Positions 1 to 64,000 of a stretch of 64,000 nt of DNA are shown in pieces. A program made the position numbers and the translations under genes. The notes under the pieces are model-generated. The model searched no databases, was not told the DNA's origin, and was given only the letters and a program-made list of their open reading frames with translations. How positions within the stretch are numbered: the first letter of the stretch is position 1; each line of letters begins with the position of its first letter. The stretch covers positions 62,001 through 126,000 of the forward strand of contig NZ_JAESVB010000003.1 in assembly GCF_020618775.1 (NCBI RefSeq). Reading direction: 5' to 3'. This DNA comes from Acidisoma silvae. Its GTDB lineage: Bacteria > Pseudomonadota > Alphaproteobacteria > Acetobacterales > Acetobacteraceae.

Positions 1-296
1 TACCAAGGGTCATCGCGCGTGTGCAGCGCTTCCCAGACATTCTCGCCGCTGGTCATGACACCGTCGTAGAGCTCGGGCGGAATGCCAAGCCGCGTCAGTC
101 CCTTGGCTGCCATTTCCGCCCGGCGCGGCGCATTGGACAGCATGACGATGCGCTTGCCGCGCTTGCGCAGTTCTTCCAGCGTCGCCTTGGAATGCGGCAG
201 GAGCTTGCGCCCGTCGTGAATGACGCCCCAAAGGTCCAGGATGAAGCCGTCATAGTCATCGGCGATCGCGGCAAGGCCTTCCAGGTGACGCATCAT
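1..296 (-). CDS. HAD-superfamily class IIA hydrolase (TIGR01459-like), 3' end outside window
   Basis: Only the N-terminal 98 residues are present because the gene runs off the left edge. HAD motif I is in the form FILDLWGVIHDG (nucleophile Asp21) and motif II is VMLSNAPRR (Ser54), followed by a GLTRLGIPPELYDGVMTSGE stretch typical of the class IIA cap domain family with substrates such as small phosphorylated metabolites. The ATGATG start overlaps the TGA stop of pyrD (ATGA-type overlap), so it is probably translationally coupled to pyrD. The true substrate is unknown. The truncation is a window artefact, not a broken gene. Confidence 0.8.
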   Translation of the reverse strand, partial: MMRHLEGLAAIADDYDGFILDLWGVIHDGRKLLPHSKATLEELRKRGKRIVMLSNAPRRAEMAAKGLTRLGIPPELYDGVMTSGENVWEALHTRDDPW

Positions 297-1366
297 CAGA
301 TCCCTTTTGCCAGCGCATCCGCGCTGATGCCCTTGAGCTCGGCGATGCTTTTCACACCAGCCGATTTCACGGCCTTGTCGAGATCGGCCTTGATGCGCGC
401 GATCAGCTTTGGCCCCTGATAGATGAAGGCCGAATAGACCTGCACCAGATCGGCCCCGGCATGGATCTTCGCCAGCGCATCCGCGCCTGACGACACGCCG
501 CCGACGCCGATCAACGCCAGACGGCCTTTTGCGGCCAGCGAAGCGCGCGCCAGCATGGCGGTCGAGCGTGTAAACAGCGGCCGGCCGGACAGACCGCCCG
601 TCTCCGCCGCATTCGGGCTGCGCAGGCTGTCGGGCCGGGCGAGGGTCGTATTGGTCAGAATCAGGCCGGCGATGCCGGCATTGACCGCCACTTCGACCAC
701 AGCTTCCATGCCCTCCACCGACAGATCGGGCGCCAGCTTCACGAAGATCGGCGGCGCGTCCGGCACGGCGGCGCGCATGGCCGCCAGAATGGCCGCAATC
801 CGCTCCTCGCTCTGCAGGTCGCGCAGGCCCGGCGTATTGGGGGAGGAGACATTGACCACGACATAGTCGCAGACCGGCGCCACCTTTTGCAGCAGGTCCG
901 GATAGTCCCGCTCCGGGTCCGCGCCTTCCTTGTTGACGCCGATATTGGCGCCGACCGGCACGATGCGGCGATGGCGTGCCAGCTGCCGCTCGAAAGGCTT
1001 GATGCCCTTATTGTTGAAGCCCATGCGATTGATGATCGCCTCGTCTTCCGTCAGCCGGAACAGGCGGGGCTGCGGATTGCCCGCCTGCGGGCGCGGGGTG
1101 ACGGTGCCGGCCTCCACGAAGCCGAAGCCCATGCGCATGAGGGAGCGCAGCGCCACCGCATCCTTATCGAAACCGGCGGCGAGACCGATGGGGTTTTTGA
1201 AGGTCAGGCCCGCGACCTTCGTAGCCAGACGCGCGGGATCGACCTTCTGGTTCTCAGCCGCGAAGCCCAGACGCATGGCGAGAATGGCCAGCTTATGGGC
1301 GCGTTCGGCCTCCATGCGGCGCAGAAGGGGTAGTGCCAGCGCGGTCAGCGGGGCCATGAGCGGCAA
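296..1366 (-). CDS. pyrD: Dihydroorotate dehydrogenase (quinone), class 2
   Basis: This enzyme oxidises dihydroorotate to orotate in pyrimidine synthesis, uses FMN, and passes electrons to membrane quinone. It is 356 residues long, normal for class 2. The N-terminal helix (residues 1-45) is the membrane/quinone tunnel segment typical of class 2. FMN and substrate motifs are visible: GLAAGFDKDA (61-70), NRMGFNNKG (113-121) and NVSSPNTPGLRDLQ (172-185), with the catalytic serine of class 2 enzymes at Ser175 rather than the cysteine of class 1. The C-terminal half holds GVGGVSSGADA and the phosphate-binding loop. It is followed by an overlapping HAD phosphatase gene. Confidence 0.96.
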   Translation of the reverse strand: MPLMAPLTALALPLLRRMEAERAHKLAILAMRLGFAAENQKVDPARLATKVAGLTFKNPIGLAAGFDKDAVALRSLMRMGFGFVEAGTVTPRPQAGNPQPRLFRLTEDEAIINRMGFNNKGIKPFERQLARHRRIVPVGANIGVNKEGADPERDYPDLLQKVAPVCDYVVVNVSSPNTPGLRDLQSEERIAAILAAMRAAVPDAPPIFVKLAPDLSVEGMEAVVEVAVNAGIAGLILTNTTLARPDSLRSPNAAETGGLSGRPLFTRSTAMLARASLAAKGRLALIGVGGVSSGADALAKIHAGADLVQVYSAFIYQGPKLIARIKADLDKAVKSAGVKSIAELKGISADALAKGI

Positions 1367-1396
1367 TCCATAACGATATGTTTATGTCTGGGCAGG

Positions 1397-2050
1397 TCAG
1401 ATGCTGGCCGGCGGCGCGGCGGCGATGGCCGCATTCATGCTGCGCACGCCGGCGGCAGCGCCCTCGGGATGCGACCAGACGGCGCTGATCACGGCCAGGA
1501 AATCCGCCCCGGTTGTTACCAGGGGCGCGCAATTATCGACCGTGATGCCGCCGATCGCGACCGAGGGCAGTTCCATGATCTCATGCCACCAGGCCAGAAC
1601 CTCCAGCTCGGCTTCGACCGGCGCATCGGCCTTCGATCCGGTGGGGTAGAAGGCACCGAAAGCCACGTAATCCGCCCCGGCTTCGCCGGCTTCCATGGCC
1701 AGTTCGCGACTGCCGTGACAGGACACGCCGAGCGTGAGGTCAGGCCCGAGGATAAGCCGGGCGTCCCGCGCCTTGGTGTCATCCTGCCCGACATGGGCGC
1801 CGTCGCAGCCGCCGGCGACCGCAAGGTCAGGCCGGTCGTTGAGCAGAAAGGCGACGTCGCGCTGCTGGGCGACCGGCCGCAGCAGGTCTATCGCCCGGCG
1901 CACCTCGTCATCGCTCGCGTTCTTCAGCCGCAGCTGCACGGCGCCGACATCGCCGGCGTCCAGGGCCGCGGCCAGCGTGTCACGGAACACGGCCGGGTCG
2001 AAGGCCGCAGGCGTGATGAGATAAAGGCGGCAGGGGTTATCACCGGACAT
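1397..2050 (-). CDS. thiE: Thiamine phosphate synthase
   Basis: ThiE condenses HMP-pyrophosphate with the thiazole phosphate to give thiamine phosphate. The 217-residue protein shows the family signatures in order: AVQLRLK (diphosphate binding), [50 protein letters not shown] and [11 protein letters not shown]. It starts at an ATG with a poor Shine-Dalgarno. Its 3' end lies 30 bp before pyrD, so the two may share a transcript. No TPP riboswitch (no CTGAGA-type core) is visible in the roughly 110 bp upstream. Confidence 0.93.
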
Positions 2051-2158
2051 GATCAGACGGCCCGAAAAAAGCGAGGATCGGAGCGATCATCGCGGGTGAA
2101 GACAATGCAAAGCGCGCGTCAGGATAGGCGAAGGAGTTAGCGAAAAGCCCCCGGCTTG

Positions 2159-2572
2159 TCACCCCGAGCAGGCTGGTAAGGCCAGCCAGGCCGCCAATCG
2201 CCGCGCGGCGCCGCGCTCGGCCATGTCCAGCGCCTCGGGTCGCTCGGTCCAGACCTGGGCCTGGCAGGCCTCCGCCATGGCCTGGATTGCCGCGAGAATC
2301 GCGGGCGTTTCGGCGTGGAACAGAATGGCCTTCTGGCCTGCCCGCAAGGCTTCGGCGGCGCGTCCGGGGGCGTCGGCACAATCGAGCAGGTCCACGAAAA
2401 CCGCGCCCGGATGGCGCGCGCGGAGTTCCGCGATCAGCGCCCGCCACCAGCCGGCGCCGGCATAAAGGGCCGCGCCCGGGGCTGAGAGGATCATCACCGG
2501 CACGCCCGGGCGCAGCACGCTGTCGCCATCTTCCAGGCCGTGAATGGTGACGGCCGGCGGCCCTGCCCGCAT
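2159..2572 (-). CDS. Conserved-type hypothetical protein upstream of thiE
   Basis: I do not recognise this 137-residue protein. It reads as an alternating alpha/beta polypeptide with a hydrophobic strand (VPVMILSAPGAALYAG), an acidic strand end (AVFVDLLDCAD) and KAILFHAETP, which suggests a small Rossmann-like domain. No catalytic motif stands out. The ATG at 2572 is preferred because earlier codons (to 2635) would run into the divergent gene's promoter region and give an atypical N-terminus. It is divergent from the zapB-like/zapA genes and 108 bp upstream of thiE on the same strand, so co-transcription with thiE-pyrD is possible. Confidence 0.6.
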   Translation of the reverse strand: MRAGPPAVTIHGLEDGDSVLRPGVPVMILSAPGAALYAGAGWWRALIAELRARHPGAVFVDLLDCADAPGRAAEALRAGQKAILFHAETPAILAAIQAMAEACQAQVWTERPEALDMAERGAARRLAAWLALPACSG

Positions 2573-2652
2573 GAGCGAAATCCTTGACGTTATTCGCCTG
2601 ACCTGTGCTGATGCGACCAAGCACGGTTCAGACATATTCGACTAGAGGCCCA

Positions 2653-2904
2653 ATGGCAGAATTCGAGGACACCAGCGTGGCGCTCGGCCGGCTGGAAGCA
2701 GCATTGAATAGAATCGCTGCGCAGGTTGGCAAACCCCGTCCCGCTTCTGCCCCTTCCGAGACTGACGACACGGACGCCGCCCAGCCGGCCGCCGCTGCGC
2801 CCGCCGCGGCGGCAGATGACATTCCCCGCCAGGAAATCGCCGCCAAGCTTGACGATCTCATCGGCGGTTTGCGCAATGCCCTTGGTATCGAGCGCCAAGC
2901 CTGA
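2653..2904 (+). CDS. Small coiled-coil protein upstream of ZapA (ZapB/DUF4164-like)
   Basis: This is an 83-residue acidic protein. Residues 1-30 (DTSVALGRLEAALNRIAAQ) and 60-83 (EIAAKLDDLIGGLRNALG) have heptad-like helices, joined by a Pro/Ala-rich low-complexity linker. Alphaproteobacteria usually carry a short coiled-coil gene of this kind directly before zapA, and the two are thought to act together at the division ring. Only 41 bp separate it from zapA. The family assignment rests on size, composition and position, not on a specific motif. The start ATG at 2653 is chosen over an upstream ATG at 2605 because the latter adds an unrelated 16-residue leader. Confidence 0.7.
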   Translation: MAEFEDTSVALGRLEAALNRIAAQVGKPRPASAPSETDDTDAAQPAAAAPAAAADDIPRQEIAAKLDDLIGGLRNALGIERQA

Positions 2905-2945
2905 TCCCTGTCTGACGGGGAACAGCAAGCAGGACGGAGGCCGCC

Positions 2946-3338
2946 ATGGCACAGGTGAATTTGCAGATTAACGGCTACAACTATCTCGTCGGTTGCGAGG
3001 ATGGCCAGGAAGGCCATCTGGCCGCGATGGCGAAGCTGCTGCAAAGCCGCATCGACAGTGTGAAGGCCATCGGCCAGCATGGCGAAGCCCGCCTGCTGCT
3101 GCTGGCTTCCCTGCTGCTCGCCGACGAATTGCATGACAAGGAAGCCGCTTTGGCCGCTGCCGCTCATGCCCCGGCGCAGACGACCGCCGCCGTCCCCGCA
3201 CCGGTGGCGACACCTGTGGCTCCCATCGCCGAGCCCGAAATCGTCTATGTGAATGTGATCGACCCTGACTTCGACGCAACGGTGCACCGCCTTGCCGCGA
3301 AAGCGGAAGAGATTGCGGAAGCCCTAGAACGCGCCTAA
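2946..3338 (+). CDS. zapA: Cell division protein ZapA
   Basis: ZapA binds and bundles FtsZ at midcell. The N-terminal domain (about residues 1-70) has the family pattern: VNLQINGYNYLVGCEDGQEGHL, then a long helix with HLAAMAKLLQSRIDSVKAIGQHGEARLLLLASLLLADEL. An Ala/Pro-rich linker (75-105) precedes a C-terminal helical tail, making it longer (130 residues) than E. coli ZapA, as is common in alphaproteobacteria. A good ribosome site (GGACGGAGG) lies 8-10 bp before the ATG. The 6S RNA gene begins just after the stop codon, an order conserved in many proteobacteria. Confidence 0.92.
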   Translation: MAQVNLQINGYNYLVGCEDGQEGHLAAMAKLLQSRIDSVKAIGQHGEARLLLLASLLLADELHDKEAALAAAAHAPAQTTAAVPAPVATPVAPIAEPEIVYVNVIDPDFDATVHRLAAKAEEIAEALERA

Positions 3339-3339
3339 G

Positions 3340-3470
3340 TATGTTTTGCGGGGCTGCCCGGTTCGATAGGTAAATCATCCCTGGGGCCGATAAGCATTCT
3401 CCTTGGGGACTGGCGCTGTCATGATCGTGGTCATGGTATCTGGTTCCCACCTGCACACGCAGGCTCTAGG
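3340..3470 (+). ncRNA. ssrS: 6S RNA (ssrS)
   Basis: 6S RNA mimics an open promoter and sequesters sigma-70 RNA polymerase. Evidence is position plus structure. The stretch sits between zapA and the 5-formyl-THF cyclo-ligase gene, the canonical ssrS location. It has no coding potential. Its ends can pair: GGGCTGC at 3351-3357 with GCAGGCTC at 3459-3466 (one bulged base), closing a long rod with an internal purine-rich bubble (CATCCCTGGGG, CTCCTTGGGGA). Exact ends are estimates from the closing stem. Covariance-model scoring would fix them. Confidence 0.8.
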
Positions 3471-3473
3471 AGG

Positions 3474-4097
3474 ATGAATACGCCAACGGCCATGGCGGCT
3501 CCGCACATTCCCTCCCTTGTCGAAAACGACGCGCTGATTGCCGCGAAAGCGGCGGCGCGTCTGGCTATGGCGGAGCAGCGGCGCGGGCTGGACCCGGCGC
3601 TGGGGGCGAGCCTTACCCGGCATTTTCTGGCCCATTTCACCTTGCCCGAGGCCAGCATCGTCTCAGGCTTCTGGCCAATGGGCGATGAGATCGACATCCG
3701 GCCGCTGCTGATCGCACTCGCCGAACGCGGCCACCCGATCGGCCTGCCCGTCACGGGCAAGCGCGGCGCGCCGCTGATCTTCCGCCGCTGGCATCCCGGT
3801 GACGCGCTGCTGCCCGGCCGCTTCGGCACCAGCCATCCGGACGGGCCGGAGGTGACACCCGCCATCCTGCTGATGCCGCTGCTGGGCTTCGACCGCGCGG
3901 GCAACCGTCTCGGCTATGGCGGCGGCTTCTATGACCGCAGCCTGGCCCAGCTTCCCGGCGCGCTCCGCATCGGCTGCGCCTTTGCCGCGCAGGAGATGCC
4001 GCTTGTGCCGACCGGCCCCTTCGACCAGAAGCTCAATGCCATCGTGACCGAAGCGGGCGTGCTTGCCTTTCCGCCCGCGCCTGAGGTCGGACTGTAA
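3474..4097 (+). CDS. 5-formyltetrahydrofolate cyclo-ligase
   Basis: This enzyme converts 5-formyl-THF to 5,10-methenyl-THF using ATP. The family core is clear: SGFWPMGDEIDIRPLL, GLPVTGKRGAPLIFRRW, PAILLMPLLGFDRAGNRLGYGGGFYDRSL (nucleotide/folate loop) and GCAFAAQE. At 207 residues it is normal length. The annotated ATG abuts an AGGAGG directly with no spacer, so the in-frame ATG at 3492, 18 bp downstream of that site, may be the real start. The gene sits immediately behind 6S RNA, as in many bacteria where the pair is co-transcribed. Confidence 0.93.
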   Translation: MNTPTAMAAPHIPSLVENDALIAAKAAARLAMAEQRRGLDPALGASLTRHFLAHFTLPEASIVSGFWPMGDEIDIRPLLIALAERGHPIGLPVTGKRGAPLIFRRWHPGDALLPGRFGTSHPDGPEVTPAILLMPLLGFDRAGNRLGYGGGFYDRSLAQLPGALRIGCAFAAQEMPLVPTGPFDQKLNAIVTEAGVLAFPPAPEVGL

Positions 4098-4106
4098 AGG
4101 GACGTT

Positions 4107-4925
4107 ATGCGTATTCTGTTTCTGGGCGATCTTGTCGGCCGTGGCGGACGGGACGCCGTGGCCGCCGCCCTGCCCGACTATCGGGCGCGGCTTCGCCTGG
4201 ATCTGGTCATCGTCAATGCCGAGAATGCGTCCCACGGCTTCGGCCTGGCGCCCGAAATGGCGCGCGCCCTGTTCGACGCGGGCGCGGATGTCGTCACGCT
4301 CGGCAACCATGCCTGGGACCGGCGGGAGATCATTCCCTATATCGCGACCGAAAAGCGCGTCATCCGTCCGATCAACTTCCCCGCCGGCACGCCCGGCGCC
4401 GGCAGCGTGATCCTGACGCTTGCCGACGGCCGCCGCGCCCTGATCGTCAATGCCATGGGCCGGCTGTACATGGAGGCGCTGGACTGCCCTTTCCGGGCGA
4501 CCGAGGAATTGCTCAGCCGCCACAGGCTGGGGGTGAATATCCAGGCGGCGGTGGTCGATTTCCATGCCGAGGCGACCAGCGAAAAGGAAGCCTTCGGCCA
4601 TAGTTTCGACGGGCGGCTGTCGCTGGTCGTCGGCACCCATACCCATGTGCCGACCGCCGATTACCAGATTTTGGAAAAGGGCACCGGCTATATGACGGAT
4701 GCCGGGATGTGCGGGGCCTATGACAGCGTCATCGGCATGGCCAAAAGCGGCGCGGCCGAGCGTTTCTGGCGCAAGATGCCGGGCGAGCGTCTGCAGCCGG
4801 CGGACGGGCCGGCCACCATCTGCGGCGTTTATCTGGAGACTGACGACACAACCGGCCTCGCCCGGCGGATCGAGCCGCTGCGTCAGGGCGGCCGCCTGTC
4901 GCAAAGCTTTCCGGACGTCGCCTGA
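4107..4925 (+). CDS. TIGR00282/YmdB-family metallophosphoesterase
   Basis: This is a binuclear metal phosphodiesterase of the YmdB type; characterised members hydrolyse 2',3'-cyclic or cyclic dinucleotide phosphodiesters. At 272 residues it has the standard length. Metal ligands are visible in MRILFLGDLVGRGGRDAV (Asp8), VIVNAENASHGFG (Asn/Glu), VVTLGNHAWDRRE (Asn-His), and the C-terminal LVVGTHTHVPTAD with YMTDAGMCGAYDSVIGM, all diagnostic of this subfamily. It lies 9 bp after the cyclo-ligase stop with AAGGGA before the ATG, so both are in one operon. Confidence 0.92.
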   Translation: MRILFLGDLVGRGGRDAVAAALPDYRARLRLDLVIVNAENASHGFGLAPEMARALFDAGADVVTLGNHAWDRREIIPYIATEKRVIRPINFPAGTPGAGSVILTLADGRRALIVNAMGRLYMEALDCPFRATEELLSRHRLGVNIQAAVVDFHAEATSEKEAFGHSFDGRLSLVVGTHTHVPTADYQILEKGTGYMTDAGMCGAYDSVIGMAKSGAAERFWRKMPGERLQPADGPATICGVYLETDDTTGLARRIEPLRQGGRLSQSFPDVA

Positions 4926-4959
4926 TCCCCTGTCCCAGCTTGACGGAGACCGTAAGACT

Positions 4960-5817
4960 GTGAAGCTGGCCGCCGTCACCATGGTCTATAACGAGCCTGA
5001 TTTCATGGACCTGTGGTGCCGCCATTACGGCGCCCAGGTCGGCCTCGAAAACTGCTTTATCATCGATCACGGCTCCGATGATGGAACAACTGACAATCTG
5101 GGTTCGGTCAACATCCTGCGCCTGCCCCGCAGTCCGCAGGACGACGATTGGCGATCCCAGCTTGTTTCCGATTTTTCGGTCGGCCTCCTGACGCGATATG
5201 ATTGCGTTATCTACACCGATGTCGATGAAATTCTGGTCGCCGACCCACGCTGCCATCGCAATCTGACGGACGCCGCGCGCGCCATGCGTGGGCCGGTCAT
5301 GCATGCGATAGGGCTGGAAGTCTGGCATCTGGCGGCCGAGGAAGCGGCGATCGACATCGCCCGGCCGGTCAGCGACCAGCGGCATTGGGCCTGGTTCAAC
5401 TCCGCCCTATGCAAGCCCAGCCTGATCCGCGAGCCGATCCGATGGGCGCCCGGCTTTCACAGCGTCGACGCGCCACTGGCCTTCGACCACCTGTATCTTT
5501 TCCATCTGCGCTATTTCGATGTCGCGCGGGGCCTGGCGCGCCTGTCCCGCACGCGGAGCATGGCCTGGGCCGATGAGACTGCCGGTGACCATCAGCGTCA
5601 GCCTGACGAGGCCTGGCTGCGCCTGGTGCGCGATGTCGGCCATCTGCCGAAGGCGGAGGATGCCGATCTCGACACGACCGCAGCCCCGCTTGCAGATCTG
5701 CTCCAGCGGACCATCGACAGCCAGCTTGGCCGCCAGACGGATACCTATAGGATCGACCTCGGTATCCATGGCCGCAGCCTGCTGCCCATACCGCCCCGGT
5801 TTAAAGGCCGCTTTTAA
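4960..5817 (+). CDS. Glycosyltransferase family 2-type protein (GT-A fold, Glyco_tranf_2_4-like)
   Basis: The 285-residue protein begins VKLAAVTMVYNEPDF, the nucleotide-sugar-binding first strand of GT-A enzymes, then IIDHGSDDGTTDN and YTDVDEILV, whose Asp87-x-Asp89 is the metal-binding DxD. A C-terminal FDHLYLFHLRYFD segment matches proteins annotated as glycosyl transferase family 2/92-like. The GTG at 4960 with GGAG 11 bp upstream is chosen; ATG at 4981 would cut into the first strand. No membrane segment is seen. The acceptor is unknown. Its closeness to the flippase and lipid island suggests envelope glycans. Confidence 0.75.
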   Translation: MKLAAVTMVYNEPDFMDLWCRHYGAQVGLENCFIIDHGSDDGTTDNLGSVNILRLPRSPQDDDWRSQLVSDFSVGLLTRYDCVIYTDVDEILVADPRCHRNLTDAARAMRGPVMHAIGLEVWHLAAEEAAIDIARPVSDQRHWAWFNSALCKPSLIREPIRWAPGFHSVDAPLAFDHLYLFHLRYFDVARGLARLSRTRSMAWADETAGDHQRQPDEAWLRLVRDVGHLPKAEDADLDTTAAPLADLLQRTIDSQLGRQTDTYRIDLGIHGRSLLPIPPRFKGRF

Positions 5818-5832
5818 TAAGACGAGGTCATC

Positions 5833-6255
5833 ATGCGCCATCACCTTCAGCGTCACCTTGCCGTCAGCCTGACCATCGCCGCCGCAGCCTTGGCTTTTGC
5901 CACTGGCACCTCACCGGCGCGGGCGGACGGGGTAAGCGCCTATGACGGCGTCTATTCCGGTGCTGCCGCACCCGCCATGGCCATATCCGGCTGCGGCCAG
6001 CGCGAGACGGATATCATCATCCATGTGAAGAACGGGCAGGCCTGGACCCATCACCATCGCCTGTCCGGTCAGGTCGATGCGACCGGCAACCTGTCCATGC
6101 AGGACGGCAGCGGCACCGTGCAGATCACCGGCCAGATCGCCGCCAATAACCTGACGGCCAGCGAAACCGCGCCGGAAAAGCCAAAGAAGCTTGGTGCCGC
6201 CTATAACAATAACGGAACCATCTGCAGCTATACGATCAGCGCCAGCCGGGGTTAG
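5833..6255 (+). CDS. Small exported hypothetical protein
   Basis: This 140-residue protein has a clear Sec signal peptide (residues 1 to about 31: basic start, hydrophobic AVSLTIAAAALAFATG, cleavage near ARA-DG). The mature part contains AYDGVYSG, a CGQ and a late TICSYTISA, so two cysteines could form one disulfide. The repeated beta-strand pattern (LSGQVDATGNLSMQDGSGTVQITGQ is typical) suggests a small beta-rich periplasmic domain. I do not recognise a named family. Its stop overlaps the convergent flippase stop. Confidence 0.65.
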   Translation: MRHHLQRHLAVSLTIAAAALAFATGTSPARADGVSAYDGVYSGAAAPAMAISGCGQRETDIIIHVKNGQAWTHHHRLSGQVDATGNLSMQDGSGTVQITGQIAANNLTASETAPEKPKKLGAAYNNNGTICSYTISASRG

Positions 6256-7547
6256 CGGATCGCCCGCCAGGACGCGCCGCCGAACAGAAGCAATGCGATC
6301 GCGGATGAGGCGAGCACGGCTTCCGCCGCGCCCCGCGTGCCCCAAAGCGGCAGGAACAGCGCCAGAATCGCGAAAAGGCTGATACAGGCCAGGATGCGCG
6401 CCGCGATCACCTGGGTGGCGCGGCCCATGGCGATCAGCGCCGGCTCGAAAATCGCGCTGGCCAGGTCGAAAGCAGCCGCCAGCCCCAGCAGCACCAGCAG
6501 CGGATAGACGCCGCGATAGGCCTCGCCGCCGATGAGGCCCAGAATCGGCCGGCCGGCGATCAGCAGAATGACCATGATGACGGTGCCGGCCCCGCTGGCC
6601 AGACCCACCGCCCGCAGGATCAGCCGGCGGAAATCCTCACGCCCGCCCGCCGCATGGGCGCGGGCCAGTTCCGAGAAGATGGCGCGCGAGGCCATGTCCG
6701 AAATCCGCGCCAGTGCCTGGGTGAGCTGATAGGCCAGACGATATTGCCCGGCGCCCACCGGCCCTGCCGCCAGGCCCACCAGCAGCACCACGGCCTGCTT
6801 CGCCCCGGCATCCAGCGTGGTGTTGAGATTGGTCAGCCAGGAAAAGCGCCAGATGCCTTTATTCTCCAAAACCGCCAGCCGCAGGCGGCGGCGGTTGGGC
6901 CAGGCCATGGCGCCGGGCACCGTGCGCGCCACCGCCATCCAATAGGCAACGGCGGTGAAAATCTCACCCGCCGTCCAGGCCAGCAGAAAGCCGGGGACGG
7001 AAGGACCGCAGGCGACCACGGCCAGCGCACCGGCGAAGCGTGTGATCGGCGTCACCGCGTCCGCGCTGGCGCCCACGCCGAAACGGTCATGCAGGCGCAG
7101 GACGCCGACGGCGGTAGACCGCACGGTAAGCAGAATGACGAAGGTAAAGCCGAGCCCGTCCCAGGCGAGGCCGGGCGGCCAGCGCAACCAGTCCCCTAGC
7201 AGCCAGACGGCGAGCGCCGCCACCAGGCAGCCGACCAGCGCGCCGCCCAGGTCCAGCATCAGGCAGAAGCTCGCCAGACGCGCCGCCGCATCGCTCCGCC
7301 CTGCCTTCAAATGCGGCAGGCCGTAGCGAACGACGATCTGCCAGGTCTGGAAGCTGACAAAGGCAGCAACAGCCTGGGCGCCGCCGGTAATGAGGGTGAA
7401 TTCGCCGAAGCCGCGCGGCCCCAGCGTGCGGGCGGCCAGCGCCAGATAGACGAGGCTGAGAACCGCGCCGACCCCTTTGCCGGCCAGCAGCCAGCCGAGA
7501 TTGGCGAAAACCTTTCCCAGCGATCCTTCGCGCCACTGCTGCGCCAT
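6252..7547 (-). CDS. Lipopolysaccharide/oligosaccharide flippase (Wzx/MATE-like)
   Basis: This 431-residue integral membrane protein has about 12-14 hydrophobic helices. It starts with MAQQWREGSLGKVFANLGWLLAGKGVGAVLSL followed by LAARTLGPRGFGEFTLI, the characteristic first-helix pair of polysaccharide biosynthesis (Wzx-type) flippases. Such proteins move lipid-linked saccharides across the inner membrane. The ATG at 7547 is chosen; the further upstream frame is incompatible with the divergent gene at 7596. It is divergent from a CDP-glycerol glycerophosphotransferase-like gene, consistent with an envelope glycan or glycolipid role. The cargo is unknown. Confidence 0.83.
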   Translation of the reverse strand: MAQQWREGSLGKVFANLGWLLAGKGVGAVLSLVYLALAARTLGPRGFGEFTLITGGAQAVAAFVSFQTWQIVVRYGLPHLKAGRSDAAARLASFCLMLDLGGALVGCLVAALAVWLLGDWLRWPPGLAWDGLGFTFVILLTVRSTAVGVLRLHDRFGVGASADAVTPITRFAGALAVVACGPSVPGFLLAWTAGEIFTAVAYWMAVARTVPGAMAWPNRRRLRLAVLENKGIWRFSWLTNLNTTLDAGAKQAVVLLVGLAAGPVGAGQYRLAYQLTQALARISDMASRAIFSELARAHAAGGREDFRRLILRAVGLASGAGTVIMVILLIAGRPILGLIGGEAYRGVYPLLVLLGLAAAFDLASAIFEPALIAMGRATQVIAARILACISLFAILALFLPLWGTRGAAEAVLASSAIALLLFGGASWRAIR

Positions 7548-7595
7548 CAGCGTCCGTTGCCAGGCCGGCGGCCGAGTTTGTAGACAGGAGCCAAG

Positions 7596-8708
7596 ATGAA
7601 AATCGCCTTCCTCTACATTGCCGAGGCTTATCAATGCTATCACGGCGCGTCCATCGCGCTGGAGCTGGCTCGGCGTGCCGGTGTGGAGGTCGTGAGCTAC
7701 TACAATGACCCGCAATCGCCGCATCACCTTGAGCGGATCAGGCAGGCCTATGGTGCAGAGCCGGTGCAATATCGCAGGCTCGAACGGTCATGGTTGACCG
7801 CGCTTCTGCAAACCGCCTTACGACGCTTCGGCATGTTCAAGATGCTGACCCTTTGGGACAATCATCGGGAACTCGATTCCTATGATGCGGTCTTCGCGGT
7901 CGAGGATACGGTTTGCTACGCGCGGCGCTTGGGCATCAGGCATCCCAAGCTGATCCTGCTGCCGCATGGTTTCGGCGACCGCGCACGGGGTTTTACCCAC
8001 CACACCAAGGGTTTCGATTTCGTCCTCGTCGCCGGACCCAAAAGCGTGCAGCGGATGGAAGCGCAGAATGTCGTGCCGCCGGGCGGCTATGCCGTGGTCG
8101 GTGCCGTGAAACTCGATGTCTGCGCGGCGTTGCAGCGGACACAGGCGCCGCTGTTCAAGGGTCAGCGTCCTGTCGTGCTCTATAACGCGCATAAGGCACC
8201 GAAACTGACCTCCTGGCCGCGTTTCATCGGCCCGATACTGGAGGATTTCGCACGACAGGACGATTTCAACCTCATCGTCGCGCCGCATGTGAAAATGTTC
8301 CGACGCCAGAACGTCCGCACCCGCGCCGATTGGGATGCGCGCAGCACGGATCATATCCTGATCGACACGGGATCAGACCGGTTGCTGGACATGACCTATA
8401 CGAGTGCGGCCGATATCTATGTCGGCGACGTCAGCAGCCAGGTTTATGAATTCCTGGCGACGCCGCGCCCCTGCGTCTTCCTCAATGCCCATGGCATCGC
8501 ATGGCAGGGCGATCCGAATTTCGCGCATTGGCAATTGGGCGATGTCGTGGACGATCCGAAGGATCTGATGGCAGCGATCCGCGCCGCGCCAGCGCGGCAC
8601 GCACTCTATCGGGCCAGGCAGGAGCAGATGGCCGAAGCCTCGCTCGGGGAGCGCCATGGGGCGACGGTTCGCGCCGCCGACGCCATTCTGCGCTTCATGC
8701 AGCGCTGA
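7596..8708 (+). CDS. CDP-glycerol glycerophosphotransferase-like protein (GT-B fold), paralogue 1
   Basis: The 370-residue protein begins MKIAFLYIAEAYQCYHGASIALELARRAG, a GT-B N-terminal fold. Motifs shared with TagB/TagF-type transferases are PKLILLPHGFGDRARGF, NLIVAPHVKMFRR and DMTYTSAADIYVGDVSSQVYEF, with the C-terminal region holding the nucleotide-diphospho-alcohol site of that family. It is clearly paralogous to the gene at 22051-23208 (same motifs, same length). Good ribosome site (AGGAG). TagB-like enzymes transfer a phosphoglycerol-like group from a CDP donor; here the ceramide-pathway neighbours suggest a lipid acceptor. That substrate is inference. The 3' end overlaps cerR convergently by 14 bp. 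Confidence 0.78.
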   Translation: MKIAFLYIAEAYQCYHGASIALELARRAGVEVVSYYNDPQSPHHLERIRQAYGAEPVQYRRLERSWLTALLQTALRRFGMFKMLTLWDNHRELDSYDAVFAVEDTVCYARRLGIRHPKLILLPHGFGDRARGFTHHTKGFDFVLVAGPKSVQRMEAQNVVPPGGYAVVGAVKLDVCAALQRTQAPLFKGQRPVVLYNAHKAPKLTSWPRFIGPILEDFARQDDFNLIVAPHVKMFRRQNVRTRADWDARSTDHILIDTGSDRLLDMTYTSAADIYVGDVSSQVYEFLATPRPCVFLNAHGIAWQGDPNFAHWQLGDVVDDPKDLMAAIRAAPARHALYRARQEQMAEASLGERHGATVRAADAILRFMQR

Positions 8709-9636
8709 GCCACCAGGCGGCGGTTTCCGCCATCCCGGCCGGCAGGTCGATCTGCGGCTGCCAAAGCACGGCCGGAATGGCCTTGGCAGGATCGACGCTC
8801 CAATCCCGGTGCAGAATTTCCCGCGCCTTGCCGCGCCCGAAGATGGCGGACTGGCCGGACAGTGACGCCATCCCTTCGCTGATCGCGCCCGCCGCCCGCA
8901 CAACCGCGTCCGGCGCCGGCACGGCAATTGGCGCGCGCCCGCGCAATGCGGTGCCAATGACCGCCAGCAATTCCCGCCAGCCATAGCCATCCAAGCGCGC
9001 GTCAGACAGCTCGTAGCAGCCACGCGCCACGTCGGATGTAGCCACCGCCAATGCCGCCGCCGCCGCATCGCGGGCATGGATCATGGCGATGCGCGGCTCC
9101 GGTGCCGCGATGGCCGGGGCGAAGCGGCCGGAGGCCAGACGCAGCATGGCCAGCCCCTCGCGGTCCCAGGGTCCATAGATCGCGGAGGGGCGCAGGATGA
9201 CGCAGCGGGTCTCGTCCAGCAGCGCGCGGACGGCGTCCTCCCCTGCCCGCTTGCTCTCGGCGTAAAGCGACAATCCGGGCGCGCGCGCCGCGAGAGAGGA
9301 CATCAGCACCAGCCGAGGGGTCTGCGCGCGCGCGACGATCGCCGCCAGCCGCGCCGCCCCATCCCGGTTGACGACCAGGAATTCGGCCCGGCTGCGGGCT
9401 TTGACGAGGCCGGCCGCGTGAATGACGACATCCGCGCCGCTCACCAGCTGACCGAGCGCCCGGGGGTCATCCAGCCCGCCCAGAACCAGATCCAGCGGCA
9501 GGTTTTCCAGCATGGGGTGGAGAGGCGCGCGCCGCGTCAGGAGGCGTATTTGCCAGCCGGCAGAGGCGAAGGCTTGGGCAATGTAGCGACCCAGGAAACC
9601 GGTGCCGCCCGTCAGGGCCGCAACCGGAAGCGTCAC
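8695..9636 (-). CDS. cerR: NAD(P)-dependent epimerase/dehydratase-type reductase, ceramide pathway (CerR-like)
   Basis: This is an extended SDR of 313 residues with the N-terminal dinucleotide loop GGTGFLG (10-16) and active-site pair Tyr125/Lys129 (LYAESK). It overlaps the acyl-ACP synthetase gene by an ATGA, giving tight coupling. In Caulobacter an SDR of this kind next to serine palmitoyltransferase (CerR) reduces the 3-keto group of the sphingoid/ceramide intermediate. The assignment to that role rests on context: all other ceramide genes lie within 12 kb. Another epimerase/dehydratase activity is not excluded by sequence. Confidence 0.72.
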   Translation of the reverse strand: MTLPVAALTGGTGFLGRYIAQAFASAGWQIRLLTRRAPLHPMLENLPLDLVLGGLDDPRALGQLVSGADVVIHAAGLVKARSRAEFLVVNRDGAARLAAIVARAQTPRLVLMSSLAARAPGLSLYAESKRAGEDAVRALLDETRCVILRPSAIYGPWDREGLAMLRLASGRFAPAIAAPEPRIAMIHARDAAAAALAVATSDVARGCYELSDARLDGYGWRELLAVIGTALRGRAPIAVPAPDAVVRAAGAISEGMASLSGQSAIFGRGKAREILHRDWSVDPAKAIPAVLWQPQIDLPAGMAETAAWWLSAA

Positions 9637-11384
9637 GCCGCCATCGCGGCGACGGTCGGCAGCGCCGCCGTCAGGTAGCTCTGCCGGGTCTTGGCGCGGC
9701 TGAGCTTGCCCGAGGAGGTGTAAGGCAGGCTGCCCGGCGGCACGAGCACCACGCGGCTGTCGACACCATGATGGCTGACGAGTGCGCCACGCACTTCCTC
9801 GATCAGCAGCTTGCCGGCTTCGGCATCCGCGATGCCGCGTGCCTCGACCGCGACCACCAGAACCTCGCTGCCATTCTCCTCGATGGAGAAGGCGGCGCAG
9901 TCACCGGTGCGGACCTGCGGCACGGCGCGTTCCACCGTCCATTCCAAGTCCTGCGGCCAGATATTGCGGCCATTGATGATGATCAGATCCTTGGCGCGAC
10001 CGGTAATCACCAGCGTCTCGCCGATGCGATAGCCAAGGTCGCCCGTTTCCAGCCAGCCGTCACCCGACAGGCTTTCCAGCGTCTCGACCGGGCGGCCCTT
10101 GTATTCATGCATGATGCTGGGACCGCGCGCGAAGACGCGCCCGACCGCACGATCCGCCAGCACCGCGCCGTCACGGCCCCGCACCTCGACCTTGTGACCC
10201 TTCAGGGGCAGGCCGCAGTGGACGACCGTGCGCGCGCGGGAATCCGCATGCTGCGGCGGCATCGCCAGCCCGTCCTGCTCCAGCCGGTCGAGATCGATGG
10301 TCTCGGTCTCGATGCCGAGGCCAACGGGGGCGAAGCTGATGGCGAGCGTCGCCTCGGCCATGCCGTAGCTCGGCAGGAAGGCCTGCGGCTTGAAACCGCA
10401 GACGCCGAAAGTCTCGGCGAATTGGGACAAAACCGCCGGGCGGATCATGTCGCCGCCGATGCCGGCGATACGCCAGCAGGACAGATCGAGGCTGTCACGG
10501 TCGATCGTCTTCTGGCGGCGCGTGCAAAGGTCGAAGCCGAAGCTCGGCGAATAGGAGATCGTGCCGCGGTTCTGGGAAATCAGCGACAGCCACACGCGCG
10601 GACGGCGGGCGAAATCCTGCGTCGCGATGAAATCGACGGTGACCTGACCGGCGAGCGGGCTGAGCAGGAAACCGACCAGTCCCATGTCGTGATACAGCGG
10701 CAGCCAGGAGACGGCGCGGTCCTCAGGCCCGATTTCCATGCCCTGGGCCAGTATCCCGGCGGCGTTGGCCATCAGGGCCTTCTGCTGAATGACGACGCCC
10801 TTGGGGAAGCGCGTGCTGCCCGACGAGAATTGCAGATAGGCGGTGTCTTCGGGCGTGATCTCGGGCAGGGCCACGTCCTGGATGTCGAGTTCAGCCAGAT
10901 CGGCGACGGTGCCGCAGAAGCGCAGGTTGCGGGTCTCGGCCATCGGCGCCAGCCAGGACAGTAAGGTCGTGGAGGCGAACAGCGCGCGCGCCTCGGCCTC
11001 ATCCGCCAAGCGCTCGATATGGGCGATATAGGTCTCGCGCCCGCCGAAGGCGAAGGGCAGCGGCATGGGCACGGGCACCAGCCCGGCATATTGGCAGGCG
11101 AAGAAGATGCGCACGAAATTCGGGCTGGTTTCGGCAATGATGGCGACGCTGTCACCACGTGACAGACCCAGACCCATCAGGCGATAGGCAAGATCCACCG
11201 CATCATGGCGCAAGCTGCGATAGCTCAGCGCTTCGCCCAATTCGCCTTGCGCGGAATAGAAGTTGAGACCGCTCATGCCCTCGGCCGCGTAATCCAGCGC
11301 TTCGGGCAAGGTGTCGAAATCACCGGCACGGAGCGCGAGGCCGCTCAGCGTGGGAGTTGGTCCAGTCGGAAGATGGAGATCCAA
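9633..11384 (-). CDS. Fatty-acyl-AMP ligase / acyl-ACP synthetase of the ceramide pathway
   Basis: This ANL-superfamily enzyme of 583 residues is of the FAAL type. It shows the adenylate P-loop YLQFSSGSTRFPKGV (183-197), WLPLYHDMGLVGFLLSPL, SYGMAEATLA, GDLGYRIGETLVITGRAKDLIIINGRNIWPQDLE, and the C-terminal catalytic lysine in SSGKLSR (Lys560). In Caulobacter the equivalent enzyme charges the dedicated carrier AcpR for ceramide synthesis. The only usable start is TTG at 11384: an in-frame ATG lies at 11417 but a TAG stop (11402-11400) separates it. It is overlapped by cerR at its 3' end and lies 42 bp after the NTP-transferase gene. Confidence 0.85.
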   Translation of the reverse strand: MDLHLPTGPTPTLSGLALRAGDFDTLPEALDYAAEGMSGLNFYSAQGELGEALSYRSLRHDAVDLAYRLMGLGLSRGDSVAIIAETSPNFVRIFFACQYAGLVPVPMPLPFAFGGRETYIAHIERLADEAEARALFASTTLLSWLAPMAETRNLRFCGTVADLAELDIQDVALPEITPEDTAYLQFSSGSTRFPKGVVIQQKALMANAAGILAQGMEIGPEDRAVSWLPLYHDMGLVGFLLSPLAGQVTVDFIATQDFARRPRVWLSLISQNRGTISYSPSFGFDLCTRRQKTIDRDSLDLSCWRIAGIGGDMIRPAVLSQFAETFGVCGFKPQAFLPSYGMAEATLAISFAPVGLGIETETIDLDRLEQDGLAMPPQHADSRARTVVHCGLPLKGHKVEVRGRDGAVLADRAVGRVFARGPSIMHEYKGRPVETLESLSGDGWLETGDLGYRIGETLVITGRAKDLIIINGRNIWPQDLEWTVERAVPQVRTGDCAAFSIEENGSEVLVVAVEARGIADAEAGKLLIEEVRGALVSHHGVDSRVVLVPPGSLPYTSSGKLSRAKTRQSYLTAALPTVAAMAA

Positions 11385-11426
11385 ATTCGGTGATCCAGAC
11401 TAAGCGACGTTTGACATAAGAAGAAC

Positions 11427-12206
11427 TCAGGCCGCGCGGCGCGCTGCCAGGGTTCTTTCGACAAGAAAGAGATCCGCGGGTTTATCGACGTCGACCGCCG
11501 CATCCGCGAAAGGAAGAGTAATTACGGCAACCGAAGCGCCGCATCGTTTGCTAAGAAGCCTAGTCGCCTTATCCATTGTCAAGGTTTTGAATGCATAACC
11601 GACGAGCGCCGACAATCCGATCAACCGCGCCATTGTCAGAGGATGCTTGCGATGCGCCTCTAATTTGCGCCAAAAATTGACAGCCTGGCTGGCTTTTGGG
11701 TGTTGCAACAGAAACAGGTTGCAGCCGCTGAACAGACCGTCGCGTAGGCGCAGCCATGTGCGGCGCGTGTCGGGATAAGCCGCGTAAATAACGTCCGATC
11801 TTGCCACGGCGGCCACGGCATCGACGCTGGACGGTGCCAGAGCGAGGAAAGATTTGACGATTTCAGGCGTCAGCAGCGCATGATCCGCCGTCGTCACAAG
11901 CAGTGGTGTGCCGAATTCTACCAATACGGCGGCAACACTGGCGCTTGGCGAAGTCTCGGCGTGACGGACCAGAACAGAGGCCGCTTCCGGCAAGTCATCG
12001 AGAATATCCACGCGTTCGCAGACGACGATGATGCGGCCGACGGCCGGTGTCCGTTGAAGGGCGCGAATGACGCGCAAAACCATGGGCGTGCCGTCCACGG
12101 GCAGCAGCGCCTTGTGCGAGACGCCGCCGGCGATTGCGAGCGCGTCGGCCGCGCCGTCGCGGCTGCCCGCAAGAATCAGGGCCGTCAGCGGGGCAGAGCC
12201 ACTCAT
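11427..12206 (-). CDS. MobA-like NTP transferase, sphingolipid cluster
   Basis: The 259-residue protein opens with the nucleotidyltransferase signature LTALILAGSRDG...HKALLPVDGTPMVLRVIRAL, then LVTTADHALLTPEIV, the metal-binding strand of MobA/IspD-like enzymes, and ends VDVDKPADLFLVE. Such enzymes couple NTP to a phosphorylated alcohol or sugar. Its ATG overlaps the stop of the N-acyltransferase gene (ATGA), so it is co-expressed with ceramide synthesis. In Caulobacter a nucleotidyltransferase of this locus is reported to make CDP-glycerate for ceramide phosphoglycerate; a similar CDP-activated headgroup donor here is a reasonable inference, and would feed the glycerophosphotransferase-like proteins. 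Confidence 0.75.
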   Translation of the reverse strand: MSGSAPLTALILAGSRDGAADALAIAGGVSHKALLPVDGTPMVLRVIRALQRTPAVGRIIVVCERVDILDDLPEAASVLVRHAETSPSASVAAVLVEFGTPLLVTTADHALLTPEIVKSFLALAPSSVDAVAAVARSDVIYAAYPDTRRTWLRLRDGLFSGCNLFLLQHPKASQAVNFWRKLEAHRKHPLTMARLIGLSALVGYAFKTLTMDKATRLLSKRCGASVAVITLPFADAAVDVDKPADLFLVERTLAARRAA

Positions 12207-13381
12207 GCCGATAGGGTTTTCTCGTAAACGCGGTAGGTCTTGTAGGCCCGCCCGCCGACCGCTTCCGCCAGATGGCGCATGGGCAAATTCTCTTCCAGAA
12301 TCCAGGACATCTCGACCGCCTTGATGCCCTTGGCCAAAGCCTCGCGCCGCAGGGATTCGACCACATGCAGCGCCAGAAGGCGGCCGAGCATGCCCTCGCC
12401 GTAGCGCTTGCGCACGCCCATCAAGGGCACGCGGGCGGTCGGCACGCCCGAGACTTTCAAGCGCCACAGCAGCTTGGCCCAGCCCAGCGGCAGCAGGCTG
12501 CCTGACAGATCGCGGATCGCCGCATTCAGGTCCGGCAGGCAAAGGCCGAAAGCCGCCGGCTCGCCGTCAACATCGGCGAACCAGATCAGTTTTTCATGCA
12601 AAAGGGGCTTCATGGCCTTGGCCATATGGTCGACCTCGGCCTCAGTGATCGGCACGAAACCCCAATGGGTCGCCCAGGCATCGTTGAAGATGCTGACGAG
12701 GGAGGCGATGTCCTGCTTCAGCGTCTTGAACTGCATGGGGCGCAGCGTGACGTTGCTGGGCAATCCCCGCGCCACCATGGCAGCGGAACGCGGCGGCAGG
12801 GCGGCCGTGGTGTCGCACAGATAGGCATAAAGATCCTGCACCTTGCCATAGCCGGCGGCATCGAGATGGCCGGCGACATAGGGCGCGTCATGCGGCATCA
12901 TCAGCATCGGCGGCGTATCGAAACCGTCGATCAGCAGCCCCGATTCCTCGTTGATTGAAAGGCTGAAAGGCCCCTGCGCGCGCTTGATGCCGCGATCGGC
13001 CAGCCAGGCCTCGGCAGTCGCCAGCAGTGCCGCGAAAACCGCTTTATCGTCGATGGCAACCAGCATGCCGAAATTGCCGATCGGCGCTTCAGGCGTGGGT
13101 TTCGCCAGATGATCGATCTGGGCCGAGATACGGCCGACATCGACGCCATTCTTCCGCGCCAGCCAGAAGGCGGCGTCGGCATGGCCAAAAAAGGGATTGC
13201 CCTTGGGCGTCAGCGCCGCCATCCGTTCAGAATGCAGCGGCGGAATATAGTTCGGATCGCGCGCCATGATGCGGTCCGGCAGGCGGATGAAGCGCTTCAG
13301 CAGCGCCGTCCCGGTCACGGGCAGGATTTCGATTCCGCCGGCGGAATCGCCCGCTGCAATACCGGATGTCTTGGACGCCAT
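12203..13381 (-). CDS. Bacterial ceramide synthase-like N-acyltransferase (GNAT-like, YghO family)
   Basis: The 392-residue protein has the YghO-type architecture: FIRLPDRIMARDPNYIPPL near residue 35, KGNPFFGHADAAFWLARKNG, and a C-terminal acyl-CoA N-acyltransferase-like domain ending LPMRHLAEAVGGRAYKTYRVYEK. Family members are often misnamed dATP pyrophosphohydrolase. The Caulobacter member next to spt (CerS/bCerS) N-acylates the sphingoid base, and the neighbours here are the same set, so ceramide synthase is the favoured role. ATG at 13381 is preferred over TTG at 13387. Its stop overlaps the start of the NTP-transferase. Confidence 0.78.
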   Translation of the reverse strand: MASKTSGIAAGDSAGGIEILPVTGTALLKRFIRLPDRIMARDPNYIPPLHSERMAALTPKGNPFFGHADAAFWLARKNGVDVGRISAQIDHLAKPTPEAPIGNFGMLVAIDDKAVFAALLATAEAWLADRGIKRAQGPFSLSINEESGLLIDGFDTPPMLMMPHDAPYVAGHLDAAGYGKVQDLYAYLCDTTAALPPRSAAMVARGLPSNVTLRPMQFKTLKQDIASLVSIFNDAWATHWGFVPITEAEVDHMAKAMKPLLHEKLIWFADVDGEPAAFGLCLPDLNAAIRDLSGSLLPLGWAKLLWRLKVSGVPTARVPLMGVRKRYGEGMLGRLLALHVVESLRREALAKGIKAVEMSWILEENLPMRHLAEAVGGRAYKTYRVYEKTLSA

Positions 13382-13696
13382 GGTCAATCGCTCTCACCGC
13401 AAAAAGGCAGTCTCGATCGCAGCGGATCGTAACATCTGCCTCGCCTATGGCCAGTCATGAAGGCCGGCATGCCGAAGTTTTCCATTTCCATACAAAAATG
13501 ACGCATGGAATACCGGCACGACGCCCCAGAACCGGCCCCCGTCCATCCCGGACAAGTGCCAACACAACGCGAAACAACGCGTCCCGATAGCTGAAACCAG
13601 ATATAAACAGACCCTTTACCCTGGCCTCGGCCGCCCGGAAGACATCCGGGCAGGTCAGACTGTCAAGGACATTAGACCGGCCAATTTGAATAAATG
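13382..13696. other. 315-bp non-coding gap between lptG and the ceramide synthase-like gene
   Basis: No convincing gene is seen. A weak 81-codon open frame on the minus strand lacks a ribosome site and family features. The stretch holds a small inverted repeat, CCCGGA (13634-13639) and TCCGGG (13645-13650), without a U tract, and an A/T-richer patch around 13480-13510 that could hold the promoter of the ceramide synthase/NTP-transferase/acyl-ACP synthetase/cerR run. It therefore probably separates two transcription units, lptFG and the ceramide genes. Confidence 0.5.
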
Positions 13697-14758
13697 TCAT
13701 GCTTCGCTGTCATCGGCTTGGCTCAGACGCAGGCAGGCGAAGATGAAAAAGAACACGGCGGCCATCCAGCCGGCCAGCCAGGGCGGCAGGGTGCCGGACT
13801 GGCCGAAGGCACTCAGAAGGCCGGCGGAGGTCGCGTAACCCAGGCCGAGCACCAGTCCCATTGCGGTCGCCCGCGTATTGCCTTCCGAGCGCGGCGGCGC
13901 CAGCAGGACAGGCGCTGCCAGCAGCAGCATGATGACCGGGCTCAGCAAAGACGCAACGGCCGCGTGCAAGGCGGTCAGGTAGTAGTTGGGGCCCTGCGAC
14001 CCGGCCCAGCGGCCGTGCAGCACCGCGACAATACGACCGAGCGTGATGCTGGCCGTCGGCCAGGCCAACTCCTGCATATTGGCGGGAACCGGCCCCTGCG
14101 GCCAGGGCGCGGTCGCGACATCCTGCACGCGCGTCGCGTCCGGCCGCGTGACGCGGACCTGCTCCAGCACCCAGCCAGCGGCACCATACCGGGCGATCGG
14201 CGCGTCCATGCGCAGGCTGATTTCACCCGCAGCGTCACGCTCCAGCACCATGACACCGTGCAGTGTGCGCCCGTCCGTCGACACGCTGTCGACCGCCGCG
14301 ACGTCGCTGCCGCCCCGCAGCCAAAGGCGTGGTGGCGGATTATTCGCGGGCGGCGGTATGGTCGCCGCCCACCAATTCGCGAAGGCACGATCGGCGCGCG
14401 GCGCCACCTCGTTCTGCAGACCGAACTGCACCACGCATAGAACCAGGCAGACCGGCATCAAGGCGCCCACCATCTGCCATAGGCTCATGCCCGCGCCGCG
14501 CAGCGTCGTCACTTCCAGATCGGCCGCCAGGCGGCGGAAGGTCAGCAGCGCGCCGATCAAAATGGCCAAGGGCAGCATTTCGCTGACGATGGTCGGAAGC
14601 TGAAGCACGATGAAATGCAGAATGTCGCGGAACCCGCCATGGGCGAAGATCGTGCCGGCATTCTCCAGCAGATTGATGAGTTGCAGCATGGCGGACAGGC
14701 CGGCCAGCGCCGCCAGCATCCGGCCAAGAAAAAGCTTGCTGAGATAGGCGCGGATCAT
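13697..14758 (-). CDS. lptG: LptG-type lipopolysaccharide/lipid export permease
   Basis: This is a YjgP/YjgQ family inner-membrane permease of 353 residues: N-terminal helices (LSKLFLGRMLAALAGLSAMLQLINLLE), a periplasmic beta-jellyroll region (about 130-250) and C-terminal helices (SLLSPVIMLLLAAPVLL, GLVLGLGYATSAGLLSAFG). LptF, LptG and the ATPase LptB extract lipid from the inner membrane and pass it to LptC/LptA. The start overlaps the lptF stop by ATGA. Assignment to LPS is by family; its place between ceramide genes raises the question of sphingolipid cargo. Confidence 0.87.
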   Translation of the reverse strand: MIRAYLSKLFLGRMLAALAGLSAMLQLINLLENAGTIFAHGGFRDILHFIVLQLPTIVSEMLPLAILIGALLTFRRLAADLEVTTLRGAGMSLWQMVGALMPVCLVLCVVQFGLQNEVAPRADRAFANWWAATIPPPANNPPPRLWLRGGSDVAAVDSVSTDGRTLHGVMVLERDAAGEISLRMDAPIARYGAAGWVLEQVRVTRPDATRVQDVATAPWPQGPVPANMQELAWPTASITLGRIVAVLHGRWAGSQGPNYYLTALHAAVASLLSPVIMLLLAAPVLLAPPRSEGNTRATAMGLVLGLGYATSAGLLSAFGQSGTLPPWLAGWMAAVFFFIFACLRLSQADDSEA

Positions 14759-16059
14759 CGGGCCGGCTGCTTCCGCCGGAAAGTGCCGCTCAGCCGCCGC
14801 AGGCCGCCGGCCACCAGGGCGGTCGCGTCCTCCAAGCGGTTAAACAGCGGGTCGAGCGGCCCTTCGCTGGTATGCCGGGACGCGCGGCTGAACATCCAGC
14901 CGCAGAACAGGGTGAAGACCGCGAAGATCCCCCAGAGCGGCGCGCGCGGATCGATCAGCCCTGCCGTGCCGAGGGCGGCCGTCAGCTGGATGGCGTGATC
15001 GTACAGGATCAAAATCAGGAAGCCGACCGCGATACCGTATTGGCGCTTGGCGCGCTTGGCCGAAATGCCGATGGACACCGCCATCAGCGGCAGCACGGCC
15101 ATCGAGATCGAGCGGATGATGCGGCTGTAAAGCTCGCCGTTCAACCGGCGCAGCGGCTCGGGCGGGTGCGCATCGTAGCGCGCCGACCACAGCTCACCGG
15201 TCGTCATCTCCCGCTCGTCATCGCCGCGCTTGCGAAAGGCGCGCAGGGGCAACACGAAGGCGCGTTCCATGGCGGAGGTGGCCGAGGTCTCGGTTCCGAT
15301 CGTGCCGTTGGGCTTCAGATCCAGCCGTTTGCCATTGTTGAGCGTCAGAAAGACGTCGTTGCCATGTGCGACCAGGGACAGGCTGCCGGTGATGCCGGTG
15401 GTGACCTCCTCCGTCCCATTCTCCTTGCGCTGGAAGGCCAGCACATGGCGCAGCGCACCGGTGGCGCGGTCGACTCCATCGGCGGTGACGACCAGGTTTT
15501 TCGAGACATGAATGATCTGCCCGGGCGGGATCGTCGCATTCCAGCCGCTTTCGGTTGCCGCCCAGAAGGCCTCCCGGAAAGCGTAGCGTGCCAGGGGCTG
15601 AACATAACTGAACAGCCCATAGGCGACGAACATGAGGAGGAAGCCGAGGATGAAGAAGGGGCGGCTGATCCAGGCCATGGACAGGCCCGCATTCTGCATC
15701 GCTTCCAGCTCATTGTCCGCGCTCATCCGGGCGATGACGAAATAGATGCCCAGGAATAGCGCGGCCGGCAGGGCCAGGCCCAGGTATTGCGGCACCAGAT
15801 CGAGCAGCATGCGGCCGACGAACTGGGCCGGCACGTCCTGATCGGCCAGTAGATCGAAGAGGCGCAACAGGCGTTCCAGCAGCAGCGCCGGCAGCACCAC
15901 GAGCAGCGTCGCCGCGAAAGGGCGGGCGCAGAGCGAAAGCAGGTAGCGTTCCAGTGTGCGTGGGGACCGCGCGCGGGGGGTGCGGACAGAAAAGCCCAAG
16001 TTATCTACCGTTTCATTCGTCCATCGCCGCCATCGCAAAGGCGGCGGGCCATCGGTCAA
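14755..16059 (-). CDS. lptF: LptF-type lipopolysaccharide/lipid export permease
   Basis: Partner permease of LptG, 434 residues, with RTLERYLLSLCARPFAATLLVVLPALLLERLLRLFDLL (two halves of helix 1), MSADNELEAMQNAGLSMAWI (coupling helix to LptB), a periplasmic domain and KRAKRQYGIAVGFLILILYDH near the C-terminus. No ATG or GTG is available for the start; the frame offers TTG at 16059 and at 15999, and the core homology begins about 35 residues in, so the later TTG may be the true start. lptF is normally followed by lptG and then other envelope genes such as lptD; here ceramide genes follow. Confidence 0.85.
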   Translation of the reverse strand: MTDGPPPLRWRRWTNETVDNLGFSVRTPRARSPRTLERYLLSLCARPFAATLLVVLPALLLERLLRLFDLLADQDVPAQFVGRMLLDLVPQYLGLALPAALFLGIYFVIARMSADNELEAMQNAGLSMAWISRPFFILGFLLMFVAYGLFSYVQPLARYAFREAFWAATESGWNATIPPGQIIHVSKNLVVTADGVDRATGALRHVLAFQRKENGTEEVTTGITGSLSLVAHGNDVFLTLNNGKRLDLKPNGTIGTETSATSAMERAFVLPLRAFRKRGDDEREMTTGELWSARYDAHPPEPLRRLNGELYSRIIRSISMAVLPLMAVSIGISAKRAKRQYGIAVGFLILILYDHAIQLTAALGTAGLIDPRAPLWGIFAVFTLFCGWMFSRASRHTSEGPLDPLFNRLEDATALVAGGLRRLSGTFRRKQPAR

Positions 16060-16223
16060 CCCGATGATGATAGGGTCTTGTTGCAGAAAAACCGTGCGGC
16101 TGCGAGAGTGGCCTGCTTCATGCGCTCATACGGTGACTGTTATGAGCCGCATCGCTATTGCGTCGCAATATCATTCATCGGACTTATCCTTCTCACGCAT
16201 GTTTGCCGGATGGCTGAACCCCG

Positions 16224-16724
16224 ATGATGCTTTCGTCCAAACGCGCGGCCAAGGCCTGTTTTTTGGGGCTGCTGCTGGCCGCGTCCGGTGGTTTTCAGGC
16301 ATTTGCCGCGCAATCCGGCACAGCCTGCGACGCACCGGGCGTGTCCCCGACCGCGCCGCATTTGCTGATGACGGTTACCAATATCCGCCATAGCGGTGGC
16401 AATATCACCTTCACCCTTTACGGCGACGTGCCGGGAAAATTCCTGGCCCATCACGGAAGCATCGCGATCATTCGTGTGCCGGTGACGGCCAATTCCGTCG
16501 AAGGCTGCTTCGCGCTCTCAGGCCCCGGCACCTATGCGGTGGCGATCTATGACGATGCCAATAACAACCACCGCTTCGACAAGACTTTCGTCGGACTGCC
16601 CGCCGAGGACTACGGCTTCTCAAACAATCCGCGCAACCTTCTGGCGCCGCCGGGTTTCCACGCCGTGGCTTTCCCGGTGACGGCGGCCGGCGCTCATATC
16701 ACCATGGCATTGCATCCGTTCTGA
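16224..16724 (+). CDS. DUF2141 domain exported protein
   Basis: This 166-residue protein has a signal peptide (residues 1 to about 28, cleavage near AFA-AQ). The mature domain carries the DUF2141 hallmark: GTYAVAIYDDANNNHRFDKTFVG followed by LPAEDYGFSNNPRN, plus strands typical of a small beta-sandwich. The molecular function of DUF2141 is not established. It is divergent from lptF, so both share the 164-bp upstream region, and its last 26 bp overlap the convergent phosphoesterase gene. Confidence 0.85.
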   Translation: MMLSSKRAAKACFLGLLLAASGGFQAFAAQSGTACDAPGVSPTAPHLLMTVTNIRHSGGNITFTLYGDVPGKFLAHHGSIAIIRVPVTANSVEGCFALSGPGTYAVAIYDDANNNHRFDKTFVGLPAEDYGFSNNPRNLLAPPGFHAVAFPVTAAGAHITMALHPF

Positions 16725-17631
16725 CGGGCAGCGTGAAACGCCAGTCGCCCGCTGGCTCGAACACATTGCTTATCGGATTGTAGCGTCGCAACGTGGATGT
16801 GAGATGCCAGCCCGCAGGCGTTCTTTCGATACGATGCAGGTGCCATCCGGCCCATTCGGGATGCACAGTACTTGCCAGCGCCGCCGGCACGCCTAAGGAT
16901 GGTATGGCGGTTACCGGCCCCTTTACCCCGGCCAGGCGGGTGATGTGGTGATGGCCGGACAGGACCAGTTCGGCGCCATGCCGCGCCAGAACGTCGCGCA
17001 AGGCCGCCCGGTCGCGCAGCGCCTTGCGTCTTCCGCCTCGGCTCATGGTCGGCGGATGGTGAATGAGCACGATGCGAAAAAGCCCCTGCCGGCCTGTCAA
17101 TTCCAGCAGATCCGCCAGCCTTTGCCGTTGCGCGTCACCGACAGCGCCGCCGGCATAAAAGATCGGCGTCAGAACGGCCGAATTGACGCCGATGATCGCG
17201 ACATCGCCTCTGCGCCGCAGAAAGGGAAAGCCCTCCGCGCCGGATGCCGCTTCCTTTGCATCGCTGCACATCCAGTCACGCCATTGACCAAGACTGTCTT
17301 GCCATGGCAACGGAATTGTCACATCATGGTTACCGGGGACTACCGAGAGATCGTTCGGTGATCCCATCTGTTGGAGATATCGGCGCGCCGCCAGGAATTC
17401 GGCCGGCTCCCCGAAATTCGTCAAATCTCCTGTCAGGGCAATATGATCAGGCGCATGGGCCGCGATATCGGCAAGCAGAGCCGCGGCCGGGCGCCATGTA
17501 TGAATTCGTTTGCGCTTTCTGTGCCAGGATAGTTTGGCAAGAAAGCTCTTCATATTTCGACTTCGCATCGACAGCGCTTCCGCCGGGGGCGGCAAATGCA
17601 GGTCGGATAGATGGGCAAGGCTGAATTGCAT
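16699..17631 (-). CDS. Calcineurin-like metallophosphoesterase
   Basis: This is a 310-residue class III phosphoesterase with the full metal-site set: LAHLSDLHLP (Asp10, His12), LTGDLTNFGEPAE (Asp69), VVPGNHDVT (Asn101-His102-Asp103), LIHHPPT and LSGHHHITR. No signal peptide or membrane helix, so it is probably cytosolic. Such enzymes cleave phosphomonoesters or diesters including lipid headgroup phosphates. It is divergent from the lipid kinase with zero spacing: its ATG begins at 17631, the same base as the kinase TTG. Position suggests a lipid phosphate or nucleotide-diphospho-lipid substrate, but that is inference. Confidence 0.85.
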   Translation of the reverse strand: MQFSLAHLSDLHLPPPAEALSMRSRNMKSFLAKLSWHRKRKRIHTWRPAAALLADIAAHAPDHIALTGDLTNFGEPAEFLAARRYLQQMGSPNDLSVVPGNHDVTIPLPWQDSLGQWRDWMCSDAKEAASGAEGFPFLRRRGDVAIIGVNSAVLTPIFYAGGAVGDAQRQRLADLLELTGRQGLFRIVLIHHPPTMSRGGRRKALRDRAALRDVLARHGAELVLSGHHHITRLAGVKGPVTAIPSLGVPAALASTVHPEWAGWHLHRIERTPAGWHLTSTLRRYNPISNVFEPAGDWRFTLPVRTDAMPW

Positions 17632-18611
17632 TGGGTCAGATAACCTCTTCCACGCCAGCGCCCAAGCGGATCGGCTTGATTATCAATCCGCGCAGCCACG
17701 CCAACAAGACGAAGCCCGCCGATTTCTCCGAAGTGCTGGCGCGCTATCCTGAGGTGCAGGCGGCATCGCCGGACGGCTTACCCGAATTGCAGGCGACATT
17801 GACGCACTTCGCGGCCGATGGCGTGACACTGCTGATCGTCTGCGGCGGCGACGGCACTTTGCGCGACGTCGTCAGCGCGCTGCCGCAATCCTATCCGGGC
17901 CAAATGCCCGAAATCGCCATTCTCTCGGCCGGCAATACCAATCTTGCCGCCCGCGTTCTGGGCAGCGCCGGCAGCGACAGCGCCGCGCTGGAAAAGCTGC
18001 TTGCCGCCGCTGCGGCGAACCAGCTGACCCGAAAAGTCTGCCCGCTGCTGCAAGTCTCCTGGCCGGAGGAACCGGCGCGTGCACCCGTGCGCGGCTTCCT
18101 GTTCGGCGCCGCAAGCTTCACCGAGGTCAAGCGCGTGGCCAATGCCGCCGTGCATCGCAGCGGGCTGCGCCACGGCATGGAAGTCGCCGTCACCGTCACC
18201 GTCACGGCCCTGCGCGCGATTCTCGGCCGCGACCCCGCCATCAAAAAAGGCTGGCCGATGACCCTGACGGTAGGCGACCGCCCGGCCGTCGATGGCCAGC
18301 GGATGCTGGTCATGGCGACGACCCTGGACAGTCTCATGCTCGGCCTCTGGCCCTTCTGGGGCAAAGGCCAGGGCGGCATCCGCTGGCTGGATATCGACGC
18401 CTCCCCTCGCCGCCTTGCCGCCGGGCTGACCAATATGCTGATGCACCGGCCGAAACCCTGGATGCTGCGCGGCGGCTATCGCTCAGGCCGTGGCAATAGC
18501 CTGCGCCTGCTGCTGACCCAGCCTTTCATTCTGGACGGTGAGGCTTTCGAGCCGCGCGCCGGTGGCGTTTTGCTGTCCACGGCTGCCAGTGTCACGGTCG
18601 TCGCTCCGTGA
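17631..18611 (+). CDS. Diacylglycerol-kinase-fold lipid kinase, likely ceramide kinase (CpgB-like)
   Basis: The 326-residue protein begins with RIGLIINPRSH (substrate/nucleotide strand) and has the catalytic GGDGT at 72-76 (IVCGGDGTLRDVVSAL), then LSAGNTNLAARVLG, the variant of the DAGK nucleotide loop. The remainder fits the beta-sandwich second domain. In Caulobacter a kinase of this fold next to spt (CpgB) phosphorylates ceramide. The same neighbour order here (kinase, unknown protein, spt, acp) supports that role. Start is TTG at 17631; an in-frame TGA at 17622 excludes anything earlier. Downstream gene overlaps by GTGA. Confidence 0.8.
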   Translation: MGQITSSTPAPKRIGLIINPRSHANKTKPADFSEVLARYPEVQAASPDGLPELQATLTHFAADGVTLLIVCGGDGTLRDVVSALPQSYPGQMPEIAILSAGNTNLAARVLGSAGSDSAALEKLLAAAAANQLTRKVCPLLQVSWPEEPARAPVRGFLFGAASFTEVKRVANAAVHRSGLRHGMEVAVTVTVTALRAILGRDPAIKKGWPMTLTVGDRPAVDGQRMLVMATTLDSLMLGLWPFWGKGQGGIRWLDIDASPRRLAAGLTNMLMHRPKPWMLRGGYRSGRGNSLRLLLTQPFILDGEAFEPRAGGVLLSTAASVTVVAP

Positions 18612-19495
18612 CATCCGATGCCGGCCGGGATCTTCAGTCCCTGGTCGCTGCGGAGCTTGATCGCCCTGCCCCGGCAGCGCTCGGCGCCCTGGTGCGGCAA
18701 ATTCTCGACCGACATGGGCCAAGCGTCGCAGCCATTCTGTTCTACGGCTCCTGCCGGCGGACGAGCGATCTTACCGGACTCATCGATTTTTACGTTCTGT
18801 ATGACGGGCATCGCGCCTTTCATCGCCGGACCATCCCGGCTGCTTTGAACGCGGCGCTGCCGCCCAATGTCATGCTGATGGCGCCGCCGGCAGGCGAGAC
18901 CGGGCTGCGTGCCAAAGTCGCCATGCTGTCGGTCCGGCAATTCGCCCGCCGCGTGCGGCCCGGCTCGCTGGATACGACGATCTGGACGCGCTTCTCCCAG
19001 CCTTGCTCTCTGCTTTATGCGCGGGATGGCTCCGCGCGTCGGCGCGTGACCGATTTGCTGGCGGAAGCGGCCGAAACGGCTCTCGCCTGGGGGCATTGGC
19101 TGAACCCGGCAACCGCCGAGTCCGGGGCGTTATGGGAAGGGCTCTTCGCCCAAACCTATCGGGCGGAGCTGCGGCCGGAACGCGCCAACCAGCCAAGCGT
19201 TCTGTATGAGACCAATGCGGCCTGGTTCGACGCGCTGTTTCAATCGGGCGGAAAACCGGCATCCCAGGCGCCTTTCGGCGGCTGGACGCTGCGCCGCATC
19301 TGCGGCAAGCCGCTGAATTTGATGCGACTGGTGAAGGCCGCCTTCACCTTTACCGGCGGAGCCGATTATCTGCTGTGGAAGCTACAGCGCCACAGCGGTG
19401 TCCGCCTGGACCTGTCGCCCTGGCAGCGCCGCCACCCCATCCTGGCCGCCCCCGCCATTCTGTGGCGGCTGCGGCGGATGGGGGTTTTGCGCTAG
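18608..19495 (+). CDS. Unrecognised nucleotidyltransferase-like protein between lipid kinase and spt
   Basis: This 295-residue soluble protein is coupled to the kinase by a GTGA overlap. Residues 43-66 (ILFYGSCRR...GLIDFYVLYD) look like the GS...D core of the pol-beta nucleotidyltransferase fold, but the second carboxylate is missing (D60-F-Y), so activity may be lost or altered. A C-terminal basic, aromatic segment (residues 235-295, including two tryptophan-containing LLWKLQRH and ILWRLRRM stretches) could touch membrane lipid. By position it matches the gene between the ceramide kinase and spt in Caulobacter (cpgC there, from memory). Function not assigned. Confidence 0.65.
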   Translation: MTSDAGRDLQSLVAAELDRPAPAALGALVRQILDRHGPSVAAILFYGSCRRTSDLTGLIDFYVLYDGHRAFHRRTIPAALNAALPPNVMLMAPPAGETGLRAKVAMLSVRQFARRVRPGSLDTTIWTRFSQPCSLLYARDGSARRRVTDLLAEAAETALAWGHWLNPATAESGALWEGLFAQTYRAELRPERANQPSVLYETNAAWFDALFQSGGKPASQAPFGGWTLRRICGKPLNLMRLVKAAFTFTGGADYLLWKLQRHSGVRLDLSPWQRRHPILAAPAILWRLRRMGVLR

Positions 19496-20694
19496 GCGAC
19501 GACCGCCGCGCCGACGATGCCAAGCTCCTCGCCGACCGCCGTAATGGCGTCCACCGCGAAGCGGATATCGGCCTCGCTATGGGCCGCGCTGACACTGGTG
19601 CGCAGCAGGGATTCGCGCGCCGGGGTCGCCGGCGGCAGCGCCAGATTGACGTAAAGACCGCGCGCCAGAAGCTTGTTCCAGAAGGCGACCGCAAGTTCCG
19701 GGCTGGTCAGCCGGACCGAAACGATGGGGCTCGGCGTCGGGCCGAGGCGGAATCCGGCCTTAGACAGTCCCTGATAGAGCGCGTCCGCATTTCGCATCAG
19801 CGTCCGCCGTAGCTCGGGCTTTGCCGCCATGACCTTGAAAGCCTGCGTTACGCTGGCCGCGATCGACGGCGGCATGGAGGCCGTGAACATATAGGCGCGG
19901 GATGCGACGCGCAGCACTTCGAACCCCGGCATGTCGGAGGCACAGAAGCCACCGATGCTGCCCAGGCTTTTGCTGAAGGTGCCGACGACGAAATCGACAT
20001 CGGCCTCGACCCCGGCCACTTCCTGCAAGCCGCGCCCGTTCTCGCCCAGCACGCCCAGGGAATGGGCTTCGTCGACGAGGAGATAGGCGCCTGTTTCACG
20101 TTTGACAGCCGCGAATTCGGCCAGGGGCGCGACGTCGCCCAGCATGCTGTAGATACCCTCGACGACGATCAGCTTATCGCCCGGCTTGTCGGCCAGGAAT
20201 TTCAGGCGGCGATAGAGGTCATCCGGGTCATTATGCCGGAAGCGCGTCACCTGGGCTTCCGACAGGCGCGAGCCGTCATAGATGCTGGCATGGCTGTCGG
20301 CGTCCAGCAGCAGGTGGTCATCCCGCCCGGCGAGCGCCGCCATGATGCCGAGATTGGCCTGATAGCCGGTGGTGAAGACCATGGCATCCTGCCGGCCCAG
20401 GAAGCTCGCGACCTGCTTTTCCAGGGCGACATGGGCGCTATAGGTGCCATTGGCGATGCGCGAACCGGTGGTGCCGGTGCCTTCGGTCTGCAACGCCGAG
20501 ACGGCCGTCTCGATGCAGCTCTCATCGAAGGTCAGGCCCAGATAGTTATTGGTGCCGAGCAGAACCACGGTCTGGCCGTTCAGCCGGGCCGAGGTCGGCG
20601 AGAGGATTTCATCGAAGGCGACCGTGAAAGGATTGGTCCCGGCCGCCCGCAGCCCCGCCAGGGACTGCGTCAGATGTGCGTATTTCCCAAGCAT
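19492..20694 (-). CDS. spt: Serine palmitoyltransferase
   Basis: This is a PLP enzyme of the alpha-oxoamine synthase family that condenses serine with a fatty acyl thioester to 3-ketosphinganine, the first step in sphingolipid synthesis. 400 residues. Key features: GTNNYLGL (47-54), GTGTTGSRIANGTYSAH (72-88), DADSHASIYDG with stacking His135, LLVDEAHSLGVLGENGRGL with Asp208/His211, and PLP lysine Lys242 in GTFSKSLGSIGGF. KBL and BioF/HemA share the fold; the adjacent dedicated ACP and ceramide genes argue for Spt. The ATG at 20694 follows the acp stop by one base. Confidence 0.88.
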   Translation of the reverse strand: MLGKYAHLTQSLAGLRAAGTNPFTVAFDEILSPTSARLNGQTVVLLGTNNYLGLTFDESCIETAVSALQTEGTGTTGSRIANGTYSAHVALEKQVASFLGRQDAMVFTTGYQANLGIMAALAGRDDHLLLDADSHASIYDGSRLSEAQVTRFRHNDPDDLYRRLKFLADKPGDKLIVVEGIYSMLGDVAPLAEFAAVKRETGAYLLVDEAHSLGVLGENGRGLQEVAGVEADVDFVVGTFSKSLGSIGGFCASDMPGFEVLRVASRAYMFTASMPPSIAASVTQAFKVMAAKPELRRTLMRNADALYQGLSKAGFRLGPTPSPIVSVRLTSPELAVAFWNKLLARGLYVNLALPPATPARESLLRTSVSAAHSEADIRFAVDAITAVGEELGIVGAAVVA

Positions 20695-20695
20695 G

Positions 20696-20998
20696 TCAGG
20701 CGGCTGTCCGCGCCTGTTCGGCTGTGATGGCCCGCGCCAGATCACCAACGGTCGCGATTTCGGCGACGGTATCGAGCGGAATGACGGTATTGAAGGCCGT
20801 CTCCAGCTCCATGATGAAGTCCATGACCGCGATCGAATCGAGATTGAGATCGCGCAGGATATTGGTCTCGGGCGTGACGGCATCCGCCATCGCGGGGGTC
20901 ACGCCGTCCAGGGTGCGGATGACGGCGACGATCGTCGCGTTCACGTCCTTTTCGCTGGGCAAGGTCTGGTCTCCATGACTGACTGCGCCCGCAGCCAT
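20696..20998 (-). CDS. Dedicated acyl carrier protein for sphingolipid synthesis (AcpR-like)
   Basis: This 100-residue acyl carrier protein has the phosphopantetheine serine Ser55 in LNLDSIAVMDFIMELE, a slightly divergent form of the usual DSL motif (DSI). It has an N-terminal extension of about 18 residues compared with AcpP. It directly precedes spt, one base before its start, so the two are translated together. In Caulobacter the equivalent AcpR delivers the acyl chain to Spt after loading by the acyl-ACP synthetase; the same enzyme type lies at 9633-11384 here. Confidence 0.88.
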   Translation of the reverse strand: MAAGAVSHGDQTLPSEKDVNATIVAVIRTLDGVTPAMADAVTPETNILRDLNLDSIAVMDFIMELETAFNTVIPLDTVAEIATVGDLARAITAEQARTAA

Positions 20999-21151
20999 GG
21001 CATGACACGGGCGGCTCTATCGATTTTCTGGGCCTTCTCTATCACGAATGCTACTGGGTCGCATCCAGCCGTTCATGCATGGGCCAGAGCCCAGCCATGG
21101 GCGCCCGGCCAGCATGCGGCACGAGGATCGAGACGAAAGGATGCGGACTGA

Positions 21152-22054
21152 ATGCTGCGGCCGATGGATCTTTGGCGCATCGCGATCATCAACCGCCCGC
21201 TGACCGCGATTCTGGCGGAAGGATTCGATGAGAGCGACGTCACCTGGGCGCCCGCGATGCCTGCGCAATCCTTCCGGGCCGACCCTTTCGGCCTGTGGCG
21301 CGACGGGCATCTGCATGTCTTCGCCGAAGGTTTCAGCTACCGCGACCGGCGCGGCTATATCGACCTGCTGATCTATGACGCGAACCTGACCCTGCGCGAC
21401 AGCCGCACGGTGCTGCGCGAACCCTGGCATCTGTCCTACCCTTTTGTCTTCGAGGCCGGGGGCGAGACCTGGATGCTGCCGGAGGCCTTCCAGTCCGGCA
21501 CGCTGACGCTGTACCGCGCGAAGCGCTTCCCCGATCAATGGGAGCCAGCCTGCCAGATCCCGCTCGATGGGGCGGCCATCGACGCGACGCCGTTCTTCTG
21601 GCAGGGCCGCTGGTGGCTGTTCTACGCGCCGTCGCACAGCAAGGCCGCGAAACAGAGCCATCTGCATATCGCCTATGCCGATCGCTTGACTGGACCGTGG
21701 CAGGTGCATCCCGGCAACCCGGTCCATATCAGCAACGCCAGCGCGCGGCCCGGCGGCACGCCCATTGTGCAAGGTGGATCGATCATCCTGCCGGTTCAGG
21801 ATTGCCGTGGCACCTATGGCGCTGCCATCCGGCTACTAGAAATTTCGCAGATGGATGAAAGATCATTCGTGGCGAAAGATCGTGACGGATTGCAAGCGCC
21901 AGCCTGGATGGAACCCTATACGGACGGGCTGCACACGCTTTCGGCCGTCGGCGGCATGACGCTGCTGGACGTGAAACGGATGGACGCGTCGCTATCGGCC
22001 AAGACATCCCGGCTTTATCATATCCTTCGGCAGAAGCTGGCGCGCGCCGGATGA
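21152..22054 (+). CDS. GINT1-like beta-propeller protein (GH43-like fold)
   Basis: The 300-residue protein has repeated propeller blades: SFRADPFGLWRDGHLHVFAE, then YIDLLIYD, LSYPFVFEAGGETWMLPEA, LTLYRA, DATPFFWQGRWWLFYAP and GGTPIVQGGSIILPVQD. This matches the N-terminal five-bladed domain of plant glucosamine inositolphosphorylceramide transferase (GINT1) and bacterial proteins named after it; the C-terminal glycosyltransferase domain of the plant enzyme is absent. No signal peptide. It overlaps the following glycerophosphotransferase-like gene by ATGA and is divergent from acp-spt, placing a sphingolipid-headgroup-associated domain in a ceramide locus. Its own activity is unknown. Confidence 0.7.
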   Translation: MLRPMDLWRIAIINRPLTAILAEGFDESDVTWAPAMPAQSFRADPFGLWRDGHLHVFAEGFSYRDRRGYIDLLIYDANLTLRDSRTVLREPWHLSYPFVFEAGGETWMLPEAFQSGTLTLYRAKRFPDQWEPACQIPLDGAAIDATPFFWQGRWWLFYAPSHSKAAKQSHLHIAYADRLTGPWQVHPGNPVHISNASARPGGTPIVQGGSIILPVQDCRGTYGAAIRLLEISQMDERSFVAKDRDGLQAPAWMEPYTDGLHTLSAVGGMTLLDVKRMDASLSAKTSRLYHILRQKLARAG

Positions 22055-23208
22055 AGATCGCCTTTCTCTATAATCACGACGCCATTCATCAGATTCCGCA
22101 TACCATCCCGGTGGCATCAAGCCTGGCCCAGCGCGGCATCGACGTTCATGTGCTGACATCAAGCGCCGAGCAGCGGGAAACGGCGGCAAGCCTGATCGCG
22201 CCGGGCGCGCAGATCACGTTCCATGACTTGACGCTGCGCTGGCCCGACCGCGCTGCCGATCGCCTGCTGCGGCCCATCGCACCCTATAAGCGCATCGCCA
22301 TTCTGCGCGAACACGCGAGGCTTCTCGATACATTCGACGCCATCGTAGTGCCGGAAACGACGACGACGCTGCTGCGCACGCGCTTCGGCGTCACCCACCC
22401 GAAACTGATCTATATTCCGCATGGCGCCGGTGACGGCGCGGCGGGTTTCCGCAATACGACAAGAAATTTCGATCTTGTTCTTCTGTCAGGTGAGAAGGTG
22501 CGAGACCGCATGCTGTCCGGTGGACTGATCACCCCGGACAATCATGCCATCATCGGCTATCCGAAATTCGATATTTCACTCGGCCGTCCCGCCGAAAGAT
22601 TTTTCGACAACGACCTGCCGACCGTCGTCTACAATCCGCATTTCAATCCACATATTTCATCCTGGTATCCCTCCGGACGCGCGGTGCTGGACTGGTTTGC
22701 GCGGCAGGACCGGTTGAACCTGATTTTCGCGCCGCATACCATGCTGTTCAAACGCGCTCTGCATATCACGCCCATTCACAAGCGCATCGGCTGGCGCGGC
22801 AGCCTGCCGAAATATTTGCGTCATCATCCACGCATCCATATCGATACCGGCAGCAGGCGGTCCGTCGATATGAGCTATACGCGCGCCACCGATATCTATC
22901 TCGGTGATGTATCAAGCCAGATCTATGAATGGATCGCGCGGCCGAGACCCGCGATTTTCTTCAATACGGGCGGGGAGGATCGCGCGGCCTCCCCCGATTT
23001 CGGCCATTGGTCGCTGGGTGACGTCATCCGCAGCGTCGCGGAATTGCCGGCGGTGCTGGACCGCGCGCTGGCTGACCCTGATGCGTTCAGGCCGCAACAG
23101 GAAGCGCGGCGCGATCTGACCTTTTCAATGACGGCAACACCGGCCGGCGAGCGGGGCGCGGAGGCTATTCTGGCGTTTATGGAGCGTTCTGCGCGTTCAC
23201 CTGGGTAG
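22051..23208 (+). CDS. CDP-glycerol glycerophosphotransferase-like protein (GT-B fold), paralogue 2
   Basis: The 385-residue paralogue of the gene at 7596 shares MKIAFLYNHD, PKLIYIPHGAGDGAAGF, VVYNPHFNPHISSW, NLIFAPHTMLFKR and DMSYTRATDIYLGDVSSQIYEW, the last being the family's CDP-binding region. Soluble or peripheral; no membrane helix. Co-translated with the GINT1-like propeller (ATGA overlap). It probably transfers a phospho-alcohol from a CDP donor to a lipid or glycan. Two such paralogues, one at each end of the ceramide island, suggest two successive transfers or two acceptors. Confidence 0.76.
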   Translation: MKIAFLYNHDAIHQIPHTIPVASSLAQRGIDVHVLTSSAEQRETAASLIAPGAQITFHDLTLRWPDRAADRLLRPIAPYKRIAILREHARLLDTFDAIVVPETTTTLLRTRFGVTHPKLIYIPHGAGDGAAGFRNTTRNFDLVLLSGEKVRDRMLSGGLITPDNHAIIGYPKFDISLGRPAERFFDNDLPTVVYNPHFNPHISSWYPSGRAVLDWFARQDRLNLIFAPHTMLFKRALHITPIHKRIGWRGSLPKYLRHHPRIHIDTGSRRSVDMSYTRATDIYLGDVSSQIYEWIARPRPAIFFNTGGEDRAASPDFGHWSLGDVIRSVAELPAVLDRALADPDAFRPQQEARRDLTFSMTATPAGERGAEAILAFMERSARSPG

Positions 23209-23212
23209 ATGG

Positions 23213-23235
23213 ATCCCCGGGTCAAGCCCGGGGAT
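23213..23235. repeat. Palindromic intergenic element, half unit
   Basis: Perfect 9-bp arms ATCCCCGGG (23213-23221) and CCCGGGGAT (23227-23235) with loop TCAAG. The identical hairpin recurs at 34201-34223, and related ones at 26131-26153. It lies between the stops of two convergent genes and may act as a bidirectional terminator. Confidence 0.8.
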
Positions 23236-23248
23236 AACAAGGAAATTT

Positions 23249-24691
23249 CTACTCCGCCGCCTTAGCGCCGGTCTCGGACGACACGGGTGCCACCGCCGTG
23301 GCACCCTTGGCCAGGCGGTTATAGGCGTCGAGTGCCGCGATCTTGTAGGCTTCCGCCAGCGTCGGATAGTTGAAAGTATTCTCGATGAAATATTCGAGCT
23401 TGCCCTTCAGGTTCAGCACCGCCTGACCGATATGGATCAGCTCCGTCGCACCTTCACCGACGATATGAACGCCGAGCAGGCGATGGGTGCGGATGGAGAA
23501 GATCATCTTCATCATCCCCGTTTCCAGACCCATGATATGGCCGCGCGAGGTCTCCCGAAACCGCGCGATGCCGCATTCATAGGGAATGCCCCGGCGCTGC
23601 ACGTCTTCCTCGCTCATGCCGACCGTCGAAATCTCCGGCACGGCATAGATGCCGTAAGGGAAAAATTCGGGCGCCGGCGGCAGCGGCATATGGAAGGCGT
23701 GGCAGGCAGCAATGCGCCCCTGTTCCATGGAGGTTGAGGCCAGGCTGGGGAAGCCGATGGCATCACCCGCCGCATAGATATGCGGCACTTCCGTCTGCAA
23801 AGTCTGCGGATTGACCAGCAGGCGTCCGCGATCATCAGCCTTCAGCCCAGCCGCTTCCATATTGATGGAATCGGTGGCGCCCACACGGCCCGCGCAATAG
23901 AGCAGCATCTGGCTGCGCACGCGCCGCCCGCTTTCCAGGACCGTCACCGGCCAGCCGTCTTCCATGGTGATGGAGGCGACCTTGGACCCGAAGCGGATCG
24001 CCATATTGCGGTCACGCAACTGGTGGACGAAATCCTCGATGATCTCGTGATCGATGAAGTCCAGGAAGGTGCTGCGGCTTTCCACCAATGTCACAGCGAC
24101 ATCCAGCGCGCTGAAGATCGTCGCATATTCCACGCCGATGACACCGGCGCCGACCACCGTCAGGCTGCGCGGCAGCTTTTTCAGTTCGACGATCTCGTCA
24201 CTGTCCAAAACGCTGACGCCATCGAAGGGCACGTCCTTCGGCCGATAGGGCCGGGTACCGACGGCGATAAGGATTTTCTCGCCGCGCACGAGGCTGACCT
24301 CGCCATGCTCGGCCGTCACTTCCACGGTATGCGGATCGACGAAGCGGGCCATGCCTTCCATGGTGCGGACGGAATTGCGGGCGAATTGATGCTCCAGAAT
24401 ATCCACCTCATGGTCCAGCGTCTTATGCAGACGCGCCATCAGGTCTTCGGCCGCAATGTCTTTCTTGACCCGATAGGCGCGACCATAGAAGCCGCGTTCC
24501 CGGTATCCGGTCAGATTGAGGACGGTTTCCCGCATGGTCTTGGACGGGATGGTGCCGGTATGAACGGACACACCGCCGACACGCCGGCCTTTTTCGATGA
24601 CGAGAACGGAATAGCCCAGCTTGGCCGCCTGAATGGCGGCACGACGCCCGGACGGCCCGCTGCCGATGACGAGGAAGTCATATGCCAACAC
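23249..24691 (-). CDS. sthA: Soluble pyridine nucleotide transhydrogenase (Si-specific)
   Basis: This FAD enzyme exchanges hydride between NADPH and NAD+, balancing the two pools. About 480 residues. N-terminal FAD loop DFLVIGSGPSGRRAA, the active-site region GGVSVHTGTIPSKTMRE without the redox cysteine pair of lipoamide dehydrogenases (normal for SthA), the NAD(P) loop VVGAGVIGVEYA, and the dimer-interface C-terminus. GTG at 24691 with AAGGGA ten bases upstream gives the usual LAYDFLVIG start; ATG at 24721 would add ten residues. It converges with the GT-B gene across a palindromic element. Confidence 0.9.
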   Translation of the reverse strand: MLAYDFLVIGSGPSGRRAAIQAAKLGYSVLVIEKGRRVGGVSVHTGTIPSKTMRETVLNLTGYRERGFYGRAYRVKKDIAAEDLMARLHKTLDHEVDILEHQFARNSVRTMEGMARFVDPHTVEVTAEHGEVSLVRGEKILIAVGTRPYRPKDVPFDGVSVLDSDEIVELKKLPRSLTVVGAGVIGVEYATIFSALDVAVTLVESRSTFLDFIDHEIIEDFVHQLRDRNMAIRFGSKVASITMEDGWPVTVLESGRRVRSQMLLYCAGRVGATDSINMEAAGLKADDRGRLLVNPQTLQTEVPHIYAAGDAIGFPSLASTSMEQGRIAACHAFHMPLPPAPEFFPYGIYAVPEISTVGMSEEDVQRRGIPYECGIARFRETSRGHIMGLETGMMKMIFSIRTHRLLGVHIVGEGATELIHIGQAVLNLKGKLEYFIENTFNYPTLAEAYKIAALDAYNRLAKGATAVAPVSSETGAKAAE

Positions 24692-24844
24692 GCGATGTGT
24701 GTCCCTTCGCAGCTGCAACATCACTCTAGCACGACCGCGCGCCTATGAAACGCCCGGATCGTTGCCGCCCTGCCTGATCACCACTACGATTTCATGACCA
24801 ATCCCCTGCAAGCCGCAGGGGCGATCCGGACCGAGGAAGCGACC

Positions 24845-26041
24845 ATGGCGCATGAGCGCGTAGCTAAGCCGACCTTTGATTGGGCCGACCCGTTTCTGTT
24901 GGATGACCAGCTGACGGAGGAGGAGCGGATGGTGCGCGACACCGCACGCGACTTCGCCCAGGCAAGGCTCCAGCCAGGCATCATGGATGCCTATATGACG
25001 GAAAGCTTCGACCGCAAACTCATGGAGGAGATGGGAGCCCTGGGCCTGCTGGGCCCCACCATTCCGGCCGAGTATGGCGGCGCCGGTCTGGGCTATGTTT
25101 CCTACGGTCTGGTGGCCCGCGAAGTGGAGCGCGTGGACAGCGGCTATCGCTCGGCCATGAGCGTGCAGTCCTCCCTCGTCATGTATCCGATCCACGCCTA
25201 TGGCTCGGACGCGCAGCGCATGAAATTCCTGCCCAAGCTGGCCTCGGGCGAATTCATCGGCTGCTTCGGCCTCACCGAACCCGATGCCGGGTCAGACCCC
25301 AGCGGCATGCGCACCCGCGCCGTGAAGGTGGCGGACGGCTATAGCCTGTCCGGCGCGAAAATGTGGATCAGCAACAGCCCCATCGCCGATGTCATGGTCG
25401 TCTGGGCCAAGTCCGACGCGCATGACGGCGCCATTCGCGGTTTCCTTCTCGAACGCGGCATGAAAGGCCTCACCACACCCAAGATCGAAAACAAGCTCAG
25501 CCTGCGCGCCTCCGTGACCGGAGAGATCGTGATGGATGAGGTCATCGTGCCGGAGGAAAACCTGCTGCCCGGCGTTTCCGGCATCAAGGGGCCTTTCGGC
25601 TGCCTCAACCGCGCGCGCTACGGCATCGCCTGGGGCACCATGGGCGCGGCCGAATTCTGCTTCCATGCCGCACGGCAATATACGCTGGACCGCAAGCAGT
25701 TCGGCCGCCCGCTGGCCGCGACCCAGCTTGTGCAGAAGAAGCTCGCGGATATGGAGACCGAAATCGCGCTCGGACTTCAAGCGGCGCTGCGCGTCGGCCG
25801 GCTGTTCGATGAGGGGCGGCTGGCGCCGGAAGCCATTTCCATCGTTAAACGCAACAATTGCGGCAAGGCGCTGGATATCGCCCGCGCCGCGCGGGATATG
25901 CATGGCGGCAACGGGATTTCCGCCGAATTCCATGTCATGCGCCACGCCGCCAATCTGGAAAGCGTGAACACCTATGAAGGCACGCATGACGTCCACGCGC
26001 TGATCCTCGGCCGCGCGATTACCGGTCTGGCGGCGTTCTGA
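24845..26041 (+). CDS. gcdH: Glutaryl-CoA dehydrogenase-type acyl-CoA dehydrogenase
   Basis: This FAD enzyme oxidises and decarboxylates glutaryl-CoA to crotonyl-CoA in lysine/tryptophan breakdown. 398 residues from ATG 24845 (GGAAG upstream). Acyl-CoA dehydrogenase motifs are complete: [58 protein letters not shown] (GcdH-like), [41 protein letters not shown] and the catalytic glutamate in [16 protein letters not shown]. An upstream ATG at 24794 lacks a ribosome site. Specificity for glutaryl-CoA is inferred from these family-specific stretches. Confidence 0.85.
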
Positions 26042-26056
26042 GCCGAATGGAACCAT

Positions 26057-26157
26057 CGTCACCCGCGGCTTCATGCCGCGGGTCTACCCGATTGGGCGCT
26101 CGCATACCGTGGCGGCGCCCAGAAGGGTAGATCCGCGCAACAAGTGCGCGGATGACG
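26057..26157. repeat. Composite palindromic element (two hairpins within nested arms)
   Basis: Outer arms CGTCA (26057-26061) and TGACG (26153-26157) enclose hairpin ACCCGCGGC/GCCGCGGGT (26061-26083), internal pairs TCTACCC/GGGTAGA and TGGGCGC/GCGCCCA, and hairpin ATCCGCGCA/TGCGCGGAT (26131-26153). The layout equals that at 34146-34227 although the stem sequences differ. It lies between convergent gcdH and the CBS gene. Confidence 0.8.
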
Positions 26158-26198
26158 ACTAAGAGGGAGCAGCCGCCTACCCATCGCCATAAGCGAAG

Positions 26199-26630
26199 CT
26201 AAGCCGCCCCGGCGACATAGGACCGCAATTCTTCGACTTCCATCTGCTGGGCATCCAGTCGCGCCTTCACGACATCGCCGATGCTGATGATGCCGATGAG
26301 CTGCCCGCCTTCCACGACGGGCAGGTGACGAAACCGCCCCTGGGTCATGATGCCCATCGCCTCCTCCACCCGCGTCTCGCGCGTGATGGTGCGCACCTCG
26401 CGCGTCATGACCGAGGATACCGGCAGGCCCAGCGCACCCGCGCCATGCACGGACAGCGCCCGCACGACATCACGCTCGCTCAGAATGCCGGCGAGGCTTG
26501 GCCCCTCCATCACCGGCAGCGCGCCGACCCGCCGCTCGGCCAGAATTTTGCAGACAGCTTCCAGGCTTTGCGCGCCCGTGATGGTCGCAACGTCGCGGCC
26601 TTTGCCTTTGAGGATCCTTTCCACCGACAT
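26199..26630 (-). CDS. CBS-domain-pair protein
   Basis: The 143-residue protein consists of two CBS motifs (Bateman module): VATITGAQSLEAVCKILAERRVGALPVMEG...ILSERDVVRAL and VRTITRETRVEEAMGIMTQGRFRHLPVVEGGQLIGIISIGDVVKARL. Such stand-alone modules bind adenosyl ligands and regulate a partner. ATG at 26630 with GGGAGA ahead is preferred to TTG at 26636. It is divergent from the formamidase across about 250 bp. The partner is unknown. Confidence 0.9.
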   Translation of the reverse strand: MSVERILKGKGRDVATITGAQSLEAVCKILAERRVGALPVMEGPSLAGILSERDVVRALSVHGAGALGLPVSSVMTREVRTITRETRVEEAMGIMTQGRFRHLPVVEGGQLIGIISIGDVVKARLDAQQMEVEELRSYVAGAA

Positions 26631-26877
26631 GACCAAATCTCCCTGTTCCGGTGCAAGCCCGGCTGCGCTGGGTTTCTTGGCCCCATCTGGCGACAGCCGT
26701 TACAAATCATATCAGGCTCATGTCAGATTCGTTTCAAAATTCTGATGGGCTTCCGGCCCACATCTCTGCGAGCCATGCCGGCGAGAGCAGATTTTTTCCC
26801 GCCCATGTGTGGTTTTGGTTGCGCGATACGGGGCCGAGACGGTTCGATAGCAGCTGCACAATCGGGACAGACGCGCC

Positions 26878-27810
26878 ATGGCTCAGCATCACGACATCCC
26901 CTTCACGCCGGAGACGATGATCCGCAGCGTCATGTCGGCGGCCTTCCCGCCGGTTCTGACCATCGATTCCGGCGATACCGTTACCCTTTCATCGCTGCCC
27001 GCCGGGGGTGCCAGCGCCTTTCCGCCCCACCCGGCCGATGTGCCGGAGATCTGGCGACAGGGCATCGCCGCCCATCCACGCGAGGGCGGCCATTTCCTGA
27101 CCGGTCCGGTCTATGTGCGGGGTGCGATGCCCGGCGACACGCTGCAAATCGATATCCTGGACGCCAAGCCCTGCATCGATTTTGGTTTCGTCAGCATCAT
27201 GCCGCTGGTCGGCACCCTGCCGGAAGAATTCGACTATGAGACCATCCACCCGACCATCGACCATGAGCGGCAGGTGATGACGCTGCCCTGGGGGACGGAA
27301 CTGCCGCTGGACCCGTTCTTCGGCATCATGGCGGTGGCGCCGCCCGCCGCCTGGGGCGAGGTCAGCACCATCCAGCCCCGCGCCTTCGGCGGCAATATGG
27401 ACAATAAGGAGCTGAAGCCGGGCGTGACGCTGTATCTGCCGGTCTTCAACGAAGGGGCCTTGTTCACGGCCGGTGACGGCCATGGCGTGCAGGGCGACGG
27501 CGAGGTCTGCGTCACCGCACTGGAAACAGCGCTGACCGGCACTTTCCGCCTGACGGTGCGTAAGGACATGAAGATCGAGCGGCCCTTCGCGGAAAGTGCC
27601 ACCCATCTCATTTCCATCGGCCTGGACGAGGATCTGGACGACGCCGCCAAACAAGCGGTGCGGGAAATGGTCGACCATATCGCGGCCCGCACCAATCTCT
27701 CGCGCAACCAGGCCTATATGCTGTGCTCCCTGATCGGCGACCTGCGGGTGACGCAGACGGTCGACGGCAATAAGGGCTGCCATATGATGATGGCGAAGGA
27801 CAATCTGTGA
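26878..27810 (+). CDS. Acetamidase/formamidase family protein
   Basis: This 310-residue enzyme of the FmdA/AmdA family hydrolyses short-chain amides to ammonia and the acid. The Zn-associated beta-rich core is visible in PGDTLQIDILDAKPCIDFGFVSIMPL, PFFGIMAVAPPA, FGGNMDNKELKPGVTLYLPVFNEGALFTAGDGHGVQGDGEVCVTALET, and the C-terminal AYMLCSLIGDLRVTQTVDGNKGCHMMM. It is the short form, without the C-terminal extension of fungal formamidases. Not in an operon; the physiological amide is unknown. Confidence 0.88.
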   Translation: MAQHHDIPFTPETMIRSVMSAAFPPVLTIDSGDTVTLSSLPAGGASAFPPHPADVPEIWRQGIAAHPREGGHFLTGPVYVRGAMPGDTLQIDILDAKPCIDFGFVSIMPLVGTLPEEFDYETIHPTIDHERQVMTLPWGTELPLDPFFGIMAVAPPAAWGEVSTIQPRAFGGNMDNKELKPGVTLYLPVFNEGALFTAGDGHGVQGDGEVCVTALETALTGTFRLTVRKDMKIERPFAESATHLISIGLDEDLDDAAKQAVREMVDHIAARTNLSRNQAYMLCSLIGDLRVTQTVDGNKGCHMMMAKDNL

Positions 27811-27820
27811 CGCCTGTCCG

Positions 27821-28426
27821 CTAAAGCGCTTGCGCTCTTCGCCGGTACCAGACGGTGCCGGCGAAAAGCAGGCCCAGAATGCCGTAGCCGATGACGGGAG
27901 ACAGCAGCAGGTAGCGGCCGATCGGCCAGACATAGACCAGCCAGACCATCACGGCCGTCTGCGCCACGAGGCCTAGTCCCCAAAGCAGAGTGAGGTGCCG
28001 GAAAAACTTGGCCCCGCGCTCGGTGGCGGCAAAATGCCCGAGCCTGGCGGCCGCGTCGCCGCCCTGGCGCGCGAAGATGGCGGCGGCCAGATGATAGATC
28101 AGCGGCTTCCTTAGCCCCAGACTGACAAGAAACACGACACCGATCAGGCCAGTGACCGCATTTTCACGGATCTGCAGCAGCTTCGGGCTGCCGCCCAGAA
28201 GTGTGGCCACCCCTGTCAGCAGAATGCCGCCGCCCACGATCATGCTGACGGCATCCAGCTTGCGGCTGCGCAGCAGTTCGATGGCGCTCCAGGCGAGTGG
28301 CGGCGCGGCCGAGCCGATCAGCGCCGTGGTATCCCCGTAATGCGGTGCCAGCCAGGAATAGACGGCCCAGGGCGCCAGGATATTCGCGGCCAATTCCAGG
28401 ATCAGGTTGAGCGGAAGGCGTTTCAC
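27821..28426 (-). CDS. VC0807-like integral membrane protein
   Basis: The 201-residue protein has about six hydrophobic helices and matches the VC0807 family pattern: LILELAANILAPWAVYSWLAPHYGDTTALIGSAAPPLAWSAIELLRSRKLDAVSMIVGGGILLTG, then LLGGSPKLLQIRENAVTGLIGVVFLVSLGLRKPLIYHLA. Function unknown. GTG at 28426, nine bases after GGGAGG, is the chosen start; the open frame extends upstream to 28645 but without homology. Convergent with the formamidase stop (10 bp apart). Confidence 0.8.
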   Translation of the reverse strand: MKRLPLNLILELAANILAPWAVYSWLAPHYGDTTALIGSAAPPLAWSAIELLRSRKLDAVSMIVGGGILLTGVATLLGGSPKLLQIRENAVTGLIGVVFLVSLGLRKPLIYHLAAAIFARQGGDAAARLGHFAATERGAKFFRHLTLLWGLGLVAQTAVMVWLVYVWPIGRYLLLSPVIGYGILGLLFAGTVWYRRRAQAL

Positions 28427-28719
28427 GGGCGACGTCCTCCCTGCTGCACACAGCTTTGCGGCACAAAGGTTAGTCTGCCGCTGTATCTTCGGCAACCGAG
28501 CCAGCGCGTGCAGCGAAAACCCACCCGTTCCGGCCTTCACGGCCTTTGCCCCGCAGGCCAGGCGGCCAGACGCCGACATCCGCACCCAGCGAATATGTTG
28601 ACGCTGCAATGCCGACCGGATGTTATGCGGGATCGAATACCGCATTGGCTTTCATGCCGGACTGACACCAGGCGTCAGGTCCGGTAGTCAGGCCTGCCAT
28701 GGACCCTAGGGACTGACTG

Positions 28720-31185
28720 ATGATTCGTCTTATCCTGCTCCTGCTTGGAGCACGCTCGTTGCGGACGCATTGGTGGGTCTTCATTCTCCTGTCTCTTCTT
28801 TGCGTTGTCGCCGGCATCGTTTTTTCCTTGCACCTGTTCCATGTCGGCATCGTCGTCGTGACCGACATCATCGGTGGCCTGCTCATCCTGGAAGGATGCG
28901 TCCGTCTGGTGGCGCTCGCCGCGATCGGCTTTCCCAATGCGACCATCCCGGTGCTGAAATCGCTCGGCTTCCTCGCCCTCGGCCTGATGGCGATCGACGT
29001 GCCCTGGGACGACAATATCGTCGCCACCTTCATGCTGGGCGGCGCGCTGCTGCTGGATGGCCTGTTTCGCACGGCCGCCGCGATCGTCGTGCGCTCGGTG
29101 CGCTGGGTCCGCGCCACGGTTGCCGGCGTGATCGAAGTGATCATGGCCGCCATTATCTGGCTGCCCTATCCCCTGCCCTATCGGAATACGGTGCCGTTCT
29201 GCATCGGCGTCGCGCTGGTCGCCGCAGCCTGGAGCCTGGCCCATCTCGGCCTGCAACTGCGCCGCCTCAAGCCCGGAGAATCGGTCACCGAACTGCCGCT
29301 TTATGCCGGCCCCAACTGGCATGCGCGCGGCCTGCTGCATTCCTCCTACGAGGAGCCGGATTCCTGGACCAATGAGCACGGCCTCGTCGTCCATGTCTGG
29401 ACGCCCTTGGGATCCATGCCCAATCCCCAGCGCCGCTTCCTGGTTGACCGGTATATCGCGGCTGCCGACAAGAACGGTGTGATTTCAACCGGCCATGCCG
29501 CCATGTCTCTGCCGCCGAACACCTATATCAGCCTGTGTCCGGCCAATGACATTGACCACTCGACCGGTGAATTCACGCGGCTGTTGCGCGCCACGGCGGA
29601 AAACGATGTGCCGGCGGCCTATCGGCCTTCCCTTGAAGAGGAATGCGAGGGCTGGCGCCGTCCCGACCGTGACATCGTCTTTCACCGCTACAACAGCGCG
29701 GCCCTGCGGTCCTTCCTGACCGACTACAAGGCCAAGCCGATCTATAACCTGACAAGCCGCAACTGCTCCTCGACCGTCGCCCTCGCGCTCGACGCGGCGG
29801 TCGAAGGCGCGCTCGGGCAGGACCGGCCCTGGCGCCGCCTGTTTCTTCTGCTCACCGACCCCGCGATGTGGCTGCTCGCCCTGTGGCGCGCGCGGGCGGA
29901 GGCCATGACCTGGACGCCTGGCCTGATCGTCGATTACGCGCAAACCCTGCAAAGCATCCTGGACGGCCGGCGCGAGACCTGGTTCGCCCGGCTTCGCGAA
30001 ACGAGAGCCCAATACGTGCAACAACGCCGCCGCCTGATTTCGGAAGGTCATCAGACCCGCTCGAGCCTGCCCGCCATCATCTCGCTGATCGCGACCGGCC
30101 TGATCTTCGGCCTGACCTACGGCCTGACGGCGCCATTGATTGCCCTCGTGCTGCGCCAAATGGGTTTCGATGACAGTTTCATCGGCGCCAATGCCACCAT
30201 GCATGCCCTGGGCGTCTTGCTGGTTGCGCCGATTCTGCCGAGGCTGGCCTGGCGGATAGGGCCGAAACTGCCCATCACCCTGGCTTTGCTGGGCGCCGCC
30301 ATCCTGCTGGTTCTGTTTCCCGCCATGCCGACGGTCTGGCTGTGGTTTCCGCTGCGCCTCCTGCTGGGCGTCGTCTCGGAAACGATGTTTGTGATGTCCG
30401 AGACCTGGCTCAATCAGCTCAGCGACGACAAAAGCCGCACCCGGACGATTGCGAGCTATACCGTGGCGCTGTCCGCGGGCTTCGCGCTCGGGCCGCTTAT
30501 TCTGACCTTCGCCGGCACCGGCGGCATGCTGCCCTTTCTTATTGCCGGCGGCCTCGCTTTAGTCGCGCTGCTCTCCATCGCCATGCCCTGGGTCCATGCG
30601 CCCTCCTTCGAGCAGCCCAGTCACGGCAATCCCCTGCGCTACCTTTACCTCGCGCCGGTTGCGTTGTTCGCCGCACTTCTGAATGCTGCGCTCGAGACCG
30701 CCGGCATGTCCTTCCTGCCGATCTATGCCATGCATGTCGGCTGGGGCGAGGAGGCGGCAACGCTTCTGCTCACGGTCCTGCTGATGGGTGCGATCGCGCT
30801 GCAATTGCCCATCGGCTGGCTGGGCGACCGGATGGATCGCCGCCGTCTGGCAATCGGCTTGGGCATCGCGTCCACCATCGGCGCCCTCATCTGGCCCCTG
30901 GCGATCCACTCGGCGATCTTCGCCTATCCGCTTCTCTTTGTCTGGGGCGGGGTTTTCGTCGGCATCTATACGGTGATGATGGCCCAGGTCGGCAGCCATT
31001 TCAAAGGCGGCGACCTGATCTCGATCTATGCCGTCATGTCCATTGCCTGGGGCGGGGGCGCCGCGATCGGACCCAGCGCCGCCGGTGCCGCGATGGAAAT
31101 CACGACGCATGGCCTGCCCTATTTCGCGGCTTTGGCCTGCGGCCTTTTCACCATTCTGGCGATCGTCAAACGCAAGGGCATCTGA
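28720..31185 (+). CDS. HdeD-like / papain-like hydrolase-like / MFS triple fusion protein
   Basis: The 821-residue protein seems to join three modules. Residues 1-185 are six short hydrophobic helices of the HdeD/DUF308 acid-resistance type. Residues 195-365 are soluble and contain GLVVHVWTPLG, STGHAAMSLPPNTYISLCP (His259) and SRNCSSTVALALDAA (Cys349), a His-before-Cys order seen in permuted papain-like hydrolases such as DUF4105 proteins. Residues 450-821 are a 12-helix MFS transporter, with GLTYGLTAPLIALVL at its start and WLGDRMDRRRLAIGLG as the loop motif. Start ATG has AGGGA upstream. Function unknown; an envelope/acid-stress role is inferred. Confidence 0.78.
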   Translation: MIRLILLLLGARSLRTHWWVFILLSLLCVVAGIVFSLHLFHVGIVVVTDIIGGLLILEGCVRLVALAAIGFPNATIPVLKSLGFLALGLMAIDVPWDDNIVATFMLGGALLLDGLFRTAAAIVVRSVRWVRATVAGVIEVIMAAIIWLPYPLPYRNTVPFCIGVALVAAAWSLAHLGLQLRRLKPGESVTELPLYAGPNWHARGLLHSSYEEPDSWTNEHGLVVHVWTPLGSMPNPQRRFLVDRYIAAADKNGVISTGHAAMSLPPNTYISLCPANDIDHSTGEFTRLLRATAENDVPAAYRPSLEEECEGWRRPDRDIVFHRYNSAALRSFLTDYKAKPIYNLTSRNCSSTVALALDAAVEGALGQDRPWRRLFLLLTDPAMWLLALWRARAEAMTWTPGLIVDYAQTLQSILDGRRETWFARLRETRAQYVQQRRRLISEGHQTRSSLPAIISLIATGLIFGLTYGLTAPLIALVLRQMGFDDSFIGANATMHALGVLLVAPILPRLAWRIGPKLPITLALLGAAILLVLFPAMPTVWLWFPLRLLLGVVSETMFVMSETWLNQLSDDKSRTRTIASYTVALSAGFALGPLILTFAGTGGMLPFLIAGGLALVALLSIAMPWVHAPSFEQPSHGNPLRYLYLAPVALFAALLNAALETAGMSFLPIYAMHVGWGEEAATLLLTVLLMGAIALQLPIGWLGDRMDRRRLAIGLGIASTIGALIWPLAIHSAIFAYPLLFVWGGVFVGIYTVMMAQVGSHFKGGDLISIYAVMSIAWGGGAAIGPSAAGAAMEITTHGLPYFAALACGLFTILAIVKRKGI

Positions 31186-31230
31186 CCTGGCGTCCCAGAG
31201 GCCGCGCGGTTGCGACCCCTGGGATCGTCA

Positions 31231-32193
31231 TCAGAAGACCTGGAGCTTGAAGTCACTCGGCTCGGTCGGAGCCGAGGCCCGCAGAAGATCGACCGAGCGG
31301 CGCAGCCCTTCGATGCGGGAGAGGATGACATCCTCATGCTCGATCGACAGCCAGCCGTCATAGCCGGCCAGACGCAGGCGGTAGCAGAAGTCCCGCCACC
31401 AGCCCTCGCCATGGCCGAAGCCCAGCGTGATATAGCTCCAGGACCGCGCGGCGATATCGGTCAGCGACCCGTTTTCCAGCAGACTGGTCACGGCCTGGCG
31501 CGGCTTGTTGAGATAGGTATCCTTGGCGTGGCAATGCAGGATCGCCTCGCCCAGCGCGTCCACCGCCGCCAACGGATCGGCCCCCATCCACATCAGGTGG
31601 CTGGGGTCCAGATTGGCGCCAACAATAGGCCCGATTGCCTGCCGCAGCCGTAACAGCGCCGGGACGTTATAGACCAGCTGGTTGCCGTGGATTTCGACAC
31701 AGAGTTTTTTCACGCCCTGTGCCTGCGCGAAAGAGGCGAGCTTGTGCCAATAGGGCAGCAGGACATCTTCCCACTGCCATTTCAGGATGGTCTGCGTCTC
31801 CGGCGGCCAGGAGGAAATGACCCAGTTGGGCAAGCGATCCCCAGGCCCCCCTGCCGGCAGGCCGGACATCAGCACGACGGTATCGACGCCAAGCGCGCCG
31901 GCCAGACGGATGGTGTCGTAAAGGGCCGCCGATTGGCGCTCCCCTTCCGTCGGGTGCAGCTGATTGCCATTGGCATTGAGCGCGATCAGGTCCAGGCCGC
32001 GCGCCGCGAAGGCGCGGCTGAACTGGCGCTGCTTCTCCACACTGGCCAGCACGCCCGGCAGGTCCAGATGCGGCGCGGCCGTCCAGTTGGCGGCATTGAT
32101 CTCCACCCCCTCGATACCGAGGGAGGCCGCCGTATCCAGCATTTCCTCGAAAGGAAGATGGCCGAGACTATCCGAGACAACGCCGATTTTCAT
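31231..32193 (-). CDS. Sugar phosphate isomerase/epimerase (AP-endonuclease-2-like TIM barrel)
   Basis: The 320-residue protein is a xylose-isomerase-like TIM barrel: MKIGVVSDSLGHLPFEEMLDTAASLGIEGVEIN, the metal-ligand strands KLCVEIHGNQLVYN, VGANLDPSHLMWMGADP, AILHCHAKDTYLN and GFGHGEGWWRDFCYRLR...DGWLSIEHEDV. Such proteins epimerise or isomerise keto-sugars. Its ATG overlaps the ATPase stop, so it is the last gene of the ABC operon at 32193-35250 and should act on the imported sugar. The exact substrate is not readable from sequence. Confidence 0.87.
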   Translation of the reverse strand: MKIGVVSDSLGHLPFEEMLDTAASLGIEGVEINAANWTAAPHLDLPGVLASVEKQRQFSRAFAARGLDLIALNANGNQLHPTEGERQSAALYDTIRLAGALGVDTVVLMSGLPAGGPGDRLPNWVISSWPPETQTILKWQWEDVLLPYWHKLASFAQAQGVKKLCVEIHGNQLVYNVPALLRLRQAIGPIVGANLDPSHLMWMGADPLAAVDALGEAILHCHAKDTYLNKPRQAVTSLLENGSLTDIAARSWSYITLGFGHGEGWWRDFCYRLRLAGYDGWLSIEHEDVILSRIEGLRRSVDLLRASAPTEPSDFKLQVF

Positions 32194-33008
32194 TACGCGG
32201 CCTGCCCGGCCGTCGTCGGCTCGCCACGATGGAGTTCGTGCTGAAGGGCGTTCAGCCCGGCGCCGCCGGCCATATGGAACATGAGGTCTTCCAGGCTGAG
32301 ATCGGCACGCGGCGTATCCAGCTCAACCTCGCCCCGCGCCAGCACCATGAAATGGTCGCCGACCATATAGGCGTGATGCGGATTATGGGTGATGAAGATG
32401 ACGCCGATCCCGTGCTCCCGCGCGGCTGTCGCGATATAGCGCAGTACGAGGCCGGATTGGGTCACGCCAAGGGCGGCCGTCGGTTCATCAAGGATCAGAA
32501 CGCGGGCGCCGAAATGCACGGCACGGGCAATGGCGACGACCTGCCGCTGGCCACCCGACAGCGTGCCGACCGGCTGTTCCAGATCGGGGATATTGATGCC
32601 CATGCGCTCGACCTCGCGCTCCGCCGTCTGCTGCATGGTCTTGACGTCAAGACGCTTGAACAGACCAGACCCTTTGCGGATTTCGGAGCCGAGATAGAAG
32701 TTCCGCCACACGGACAGAAGCGGCACCAGCGCCAGGGTCTGATAGACGGCCGATATGCCGAGATCGAGCGCCTGGCGCGGCGAGGTGAAATGCTCGGGCT
32801 TGCCGTCCACCGCATAGGTACCCTGGTCATGGCCGATCAGCCCGGCGATGATGCTGATGAGCGTCGATTTGCCGGCGCCGTTATCGCCCAGGATGCAGGT
32901 CACCTCACCTTGGCGCACAGTCAGGCTGACATCGCGCAGCGCGCTGATATTGCCGTAGCTTTTGCCGACATTGGTCAGCTGAATGATGGGCGTATTGCTG
33001 CTTGTCAT
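32193..33008 (-). CDS. Sugar ABC transporter ATP-binding protein (FrcA type)
   Basis: This is a single-domain ATPase of 271 residues: Walker A GDNGAGKST, Q-loop VYQ, signature LSGGQRQ, Walker B VLILDEPTAAL and His in THNPHH. Unlike RbsA/AraG, which have two ATPase domains, it has one, as in the fructose importer FrcA. A second ATPase of this type is at 54073-54810. It is part of the operon with permease and binding protein. Confidence 0.93.
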   Translation of the reverse strand: MTSSNTPIIQLTNVGKSYGNISALRDVSLTVRQGEVTCILGDNGAGKSTLISIIAGLIGHDQGTYAVDGKPEHFTSPRQALDLGISAVYQTLALVPLLSVWRNFYLGSEIRKGSGLFKRLDVKTMQQTAEREVERMGINIPDLEQPVGTLSGGQRQVVAIARAVHFGARVLILDEPTAALGVTQSGLVLRYIATAAREHGIGVIFITHNPHHAYMVGDHFMVLARGEVELDTPRADLSLEDLMFHMAGGAGLNALQHELHRGEPTTAGQAA

Positions 33009-33009
33009 C

Positions 33010-34065
33010 TCACTTGCTCCGGCTCAGGGCGCGGATGCGCAGCCAACCGTTGAAGACGGTGGCGAGAAGCAGCATCGCTCCCACGAAGAACATGAACCAA
33101 TCCGGATCCCAATCCGCGTAGATGACGCCTTCGGTGGTCATGCCGAAAATGAAGGCGCCGAGCGCAGACCCGGCAGCAGACCCGTAGCCGCCGGTGAGCA
33201 GGCAACCGCCGACGACGGCGGAGGCGATATACAGAAGCTCGTTGCCGATACCGGCACCGGACTGCACGGTGTCGTAAGCAAAAAGCATATGCATGCCGGT
33301 GAACCAGCAGGAGAAGCCCACGACCATAAACAGGCCGATCTTGACGCGCTTGACGGGAATGCCCACGGCGCGGGCGCTGTCGCCCTGGCCACCGACCGCG
33401 AAAATCCAGTTGCCGATGCGGGTGCGCAGCAGAACCCAGGTCGCGATGGCGGCGAAGATCAGCCAATAGACGATAGCGATGCTGACGCTGGTGCCGAAAA
33501 CATGAAAGCTGGAAGCGAAGATGCGCTGGCCGAGATCGAACCCGTCCATGCCGCTGATATCGGCCGTCGCGACATTGCCTGTCACCAGCTTGGTGATGGC
33601 GATGTTAAGGCCTTGCAGCATGAGGAACGTCGAAAGCGTGACAAGAAAGCTATGCAGCTTGGTGCGGACGAGCAGATAGCCGTTCAAGGCGCCGATGCCG
33701 AGCGACAGAACCAAAGCCAGCAGCATGCCGATCCAGAGATTGCCCGTCACCTCGGTCGCGAACATCGAGGCGGCGAGCGATGATGACACGACTGCGACGC
33801 CGGCGCTGAGGTCGAACTCCCCGCCGATCATCAGCAAGGCGACGGCCACCGCCGGAATGCCGAGGATGGAAGCCTGGTAAAGCACGGTCGACAAAGCCGA
33901 GAGCTGGCGGAAGGGTGGCGCCATCACATAGAAAAACACAAAGACAAGAATAACGCCGCCCAAGGCACCGACTTCCGGTCGCTTCAGAATGCGTTTCCAT
34001 AGCGGCGTCTGTTGTACCTGACGTCGCGCAACGCGTGTCTCCACGCTCTCCGTGATAGCGTTCAC
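33010..34065 (-). CDS. Sugar ABC transporter permease (ribose/fructose type)
   Basis: This 351-residue BPD_transp_2 permease has about 8-10 helices, with GIPAVAVALLMIGGEFDLSAGV (family hallmark), LVRTKLHSFLVTLSTFLMLQG, GIPVKRVKIGLFMVVGF and VVGGCLLTGGYGSAAGSALGA. The start is GTG at 34065 with GGAGGA five bases upstream; the frame is open further to 34191 but that lies inside the palindromic repeat. It lies between the binding-protein gene (222 bp away) and the ATPase gene. Confidence 0.92.
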   Translation of the reverse strand: MNAITESVETRVARRQVQQTPLWKRILKRPEVGALGGVILVFVFFYVMAPPFRQLSALSTVLYQASILGIPAVAVALLMIGGEFDLSAGVAVVSSSLAASMFATEVTGNLWIGMLLALVLSLGIGALNGYLLVRTKLHSFLVTLSTFLMLQGLNIAITKLVTGNVATADISGMDGFDLGQRIFASSFHVFGTSVSIAIVYWLIFAAIATWVLLRTRIGNWIFAVGGQGDSARAVGIPVKRVKIGLFMVVGFSCWFTGMHMLFAYDTVQSGAGIGNELLYIASAVVGGCLLTGGYGSAAGSALGAFIFGMTTEGVIYADWDPDWFMFFVGAMLLLATVFNGWLRIRALSRSK

Positions 34066-34145
34066 CTGATCCTCCTCCCGGCCGTCGCCGACCGAAACTT
34101 TTCTTCTTACAGTCTGCCACCGTCTATCGAGACCCATCCCAAATT

Positions 34146-34227
34146 CGTCATGGCCGGGCTTGACCCGGCCATCCAATCGTCGGGGCACCACAACGAATGG
34201 ATCCCCGGGTCAAGCCCGGGGATGACG
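34146..34227. repeat. Composite palindromic element between binding-protein and permease genes
   Basis: Outer CGTCA/TGACG arms enclose hairpin ATGGCCGGG/CCCGGCCAT (loop CTTGA, 34150-34172), a CCAATCGT/ACGAATGG pair, and hairpin ATCCCCGGG/CCCGGGGAT (loop TCAAG, 34201-34223). It lies in the gap between the binding-protein stop (34288) and the permease start (34065), where a hairpin can stabilise the upstream message and raise binding protein over permease. Confidence 0.85.
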
Positions 34228-34287
34228 GCGTAAAAATGCGTGCGATCTGTTTTCCGATGGCACCATTTCAGTAAAGTTCGACAGACT

Positions 34288-35250
34288 TCAGCGCGTGCCG
34301 GCTTTCGCGAATTTCGCGACATCGGCGATATTGGAGCTATCGACGAAAGCCGGGCCGGTCAGAACCGGCTGGCCACCGCCGACGACATCGCCGTTCACCT
34401 TGTTCAGCCACAGGAAGTCAATCGCCAGATAGCCTTCGACGAACGGCTGCTGGTCGATCGCCCATTGCAGCTTGCCTTGCTGAATCAAGCTGACGGCGCG
34501 CGGTGTCAGATCAAACGTTCCGACCTTGGCCTGGCTGCCCGCCGTATCGGCCGCCTGAATGGCGGTCGGCGCGAAAGGTGCGCCCAGCGTCACGATGTAA
34601 TCGACGCTCTTGTCCTGCTGCAGCTTGGCGACGATGCGGGACTGCGTCGCGGCCATGTCGTAACCGGGAACATATAGAACGTAGAAGCTACCCTTGAAAG
34701 TATCCTTGATACCGTCGCAACGCGCTTCCAGCTGAACCGCGCCCTGCTGCTGATCGACGCAGACAACGCTTTTGGCGCCGAGCTTGTTCAGCTTGTCGCC
34801 GACGGCCTTGCCGGCAATCGTCTCATCCTGCCCGACATAGGAGAGCAGGCCAGCGCTTTTCCAGGCATCCGTGCCGGCATTGAAGCCGATGACCGGAATA
34901 TTGGCGGCGATGGCGGATTTGATCGTCGTTTCTTCGGCATCCGGGAAAGCGAGCGTAATCGCAATGCCGTCGACCTTCTGGGCCACGACATTGGTGACGA
35001 GTTGCGCTTCACCCGACGCGGTCGGGTTGGACAGATACAGGAGCTTGACGTGATCCTTCTTCGCCGCGGCATTCGCGCCCTTGCGGATGATATCCCAGAA
35101 GGTATCGCCGGGCTGGGCATGCGTGATCATGGCAAAGGTATATTCGTGCTCGGATTGCGCGAAAGCGCTTGCCGAATGCAGCGAGGTGGTAACCGCCAGG
35201 GCGGCAATGGCCGCTGAGCAGGCGGCAGCTTTACGCAGAATTGTTTTCAT
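34288..35250 (-). CDS. Sugar ABC transporter periplasmic binding protein (ribose-like family)
   Basis: The 320-residue protein has a signal peptide (MKTILRKAAACSAAIAALAVTTSLHSASAFA-Q) and a type-1 periplasmic binding fold: YTFAMITHAQPGDTFWDIIRKGANAAAKKDHV, LVTNVVAQKVDGIAITLAFPD, IPVIGFNAGTDAWKSAGLLSYVGQDE and VDYIVTLGAPFAPTAIQAA. ATG at 35250 follows GGAAGGAA. It feeds the FrcA-type importer. Ligand unknown; pentose catabolic genes nearby make a pentose attractive. Confidence 0.9.
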   Translation of the reverse strand: MKTILRKAAACSAAIAALAVTTSLHSASAFAQSEHEYTFAMITHAQPGDTFWDIIRKGANAAAKKDHVKLLYLSNPTASGEAQLVTNVVAQKVDGIAITLAFPDAEETTIKSAIAANIPVIGFNAGTDAWKSAGLLSYVGQDETIAGKAVGDKLNKLGAKSVVCVDQQQGAVQLEARCDGIKDTFKGSFYVLYVPGYDMAATQSRIVAKLQQDKSVDYIVTLGAPFAPTAIQAADTAGSQAKVGTFDLTPRAVSLIQQGKLQWAIDQQPFVEGYLAIDFLWLNKVNGDVVGGGQPVLTGPAFVDSSNIADVAKFAKAGTR

Positions 35251-35268
35251 TCTTTTTGTTCCTTCCCT

Positions 35269-35286
35269 ATTGCCTCTTTGGGCAAT
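35269..35286. promoter_or_regulatory. Short inverted repeat in the leader of the sugar ABC operon
   Basis: ATTGCC (35269-35274) and GGCAAT (35281-35286) flank TCTTTG, about 20-35 bp before the binding-protein start. It could be a repressor half-site pair or a leader hairpin. Short arms keep confidence low. Confidence 0.35.
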
Positions 35287-35490
35287 CAACGCAGACGCAT
35301 CTGATTTTGATTTGGACTTTTGTTTGCGACGTACGAAGACAACTGGCGCGCGGCGACTGTCTGCCGGCTTTCTCTTTCTCCCGAAGGTTTTCTTCTTTTT
35401 TATAGTCTGATCGAGGTCAGTCAGCGTTTCAGTCGGGCGCCCGAGCGCGGCCCATCAGGCCGCCTCCTGCAGAAGCGGTTTTGGCCTATT

Positions 35491-35536
35491 TCGATCACAA
35501 ATTCCAGTTTTTTATTTATATCGACCGCAAATTCCA
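35491..35536. promoter_or_regulatory. Paired 16-bp direct repeats, possible operator
   Basis: TCGATCACAAATTCCA (35491-35506) and TCGACCGCAAATTCCA (35521-35536) differ at two positions and start exactly 30 bp apart, about three helical turns, so bound proteins would sit on one DNA face. An A/T tract lies between them. The regulator is not in the window. Confidence 0.5.
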
Positions 35537-35540
35537 TACT

Positions 35541-35577
35541 GAGATGACTTGGCGAGTCAGTCTTACCAAGCCATCTC
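35541..35577. terminator. Long inverted repeat downstream of the LLM monooxygenase
   Basis: GAGATGACTTGG (35541-35552) and CCAAGCCATCTC (35566-35577) pair over 12 bp with one mismatch and a 13-base loop. It lies about 40 bp past the monooxygenase stop (35615) on the minus strand. In that direction T's follow only loosely, so terminator or operator are both possible. Confidence 0.45.
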
Positions 35578-35614
35578 GTTGAAATTGCTCAAAACTCGCC
35601 GATGGGGCTGAAAT

Positions 35615-36931
35615 TCAGTCCTGCAAATGGTCCCGCAAGGTCGATCCCGCATAGGTTTTTCGGAACACCCCGCGCTCCTGCAGAATGGGTACCACAGACC
35701 GGCAGAACTCCTCATACATGCCGGGGAAGGTGGTGGGCGTCAGAATGAAGCCGTCACAGGCATGGTCCTGGAACAGGTCGCAGAGGCGGTCAGCCACCAT
35801 TTCAGGCGTTCCGACCAACTGCGGGCAGAGTTCGCTGGTCGCGAAACGTCGCGCCGCCTGGCCCAAGGTCAGGCCCTCGGCCTCGGTCCCTTGCAGGATG
35901 ACATCGACAGAGCCGCGCGACCCGAGTTCGGTCGCCACGTCCTGAAGCGGCATGTCCGGGTCATGGCTCGACAGATCGACGCCGATCTGCCCCGAGACGC
36001 AGGCCATGCCGATCTGGGTATGCACCAGTTCATTGACGTAATGCGCCCGCTCGCGCGCGATGCTTTCGGTCTCGCCCAGCACCACGTCGATGGAGGGCAG
36101 CACGACGCAGCTTTCCGGCGCGCGGCCGAAACGCGCCATCCGGCCTTTGAAATCGGAATAGAAAGCCTGCATGTCGCTTTTCTGGTGCTGTAGCGTGAAG
36201 ATGATCTCTCCCCAGCGCGCGCCGAAATCCCGTCCCCGGTCGGAGCTGCCGGCCTGCATGATGACCGGCCGTCCCTGCGGGCTGCGCGGCACCGTCAGCG
36301 GTCCGCGCGTCTTGATCCAGCGGCCTTCGTAATTCGCGTAATGGACCTTGGACGGGTCCACGAAGCGGGCGTTCTTCTTGTCCAGCACCAGGGCGCCGTC
36401 TTCCCAGGAATCCCACAGCGCGCCGCAGGCCTCCAGCACCTCATCCGCCCGGTCATAGCGCTCAGCGCGGCTGGGCATTTCGGCCAGGCCGAAATTCTTC
36501 GCTTCCAGCGAGGAATGGGAGGCAACGACATTCCAGGCGACCCGGCCACGGCTCATATGGTCCAGCGTGCCCAACATGCGGGCAATCTGATACGGATTGT
36601 AGAAGGTGGTCGAATAGGTCAGGCCGAGGCCGATACGCTCCGTCACCCGCGCCATGATGGGCAGGATGACCGAAGGGTCGAGCAGGCAAAGCTGGCCGCC
36701 GCGCTCCAGCATCGTGTCATAGCTATTGGCATAGGTGTCATAGATGCCAAGAATATCGGCAAAGAACAGGGCGTCGAAGCAGCCCGCCTCCAGAACGCGG
36801 GCGATATGCTCGTACCGCTCCGGCGTCAGAATGCCGTCGATATCGGTCTCTGGGTGCCGCCAGGCGCCATGATGGTGACAGGTCGGTCCTGTCATCAGAA
36901 AGGCCACCAGATGCATCTTCCGTTGCGTCAT
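35615..36931 (-). CDS. LLM-class flavin-dependent monooxygenase (NtaA/DmoA family)
   Basis: This is a bacterial-luciferase-like FMNH2-dependent monooxygenase of about 438 residues, of the NtaA/SnaA/DszA/DmoA subfamily: MHLVAFLMTGPTCHHHGAWRHPETD, YEHIARVLEAGCFDALFFADILGIYD, LGLTYSTTFYNPYQIARMLGTLDHMSRGRVAWNVVASHSSLEAKNFGL, RPVIMQAGSSDRGRDFGARWGEIIFT. These enzymes oxidise compounds such as nitrilotriacetate or dimethyl sulfide. Two starts compete (36931 and 36946, both ATG, weak ribosome sites). No flavin reductase lies beside it. Substrate unknown. Confidence 0.88.
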   Translation of the reverse strand: MTQRKMHLVAFLMTGPTCHHHGAWRHPETDIDGILTPERYEHIARVLEAGCFDALFFADILGIYDTYANSYDTMLERGGQLCLLDPSVILPIMARVTERIGLGLTYSTTFYNPYQIARMLGTLDHMSRGRVAWNVVASHSSLEAKNFGLAEMPSRAERYDRADEVLEACGALWDSWEDGALVLDKKNARFVDPSKVHYANYEGRWIKTRGPLTVPRSPQGRPVIMQAGSSDRGRDFGARWGEIIFTLQHQKSDMQAFYSDFKGRMARFGRAPESCVVLPSIDVVLGETESIARERAHYVNELVHTQIGMACVSGQIGVDLSSHDPDMPLQDVATELGSRGSVDVILQGTEAEGLTLGQAARRFATSELCPQLVGTPEMVADRLCDLFQDHACDGFILTPTTFPGMYEEFCRSVVPILQERGVFRKTYAGSTLRDHLQD

Positions 36932-36997
36932 CGTCCGTCCGATCATGTCTGCCGAAGAGTATCGGCAAACTGAGCAAGATCGGTACCGCAGACGCAA

Positions 36998-37024
36998 GAC
37001 GGCGCGGTGGTGTGCCGCGCCGTC
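36998..37024 (-). terminator. Hairpin after the semialdehyde dehydrogenase gene
   Basis: Perfect 10-bp stem GACGGCGCGG (36998-37007) with CCGCGCCGTC (37015-37024), loop of 7. It lies 30 bp past the dehydrogenase stop and ahead of the monooxygenase start, so it likely ends the pentose operon. The U tract is weak. Confidence 0.65.
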
Positions 37025-37053
37025 TTTAGCCTGAAGCCATTATGTCGCGGCGA

Positions 37054-38631
37054 TCAGACCGGCGCCGTCATGACGCCATCAAGCCGGCGCCACAGTCCTT
37101 GCGGATTGGCGTCCTGCAAGGCCGCCGGCAGCAGCTCTTCCGCGACATTCTGGTAGCAGACCGGCCGCAGGAAGCGGCGGATGGCCAGCGTGCCGACCGA
37201 TGTGGTGCGCGCGTCCGAGGTTGCCGGGAAAGGCCCGCCATGCACCATGGCGTGACAAACCTCCACGCCCGTCGGCCAGCCGTTGATGAGGATACGCCCG
37301 GCCTTGGTCTCCAGCACCGGCAGCAGGGCCGTGAACAGCGCCTCGTCATCCTCCGTCATATGCACGGTGATGGTCAGCTGGCCTTCCAGCCCCTGGATCA
37401 GACGAGCCAAGGCCATGAGATCGGCATCCGCCACCAGCAGGCCGGCCGCACCGAAAACCTCGTCCGCCAGATGCGGCGTCTTCGCGAAAGTGGCGGCGTC
37501 GGTGCCGAAGAAGGCGGCACCCGCTTTCCCCTCGGCCTTATGCCCCTCGCCCAGCGCCTTGACGCCCGCCGAACCGGCCAGCTTGGCGACGCCCTTCTCA
37601 TAGGCCGCCAGAATGCCCTTGTGCAGCATGACGCCGGCCGCCGCGTCACCCATGGCCTCACCAGCCGCCGTCACGAAAGCATCCAGGCCATCAGACGGAA
37701 TGGCCAGCAGCAGGCCCGGATTGGTGCAGAACTGCCCGGCGCCCATGGTCAGCGAGCCCACGAAAGCCTTGCCCAAAGCCGCGCCATTGGCCGCCAGCGC
37801 GCCGGGCAGAAGCAGGACAGGGTTGATGCTGCTCATCTCGGCATAGACCGGGATCGGCTCATGCCGGGCCGCCGCGATCTTGCCGAGGGCGAGGCCGCCG
37901 GCGCGACTGCCAGTGAAGCCCACGGCCTTGATATGCGGATCGGCAACAAGCGCCGTGCCCAAAGCATCGCCGACGCCGAAGAGGAGTGAGAAAACGCCCT
38001 CGGGCAGGCCCGCTTCCTTCACGGCCGCCTGCACCGCACGGCCGACCATTTCGGACGTGCCAGGGTGCGCCGGATGCGCCTTCACCACCACCGGACAGCC
38101 GGCGGCGAGCGCCGAGGCCGTATCACCACCCGCGACCGAGAAGGCGAGCGGGAAGTTGCTGGCGCCGAACACCGCCACAGGCCCGAGCGGGATCATGCGC
38201 ATGCGCAGGTCCGGCCGGGGCAGCGGCTTGCGATCCGGCAATGCCGGGTCCAGCCGCACGTCCTGCCAGCTGCCTTCCCGCACTTCCTGCGCGAAGAGGC
38301 GCAACTGGCCCACGGTGCGGCCACGCTCGCCTTCAATCCGGCCGCGCGGCAGGCCGGTCTCGGCACAGGCGCGGTCGGTCAGCGCATCGCCCAGCGCGTC
38401 GATCTTGGCGGCGGCGAGTTCCAGGAATTTGGCGCGAATCTCGGGCGAGGCCGCGCGATAGGGGGCGAAGGCCTCGTCGGCCAGTATGCAGGCGCGGGCG
38501 ACATCGGCTTCCGTCGCGCTGCCATAAGCGGGGTCCAAGGCCGCGCCACTGGCGGCATCATACCCCGTGAAGCTCTGGCCGGTGCCGCGCAATGCGCCGG
38601 CCCCGATCAGCATCTCTCCGGTCAAGCTCAT
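37054..38631 (-). CDS. 2-oxoglutarate semialdehyde (2,5-dioxovalerate) dehydrogenase
   Basis: This ALDH-superfamily enzyme of 525 residues belongs to the NADP-type ALDH_F/KGSADH branch. [51 protein letters not shown] (cofactor), catalytic Glu265 in [10 protein letters not shown] and Cys302 in [10 protein letters not shown] are visible. It oxidises 2,5-dioxopentanoate to 2-oxoglutarate, the last step of non-phosphorylative pentose breakdown. ATG at 38631 follows AGGAG. It lies 29 bp after the DHDPS-family gene in the same operon as the sugar-acid dehydratase. Confidence 0.88.
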
Positions 38632-38660
38632 GCGTCTCTCCTTTGTGTCAGGCTCAACGC

Positions 38661-39587
38661 TCACTTGCCCCAGCGCAGGACAAGCGGATCAAGCCGCTTG
38701 GCGGCATCCAGCAAGCCGGCCCGCGTTTCCGGCGACAGCGGCACCAGCGGGTGGCGCGGCGCATCGCAGGCGATGATGCCGCCTTCCTTCATCAAAGCCT
38801 TGCAGGCCAGCAAGCCGCCCTGCCGGTTCTCGTAATTGATCAGCGGCAGCCAGCGGCCGTAGCGCTCCACCGCCGCTTCCCGGTTCCCTGCCAGATAGTC
38901 ATGAATGATGGGTTTCAAACCGTCGGCATAGGCGCCGGCCGTCATGGCGCCGGTGGCGCCCGCGTCCAGATCGGCCAGCAGGGTAATCGCCTCTTCACCG
39001 TCCCAGGGGCCTTCGATGGCGTCGCCGCCCAGGCGAATGATCTCGCGCAGCTTCGACGCCGCCTGCGGCACCTCGATCTTGAAATAGGAAACCTGTTCGA
39101 TTTCCGTCGCCATGCGCGCCAGGAAGGGTGCCGAAAGCGGCGTGCCGGCGACGGGCGCGTCCTGAATCATGATCGGAATGTCGATCGCGTCCGAGACGGT
39201 CTGGAAATAGCTGTAGATCGCGGCTTCCGGCACGCGGAAGGTAGCACCATGATAGGGCGGCATGATCATGACCATGGCCGCCCCCAGATCCTGGGCGCGC
39301 TTGCTGCGTTCCGCCGTGACGCGGCTGCTGAAATGGGTCGTCGTCACGATAACGGGAATACGGCCGGCGACCTGCTTCAAAATCGCGACCGTCAGCATGT
39401 CCCGCTCCTCATCCGACAGCACGAACTGCTCGGAGAAATTGGCGAGAATACAGATGCCGTCGGAGCCGGAATCGATCATGAATTCGATGACCCGCAGCTG
39501 GCCGGCAAGATCGATGGTGCCGTCCTCATGAAAGATCGTGGGGGCCACCGGGAAAATGCCCGTATAGCGCCGTGTGATATCTGCCAT
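38661..39587 (-). CDS. DHDPS-family 2-keto-3-deoxy-sugar-acid dehydratase/aldolase (likely 2-keto-3-deoxy-L-arabonate dehydratase)
   Basis: This 308-residue (beta/alpha)8 Schiff-base lyase has catalytic lysine Lys170 in VSYFKIEVP. The strand that in DHDPS holds the catalytic tyrosine reads [11 protein letters not shown], so Tyr is replaced, as in relatives acting on 2-keto-3-deoxy acids. Between the IlvD/Edd dehydratase and the dioxovalerate dehydrogenase, the expected reaction is dehydration of 2-keto-3-deoxypentonate to 2,5-dioxopentanoate. A retro-aldol activity is not excluded. ATG at 39587 follows a GGAAGGAA site. Confidence 0.8.
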
Positions 39588-39615
39588 TGTTTCGTTCCTT
39601 CCCTTTGTTTTTTTA

Positions 39616-41343
39616 TCAGTGGTTGTCGCGCGGTACTGCGGCACCGCTGCGACCGACCAGGAAATCCAGGTCCGCACCTTTATCGGCCTGTAGCACATGA
39701 TCGATATAGATCTTGGTATAGCCACGATCGGCGGCGGGCGCGGGCGGTACCCAGGCCGCGCGCCGCTGCGCCAGGTCTTCAGCGGAGACATGCAGATGCA
39801 GGCTGCCGGCCGCCACATCCAGCGTGATCCTATCGCCGTTCCGCACCAAGGCCAGCGGGCCGCCGGCAGCGGCCTCGGGCGCCACATGCAGCACCACCGT
39901 GCCGTAAGCGGTGCCGGACATGCGCGCATCCGAAATACGAATCATGTCGCGCACGCCCTGCTGCAACAGCTTGTGCGGCAACGGCATATTGCCGACCTCG
40001 GCCATGCCCGGATAGCCTTTCGGGCCGCAATTCTTCAGCACCATGATGCAGGAGGCGTCGATATCCAGATCATCGTCATCGACGGCCGCGTGCATCTCCT
40101 CGACATTTTCAAACACGACAGCCCGGCCGGTATGGTTCATCAATTCCGGCGAAGCGGCGGAAGGCTTGATGACCGCCCCATTCGGGGCCAGATTGCCGCG
40201 CAGAATAGCGATGCCCGCATCCGGCTTGAAGGGTTCGGCGAAGGGCGTGATGACCTCCGCATTCCAGTTTTCGGCCTTGGTGACATTCTCCCCGATGCTG
40301 CGGCCATTCGCGGTCAGCGCGCCTTCGTGCAGCAGCCCCTGCTCGATCAGGGATTTCAGCACCACCGGCAAACCGCCGGCGTAATAGAAATCCTCCATCA
40401 AAAACTGCCCTGACGGCATCAGGTTCACCAGGCAGTGAACCCCTTTCCCAAGCCGGTCGAAATCATCCAGGGACAGATCGACGCCGATGCGTCCGGCGAT
40501 GGCCAGAAGATGCACCACGGCATTGGTTGACCCGCCAATCGCCGCCAGCGTGCGAATGGCATTCTCGAAAGCCTCGATGGTCAGGATTTTGGATAGCGTC
40601 AGATCTTCATTGACCATTTCAACGATGCGGCGGCCGGAAAACCGGGCCAGCTCGTTGCGCCGTGCATCCACGGCGGGAATGGCCGCATTGCCGGGCAGAG
40701 ATACGCCCAGTGCTTCGACCATGCTGGCCATGGTGGAGGCCGTGCCCATTGTCATGCAATGGCCGGAGGAGCGGTTCATGCCGGCTTCCGCCTCATGAAA
40801 TTCCTCGAGTGTTATCTCACCGGCGCGCAGCTGCTCGCTCATGGAAATGATATTGGTGCCGGAGCCGATGATCTTGCCGCGATAGACACCGCGCAGCTGC
40901 GGCCCACCGGAAACGCCGATGGTCGGCAGGTCAGCCGATGCCGCGCCCATCAGCAAGGCCGGAGTTGTCTTGTCGCAGCCCATCAGCAGAACGACACCGT
41001 CCAGCGGATGCGCGCGCACGGCTTCCTCCACGTCCATGGACGCCAGATTGCGATACAGCATGGCCGTCGGCCGCATCGTCACCTCGCCCAGCGACGAGAC
41101 CGGAAATTCCAGCGGAAAGCCGCCGGCATCCAGAATGCCGTAGCGGACATGTTCGGCGATGGTGCGGAAATGGGAATTGCAGGGGTTAAGTTCAGACCAG
41201 GTATTGCAGATGCCGATCACCGGCCGGCCTTCGAACTGATCCTGGGGAAAGCCCCGGTTTTTGAGGAAGGACCGGTAGTAAAATCCCATCTTGTCCTGCC
41301 GCCCGAACCATTCCTGGCTGCGCAGGGGCTTCTTTGTCGTCAT
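39616..41343 (-). CDS. IlvD/Edd-family sugar-acid dehydratase (L-arabonate dehydratase-like)
   Basis: This iron-sulfur dehydratase of 575 residues carries the three cluster cysteines Cys55 (NPCNSHF), Cys124 (MGCDKTTP) and Cys197 (SSGHCMTMGTAST), spaced as in characterised L-arabonate dehydratase. Other landmarks: RSFLKNRGFP, GRPVIGICNTWSELNPC, AIGGSTNAVVHLLAI and SDARMSGTAYGTVVLHVAPE. It removes water from an aldonate to give 2-keto-3-deoxypentonate. The operon partners (DHDPS-family lyase and dioxovalerate dehydrogenase) support L-arabonate, D-xylonate or both. Confidence 0.88.
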   Translation of the reverse strand: MTTKKPLRSQEWFGRQDKMGFYYRSFLKNRGFPQDQFEGRPVIGICNTWSELNPCNSHFRTIAEHVRYGILDAGGFPLEFPVSSLGEVTMRPTAMLYRNLASMDVEEAVRAHPLDGVVLLMGCDKTTPALLMGAASADLPTIGVSGGPQLRGVYRGKIIGSGTNIISMSEQLRAGEITLEEFHEAEAGMNRSSGHCMTMGTASTMASMVEALGVSLPGNAAIPAVDARRNELARFSGRRIVEMVNEDLTLSKILTIEAFENAIRTLAAIGGSTNAVVHLLAIAGRIGVDLSLDDFDRLGKGVHCLVNLMPSGQFLMEDFYYAGGLPVVLKSLIEQGLLHEGALTANGRSIGENVTKAENWNAEVITPFAEPFKPDAGIAILRGNLAPNGAVIKPSAASPELMNHTGRAVVFENVEEMHAAVDDDDLDIDASCIMVLKNCGPKGYPGMAEVGNMPLPHKLLQQGVRDMIRISDARMSGTAYGTVVLHVAPEAAAGGPLALVRNGDRITLDVAAGSLHLHVSAEDLAQRRAAWVPPAPAADRGYTKIYIDHVLQADKGADLDFLVGRSGAAVPRDNH

Positions 41344-41458
41344 GGCATCCGTTTCCGCTTATTGCTGTTCTACGGTCATCGTCTTGGCGCGAATGTTCGG
41401 ATGATAACGCGCCCATGCGGGCTCCGCTACCGGGGCAGGCGCAATTAATCCCAAGTTT

Positions 41459-42670
41459 TCAATCGCCGGGCTGAACGGCTTCCCCCGCGCGACCGCCGAT
41501 CTCGCGATGGCTTTCCTGAATGCCAAGAACCAGAACGGCAGCGGCCGCCGCCGGCACGGCCAGCGCGAAGAAGGCACCCTGCCAGCCGAGCCAGCTTATC
41601 ATGGTGCCGCCGAAGAAGCCGGACAGCGCACCGCCCACGCCCTGGATGGTATTGAGCGCGCCGAGCGCCGTCTGCGTCCGGCCCGTGCCCCAGGTGAGGT
41701 CCGCCACCACAACCGGAATGGCAACGCCGATCAGGCCGGAACTGATACCGTCCATGATCTCCGCCAGGATCAGCACCCAGGGGTCGGTCGTGAAGGCAGA
41801 GAGGACCGCGCGCAGCGGCAGGACCAGGCAGGCAATGGTGAGCAGCCGGCGGCGGCCCCGCCGATCCGCCAGATGCCCGGCCCAGAGCGCGACCGGAATC
41901 ATGACGCCCTGGGCGATGACGACATAGGCGGCAAGCCAGCTGGTGCCGTCATGTCCGGCGACGACCAGGCGCTGGCTGATCAGCGCCAGCATGTAGCCAT
42001 TGGCGAGGTTGAACAGCGTCAGCGCCACGGCCAGGCGCATCAGGCCGCCATTGCGCAGGATATCGCGCATGGCGGAGCGATGCTCGACATGGTCTGCCTC
42101 GCCCTCTTCCCAGCCATGGGCGCGGCGGCCGTTGAAGGACCGCGCCGGGGTCGCGAAGATCGCAATAATGGCGCCGAAGGCCATGGTGCCGAAAACCCAG
42201 AAGGGTGCGGTCGGCCCCAGGATCGACCCCAGGCCGATGATCAGCAAAGCGGCCGTGACAATGCCGGCATGGTTGAAAGCCTGATTACGCCCCTGCTGCT
42301 GCGGAAAGCGGTTTTTGCCGACGATGCCGAGGGTGAACAGCGTCAGAGCGGGCAGCATCAGCGTACCGCCGGCACCCGTCAGGCATTGCGAGACGATGAC
42401 CCAGAACAGCCCGTGCCACTGCACGATGATGGCCGTGCCGAGCAGAATGGCGCCGCAGGCCGCCGCCAGTACCACGCGCGGATAGCGGGTATGGTCGACG
42501 ATGGCGCCCGCCGGCCCGTTCAGCAGCAGAGCGAAGAGACCGATCACGGTCATGACCGAGCCGACGCGCGCCGGGCTCCACCCACCCTGCCAGGCCAGCC
42601 AGGTCGCCAGAAACGGACCCAGCCCGCCCTGGATATCGCCGGTGAAGAAATTGATCAGGGCGAGGTGCAT
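41459..42670 (-). CDS. Major facilitator superfamily transporter
   Basis: This MFS carrier of 403 residues with 12 helices has MHLALINFFTGDIQGGLGPFLATWL at the start, GPAGAIVDHTRYPR as the loop 2-3 region, and NKNRFPQQQGRNQAFNHAG in the centre. ATG at 42670 is chosen; TTG at 42685 would add five residues. It is upstream of the sugar-acid dehydratase by 115 bp and may import the aldonate or be part of the pentose unit. Substrate not readable. Confidence 0.82.
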   Translation of the reverse strand: MHLALINFFTGDIQGGLGPFLATWLAWQGGWSPARVGSVMTVIGLFALLLNGPAGAIVDHTRYPRVVLAAACGAILLGTAIIVQWHGLFWVIVSQCLTGAGGTLMLPALTLFTLGIVGKNRFPQQQGRNQAFNHAGIVTAALLIIGLGSILGPTAPFWVFGTMAFGAIIAIFATPARSFNGRRAHGWEEGEADHVEHRSAMRDILRNGGLMRLAVALTLFNLANGYMLALISQRLVVAGHDGTSWLAAYVVIAQGVMIPVALWAGHLADRRGRRRLLTIACLVLPLRAVLSAFTTDPWVLILAEIMDGISSGLIGVAIPVVVADLTWGTGRTQTALGALNTIQGVGGALSGFFGGTMISWLGWQGAFFALAVPAAAAAVLVLGIQESHREIGGRAGEAVQPGD

Positions 42671-42752
42671 GGAAGCAGAGATCAAAGCGGGGCGATCCTC
42701 AGGTGGGGCGCGTCACCATAGATGGATCGGAACCATGAGCCGATAAGCCCGT

Positions 42753-42790
42753 GACCGCTGGGCCGCCCCGGTATGGGGCCGTCAGCGGTC
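42753..42790 (-). terminator. Hairpin spanning the stop of the PAP2 phosphatase gene
   Basis: GACCGCTG (42753-42760) pairs with CAGCGGTC (42783-42790), with an inner GGCCGCCCC/GGGGCC pair. The stem includes the stop codon at 42782-42784. No U tract. Probably the transcript end of the phosphatase gene. Confidence 0.5.
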
Positions 42791-43531
42791 CATGTCACCC
42801 ATGCTGGGCAGGCCCAGCGCCTGCCTGACTTCCGCACGGGCCTGGTAGAAATCGGCGAGGAAAGTCTGGTTGTGGAAAAAGACGCTGTCGATGACGGTGC
42901 CGGAAATGCGGCCCGCCTCGATATCGGTCGGGAAATGCGCGCCGGCGACAACACGGTTATAGCCGTAGGCGGCGGCACGATCGAACAGCGGGCCGGCCTT
43001 TTCCGGCACCATATTCGCCAGGATGATCGCCATGACATAGGCCCAGGTGGTGTGGCCGCTGGGATAGGATGGCGTCTTGCGCGGCTCGACCATGGGCGAC
43101 AGGTTGGAATCGACCATGAAGGGACGCGGCCGGTCGAAATGCGCTTTCGTCTGTGTGACGATCGCCTTCTCATCCGCAAAAACGCGCGTGAAAAACCCGG
43201 TAGCGAAAGGCAGGTTCGCGGGCGCAAATTGCGGCCCCAGAACATCGGCGAAGCGGAAGACAGATCGTTCGTGGTCGGCCTCGGCATTGACGGCCTGTTC
43301 CGCCGTGCGGTCGGACTGCGCCTGCATGACGGTCGCGAGATCGGTCGATTCCTGCGCGGATCCTAGTAGCGGCGGCGGCGCCAGCAATTGATCCAGATTT
43401 ACCTGCGAGGGCTGAATGTAATAGGCGGCGGTAGTCTTGTCCTTGTCGCCAGTCTTGTGCGCAAAGGCAGACAGCGGACTCAGCACCAAAACGCAGACGG
43501 AAACCGTCCCGTAAAACCACGCACGCGCCAC
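42782..43531 (-). CDS. PAP2-type class A acid phosphatase, exported
   Basis: The 249-residue protein has a signal peptide (about residues 1-24 from the GTG start) and the vanadium-haloperoxidase-fold phosphatase signature: KAHFDRPRP, PSYPSGHTTWAYVMA and YNRVVAGAHFPTDIEAGR. Class A non-specific acid phosphatases (PhoN-like) release phosphate from organic esters in the periplasm. GTG at 43531 with GGGGGA six bases upstream is preferred; the frame is open to 43651 without homology. It is divergent from the ModE-like gene. Confidence 0.85.
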   Translation of the reverse strand: MARAWFYGTVSVCVLVLSPLSAFAHKTGDKDKTTAAYYIQPSQVNLDQLLAPPPLLGSAQESTDLATVMQAQSDRTAEQAVNAEADHERSVFRFADVLGPQFAPANLPFATGFFTRVFADEKAIVTQTKAHFDRPRPFMVDSNLSPMVEPRKTPSYPSGHTTWAYVMAIILANMVPEKAGPLFDRAAAYGYNRVVAGAHFPTDIEAGRISGTVIDSVFFHNQTFLADFYQARAEVRQALGLPSMGDMDR

Positions 43532-43577
43532 CTGGTATCCCCCGTTTATTTTGACTTTGCTATAATTCAATTTTTCT

Positions 43578-43979
43578 TTGGGGTCATCTGGGGGGAGTAT
43601 CGTCCGCCCGAGATTTGGAGATGCCGCCCTGCCCGCCATCCGCTTTCGCATCTATTTCGATGACCGGGGCCATATCGGGCCCGGCAAGGTCGAATTGCTG
43701 GAACATATCGGCCGGCTTGGGTCCATCGCCGCTGCCGGACGGGAGATGGGCATGTCCTATCGCCGCGCCTGGGAGTTGGTTGCGGACACCAGCCGCATCT
43801 TCGGCCGCCCGGTAACGACGCGGCAGGCCGGCGGACGCCACGGCGGCGGTGCCGCGCTGACGCCGCTGGGCCAAGCGATCATCACCCGCTTCCGTGCGGC
43901 GGAAGCCGCCATCACAGCCGCCACGGATGAAGACGTCACGGCACTCGCAGCAGAAATTCAGGGGCCGATTGACGGTTAG
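43578..43979 (+). CDS. ModE-type N-terminal winged-helix molybdate regulator (LysR-like HTH)
   Basis: This single-domain DNA-binding protein reads RIYFDDRGHIGPGKVELLEHIGRLGSIAAAGREMGMSYRRAWELV, the winged helix of ModE, and ends without the Mop domains of E. coli ModE. It should repress the molybdate genes downstream. No ATG or GTG is in the frame; candidate starts are TTG at 43578 and CTG at 43629 (GGAG eight bases ahead), so the N-terminus is uncertain. The next gene is 86 bp away, with a Mo-box in that gap. Confidence 0.83.
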   Translation: MGSSGGSIVRPRFGDAALPAIRFRIYFDDRGHIGPGKVELLEHIGRLGSIAAAGREMGMSYRRAWELVADTSRIFGRPVTTRQAGGRHGGGAALTPLGQAIITRFRAAEAAITAATDEDVTALAAEIQGPIDG

Positions 43980-44005
43980 GCCGGCTGGCCGGATGCCATG
44001 CCAAC

Positions 44006-44029
44006 CGTTATCGTCAGCCGGGAATAACG
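44006..44029. promoter_or_regulatory. Candidate ModE box (Mo-box)
   Basis: CGTTAT (44006-44011), 12 bases, ATAACG (44024-44029): the outer part of the known ModE consensus CGTTATAT...ATATAACG, with matching spacing. It lies 37 bp before the binding-protein start. Confidence 0.6.
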
Positions 44030-44065
44030 CGCATCCGGCGCGCCATACGGATCAGGAGACTTGCC

Positions 44066-44944
44066 GTGCAACGTCGTGACGTTCTTTTGGGTGGCCTGTC
44101 GTTGAGTCTGCTCCCCCTGGCCGCCCGTGCGGCGTCAGGCATCGGCACGGTCAATGTCCTCTATGCCGGTTCGATGGTGAATATGATGGAGCATGGCATC
44201 GGCCCGGCTTTCGATAAGGCGACCGGCGGCAGCTTCCGTGGCTATGCCGGTGGGTCGAACAAGCTCGCCAATGAAATCAAGGGCAAGCTGATCCCTGGTG
44301 ACGTCTTCATCAGTGCTTCGCCCAAGGTGAATGACAGCCTGATAGGCGCCGCCAATGGTGCTTGGGTCGATTGGTATGTCGGCTTCGCGCAGTCCCCGCT
44401 CGTCATCGGCTACGACCCGAACAGCAAATTCGCCGCAGATCTGAAGACCAAGCCCTGGTACGAGGTGATGCAGATGCCGGGCATCCGCATCGGCCGCACG
44501 GACCCCAAGCTGGACCCCAAGGGCAAGCTGACCGTCGATCTGCTGGCAAAGGCCGAGACCGTCTACAAGCTGCCCGGCCTTGCAGAGAAAGTTCTGGGCG
44601 CGCCGGAAAACCCGGCCCAGGTTCTGCCCGAGGAAACCCTGGTCGGCCGCCTGCAATCCGGCCAGATGGACGCCGCCTTCTTCTATTCGACCGAGACGAC
44701 GGACCTGAAGATTCCCTTTGTCACCCTGCCGAAGGAAACCGCGCTCAGCGCGCATTACACGGCAACCGTGCTGAACGGCGCGCCGCATGCCGATGCCGGC
44801 ATCGCCTTCCTGGCCTTCCTGCTGGGTGACGAGGGCAAGGCCATCATGCGCGCGCATGGGCTGGGCCTGACCGCCCTGAAGGTGACGGGCGACGCCACGA
44901 AGGTGCCGCCGGCCATTCAGGCGCTGGCGAAATCCGGGCAGTAA
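44066..44944 (+). CDS. Molybdate/tungstate binding protein (WtpA/ModA-like)
   Basis: The 292-residue exported protein has an N-terminal signal (RRDVLLGGLSLSLLPLAARA, twin-arginine-like) and the WtpA-type core: VNVLYAGSMVNMMEHGIGPAFDKATGGSFRGYAGGSNKLANEIKGKLIPGDVFISASPKVN, with MDAAFFYSTETTD and FLAFLLGDEGKAIM late. GTG start with AGGAG eleven bases upstream. It supplies oxyanion to the fused permease/ATPase 8 bp downstream. Choice between molybdate and tungstate is not settled by sequence. Confidence 0.85.
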   Translation: MQRRDVLLGGLSLSLLPLAARAASGIGTVNVLYAGSMVNMMEHGIGPAFDKATGGSFRGYAGGSNKLANEIKGKLIPGDVFISASPKVNDSLIGAANGAWVDWYVGFAQSPLVIGYDPNSKFAADLKTKPWYEVMQMPGIRIGRTDPKLDPKGKLTVDLLAKAETVYKLPGLAEKVLGAPENPAQVLPEETLVGRLQSGQMDAAFFYSTETTDLKIPFVTLPKETALSAHYTATVLNGAPHADAGIAFLAFLLGDEGKAIMRAHGLGLTALKVTGDATKVPPAIQALAKSGQ

Positions 44945-44951
44945 GACCACC

Positions 44952-46802
44952 ATGGCGGGGAGACACCGTTTGCCGGTCCTCCCGGCGCTCGGCGGGCTCC
45001 TCGCCCTCTATCTCGCCGCGCCCTTCGTCGCGGGGCTTGCCCATATCGGCCTCGCGGATTGGCGCGGGGCGGATTGGCCGGGGCTGGGCCAGGCGACCCT
45101 GGTCTCAGTCCTCAGCGCGACGGCTGCCACGCTGCTGATCGCGCTGGGCGGCATTCCGCTGGGCTATCTCCTCGCCAGACGCCCTGCCCGCGCCATGCGG
45201 CTGCTCGGCTTTATGGTGCAATTGCCGCTGGCCTTGCCGCCATTGTCCAGCGGCATCCTGCTGCTGTTCCTGCTCGGCTATGCAAGCCCGATCGGTATCC
45301 TAACCCATGGCGCGCTGACGGATAGTTTCGCCGGCATCGTGCTGGCGGAAACCTTCGTCGCCGCCCCTTTCCTCATCATCGCGGCACGCTCGGCCTTCGC
45401 CGAGGTCGATCCCGTGTTGGAGGATGTCGCCCGCACATTGGGCCATGCGCCGGGCAGCGTTTTTATGCGTGTCTCCCTGCCACTGGCCGCACGCGGCATC
45501 GCCGCCGGGCTGCTTCTGGCCTGGCTGCGGGCCTTCGGCGAATTCGGCGCGACCGTCATGGTCGCCTATCACCCCTATTCCCTGCCGGTTTACACCTATG
45601 TCGCCTTCGGCGGAGAAGGCCTGCCGGCCATGGTGCCGGTGCTGCTGCCGACTCTGGGTGCGGCCCTTCTCATCATGTTTTTCGCAACGAGACTGACCAC
45701 CCCGCGACGGAGCAGACTGCGCCCCGCCGAGGCGGCAAGCGGAATGCTACCGCCCGTGCCATCACCCGCCGGCGATCAGCCCCCGAAGGCATTCGCCTTC
45801 ACGCTGACACGGAAGCTGGACGGGTTTTCCCTCGATGTTTCCTACCAAACCACGGCCCGGCGGATCGCTATTCTGGGTCCGTCCGGCTCCGGCAAATCCC
45901 TGACGCTGCGCGCCCTCGCCGGTCTGGACGCTCAGGCTGGCGACCGATTGACGATTGGCGATCAGGATTGGGCGAAGGCACCCGCCGAGGCGCGCCGCGT
46001 CGCCTATGTGCCGCAGAGCTATGGCCTGTTTCCGCATCTGACAGCCGAGAAGCAACTTGCCTTCGCCCGTGACGCCGATATGGCCGTGGCACGGCAATGG
46101 TTCGAAAAACTCGGCCTATGCGAGTTGGAGCAGCGGTACCCTGCCGCCCTGTCGCTCGGTCAGCAGCAGCGCGTCGCCCTGGCCCGTGCGCTTGGCCGCC
46201 CGGCCGATTTGCTGCTGCTGGATGAACCCTTTTCGGCGCTCGACACCCCACGGCGGGCGGAACTGCGCGCCGCGCTGCGAGCCTTGCAGGCGCAGATCAC
46301 GGCCACCAGCATCCTTGTCACGCATGACCCGGCTGATGCTTTCGCCCTCGCCGATGACATCATCATTGTGGACCAGGGACAGGTCTTGCAGGCCGGACCG
46401 GTCAATGACGTTTTTCTACGGCCGCGCTCGGCCTTGGTGGCACATCTTCTGGGGGCCGAGGCGACGGCCAAAGGAATCGTCGCCGCCCCTAATGCCATCG
46501 ACATCGGCAACGATGTGACTTTGCCCATATCCGGTCCGGCCCTGCGGCCGGGCGACCGTATCGGCTGGACCATCGCGGCTGAGCGAATCCGCATTGTGCC
46601 GAGCGGAGAACTGCCGGCGGAGATCATCGCCATCGAGCCGGCCCAGGCCGGACGGCGGCGGGTGATCATCAGAGTTGGACATGCTGAACTGCCCGTGGTT
46701 CAGGCACCGGATGAGGGGCTGTGCCCAGGCCCCATTCGTGTCACGCTGCCGCCGGGCGCGATCCAGGTCTGGAACGAAGACGAGACGATGGCGCTGCGCT
46801 AG
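44952..46802 (+). CDS. Fused molybdate/tungstate ABC permease and ATPase (ModB-ModC)
   Basis: The 616-residue protein is ModB joined to ModC. Residues 1 to about 235 are a five-to-six-helix permease with the EAA loop (EDVARTLGHAPGSVFMRVSLPLAARGIAAG). Residues about 280-480 are the ATPase: Walker A GPSGSGKS, degenerate signature LSLGQQQR, Walker B LLLLDEPFSALD, and THDPADAFALAD. The C-terminal 130 residues form a TOBE-like regulatory domain. Fusion is uncommon; usually two genes. It links the WtpA-like protein and the Mop gene. Confidence 0.87.
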   Translation: MAGRHRLPVLPALGGLLALYLAAPFVAGLAHIGLADWRGADWPGLGQATLVSVLSATAATLLIALGGIPLGYLLARRPARAMRLLGFMVQLPLALPPLSSGILLLFLLGYASPIGILTHGALTDSFAGIVLAETFVAAPFLIIAARSAFAEVDPVLEDVARTLGHAPGSVFMRVSLPLAARGIAAGLLLAWLRAFGEFGATVMVAYHPYSLPVYTYVAFGGEGLPAMVPVLLPTLGAALLIMFFATRLTTPRRSRLRPAEAASGMLPPVPSPAGDQPPKAFAFTLTRKLDGFSLDVSYQTTARRIAILGPSGSGKSLTLRALAGLDAQAGDRLTIGDQDWAKAPAEARRVAYVPQSYGLFPHLTAEKQLAFARDADMAVARQWFEKLGLCELEQRYPAALSLGQQQRVALARALGRPADLLLLDEPFSALDTPRRAELRAALRALQAQITATSILVTHDPADAFALADDIIIVDQGQVLQAGPVNDVFLRPRSALVAHLLGAEATAKGIVAAPNAIDIGNDVTLPISGPALRPGDRIGWTIAAERIRIVPSGELPAEIIAIEPAQAGRRRVIIRVGHAELPVVQAPDEGLCPGPIRVTLPPGAIQVWNEDETMALR

Positions 46803-46834
46803 ACTTCGGCCGTCCCACGTCACGGAACGGAACC

Positions 46835-47044
46835 ATGAAACTCAGCGCGCGCAATCAGATCAAGGGCACCGTCGTTTCGGTCGTCCTGGGCCAGACGACC
46901 GGTCATGTCCGCATCGATATCGGCCAGGGTGTCATCATCACCTCCTCCATCACCAATGCGGCGATCGCGGAACTCGACCTCAAGGTCGGAGATTCCGCGA
47001 TCGCCGTGATCAAGGCGTCAGATGTGATGGTCGCGATCGACTAA
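46835..47044 (+). CDS. Molybdenum-pterin-binding (Mop/TOBE) protein
   Basis: This is a 69-residue single Mop domain: KLSARNQIKGTVVSVVLGQTTGHVRIDIGQGVIITSSITNAAIAELDLKVGDSAIAVIKASDVMVAID. It forms hexamers that store molybdate or tungstate in the cytosol. It lies 32 bp after the ModBC gene and converges with the MFS carrier (stops overlap by 4 bp). It gives the unit uptake, storage and regulation in one place. Confidence 0.93.
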   Translation: MKLSARNQIKGTVVSVVLGQTTGHVRIDIGQGVIITSSITNAAIAELDLKVGDSAIAVIKASDVMVAID

Positions 47045-48369
47045 GGCGTGGCGCGGCGGGTTCCGTTCGCCTGCGGTGCGGGCGGAGCCTGTTTCAGCGT
47101 CAGGCTGAAAATGACGACCGCCGACAGCGCCATGAAGACGCCGACGATCAGCATGGGCAGCTGATAGCCGCCCGTCACGCTCTTCAAATAGCCGGTGATA
47201 TAGGGCGCCACGAAGCCCGCGACATTGCCGACCGTATTGATCAGCGCGATGCCGGCCGCCGCCGCGCCCCCCGTCAGGAAGCGCGAGGGGATAGACCAGA
47301 AGACCGGCAGGGCCGCGAAGATGGCGCAGGCCACGACGGTCATCAGCGCCATCACCGCGACCGTGTCGGACACCTGTACGGCCAGCGGAATGGCAATGGC
47401 ACCGGCCAGGGCCGGAATGCCGATATGCCAGGCGCGGACGCCGCGCTTTGTGGCGTCACGGCTCCACAGAAACAGCACGATCGCCGCCGGCAGATAGGGA
47501 ATGGCGGTGATCAGCGCCTTTTCCATGACGCCGAAATGCGCGCCCGTCTTGGACTGGAAGCCGGCAATGATCGTCGGCAGGAAGAAGGCGATGGCATAAA
47601 GCCCGTAGACGAGACCGAAATAGACGACGGCCAGCAGCCAGACGCGGCCGTTGGTCATGGCCTTGATCGGAGAGGCATGGCGCGGCACGCCATCTTCATT
47701 CGCCAGTTCGGCCTTCAGCCAGCTCTTCTCATCCGTGGTCAGCCACTTGGCCTCGGACGGCCGATCCGGCAGCAGGAAGAAGGTGACGATGCCGACGATG
47801 ACGGCCAGCAGGCCGACGCCCAGATACATCGTCCGCCAGCCGGCAAGGCCGGTCACACCGTGCAACTGCATCAGCAGCGCCGCCAGCGGCGAGCCGATGA
47901 CGATGGTCAGCGGCTGAGCGATATAGAAGCTGGCCAGAACCTGGCTGCGGAAACGCTGCGGCACCCACAGGCTGAGGAACAGGATGGCGCCGGGAAAGAA
48001 TCCGGCTTCCGCGATGCCCAGGAAGAAGCGCAGCCAGTACAGCTGGGTAACGCTCTGCACCCAGGTGAACAGAACGGTCACGATGCCCCAGGTGATCATG
48101 ATGCGGGCGAGCCAGACGCGCGCGCCGAACCGGTGCAGTGCCAGATTGCTCGGGATTTCCAGGATGATATAGCCGATGAAGAAGATACCGGCGGCAAAGC
48201 CGAATTGCGCGGCGGACAGGCCCAGATCGTGGTTCATGCCGCTCGGCCCGGCGAAGGAGATCGAGACCCGGTCGAGAAAGTTGACGAAGAACATCAATCC
48301 GATAAAGATTGACAATCGCAACGAAATTTTTCTGACGGTCGCGCGCACGGCCGCATTGTCCGCCGACAT
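47041..48369 (-). CDS. MFS transporter, anion:cation symporter (ACS) family
   Basis: This 442-residue carrier has 12 helices: MFFVNFLDRVSISFAGPSGMNHDLGLSAAQFGFAAGIFFIGYIILEIPSNLALHRFGARVWLARIMITWGIVTVLFTWVQ is typical of the phthalate/galactonate/hexuronate ACS group, as is the central SEAKWLTTDEKSWLKAEL. Start ATG 48369 follows AGAGGA. Such carriers import organic acids. It stands alone and its substrate is unknown. Confidence 0.87.
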   Translation of the reverse strand: MSADNAAVRATVRKISLRLSIFIGLMFFVNFLDRVSISFAGPSGMNHDLGLSAAQFGFAAGIFFIGYIILEIPSNLALHRFGARVWLARIMITWGIVTVLFTWVQSVTQLYWLRFFLGIAEAGFFPGAILFLSLWVPQRFRSQVLASFYIAQPLTIVIGSPLAALLMQLHGVTGLAGWRTMYLGVGLLAVIVGIVTFFLLPDRPSEAKWLTTDEKSWLKAELANEDGVPRHASPIKAMTNGRVWLLAVVYFGLVYGLYAIAFFLPTIIAGFQSKTGAHFGVMEKALITAIPYLPAAIVLFLWSRDATKRGVRAWHIGIPALAGAIAIPLAVQVSDTVAVMALMTVVACAIFAALPVFWSIPSRFLTGGAAAAGIALINTVGNVAGFVAPYITGYLKSVTGGYQLPMLIVGVFMALSAVVIFSLTLKQAPPAPQANGTRRATP

Positions 48370-48510
48370 GGCAGTTCCTCTCTGGGCTTCATTCGCGCTT
48401 AAAAAATGAGCGCAAGTTCCTGGACGATCGCGGCTATCGACCTGCCTTGTAGCGGTGTGCCGCGATTCGGCGCGGACACTATGTCTGGTGGTATAATGAG
48501 TCAACCAGAT

Positions 48511-48522
48511 GTGAGATCTCAC
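48511..48522. promoter_or_regulatory. 12-bp palindrome near MFS promoter
   Basis: GTGAGATCTCAC is a perfect palindrome that also overlaps the terminator arm at 48519. It lies between the M3 peptidase stop and the MFS start, and could be an operator site for the MFS gene. Confidence 0.35.
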
Positions 48523-48549
48523 GCCCTGCAAGGCAGAGCCAGGGCGTGA
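48519..48549 (-). terminator. Hairpin after the M3 oligopeptidase gene
   Basis: TCACGCCCTG (48519-48528) pairs perfectly with CAGGGCGTGA (48540-48549), loop of 11, 14 bp past the peptidase stop. No U tract follows on the minus strand. Confidence 0.6.
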
Positions 48550-48562
48550 GCCGGTCCAGCGG

Positions 48563-50593
48563 TCAGGCCGCCGGGATCAAGTCCCGGCTGCGCAGCAGGG
48601 CTGCCGTCTGCGGCGGACGGCCCCGGAAATCGACATAGAGCGCCATCGGGTCGCGGGTATCGCCGGCCGAAAGCAGCACACGCAGCTTGGCTGCCATCAC
48701 CGGATCGAAGACATCCCCGGCCTCCTTGAAGGCCTCGAACCCGTCGGCGTCCAGCACTTCGGACCACATATAAGAGTAGTAGCCGGCGGCGTAGCCGCCC
48801 CCGGCGAAGAGATGCTGGAAATGTGCCGGACGGTGACGAATGCCGATCTCGGCCGGCATGCCGATGCCCGCCAGGAACTCGCGCTCATAGGCCTCGATAT
48901 CGATCGAGGCGGGGTCGGGATGCTGATGCAGCGCCATGTCGATCAGCGCGGCGGATGTATATTCGACCGTGCCGAAGCCTTCGTTGAAACCCCGCGCGGC
49001 CAGCAGTCGTTCCACCAGCGCGTCGGGGATCGGTGCCCCGGTCTGGTAATGCGTCGCATAGGTCTTCAGCGTCTCGGGCACCGACAGCCAGTGCTCGTAG
49101 ATCTGGCTCGGCATTTCCACGAAATCCCGCCGCACGGAGGTGCCGGATTGCGAGGGGTAGCGCACGCGGCTGAGCAGCCCGTGCAGGGCATGGCCGAATT
49201 CATGGAACATCGTCTCGGCATCGTCGAAGCTCAGCAGCGTCGGCTGGGATTTCGCGAAATTGTTGTTATTGACGATGATCGGCGACACCGCCGCGTCCAT
49301 GGCTTCCTGGTCGCGGAAACTGCTCATCCAGGCGCCGGAGCGCTTGTCCGACCGCGCATAGTGATCGGCCAGGAAGATGCCGACATGCCCGCCCGCGTCC
49401 CGCACCTCATAGGCGCGGACGTCCGGGTGATACATCGGCAGATCGGGCAACGGCACGAAGCTGAGGCCGAACAGCCGGCCCGCCGTGTCGAAGACCGCCT
49501 GCTGCAACTGCTCGAGCTGGAAATAGGGTTTCAGCTCCGTCTCATCCAAGGCGTAATCGGCCTGGCGCACCTTCTCGGCGTAATAGCGCCAGTCCCAGGG
49601 GGCGATCGCATCATTCGCCCCTTCGGCCTTCGCGGCTGCCTGTAGGCGGTCGCGTTCGGCGGCCGCCTTGCTTTTGGCCGGTTCCCAGACTTCGGCCAGC
49701 AGCGCTTCTGCCGCAACCGGAGAACCCGCCATCGAATCCGCAAGCCGGAAGCCGGCGAAATCGGCAAAGCCCAGAAGCTTGGCGCGCTCGGCCCGCAAGG
49801 CCAGGATCTCGGGGATCAGCACCCGATTGTCATGCGCGCCGGGATGCACGCCGCGCGCGATCCAAGCCTCATACGCCGTCTGGCGCAGGTCACGCCGCGC
49901 CGAAAAGGTCAGGAAAGGTTCGATAAGGGACCGCGACAGGGTAATGGCATAGCCATCCAGCTTGCGTTCGACAGCCGCCTCCCGCGCGCCGGCGCGCACG
50001 AAATCCGGCAAGCCGTCCAGGTCAGCTTCGCCCAGCGGCAGGAACCAGGCCTTTTCGTCATGCAGCACATTCTGGCCGAAGGCCGTGTGCAGCGCCGCCA
50101 GACGCTCGGATATCGCCGTCATGCGGGCGCGCCCGGCTTCGTCCAGCGCGGCCCCAGAGCGGATGAAGCCAAGATAGGAGCGGTCCAGCAGCCGCTTCTG
50201 GTCTTCGTCCAGGCCCAGCGCTTCGCTTGTATCGTGCAACGCCGCGATGCGCGCGAAAAGCGCCGGATCCAGCGCGACCTTCATGCCATGCTGCGCCAGT
50301 TTGGGGGCGAGTTCCGTATCCAGCGCTTCCAGCGCCTCGCCGCCCTGGCTGCTGACCAGATTGTGGAAGACGGCACCGACGCGGTTCAGCAGCCGGCCCG
50401 ACCGTTCCAGCGCCTCCACCGTATTGATGAAGCTGGGCGCATCCGGATTCTGGCCAATAGCCGCAATCTCGGCCAAATTCTCAGCCATGGCCGCATCGAA
50501 GGCCGGTGCGAAATGCGCCGGCTCGATGACATCGAAGGGCGGCACGCCGAAAGGGGTCGTCCAGGGGCAGAGGAGCGGATTATCTTTGTTCAT
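48563..50593 (-). CDS. M3-family metallopeptidase (oligopeptidase A / peptidyl-dipeptidase Dcp type)
   Basis: This 676-residue cytosolic zinc peptidase cleaves oligopeptides. Zinc motif HEFGH at residues 464-468 (ETMFHEFGHALHGLL) with the downstream EMPSQIYEHWL glutamate. The N-terminal helical half begins NPLLCPWTTPFGVPPFDVIEPAHFAPAFDAAM, as in PrlC/Dcp. ATG at 50593 is the obvious start; the open frame upstream (to 50773) is not homologous. OpdA and Dcp are hard to tell apart here. Confidence 0.9.
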   Translation of the reverse strand: MNKDNPLLCPWTTPFGVPPFDVIEPAHFAPAFDAAMAENLAEIAAIGQNPDAPSFINTVEALERSGRLLNRVGAVFHNLVSSQGGEALEALDTELAPKLAQHGMKVALDPALFARIAALHDTSEALGLDEDQKRLLDRSYLGFIRSGAALDEAGRARMTAISERLAALHTAFGQNVLHDEKAWFLPLGEADLDGLPDFVRAGAREAAVERKLDGYAITLSRSLIEPFLTFSARRDLRQTAYEAWIARGVHPGAHDNRVLIPEILALRAERAKLLGFADFAGFRLADSMAGSPVAAEALLAEVWEPAKSKAAAERDRLQAAAKAEGANDAIAPWDWRYYAEKVRQADYALDETELKPYFQLEQLQQAVFDTAGRLFGLSFVPLPDLPMYHPDVRAYEVRDAGGHVGIFLADHYARSDKRSGAWMSSFRDQEAMDAAVSPIIVNNNNFAKSQPTLLSFDDAETMFHEFGHALHGLLSRVRYPSQSGTSVRRDFVEMPSQIYEHWLSVPETLKTYATHYQTGAPIPDALVERLLAARGFNEGFGTVEYTSAALIDMALHQHPDPASIDIEAYEREFLAGIGMPAEIGIRHRPAHFQHLFAGGGYAAGYYSYMWSEVLDADGFEAFKEAGDVFDPVMAAKLRVLLSAGDTRDPMALYVDFRGRPPQTAALLRSRDLIPAA

Positions 50594-50662
50594 GCGGGCA
50601 GTCCGACAGATTGGCGACAGCCGGTCAAGCGGCGTAGCTTGCCTATGTAATGGTGAGGCAGA

Positions 50663-51904
50663 GTGACGGGATTGCACCTTCCGCAGCCGATGACGATGGC
50701 CTTGACCATGAGTTTGGTCATCCTCGCGACCTGTCTGAACTATCTCGTCATCTGGTTTCAGAATCGGCAGCAATCCGCGCTGCTATGGATGACGGCGGGA
50801 TCGCTGATCAGCGGTCTGGCCTTTATCGTGCGGCTGACCTGGCCGGGCCTGGACGGCATCATCTTCGCCCATCCCGCCGTGCTGACCGGTCTCGGCTGTG
50901 TCTGGATGGGATGCCGTTCGGCGGCAGGCCAGCGCCCCTGGCTACCAGGATTGCCGATCGCCAGCGCCATCTGGCTGCTTCTGGCCTGCATTCCGGGCTT
51001 TTTCGAGATACCCAGCGCGCGCTACGCGGCCGCCTATCTGCTGGCCGCGCCTCTGCTGCTGCTATCCGTGAGCGCCCTGTGGCCAAGCCCCATTCCGAAG
51101 CGCGCGGGACGCCGCTTCGTCTCCGCCCTGCTGATCGTGATTGCGGCGCTGTGCCTGATCTGGGGCCTGCTGCAATGCGTCTCCATGGTCCACCCCATCG
51201 GCATCGGCGTTGACCTCATCGCCGTCCCGGTCTCGGCTTTCGCCATCATGGGCTTCTACCTCGTTCTGAGCTTTGCCTTCGTCGCCTTGTTGAAGGAACA
51301 ATCGGAATGGGCGCATGGCCGCGCTGCTTTCAAGGACGCGCTGACCGGCCTGCCCAATCGCCGGCATCTGGATGAAAGCCTGACCCGTTCGACGGGCGCG
51401 GCACGGCGCGACAGGCGGCCGATCGCCGTCATCATGGTCGATGTCGACCAGTTCAAAGCCTATAACGACCGCTACGGCCATCCGGCGGGCGACGCTTGCC
51501 TGCGGATCGTTGCCGGCTGCCTGCGAGACAGCCTGCCGCACGACCTGGCGGAGGTGATGCGCTATGGCGGCGAGGAATTCACGGCGATCATCCGCGATAC
51601 GGATGAGATAGAGGCCATGACTTTGGCCGAGCGTATGCGGGACTCCGTTGCGGCAGCACAGATACCGCATGACGGCGGTCTGGTTGGCTTCGTCTCCATC
51701 AGCCTCGGCGTCGCCGTGATGGCGCCGCCCTATGACCAGACGGGCGGCATCGTCGACGGCACGTCTCTGCTGGCCGCCGCCGACCGGGCGCTGTATCGCG
51801 CGAAGGAAACGGGGCGAAACCGCTCGGCTTTGTTCACGGCCGCCGACGCGCCGGACGCCACATCGCTCAACGGCCGCACGCGCATCAGCCCCGGCCTTGC
51901 GTAA
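50663..51904 (+). CDS. Membrane diguanylate cyclase (GGDEF)
   Basis: This 413-residue protein has an N-terminal membrane sensor of about 6-7 helices (residues 10-210) and a C-terminal GGDEF domain (225-390) with DALTGLPNRRHLD, metal site IMVDVDQFKAYND and active loop RYGGEEF (300-306). It should make cyclic di-GMP. The RxxD inhibitory site normally five residues before the loop is absent, so product inhibition may be weak. GTG start at 50663; later ATGs at 50690 and 50696 exist. Divergent from the M3 peptidase. Signal unknown. Confidence 0.88.
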   Translation: MTGLHLPQPMTMALTMSLVILATCLNYLVIWFQNRQQSALLWMTAGSLISGLAFIVRLTWPGLDGIIFAHPAVLTGLGCVWMGCRSAAGQRPWLPGLPIASAIWLLLACIPGFFEIPSARYAAAYLLAAPLLLLSVSALWPSPIPKRAGRRFVSALLIVIAALCLIWGLLQCVSMVHPIGIGVDLIAVPVSAFAIMGFYLVLSFAFVALLKEQSEWAHGRAAFKDALTGLPNRRHLDESLTRSTGAARRDRRPIAVIMVDVDQFKAYNDRYGHPAGDACLRIVAGCLRDSLPHDLAEVMRYGGEEFTAIIRDTDEIEAMTLAERMRDSVAAAQIPHDGGLVGFVSISLGVAVMAPPYDQTGGIVDGTSLLAAADRALYRAKETGRNRSALFTAADAPDATSLNGRTRISPGLA

Positions 51905-52053
51905 GACCAGCATGGCCGGGCACGACAAAATTTCAAAACAGGGCTAGCCGCGCCCCCAAAATCCTGGCCTGATAGCGATGTGCACGCACTAAAAATGGGG
52001 CGGCCTGCCAAGATACTTGGCCAATGACGAACAAAAAACGGGGGAAACCTGGG

Positions 52054-53046
52054 ATGGAACGGCGTTCCGTAATCGGCGGACTGGGGCTTGGCCTTGCAGG
52101 TGCTGCAACGCTTTTATCGTCGGGCCGGGCTCAGGCCCAAGGCAAATCCTTCACCATCGCCCTGATTCCGGGCCTGACCACCGATGCTTTCTACATCACC
52201 ATGCATCGCGGTGCGGCGGCGGCGGCCAAGGCGCTCGGTGTCAACCTCGTCTTCCAGGGCGCGCCGTCCTTCAACCCGGTGGAACAGGTGCCGGTGCTGG
52301 ATGCCGTCATCGCCCGCAAGCCGGATGCATTGCTGATTGCACCCACCGACAAGGTGCAGCTGGTGCAACCGCTGCAAGGCGCCGTCTCCGCCGGCATTCC
52401 GGTGATCACGGTCGATACCTATATCGGCAGCGGCGTCTATCAGACCGGCACTGGCCAAGCCGATTTCCCGCTCTCCTATATCGCGTCCAACAATACGCTG
52501 GGCGGGCAGATGGGCGCGCGGGCGCTGGCGAAAGAGCTTGGCGGCAAGGGCAAGGTCTATGTTTCCAATATCCAGCCCGGCGTTTCCACGACGGATGAGC
52601 GCACGGCGGGTTTCATCGCCGAAATGAAGCAGAACTTTCCCGGCATCACCGTGCTGCCGACGCAGTTCAATGATGACGACGCCAATAAGGCGGCGGGTCA
52701 GGCGCAATCGGTTCTGGCACGCAATTCCGATCTTGCCGGCATTTTCGGCGCCAATCTGTTTTCGGCCATGGGTGCTGCCAACGGCATTCAGCAGGGTGGC
52801 GCCGGCGGCAAGGTGAAGGTCGTCGCCTTCGACGCGCCGCAGACCATCATCGGCAATATCAAGACCGGACTGATCGATATCGCCATCGCCCAGCATCCGG
52901 CCGAAATCGGCTGGTTCGGCGTCGCCGCCGCCTATGCGCATTTGACCGGGCAATCCATTCCGCCCGCCATCGCCACCGGCTTCACCATCATCGACAAGCA
53001 GAATGTCGATGATCCGGCGATCCAGAAATTCGTCTATTCGGCGTGA
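52054..53046 (+). CDS. Sugar ABC transporter periplasmic binding protein, second operon
   Basis: This is a 330-residue type-1 binding protein with a signal segment (ERRSVIGGLGLGLAGAATLLSSGRAQA; twin-arginine-like RR). The fold shows FTIALIPGLTTDAFYITMHRGAAAAAKALGV, VIARKPDALLIAPTDKVQLVQPLQGAVSAGIPVITVDTY and NSDLAGIFGANLFSAMGA. ATG at 52054 has GGGGGA eight bases before; an ATG at 52024 has none. First gene of a binding protein-permease-ATPase operon. Ligand unknown. Confidence 0.87.
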   Translation: MERRSVIGGLGLGLAGAATLLSSGRAQAQGKSFTIALIPGLTTDAFYITMHRGAAAAAKALGVNLVFQGAPSFNPVEQVPVLDAVIARKPDALLIAPTDKVQLVQPLQGAVSAGIPVITVDTYIGSGVYQTGTGQADFPLSYIASNNTLGGQMGARALAKELGGKGKVYVSNIQPGVSTTDERTAGFIAEMKQNFPGITVLPTQFNDDDANKAAGQAQSVLARNSDLAGIFGANLFSAMGAANGIQQGGAGGKVKVVAFDAPQTIIGNIKTGLIDIAIAQHPAEIGWFGVAAAYAHLTGQSIPPAIATGFTIIDKQNVDDPAIQKFVYSA

Positions 53047-54080
53047 CTGCGGCTGCCTCCACGCGACACCCCCCGGGCTCGGCCCGGGGACGGCGCACCC
53101 TGGCGGCCTTGGCCGCCGCCAGGGCCTGGATCTTCCTCATTGTTCTGCTGATCGTCTTCGAGATCTGGTCGCAGATCGCCTATGGCTCAACCTTCCTCTT
53201 CAGCGCCTTCAATATCCGCTCCATCGCGGTTTTCGCGGTCGCGCCCGTCCTGCTCGGCCTGGGCCAGACCCTGGTCATCATCTCCGGCGGCATCGATCTT
53301 TCGGTCGGCTTCACCATGGGTTTCGCCGCCGTGATTTCGGCCCAGGTCGCCAATAGCCTGGGGGCCGTCGCCGGTCCCGGCATCGGCCTTTTGGGCGGCG
53401 TCGTCATCGCCCTTGGCGCCACCATGATTCCCGGCTGGATCAACGGCGTGCTGGTGGCGCGGCTGCGGGTGCCACCCTTCATCGGCACGCTGGGCATGTA
53501 TGGCGTCGCCCGTGGCGCCGCCTATCTGCTGGCCAATGGCACCACGGTGCCGGTGCAGAACAGCTGGCTGACCTGGCTGGGCAATGGCCGCATCATCGGC
53601 ATTCCGGCGGTCGTGCTCATCGCTGGCATCGTCATCCTGATCTTCCATTACGCCTTGGCCGAGACGCAGTTCGGCCAATATACCTATGCGATCGGCGGCA
53701 ATCGGCAGGCGACCTTGCGCGCAGGCGTCAATGTCCGCCGCGTCACCATCATCCTGTATATGCTTTCGGCGCTGACCGCCGGGATCGACGGTATTCTCTA
53801 TACCGGCCGCTTTGCCGCAGGCGCACCGCAGGCAGGCGAGCCCCTGCTGCTGGACAGCATCGCCGCCGTCGTCATCGGCGGCGCCAGCCTGTTCGGCGGG
53901 TCGGGCACCATTATCGGCACCATCATCGGCGCGCTGATCATCGCCGTGATCCAATACGGACTCGTTTTCCTGAATGTGGAACCCTTCTGGCAGTTCATTG
54001 CCGTCGGGCTTGTCATCATCGTCTCCGTGCTCGTCGATCAGAGCCAGCGGCGCTTGGGTGGGGGACGGCAGGATGAGTGA
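53043..54080 (+). CDS. Sugar ABC transporter permease, second operon
   Basis: This is a 345-residue BPD_transp_2 permease with about 8-10 helices: ISGGIDLSVGFTMGFAAVISA (hallmark), LRVPPFIGTLGMYGVARGAAYLLANG and IAAVVIGGASLFGGSGTIIGTIIGALIIAVIQYGLVFLNV. GTG start overlaps the binding-protein stop (GTGA); its 5' coding end holds a perfect hairpin (53071-53089). The start of the ATPase gene overlaps its 3' end. Confidence 0.9.
   Translation: MTAAASTRHPPGSARGRRTLAALAAARAWIFLIVLLIVFEIWSQIAYGSTFLFSAFNIRSIAVFAVAPVLLGLGQTLVIISGGIDLSVGFTMGFAAVISAQVANSLGAVAGPGIGLLGGVVIALGATMIPGWINGVLVARLRVPPFIGTLGMYGVARGAAYLLANGTTVPVQNSWLTWLGNGRIIGIPAVVLIAGIVILIFHYALAETQFGQYTYAIGGNRQATLRAGVNVRRVTIILYMLSALTAGIDGILYTGRFAAGAPQAGEPLLLDSIAAVVIGGASLFGGSGTIIGTIIGALIIAVIQYGLVFLNVEPFWQFIAVGLVIIVSVLVDQSQRRLGGGRQDE
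53071..53089 (+). promoter_or_regulatory. Hairpin at the binding-protein/permease junction
   Basis: CCCCGGGC (53071-53078) and GCCCGGGG (53082-53089) form a perfect 8-bp stem with a TCG loop, 25 bp after the binding-protein stop and inside the permease N-terminus. It could block 3' exonuclease decay of the upstream message or slow permease translation. Confidence 0.5.
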
Positions 54081-54810
54081 CATCGTTCTGGAGACACGCG
54101 GCATTTCCAAGCGCTTCGGCGGCGTCCATGCGCTGGAGCGGGTGGATTTCAGCCTCCGTGCCGGGGAAGTCGTCGCTCTCGCCGGGGACAATGGCGCTGG
54201 CAAATCGACCTTCACCAAAATCATCTCGGGCGTCTTTCAGCCCAGCGAAGGCGAAATCCGCTATTGCGGCCAGCCCGTCTCCTTCGACGGACCGCAGGCG
54301 GCGCGCGCGGCAGGGATAGAGACGATCTATCAGGATCTGGCCCTGGCCGATAATCTCGATATCGGCGGGAATGTCTTTCTGGGTCGCGAGATCAAAAGCA
54401 AATTCCTGTTCCTGCCGCGCATCGACCGCAAGCGCATGCGGGAGGAAGCGGCAAAGGCCATCCAGGTTCTGGACGTGCATTTGGACAGGCTGGACAGGCC
54501 GGTGCGCGCGCTGTCAGGTGGGCAGCGCCAGGCGGTGGCTATCGGCCGGGCCATCCATTGGGACGCGCGGGTGCTGATCATGGATGAGCCGACGGCCGCA
54601 CTCGGCGTGCCGGAACAGCGCAAGGTGATGGACCTCATCCGCTCGCTCAAAACCAAGGGCCTTGGCGTCATCTTCATCTCCCACAACCTCGCCGATATGT
54701 TCGCGGTCAGCGACCGTATCGTCGTGCTGCGGCGGGGCGTGGTGGCGGGTGAGCGTCAGGTCGGGCATGTCGACCCCGAGGAGATCGTGAGATTGATGGT
54801 CGGGCAATGA
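54073..54810 (+). CDS. Sugar ABC transporter ATP-binding protein, second operon (single-domain FrcA type)
   Basis: 245 residues: Walker A GDNGAGKST, signature LSGGQRQ, Walker B VLIMDEPTAALG and FISHNLADMF. One ATPase domain only, like its counterpart at 32193. ATG overlaps the permease stop. A 36-bp hairpin follows immediately. Confidence 0.92.
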   Translation: MSDIVLETRGISKRFGGVHALERVDFSLRAGEVVALAGDNGAGKSTFTKIISGVFQPSEGEIRYCGQPVSFDGPQAARAAGIETIYQDLALADNLDIGGNVFLGREIKSKFLFLPRIDRKRMREEAAKAIQVLDVHLDRLDRPVRALSGGQRQAVAIGRAIHWDARVLIMDEPTAALGVPEQRKVMDLIRSLKTKGLGVIFISHNLADMFAVSDRIVVLRRGVVAGERQVGHVDPEEIVRLMVGQ

Positions 54811-54814
54811 ACGC

Positions 54815-54850
54815 CATTCTGCCGGCTGCCGTGCGGCACCCGGCAGAATG
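54815..54850 (+). terminator. Terminator of the second sugar ABC operon
   Basis: Perfect 11-bp stem CATTCTGCCGG (54815-54825) with CCGGCAGAATG (54840-54850), inner pairs GCTGCC/GGCA. A T-rich stretch follows. It starts 4 bp after the ATPase stop. Confidence 0.8.
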
Positions 54851-55001
54851 CTATTGTGTTGCTTATTCCCCATGTAAAGCTTCGCTATTGCGCGATTCGT
54901 GCATTTCGTTGCTGCATCGCATCTTCTAAAATCAACCATTAAATTCCGGCAATCCGGGGCTTTTGGCTGCTGAAAGCAAGTAAGGCATGGCTTGCATGAC
55001 T

Positions 55002-55016
55002 TGAGAATAACTCTCA
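55002..55016. promoter_or_regulatory. Candidate Fur-like iron box
   Basis: TGAGAATAACTCTCA is an imperfect palindrome close to Fur 7-1-7 sites. It is 46 bp upstream of the start of an iron-siderophore-type binding-protein gene. Confidence 0.5.
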
Positions 55017-55061
55017 GTCACAGTAGCAGACCCTGGCTCGTGGACTGCTAGGGATTGTCTT

Positions 55062-56204
55062 GTGCTGAAATTGACGCTTGCCGCGACCGCGACACTCGCC
55101 TGCGGTCTGATCGCCGCCAAACCCGCAGCCGCCACCACCTATCCGCTGACCGTCACCGATACCGCCGGCCGCACCGTCACCATCCAGCATGAGCCGAAGC
55201 GCCTTGCGCTCCAGGATGGCCGCGACATGATGATGCTGGCGCTGCTGGACCGCACCAACCCGACCGGCCGGGTCAAGGTCTGGAACAATCTGGAACGGCG
55301 GGATGACACCAATTTCTGGAAGCTCATCGCCCAGAAATGGCCGGCCGCCGACGCGATACCCGATATGGGCTTCAGCGATGATGGCGAGGTCAATATGGAG
55401 CAGATCCTCGCCGCCCATCCCGACCTTGTCATTGCCGAGCGCCGGACCGAGGGCAATCTGGAAAGCGCCGGCGTCATGCAGCAGCTGGCCGCACTTCATA
55501 TTCCTCTGATCTTCGTGGATAGCGTCGTCCAGCCTGTGGTCGACGCGCCGAAATCCGTCACCGTCCTGGGGGAGGTGCTGAACCGCGAGGCGGAAGCCAA
55601 GGACTATACGGATTTCTACGCCGCCCATCTGGCCCAGATCACCAAGGTGACGCACACCGTCACGCCCAAGGCGCGCGTCTTCGTGGAAGCGCTGGCCGGC
55701 CGTTCCGGCCCGGATCAGTGCTGCTTCACCCATGGCCATTTCGGTTGGGGCGCGCTGCTGGACACGATCGGCGTCGTCAATATCGGTGGAGACCTGCTAC
55801 ACAGCCCTAGCGGCGACGTGACGCTGGAAACGGTGTTGGCGGAAAAACCCGATGTCTATGTCATGACCGGCTCGGAAGGCGCGCACCGGCCTCCGGTTTT
55901 CGCCGATTTCGGCTATGACGCCGACAATACCCAAGTCCAAAAGTCGCTCGCCCGGCTGGAACAGCGTCCCGGGTTTGCCGAACTGGCACCCGCCCAGGAC
56001 GGCAGGGTCTGGGGCATCTGGCACCAGTTCTACAGCCATCCCTTCAATATCGTCGGCCTCGAATATCTGGCCAAATTCGCCTATCCGAAGCAATTCGCGG
56101 ACCTCGACCCGGCCGCGACCTATCGCGAGATCATCACCCGCTTCACCGATATGCCGGTCGGCGCCTTCACCTTCGCGTCCAAAGCGCCGCCGGTCGCACC
56201 GTGA
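55062..56204 (+). CDS. Iron-siderophore-type ABC binding protein (FecB/FepB-like)
   Basis: The 380-residue protein has a signal peptide (LKLTLAATATLACGLIAAKPAAA-T). It is a type-III periplasmic binding protein: YPLTVTDTAGRTVTIQHEPKRLALQDGRD, VNMEQILAAHPDLVIAERR and a long backbone helix, then FTDMPVGAFTFASKAPP. GTG start with AGGGA seven bases ahead. Downstream permease and ATPase genes complete the importer. The ligand (ferric siderophore, heme or cobalamin) is not determined. Confidence 0.83.
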   Translation: MLKLTLAATATLACGLIAAKPAAATTYPLTVTDTAGRTVTIQHEPKRLALQDGRDMMMLALLDRTNPTGRVKVWNNLERRDDTNFWKLIAQKWPAADAIPDMGFSDDGEVNMEQILAAHPDLVIAERRTEGNLESAGVMQQLAALHIPLIFVDSVVQPVVDAPKSVTVLGEVLNREAEAKDYTDFYAAHLAQITKVTHTVTPKARVFVEALAGRSGPDQCCFTHGHFGWGALLDTIGVVNIGGDLLHSPSGDVTLETVLAEKPDVYVMTGSEGAHRPPVFADFGYDADNTQVQKSLARLEQRPGFAELAPAQDGRVWGIWHQFYSHPFNIVGLEYLAKFAYPKQFADLDPAATYREIITRFTDMPVGAFTFASKAPPVAP

Positions 56205-56222
56205 GCACAGGTCGCCCCATCC

Positions 56223-57302
56223 TTGGCTGATCGATCAACCGCGCTCACGGGAATCGCCGCCCATTACCGCCGTTCGGTATTGGGGCGCAGCCTTCTGCTC
56301 GCTGTGATGATTACCCTTGGTCTCGCCGCCATGGTGGCCGACCTCATCGTCGGGTCCGGCACGCTGACGCTGAGCCAAGTTTTGGGCGCTGTGTTTCATC
56401 CATCGAAGGCGGACCCGACAACGCTGGCCATCCTCTGGGATATCCGCGCGCCGATCACCCTGCTGGCGGCCGTCACCGGCATGGAACTGGCCCTGTCCGG
56501 GTCGTTGCTGCAAACAGCTTTGCGCAATCCGCTGGCCGAGCCCTTCACGCTCGGCATCGCGGCGGCAGCGGGGTTCGGCGCGGCACTGGCCATCGTCTTT
56601 CAAACCAGCGTCTTCGGTGCGCTTTTCGCCTGGATGCCGGGCGAGCTTTTCGTCTCCGGCAATGCTTTCGTCTTCTCGCTGCTGACCGTCGTGCTGATCA
56701 CCGTGCTCGCCGGCCGGCGCGGCATGGGGGTGGAGACGATCACGCTGCTCGGCATCGCGGTCCATTTCACCTTCAGCGCGCTGCTGGCCTTCGCCCAGTA
56801 TTTCGCCGACGCGACCCAGTTGCAGTCCCTCGTCTTCTGGCTACTAGGCTCTCTGCTGCGCGCGACCTGGCTGAAGGTCTGGATCAATGCCAGCGTGCTG
56901 GTGGCCATTCTGCCCTTCCTGCTGCTGCAATCCTGGGCGCTGACGGCCTTGCGCGGCTTCGGCGAGCAGGCCGTGGTTCTCGGCATCCGCGTCGCGCGCC
57001 TGCGCTTTATCCTGATGATCTGCGCGGCGCTGATGGCCGGTGCTGCCACCGCCAGCATCGGCATCGTCGGTTTCATCGGCCTGGTGGCACCGCATATGGC
57101 GCGGCTGCTGGTGGGGGAGGATCAGCGCTTCGCCCTGCCGCTGACGGCCGCCTGCGGCATGCTGATCCTGACGCTCGCCTCCCTCGTCAGCAAGATCGTG
57201 CTGCCGGGCGTCATCCTGCCCATCGGCATGATCACCTCCATGCTCGGCATTCCCTTCTTTCTGGTCCTCATTCTGGGCAACCGCCGCCGGGCCGCCGTCT
57301 GA
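56223..57302 (+). CDS. FecCD-type ABC permease
   Basis: This 359-residue permease has about 10 helices: GSGTLTLSQVLGAVFHPSKADPTTLAILWDIRAPITLLAAVTGMELALSGSLLQTALRNPLAEPFTLGIAAAAGFGAAL, then GIRVARLRFILMICAALMAGAATASIGIVGFIGLVAPHMARLLVGEDQR. This is the iron-siderophore/vitamin B12 class. The best start in frame is TTG at 56223, as no ATG or GTG occurs before the first helix; ATG at 56307 would cut it. The stop overlaps the ATPase start. Confidence 0.9.
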   Translation: MADRSTALTGIAAHYRRSVLGRSLLLAVMITLGLAAMVADLIVGSGTLTLSQVLGAVFHPSKADPTTLAILWDIRAPITLLAAVTGMELALSGSLLQTALRNPLAEPFTLGIAAAAGFGAALAIVFQTSVFGALFAWMPGELFVSGNAFVFSLLTVVLITVLAGRRGMGVETITLLGIAVHFTFSALLAFAQYFADATQLQSLVFWLLGSLLRATWLKVWINASVLVAILPFLLLQSWALTALRGFGEQAVVLGIRVARLRFILMICAALMAGAATASIGIVGFIGLVAPHMARLLVGEDQRFALPLTAACGMLILTLASLVSKIVLPGVILPIGMITSMLGIPFFLVLILGNRRRAAV

Positions 57303-58072
57303 TGCTGGCGGTCGAACAATTCTCCGTCCGCATCGGCCGCGCCGAAATCGTCAAGCCGCTGGATTTCTCGGTCGCCGCCGGGGAATGCCTGGCCGTCCTG
57401 GGCCGCAACGGCGCCGGCAAGACCAGCCTGGTCCGTGGCTTGGCCGGTCTGCTGGCCCATCACGGCCGGGTGGCGCTGGACGGCACGCAGCTGGACAGTC
57501 TGAATGCCGCCGAACGCAGCCGCCGCATCGGCTATATGGCCCAAGGCTCAGCCCAGCCCAGCGCCGAACTGACCACGCTCGACATGCTGCTGCTGGCGCA
57601 GAATGGCAGCCGCTTAGGCTGGGGCGTTTCCACCGACAGCCTGACGCGGGCGGAAGAGATGCTGGCGCTGCTGGACCTGCAACCGCTGGCCCATCGCGTC
57701 GCCAGCCAAATGTCCGGCGGGCAACGGCAGATGGTGGCGCTCGGCGCTGCCCTGGTGCGGCGGCCGCGCCTGCTATTGCTGGACGAGCCGACTTCGGCGC
57801 TCGACCTCGCCAATCAGCTCAAGCTGCTCGAAATTGTGCGGGACTATACGCGGCGGGAGGGGATCGCGACGGTCATGGTGCTGCATGACCTCAACCTCGC
57901 CACCCGCTATGCCGACCGCGTGCTGATGCTGGCGGGCGGCGCGCTCGCCCATATCGGTCCGGTGCGGGACGCCATGCGGCCCGATCTTCTGGCCGAGGTT
58001 TTCGGCGTCCATTGCGGCATCTACCAGATAGATGGCGGTCATACCGCCATCTATCCTTTGGCGACAGCCTGA
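57302..58072 (+). CDS. FecE-type ABC ATPase
   Basis: 256 residues: Walker A GRNGAGKTS, Q-loop MAQGSAQ, signature MSGGQRQM, Walker B LLLLDEPTSALDL and VLHDLNLATRYADR. It powers the preceding permease. ATG overlaps the permease TGA (TGATG). It converges with the acyltransferase gene with a 3-bp gap. Confidence 0.94.
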   Translation: MLAVEQFSVRIGRAEIVKPLDFSVAAGECLAVLGRNGAGKTSLVRGLAGLLAHHGRVALDGTQLDSLNAAERSRRIGYMAQGSAQPSAELTTLDMLLLAQNGSRLGWGVSTDSLTRAEEMLALLDLQPLAHRVASQMSGGQRQMVALGAALVRRPRLLLLDEPTSALDLANQLKLLEIVRDYTRREGIATVMVLHDLNLATRYADRVLMLAGGALAHIGPVRDAMRPDLLAEVFGVHCGIYQIDGGHTAIYPLATA

Positions 58073-58075
58073 AAA

Positions 58076-58741
58076 TCAGATGGCCGGCGCGTATTTCGCC
58101 GCGAAATCCGCCGCGTCCAGCGCTTGGAAATCGGCTAGCGCCGCCTTTAATTGCGCGTGGGTCCAGTGCCACCAGCCGGTAAGACGCAAGGCGGCTTCGA
58201 CCTCTTCCGTCACCCGGCGGCGGATGACACGGGCCGGATTGCCGGCGACGATGGTAAAGGCGGGCACGTCCTTGGTGACGATGGCGCCGGCGCCGATGGC
58301 AGCGCCATCGCCCACCGAAACACCGGGCAGCAGCGTCGCGTTATGGCCGATCCAGACATCGTGGCCGATGGTGACGCGGTTTTGCATCCGCCATTGAAAA
58401 ATCTCGGCATCGTCTTCCGCCGCCAATCCGTGGCTGCGGCTGCGATAGGTGAAATGATGCAGGGTCGCCCGCCAGAAAGGATGGTTGGTCGGGTTGATGC
58501 GGACGCCGGACGCGATATTGCCGAACTTGCCGATCTCGGCATTAAAGACCTGATCGTCCTTCACGAGATAGGTCCAGTCCCCGATCACGCTGTCGAAGAT
58601 CTCGCAGCTCGGACCGATGGATGTCCAGGCGCCGACATCGGTATTGCGGATCAGCGCGCTGTCGTGCAGCCAGGGCGCCTCGCCCATTTCACCGTCGCCG
58701 CGCCAGGGATCGCGATACTCACCCTGATTGATCAAGACCAT
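58076..58741 (-). CDS. Left-handed beta-helix acyltransferase (xenobiotic acetyltransferase-like)
   Basis: The 221-residue hexapeptide-repeat protein has [49 protein letters not shown], then [52 protein letters not shown]. This matches the family with TIGR03308 (phosphonate-associated) and chloramphenicol acetyltransferase-like enzymes. Trimers use acetyl-CoA. No phosphonate genes are nearby, so the substrate is unclear. Confidence 0.83.
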
Positions 58742-58768
58742 GCTACCCGCTTCTCCGTCCGAACCGCG

Positions 58769-59209
58769 TTACTCCGCCGTGGTCGGCCCGAAGGGATTGC
58801 CGCCAGGCCAAAGCACGTTCGGCACGGCCGGTAGCGCATAGGCATGGCCATGGCCATTGAAGATTTGGCGATAGTTCGCGACGCCCCGGTCGAGATGTGC
58901 CTGCCAGGCCGCATCGGTTTTCAGCGCGGTGCCGGGCGCCATGGGAGAGGTGTCGGCCGGCGGAAGCTGTGCCAGCAGCGGCACCACCGGGTTGGCGACC
59001 GTCAGGCGCGACAGATCGATTTGATCGCCTGACGTCAGAATTGCCTTGGCCAGATGATGGCAAAGGCCGGTCGGCAGCGCCGTCTGCCCAGCCAGAAGAG
59101 CGCAGGACATCATGGCTTCATCCCGGCCGGTCACACCCGCCCAAACAGAAAGGTTTGGGGCGCCCAACAGCAAAACCGCAGCCGCAGCCGCAGCCAGCGA
59201 AGTCCGCAT
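58769..59209 (-). CDS. Small exported hypothetical protein
   Basis: The 146-residue protein has an Ala-rich signal peptide (MRTSLAAAAAAVLLLGAPNLSVWA). The mature part has CALLAGQTALPTGLCHHLA (two cysteines) and a C-terminal ALPAVPNVLWPGGNPFGP proline-rich tail. ATG at 59209 with GAGGG upstream is chosen over TTG at 59221. Not recognised. 27 bp after it lies the acyltransferase gene on the same strand. Confidence 0.6.
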   Translation of the reverse strand: MRTSLAAAAAAVLLLGAPNLSVWAGVTGRDEAMMSCALLAGQTALPTGLCHHLAKAILTSGDQIDLSRLTVANPVVPLLAQLPPADTSPMAPGTALKTDAAWQAHLDRGVANYRQIFNGHGHAYALPAVPNVLWPGGNPFGPTTAE

Positions 59210-59328
59210 CACCGCCCTCAATACGCAACAACGAACAATTACCCCTCCAGCGCCGGCCTAGCCAGGAAAAGCCGCATGACCTGCGGTCTGGGGAGCCATC
59301 CGCCCACCAGGGCAGCACAAAAAGAAAA

Positions 59329-59351
59329 GGGGGCGCCGCTTACGCGCCCCC
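59329..59351 (-). terminator. Intrinsic terminator downstream of the DUF3126 gene
   Basis: GGGGGCGC (59329-59336) and GCGCCCCC (59344-59351), loop of 7. On the minus strand it is followed by TTTTCTTTTT, a good U tract. It ends the DUF3126 transcript about 100 bp past its stop. Confidence 0.85.
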
Positions 59352-59452
59352 CCTTCGCTAATTCGTCATGCCACCGAACGAAGCGGCGCGGGCCCTAGTG
59401 ACAGCCTGACTACACCCCTGGCCGTCCGACTGCCGTGTGGCGGGTCGGCGAC

Positions 59453-59704
59453 TCAGCTGCGACGGGTCGGCGCCTTGGCAGCGGCTTTCGGCAGCGGCGG
59501 CAGGTCTTCGTCCAGGATCGTCAGCGTGACGGCATAGGAGATTTCGCCCTCGTCCGTGTCCTTGTCGACCGTGCCGATCGTCTCGCCTTCGACGGCGACT
59601 TCGATCGGGAAGCCGGCCTTCATCGGCGGAATGATGGTCAGCTTGTCGCTGCCCAGCAGGCGGCGGAGGTAGGTCTGTACGCGTTCGATTTCGGCTCCGG
59701 TCAT
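59453..59704 (-). CDS. DUF3126 family protein
   Basis: 83 residues: AEIERVQTYLRRLLGSDKLTIIPPMKAGFPIEVAVEGETIGTVDKDTDEGEISYAVTLTILDEDLP. This matches the small alphaproteobacterial DUF3126 family, a likely soluble alpha/beta fold without a known role. ATG with AGAAAGGA upstream. An intrinsic terminator follows. Confidence 0.87.
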   Translation of the reverse strand: MTGAEIERVQTYLRRLLGSDKLTIIPPMKAGFPIEVAVEGETIGTVDKDTDEGEISYAVTLTILDEDLPPLPKAAAKAPTRRS

Positions 59705-59867
59705 GGCTCCGGTCCTTTCTGCAATGAAGTCGTCTTAACCGCGCCAGATAACGGATCGCGGCTGCGAGCGCCACGCCTTCAGCGCACAACGGCACTGTCC
59801 CAGATGGGTCGCGCGAAGGCCCGGTCCTCCCTTGATTGCGCTTTCCTCCGCGTCCAGGATGCGCGGC

Positions 59868-60101
59868 ATGAGCGAAACCGTGCTCGACCTTAAGGATCTG
59901 GTCTGTCCCCTGCCCGTGCTGCGCGCCAATCGCGCGCTGCGCACCATGCTGGCGGGGGAGCGGCTGCGCGTGCTGGCCACCGACGCAGCCTCCGTTGCCG
60001 ATTTCCAGAGCTATTGCCGGGAAACCGGCCATGTCCTGGTTGCCTGGAGCGAGGAAGCCGGGGTCTATAGTTTTTCGATCAAACGGCGGTCGGGCGACTA
60101 G
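59868..60101 (+). CDS. TusA-like sulfurtransferase family protein
   Basis: 77 residues: DLKDLVCPLPVLRANRALRTMLAGERLRVLATDAASVADFQSYCRETGHVLV. The Cys-Pro-x-Pro motif (CPLP) carries the active cysteine that binds persulfide in TusA/YedF/SirA proteins. ATG at 59868; another ATG at 59859 adds three residues. It stands alone, 70 bp before the SDR gene. Role in tRNA thiolation or sulfur trafficking is family inference. Confidence 0.88.
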   Translation: MSETVLDLKDLVCPLPVLRANRALRTMLAGERLRVLATDAASVADFQSYCRETGHVLVAWSEEAGVYSFSIKRRSGD

Positions 60102-60171
60102 GCGCACCGACTGCCGCATCCGTTCAAGGCCTCGCTGAAGAAGGCCTGCGAACAAATCACAGGGGAAAAAG

Positions 60172-60963
60172 ATGGATCTGGGACTGAAGGGCAAGGTTGC
60201 CGTCATCACCGGCGGTACCGTGGGCATTGGGCTGGCGATCGCCGAGGGACTGGCGGCGGAAGGCGTCAATCTTCTGCTGTCGGCCCGCGATCAAACGCGG
60301 CTGGAACGCGAGGCCGCGCGCATCACGGCCACATTCGGCGTCAGGGTGGAAATCGTGGCCGGTGACGTCTCGGCCGCCGCCGCCGTGGATGCCATCGTCG
60401 CGAAAGCCGAAAGCGCCTTCGGCGGCGCCGATCTCCTGATCAATAATGCCGGCACCGGCAGCAATGAGACGATCCAGGACGCGTCCGACGAGAAATGGGA
60501 TTTCTACTGGAACCTCCATGTCATGGCGGCCGTGCGGCTGGCCCGTGGCCTGGTGCCCGCTATGCGCCGCCGCGGCGGCGGCGTCATCCTGCACAATGCC
60601 TCGATCTGCGCGACCCAGCCGCTGGGCTACGAGCCGATCTACAATGTCACGAAAGCGGCCCTGGTCATGTTCTCCAAGAACCTCGCCAATGAGGTTGTGG
60701 GAGACAATATCCGCGTCAATACCGTCAATCCGGGCCTTGTCCTGACGCCGGACTGGGTCAAGACCGCCAAGGAACTGACGGCGGAAACCGGCGGCGATTG
60801 GGAGGGGCATTTGCAGTCGGTTGCCGATGAATTCGCGCCCATCAAGCGCTTCGCTTCCCCGGCGGAAGTCGCCAATCTGTTCGTTTTCCTGTGTTCGGAC
60901 CGGTCCAGCTATTGCGTCGGCTCCACCTTCTATGCCGATGGCGGCATGTTGCGGACGATCTGA
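60172..60963 (+). CDS. SDR-family oxidoreductase
   Basis: This 263-residue classical short-chain dehydrogenase has the cofactor loop TGGTVGIGLAIAEGL, NNAGTG, active-site serine in LHNASICATQ and YNVTKAA (Tyr/Lys), and NTVNPGLVLTPDW. The C-terminal YCVGSTFYADGGML is standard. Substrate not identifiable. GGGGAAAAAG precedes the ATG. It lies 3 bp before the deacetylase-like gene, so the two share an operon. Confidence 0.92.
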   Translation: MDLGLKGKVAVITGGTVGIGLAIAEGLAAEGVNLLLSARDQTRLEREAARITATFGVRVEIVAGDVSAAAAVDAIVAKAESAFGGADLLINNAGTGSNETIQDASDEKWDFYWNLHVMAAVRLARGLVPAMRRRGGGVILHNASICATQPLGYEPIYNVTKAALVMFSKNLANEVVGDNIRVNTVNPGLVLTPDWVKTAKELTAETGGDWEGHLQSVADEFAPIKRFASPAEVANLFVFLCSDRSSYCVGSTFYADGGMLRTI

Positions 60964-60966
60964 GGC

Positions 60967-61902
60967 ATGAGCCTGCTGCTTCTCACCCATCCTTCCAGCC
61001 TCGCGCATGACACCGGCCCCGGACACCCGGAGCGTATCGCGCGGCTGAAGGCGGTGCGGGCAGCGCTAGCCCATCCCGATTTTGCTGACCTTATGCGGGA
61101 AGACGCACCGGCCGCGACCGAGGCGCAGCTGCGCCTGGTGCACCCGCAATCCCATATCGACCTCATCCTCAGCACCGATCCCGACGAGGGCGACCTCGTT
61201 CATATCGACCCGGATACGGTGATGAGCGCGGGCTCGGCCGAGGCCGCGCTGCATGGGGCCGGGGGCGCCATTGCCGCTGTCGATGCGGTGGCAAGCGGGC
61301 GTGCGACGCGCGCCTTCGTGGCCACCCGTCCGCCCGGCCATCATGCCGAGCCGGCGCGGGCCATGGGGTTCTGCCTGTTCTCCAACGCGGCTATCGCGGC
61401 CCTTCACGCCCGCGCCGCCTGGGGCCGCCAGCGCGTCGCCGTGGTGGATTTCGACGTTCATCACGGCAATGGCACGCAGGCGGTTGCCTGGAATGACCCC
61501 GATTTCTTCTTCGGCTCCAGCCACCAATTTCCTTTCTATCCAGGAACGGGCGCCGAAGATGAGCGGGGGATTGCCGGGCAGGTCGTCAATGCGCCACTCT
61601 CGGCCGGCAGCGGCCGGGCGGCTTTCCAGGCCGCCTGGTCTGGCCGCATTCTGCCCGCGCTCGATGATTTCGCACCTGACTGTCTGATCATCTCCGCCGG
61701 TTTCGACGCGCACCGGGATGACCCGCTGGCGCAGCTTGATCTGGTGGAGGAGGACTTCACCTGGGTGACCGGGGCCATCCTGCAACTGGCCGCCCGCCAT
61801 ACCGGTGGACGCGTCGTCTCGCTGCTGGAAGGCGGCTATGATCTCGACGCCTTGGCTGCCTCGACCGCCGCCCATGTCCGACGGCTGCTTGTAGCCGGTT
61901 GA
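60967..61902 (+). CDS. Histone deacetylase family (class II-like) amidohydrolase
   Basis: 311 residues with the zinc-deacetylase set: HPSSLAHDTGPGHPERIARL, RPPGHHAEPARAMGFCLFSNAAIAA, VVDFDVHHGNGTQAV, ISAGFDAHRDDPLAQL and LEGGYDLDAL. The bacterial members remove acetyl groups from small amines or polyamines or proteins. It is coupled to the SDR gene and followed by pgi after 25 bp. Substrate unknown. Confidence 0.92.
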   Translation: MSLLLLTHPSSLAHDTGPGHPERIARLKAVRAALAHPDFADLMREDAPAATEAQLRLVHPQSHIDLILSTDPDEGDLVHIDPDTVMSAGSAEAALHGAGGAIAAVDAVASGRATRAFVATRPPGHHAEPARAMGFCLFSNAAIAALHARAAWGRQRVAVVDFDVHHGNGTQAVAWNDPDFFFGSSHQFPFYPGTGAEDERGIAGQVVNAPLSAGSGRAAFQAAWSGRILPALDDFAPDCLIISAGFDAHRDDPLAQLDLVEEDFTWVTGAILQLAARHTGGRVVSLLEGGYDLDALAASTAAHVRRLLVAG

Positions 61903-61927
61903 ACGCGCTTCCTCGAAGGAGAGACCC

Positions 61928-63607
61928 ATGTCCGAACCCACCCCTTTGCCTGCCTCCGCGACGAAAGCCGCCTGGGATAAGCTAGACGCCCTGGCAGCCG
62001 CCCCCGGCGGCCGCCTGATCACCCCGCTATTCGCGGCGGACCCGAACCGCGCCGAAAAATTCTCCGCCAGCTTCGAGGATATGTTCCTCGATTTCTCCAA
62101 GACCTCCATCAGCCCCGAGGCGATGACCGGCCTGTTCGAACTCGCTCGCGCCGCCAAGGTCGAGGATTTCATCGTGCGCCTCTTCGCCGGTGAGCCGGTG
62201 AATATGACCGAGCATCGCTCCGCCATGCATATGGCGCTGCGCAGCCTGCCCGATGCCGGCTTCCGCGCCGTGCTGCCCGAAGGCGGTTTCGAGGATGCCT
62301 CGAAGGTCGCCGCCCATGAGCGCGCGCATATGGAGAAATTCGTCCGCGCCGTTCATGCGGGCGAGATCGTCGCCGCCGACGGCAAGCCCTTCACCGACGT
62401 TCTGAATATCGGCATCGGCGGGTCGGACCTCGGGCCGCGCATGGTCAGCCTGGCGCTGACCTTCGTGCATGGCGCCAAGATCAGCCCGCATTTCCTGTCG
62501 AATGTCGACGGCCATGCCTTCGCCCAGCTGTCCCGCGAACTGGACCCGGCGCGCACCCTGGTACTGGTCGCCAGCAAGACCTTCACGACGCTGGAGACCA
62601 TGACCAACGGCCATGCGGCGCGTGACTGGATTGCCGGCGCGCTGGGCGAAGATGCCGTCAGCCATCATTTCGCTGCCCTTTCCACCAATATGAAGGAAAC
62701 CGGTAAGTTCGGCATTCCGGAAGACCGCGTCTTCGGTTTCCGCGACTGGGTTGGCGGTCGCTATTCCGTCTGGTCGGCCATCGGCCTGTCGGTCGCGCTC
62801 GCCGCCGGCTGGGACGCTTTCGAGGATTTCCTCGCCGGTGGTCGCGCCATGGACGGCCATTTCCGCAACACGCCGCTGGAACAGAACCTGCCTGTGCTGA
62901 TGGCGCTGGCCGGCATCTGGAACCTGGACGTTCAGCATGCCGCGACGCTGTGCATCCTTGCCTATGACGCCCGCCTCGCCCGTTTCCCGGCCTATCTCCA
63001 GCAGCTTGAAATGGAGAGCAACGGCAAGTCCACCCGTCTTGCGGGGGACCAGGTGACGCATCAGACCTGCCCGGTCGTCTTCGGCGAACCCGGCACGGAT
63101 GCGCAGCACAGCTTCATGCAGCTGGTGCATCAGGGTCCGGCGCATGTGCCGGTCGACTTCATCCTGGCGGCCGAGGCCGATCACAACCGCCCCGAGGCGC
63201 ATCGCATCCTGGCGGCCAATGTGTTTGCCCAGGCGGAAGCGCTGCTGGCCGGCAAGTCCTTGGAAGAAGTAACCGAGGAGATGAAGAAGGCCGGCGCCGA
63301 TGAGGAGACCATCAAGCGCGTTGCGCCGCATCGCGTCTTCACCGGCCAGCGTCCGTCCACCACGGTTCTGTACAAGAAGCTGGACGCCTATAGCCTCGGC
63401 CGCCTGATCGTTCTTTATGAGCACAAGGTCGCGGTGCAGGGCGCCATCTGGGGCATCAACAGCTACGACCAGTGGGGCGTGGAACTGGGCAAGAAGCTGG
63501 CCCAGGCCATCATCCCCTCGCTGGAGCCGAAGGCCGATCACGGCCATCACGACGGTTCCACCCTCGGCCTGATGAACAAGTTCCTGTCGCTGCGCGGCGA
63601 AGGCTGA
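61928..63607 (+). CDS. pgi: Glucose-6-phosphate isomerase
   Basis: Pgi interconverts glucose-6-phosphate and fructose-6-phosphate. 559 residues. Signatures: VLNIGIGGSDLGPRMVSLAL, VGGRYSVWSAIGLSVALAAGW, and the C-terminal motif INSYDQWGVELGKKLAQ. The catalytic histidine region is in LEMESNGKSTRL...QHSFMQLVHQGP. AGGAGAGA before the ATG. A hairpin terminator follows. Confidence 0.97.
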   Translation: MSEPTPLPASATKAAWDKLDALAAAPGGRLITPLFAADPNRAEKFSASFEDMFLDFSKTSISPEAMTGLFELARAAKVEDFIVRLFAGEPVNMTEHRSAMHMALRSLPDAGFRAVLPEGGFEDASKVAAHERAHMEKFVRAVHAGEIVAADGKPFTDVLNIGIGGSDLGPRMVSLALTFVHGAKISPHFLSNVDGHAFAQLSRELDPARTLVLVASKTFTTLETMTNGHAARDWIAGALGEDAVSHHFAALSTNMKETGKFGIPEDRVFGFRDWVGGRYSVWSAIGLSVALAAGWDAFEDFLAGGRAMDGHFRNTPLEQNLPVLMALAGIWNLDVQHAATLCILAYDARLARFPAYLQQLEMESNGKSTRLAGDQVTHQTCPVVFGEPGTDAQHSFMQLVHQGPAHVPVDFILAAEADHNRPEAHRILAANVFAQAEALLAGKSLEEVTEEMKKAGADEETIKRVAPHRVFTGQRPSTTVLYKKLDAYSLGRLIVLYEHKVAVQGAIWGINSYDQWGVELGKKLAQAIIPSLEPKADHGHHDGSTLGLMNKFLSLRGEG

Positions 63608-63620
63608 TTTTTGCGCCCCT

Positions 63621-63642
63621 GGCCGGTCCCTCGGGGCCGGCC
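63621..63642 (+). terminator. Terminator of pgi
   Basis: GGCCGG-T-CCC (63621-63630) pairs with GGGCCGGCC (63634-63642) around a TCG loop with one bulged T, followed by GATTTGCTTCT. 13 bp after the pgi stop. Confidence 0.7.
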
Positions 63643-63662
63643 GATTTGCTTCTAACCAATTT

Positions 63663-63683
63663 GAATAGGATTCAATCCTATTC
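63663..63683. promoter_or_regulatory. Operator palindrome of the ParD-type gene
   Basis: Perfect 9-bp arms GAATAGGAT (63663-63671) and ATCCTATTC (63675-63683) with a TCA centre, 28 bp before the start of the antitoxin gene. ParD-type antitoxins bind such sites to repress themselves. Confidence 0.6.
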
Positions 63684-63711
63684 ATGCTAGGGTGATCGGA
63701 AGGAGCACGTC

Positions 63712-63987
63712 ATGCGCAGCACACAGCAATTCAGCATCACCCTGCCCACCGAAATGGCGGAAATCGTCGAGCAAAAAGTCCGCTCCGGTGATTATGCGAG
63801 TGTCAGCGAAGTCATCCGCGACGGTATGCGGGCGTTGATGGAGCGCGATGCCGCCGTCGAACGCTGGCTGCGGGAAGACGTTGTCGCGGGTCATGCCGCC
63901 TATTTGGCGGACCCCTCTCAAGCCGTTCCCTCTTCTGATATTCTTGATCGCATCAAACGCCGCAGAGCCTCGGCGCTGGATCAGTGA
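63712..63987 (+). CDS. ParD-type type II antitoxin (ribbon-helix-helix)
   Basis: 91 residues: TQQFSITLPTEMAEIVEQKVRSGDYASVSEVIRDGMRALMERD is the RHH domain of the CC2985/ParD family. The C-terminal tail (AAYLADPSQAVPSSDILDRIKRR) binds the toxin. GGAAGGAG before the ATG. The stop overlaps a GTG at 63984 and another GTG at 63992, where the ParE toxin would begin. Confidence 0.88.
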   Translation: MRSTQQFSITLPTEMAEIVEQKVRSGDYASVSEVIRDGMRALMERDAAVERWLREDVVAGHAAYLADPSQAVPSSDILDRIKRRRASALDQ

Positions 63988-64000
63988 CCCGGTGCGGGTT
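63984..64000 (+). CDS. Probable start of a ParE-type toxin gene, cut by window edge
   Basis: Only 9 to 17 bases are available. Two in-frame choices (GTG at 63984 overlapping the antitoxin stop, or GTG at 63992) exist. The presence of the toxin is inferred from the complete ParD-type antitoxin, not seen. Confidence 0.3.

Follow-up and report, generated by a model that had tools for sequence, protein, structure and literature searches.

The window analysed here is a stretch of 64,000 nucleotides from Acidisoma silvae (Alphaproteobacteria, Acetobacteraceae). It carries an island of genes around spt, and all the genes that the initial annotation had named there are present as long open reading frames, at or close to the positions first given for them. 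The product of spt (19492..20694, minus strand) matches NF047599 with an E-value of 7e-193, which makes its assignment as serine palmitoyltransferase certain by homology. Next to it is the acyl carrier protein gene acpR (20696..20965, minus strand; PP-binding, 1.4e-11), whose start is uncertain. The other ceramide genes encode a cerR-like ceramide reductase (8695..9636, minus strand; Epimerase, 9.2e-21), an aasR-like acyl-ACP synthetase (9633..11384, minus strand; AMP-binding, 9.4e-53), and the GNAT-like bacterial ceramide synthase CerS (12203..13387, minus strand; Acetyltransf_1, 2.6e-4). In class-level spt loci cerR also adjoins aasR, in matching order, and CerS is 45-51% identical to the cerS matches of six such loci. 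A nucleotidyltransferase gene (NTase; 11427..12206, minus strand) overlaps cerS by 4 bases, and the same overlap is found in loci L297, L298, L299, and L300.

A ceramide kinase gene of the CpgB type (17631..18611, plus strand; DAGK_cat, 1.3e-13) is followed by a cpgC-like gene (18608..19495, plus strand); the two adjoin in 11 class-level loci. A metallophosphoesterase gene (16699..17631, minus strand; Metallophos, 2.6e-13) has the same place in class-level loci. The remaining genes encode an LptG2-like permease (13697..14758, minus strand; LptF_LptG, 4.4e-63), an LptF2-like permease (14755..16059, minus strand; LptF_LptG, 3.1e-55), a DUF2141 protein (16224..16724, plus strand; PF09912, 5.4e-25) that has relatives in 7 of the 40 Acetobacteraceae loci fetched, and a Wzx/MATE-like flippase (6252..7547, minus strand). 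The flippase matches Polysacc_synt (7.7e-9) in a Pfam search that used 7652 as the start, the likely start being 7547; in 27 of 80 named loci, a GT-B gene has a flippase match no more than 1 kb away. The island has two GT-B transferases: GTB1 of clade 1 (7596..8708, plus strand) and GTB2 of clade 2 (22051..23208, plus strand), the latter preceded by a stand-alone five-bladed propeller of the GINT1_N type (21152..22054, plus strand). An overlap of the flippase gene with GTB1 was considered and rejected; the conserved stretch antisense to the GTB1 start is broken by stop codons in several relatives.

The phosphosphingolipid locus of Caulobacter crescentus is described, in the excerpts of PMC11324152 used here, as CC_1168-CC_1152, with the products CPG and CPG2. 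CpgA is a CDP-alcohol phosphotransferase and CpgD is a CTP:phosphoglycerate cytidylyltransferase. CPG requires CpgB and CpgC, while cpgA and cpgD mutants still yield it (excerpts of PMC11324152 and PMC12275187). CPG2 supports survival without LPS (PMC12275187, in part), and the mutant studies in these excerpts concern the CPG2 genes (PMC11324152; PMC12275187). In our reading of both excerpts, CC_1161, CC_1160, CC_1159, and CC_1152 correspond to CpgC, CpgB, CpgA, and CpgD. Shared with that locus, in matching blocks, are spt, acpR, cerR, aasR, cerS, the CpgB kinase, and CpgC; also shared are the CC_1153-type NTase, the CC_1158-type phosphoesterase, a second LptF/LptG pair, and the flippase, counterpart of CC_1166 (PMC11324152, in part). 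The DUF2141 gene stands at the place of CC_1157 in the numbering. The kinase, the "degenerate nucleotidyltransferase," the NTP-transferase, the phosphoesterase, and the flippase had been regarded as additions to ceramide synthesis, but in family and order they match genes of the published Caulobacter locus (excerpts of PMC11324152). A cpgD primer used to look for Caulobacter itself gave no match in 7 genomes of the genus to which G155 belongs, so the correspondence to CC_ genes is drawn from order, family, and the descriptions in the papers. The ceramide genes, CpgB, and CpgC were matched through class-level loci rather than Caulobacter's own sequences, and the NTase and phosphoesterase by homology and gene order; the comparison leaves aside LptC2 (CC_1168) and CC_1167.

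What differs from Caulobacter is that CpgA and CpgD are not found, while two GT-B transferases and the GINT1_N propeller are present. CpgA has no match in the genome of the window at an E-value of 0.001, and the only two PF01066 genes of this genome are both on another contig. The best CpgD match there (1.6e-8, 31% identity over 113 query residues) was not taken as CpgD: all 10 Acetobacteraceae genomes searched, this one included, give values from 9.5e-7 to 2.3e-16, whereas the six CpgA-type genomes (among them G194, source of the query) all give 6e-81 or better. Of 18 chosen genomes, 5 have the two genes and 13 lack both. GT-B is known from 17 of the 18; CpgA and CpgD occur together in 4 of these, and neither occurs in the other 13.

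The cpgC-like open reading frame has no match in Pfam or NCBIfam; of 20 class-level spt loci, profile A3 detects it in 13 (E-value 3e-71 or better). Its family shows a nucleotidyltransferase-type motif, YGS...D, in which YG and D are invariant. It was first described as degenerate, but presence of the family in 31 of 120 Acetobacteraceae genomes and in those 13 spt loci led us to reject a degraded enzyme. The available part of PMC11324152 remarks on a CDP-DAG synthase domain in CC_1161. Searches of PDB, Pfam, and NCBIfam did not bring out a likeness to Tam41-type CDP-DAG synthases. In PDB, the one match of profile A3 was 9xbd, a weak nucleotidyltransferase match (E-value 0.042), and profile A6 gave 9xbd again (0.027) with two chance receptor matches. 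Members of the family gave one stray DUF488 match in Pfam (1 of 21) and one weak Lnu(H) match in NCBIfam (1 of 30).

The NTase matches NTP_transf_3 (4.5e-15) and CTP_transf_3 (2.7e-6), and its sole PDB sequence match at an E-value of 0.01 is TTHA0179 (2dpw, 6.1e-22). Its identification as CpgD was rejected, both on this match and because a separate CpgD-type gene adjoins the CC_1153-type NTase in L297 and L298; the CpgD-type protein of L297 has CTP:phosphocholine cytidylyltransferase and 4jd0 among its best matches. Around 11 other PF12804 places in the same genome, no open reading frame of at least 130 residues resembles the NTase at an E-value of 1e-3, these stretches being short enough that long frames may be clipped. 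Of 80 named loci, 26 have an NTase no more than 1 kb from a GT-B gene; in 24 of these the stretch that was fetched contains no kinase, CpgC, spt, or cerS. CC_1153 is now linked to GT-B transferases.

Both GT-B proteins resemble the CDP-glycerol glycerophosphotransferase family (Glyphos_transf, PF04464) weakly, under the Pfam cut-off of 22.1 bits: 16.3 bits for GTB1 (E-value 0.005) and 14.5 bits for GTB2 (0.018). GTB1 belongs to a clade of 18 rows with support 100/100. PF04464 is the family matched by the largest number of 52 aligned GT-B sequences (14 at an E-value of 0.001, best 1.4e-6). TagF and TarL top the re-aligned fold list, at 12-17% identity. A PDB search with profile A1 gave no match at an E-value of 0.1. 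The motifs HG.G and APH are found in all 52 sequences, and GD.SSQ..E, which aligns with TarL at an E-value of 0.012, in 49. The histidines of HG.G and APH may correspond to the two catalytic histidines of TagF.

Distribution ties the GT-B genes to the sphingolipid genes. Among 120 Acetobacteraceae genomes, GT-B is found in 21, spt in 36, and both in 20, a co-occurrence above chance (Fisher p 4e-12, uncorrected for relatedness). Of the 21 genomes, 14 have a GT-B gene no more than 2.3 kb from spt and one (G001) has it 7.2 kb away; in the other six it is elsewhere or, in G056, there is no spt match. GT-B genes in genomes without spt had been named as an observation that would speak against the link. 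The outcome mostly favours the link, as 20 of the 21 genomes have spt. The one exception, G056, carries GT-Bs, propeller, flippase, NTase, Lpt pair, phosphoesterase, kinase, and CpgC, and where spt would stand it has an spt-like enzyme with 33% identity. CpgC accompanies GT-B in 21 of 21 genomes and the close-type propeller in 27 of 27. The earlier suggestion of a headgroup and export module unlike that of Caulobacter is supported, with CpgA and CpgD not found and GT-Bs tracking CpgC. This second gene set extends over Acetobacteraceae, Sphingomonadales, and other proteobacteria, with the CpgB/CpgC core common where found. Cultured relatives that carry the island include Endobacter medicaginis (L140), Acidisoma sp. 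(L85, L137), and Sphingomonas sp. NFR15 (L138).

Since the two finishing enzymes of Caulobacter are missing, with the GT-Bs and propeller instead, the sphingolipid headgroup of this organism is probably different. The proposal of a phosphosphingolipid, made and exported by the island, that has the Caulobacter ceramide phosphoglycerate core but a different finish is, in our judgement, evenly balanced. Homology supports its first steps: dihydroceramide would be made by AasR, AcpR, Spt, CerS, and CerR, then phosphorylated to ceramide-1-phosphate by the CpgB-like kinase, and the CpgC-like protein would act next. CpgC may activate ceramide phosphate or build the first headgroup unit. The NTase would supply an alcohol activated with CDP (or another NDP), or a similar unit; GTB1 and GTB2, acting like TagF and TarL, would transfer this unit and so replace the step for which CpgA and CpgD are missing; a route through a CDP-activated alcohol is plausible. 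The GH43/GH130-like propeller may add, transfer, or trim a headgroup sugar, after which the flippase would turn the lipid over and LptF2/LptG2 would carry it to the outer membrane. More speculatively, the paired enzymes might act as starter and extender of a teichoic-acid-like chain on the ceramide anchor, giving a Gram-negative outer-membrane sphingolipid with a phospho-alcohol headgroup decorated by the propeller.

The GT-Bs could also be ordinary NDP-sugar glycosyltransferases. Together with the propeller they would then produce a glycosylated phosphoceramide without any CDP-alcohol, loosely comparable to the glycosyl inositol phosphoceramides of plants. This reading is possible, though the rank of TagF and TarL, the prevalence of PF04464 matches, and the cytidylyltransferase-related NTase so often close to GT-B genes argue against it. 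It is improbable that the pathway is in effect that of CPG2, with the GT-Bs making CPG2 from CDP-glycerate in the CpgA step and the NTase taking the CpgD step. The lost and gained genes would then concern the same step, and the NTase has weak cytidylyltransferase matches; however, the NTase and a CpgD-type gene stand side by side in L297 and L298, one transfer needs fewer than two GT-Bs and a propeller, and 4 of 17 genomes keep both gene sets. Plain CPG (the first phosphoglycerate only), with the GT-Bs and propeller as chance neighbours modifying another cell-surface glycan, is likewise unlikely: CpgA and CpgD are dispensable for CPG in Caulobacter (PMC11324152; PMC12275187, both in part) and the clade-2 GT-B of Komagataeibacter lies apart from the sphingolipid genes, but the constant company of CpgC, the 14 of 21 genomes with GT-B close to spt, and Sphingomonas loci that without spt nearby link GT-Bs to kinase, CpgC, and NTase all oppose it.

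The literature matches listed (in one search the best 10 of 980) include none that shows bacteria using a PF04464-like or GINT1_N gene to make sphingolipids. Searches joining glycerophosphotransferase with sphingolipid and ceramide, or inositolphosphorylceramide transferase with propeller, gave 0 matches. Compared with the teichoic acid polymerases TagF and TarL, the GT-B proteins of the island are about 370-385 residues long, fall under the PF04464 cut-off at the low identity given above, and adjoin ceramide genes. The propeller protein (300 residues) is 10-14% identical to five-bladed GH130/GH43 enzymes in the rows compared. Its GINT1_N domain is clear (1.7e-34, 119.7 bits, cut-off 27), with only a weak GH43 match under the cut-off beside it and no second glycosyltransferase domain in Pfam. 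Plant GINT1 (glucosamine inositolphosphorylceramide transferase 1) has such a second domain, GT64. The two share the GINT1_N family and a phosphoceramide context. In Acetobacteraceae, this domain is now tied to loci for bacterial phosphosphingolipids; on the teichoic-acid-like reading, the propeller would be common to GINT1 of phosphoceramide synthesis and a bacterial phosphosphingolipid pathway.

Sixteen genes were identified at 6252-23208 of the window, which lies within contig C3 of a draft genome of 5.4 Mb (completeness 98.9%). They encode, in order, a flippase, the first GT-B transferase (GTB1, 7596-8708), CerR, AasR, a CC_1153-type nucleotidyltransferase (NTase, 11427-12206), CerS, LptG2, and LptF2, followed by a DUF2141 protein, a phosphoesterase, a CpgB-like kinase (17631-18611), a CpgC-like protein (18608-19495), serine palmitoyltransferase (Spt), AcpR, the GINT1_N propeller (21152-22054), and the second GT-B transferase (GTB2, 22051-23208). 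The gene list of the initial annotation is correct. The left flank has a YmdB-like gene, 5-FTHF cyclo-ligase, and thiamine phosphate synthase. The nearest left neighbour, a family-2 glycosyltransferase-like gene at 4699, has no counterpart among the mapped relative loci (Acetobacteraceae, class-level spt, and wider GT-B sets). A pyridine nucleotide-disulphide oxidoreductase and an acyl-CoA dehydrogenase are found on the right. The DUF2141 protein (16224-16724) takes the position of CC_1157 in Caulobacter numbering, which is probably unrelated according to the Caulobacter paper (PMC11324152). Its relatives exist in seven of the 40 fetched Acetobacteraceae loci, four of them (L090, L092, L094, and L096) from genomes with no CpgC match.

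Among 120 Acetobacteraceae genomes, 21 have a GT-B, 36 spt, 31 CpgC, and 37 the propeller. Propeller matches are at 3.6e-91 or better in 27 genomes and at 1.8e-56 or weaker in 10; the division into close and weaker propellers is our own and is placed at this gap. spt accompanies the GT-B in 20/21 genomes and the close propeller in 26/27, and CpgC accompanies both in every genome, where the tests ignore relatedness among genomes, profiles A2 and A6 were partly built from the same 120 genomes, and scoring was confined in many genomes to 19 first-look candidates, which may have missed weak copies. The sole GT-B genome without an spt match, G056, has at the spt position (L301:1138-2346) an alpha-oxoamine synthase-like protein with 33% identity to the window's Spt. 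This protein scores highest against BioF, yet below the BioF cut-off, and may produce another sphingoid base. Six of the 36 spt-bearing genomes (G021, G049, G068, G086, G098, and G100) have no CpgC match and thus may make ceramide without a CpgC-type phosphate headgroup. In G053, from the same genus as the window, none of spt, GT-B, propeller, and CpgC was matched; the island is therefore patchy even inside the genus. The window's cerS is matched in five of the 40 fetched Acetobacteraceae loci (L069-L108), many of which hold spt; ceramide synthase in the unmatched loci is either diverged or located elsewhere.

All 10 weaker propellers are found in genomes without spt, so the GINT1_N domain is not in itself a sphingolipid-specific feature. 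Of six such proteins that were read, five have 120 to 290 residues ahead of the propeller and the sixth has about 50. Two propeller genes exist in tandem close to a GT-B at L104:12232-14542, and Acidisoma locus L137 has the order GINT, GTB1, GINT, GTB2, flippase, GTB1.

GT-Bs are distributed more widely. Genome contigs were scanned with profile A1 (25 GT-Bs) and the pattern GD[VA]SSQ[VI][YA]E, and the best 80 loci include Acidisoma, Sphingomonas, Endobacter, Acetobacter, Gluconacetobacter, Komagataeibacter, Novosphingobium, Erythrobacteraceae, Kordiimonadales, Nevskia, and others. Of these 80, 19 have the kinase or CpgC and six have spt; the NTase is found in 40 (within 1 kb of a GT-B in 26), and a flippase match lies within 1 kb of a GT-B in 27. 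None of NTase, kinase, CpgC, spt, cerS, flippase, and propeller is present in 24. In a midpoint-rooted tree of 75 GT-B rows, GTB1 and GTB2 belong to two separate clades (support 100/100), and a third clade of nine Acetobacteraceae rows, eight of them near spt (the exception is L104), joins the GTB2 side. In eight Komagataeibacter loci (L151, L153, L154, L155, L157, L158, L160, and L161), a clade-2 GT-B is the sole island gene matched within the sequence fetched.

CpgA (CDP-alcohol phosphotransferase) and CpgD (CTP:phosphoglycerate cytidylyltransferase) were compared in hand-picked, not randomly drawn, genomes. The CpgD-type query was recognised in locus L297 by its position and its matches to CTP:phosphocholine cytidylyltransferase and 4jd0, the relative named in PMC12275187. 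With this query, 6/6 CpgA-type genomes (G194 being its own source) give E 6e-81 or better, a level reached by 0/10 Acetobacteraceae, where the best E is 2.3e-16 (G056) and the window's genome gives 1.6e-8. CpgA has no match in the window's genome, and the two PF01066 genes of that genome are on another contig than the island. Among 18 chosen genomes, five (G155, G388, G416, G418, and G422) have both genes and 13 have neither; the 13 include G410 and G414, which were scored as absent despite weak CpgA-like matches (E 5.7e-4 and 2.5e-4). In G414 (C8:360458-362739; Sphingomonas sp. TZW2008, the genome of L146) the CpgA-like match is 1.3 kb from a CpgD-like one that is weak but full-length (E 8.3e-5); the two may be a diverged pair or belong to another CDP-alcohol pathway.

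By homology, ceramide would be made, phosphorylated, and taken through the CpgC step as in Caulobacter. Because no enzymes for the second phosphoglycerate step were found, and the module has GT-Bs of probably TagF-like fold, frequently adjacent to the NTase, we infer that the NTase would supply an activated unit and the GT-Bs would attach it. The flippase and LptF2/G2 are putative exporters of the lipid, as proposed in PMC11324152, a study that took the question of transport no further.

The Caulobacter phosphosphingolipid locus, described in PMC11324152 and PMC12275187, is known here by published description, and sequences were compared with class-level loci instead: 20 spt regions of at most 20 kb each, out of the 39/289 class-level genomes with spt. 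The CpgC-like gene is present in 13/20, with the kinase adjoining in 11 of those 13, and in 8/20 a gene bearing the CDP-alcohol phosphotransferase motif adjoins both. L297 and L298 have cerS and a CC_1153-type NTase, then a CpgD-type gene on the opposite strand. The set is complete in L217, L220, L221, L222, L228, and L236 (aasR-cerR-spt, CpgC-kinase-CDP-alcohol phosphotransferase, and phosphoesterase-lptF2-lptG2), and their gene order is that of Caulobacter by the numbering in PMC11324152. By family and gene order, therefore, the island's kinase, CpgC-like protein, NTase, phosphoesterase, Lpt permeases, and flippase are of already known kinds. The initial reading of the kinase, the "degenerate nucleotidyltransferase", the NTP-transferase, the phosphoesterase, and the flippase as additions is not supported: they correspond to genes of the Caulobacter locus.
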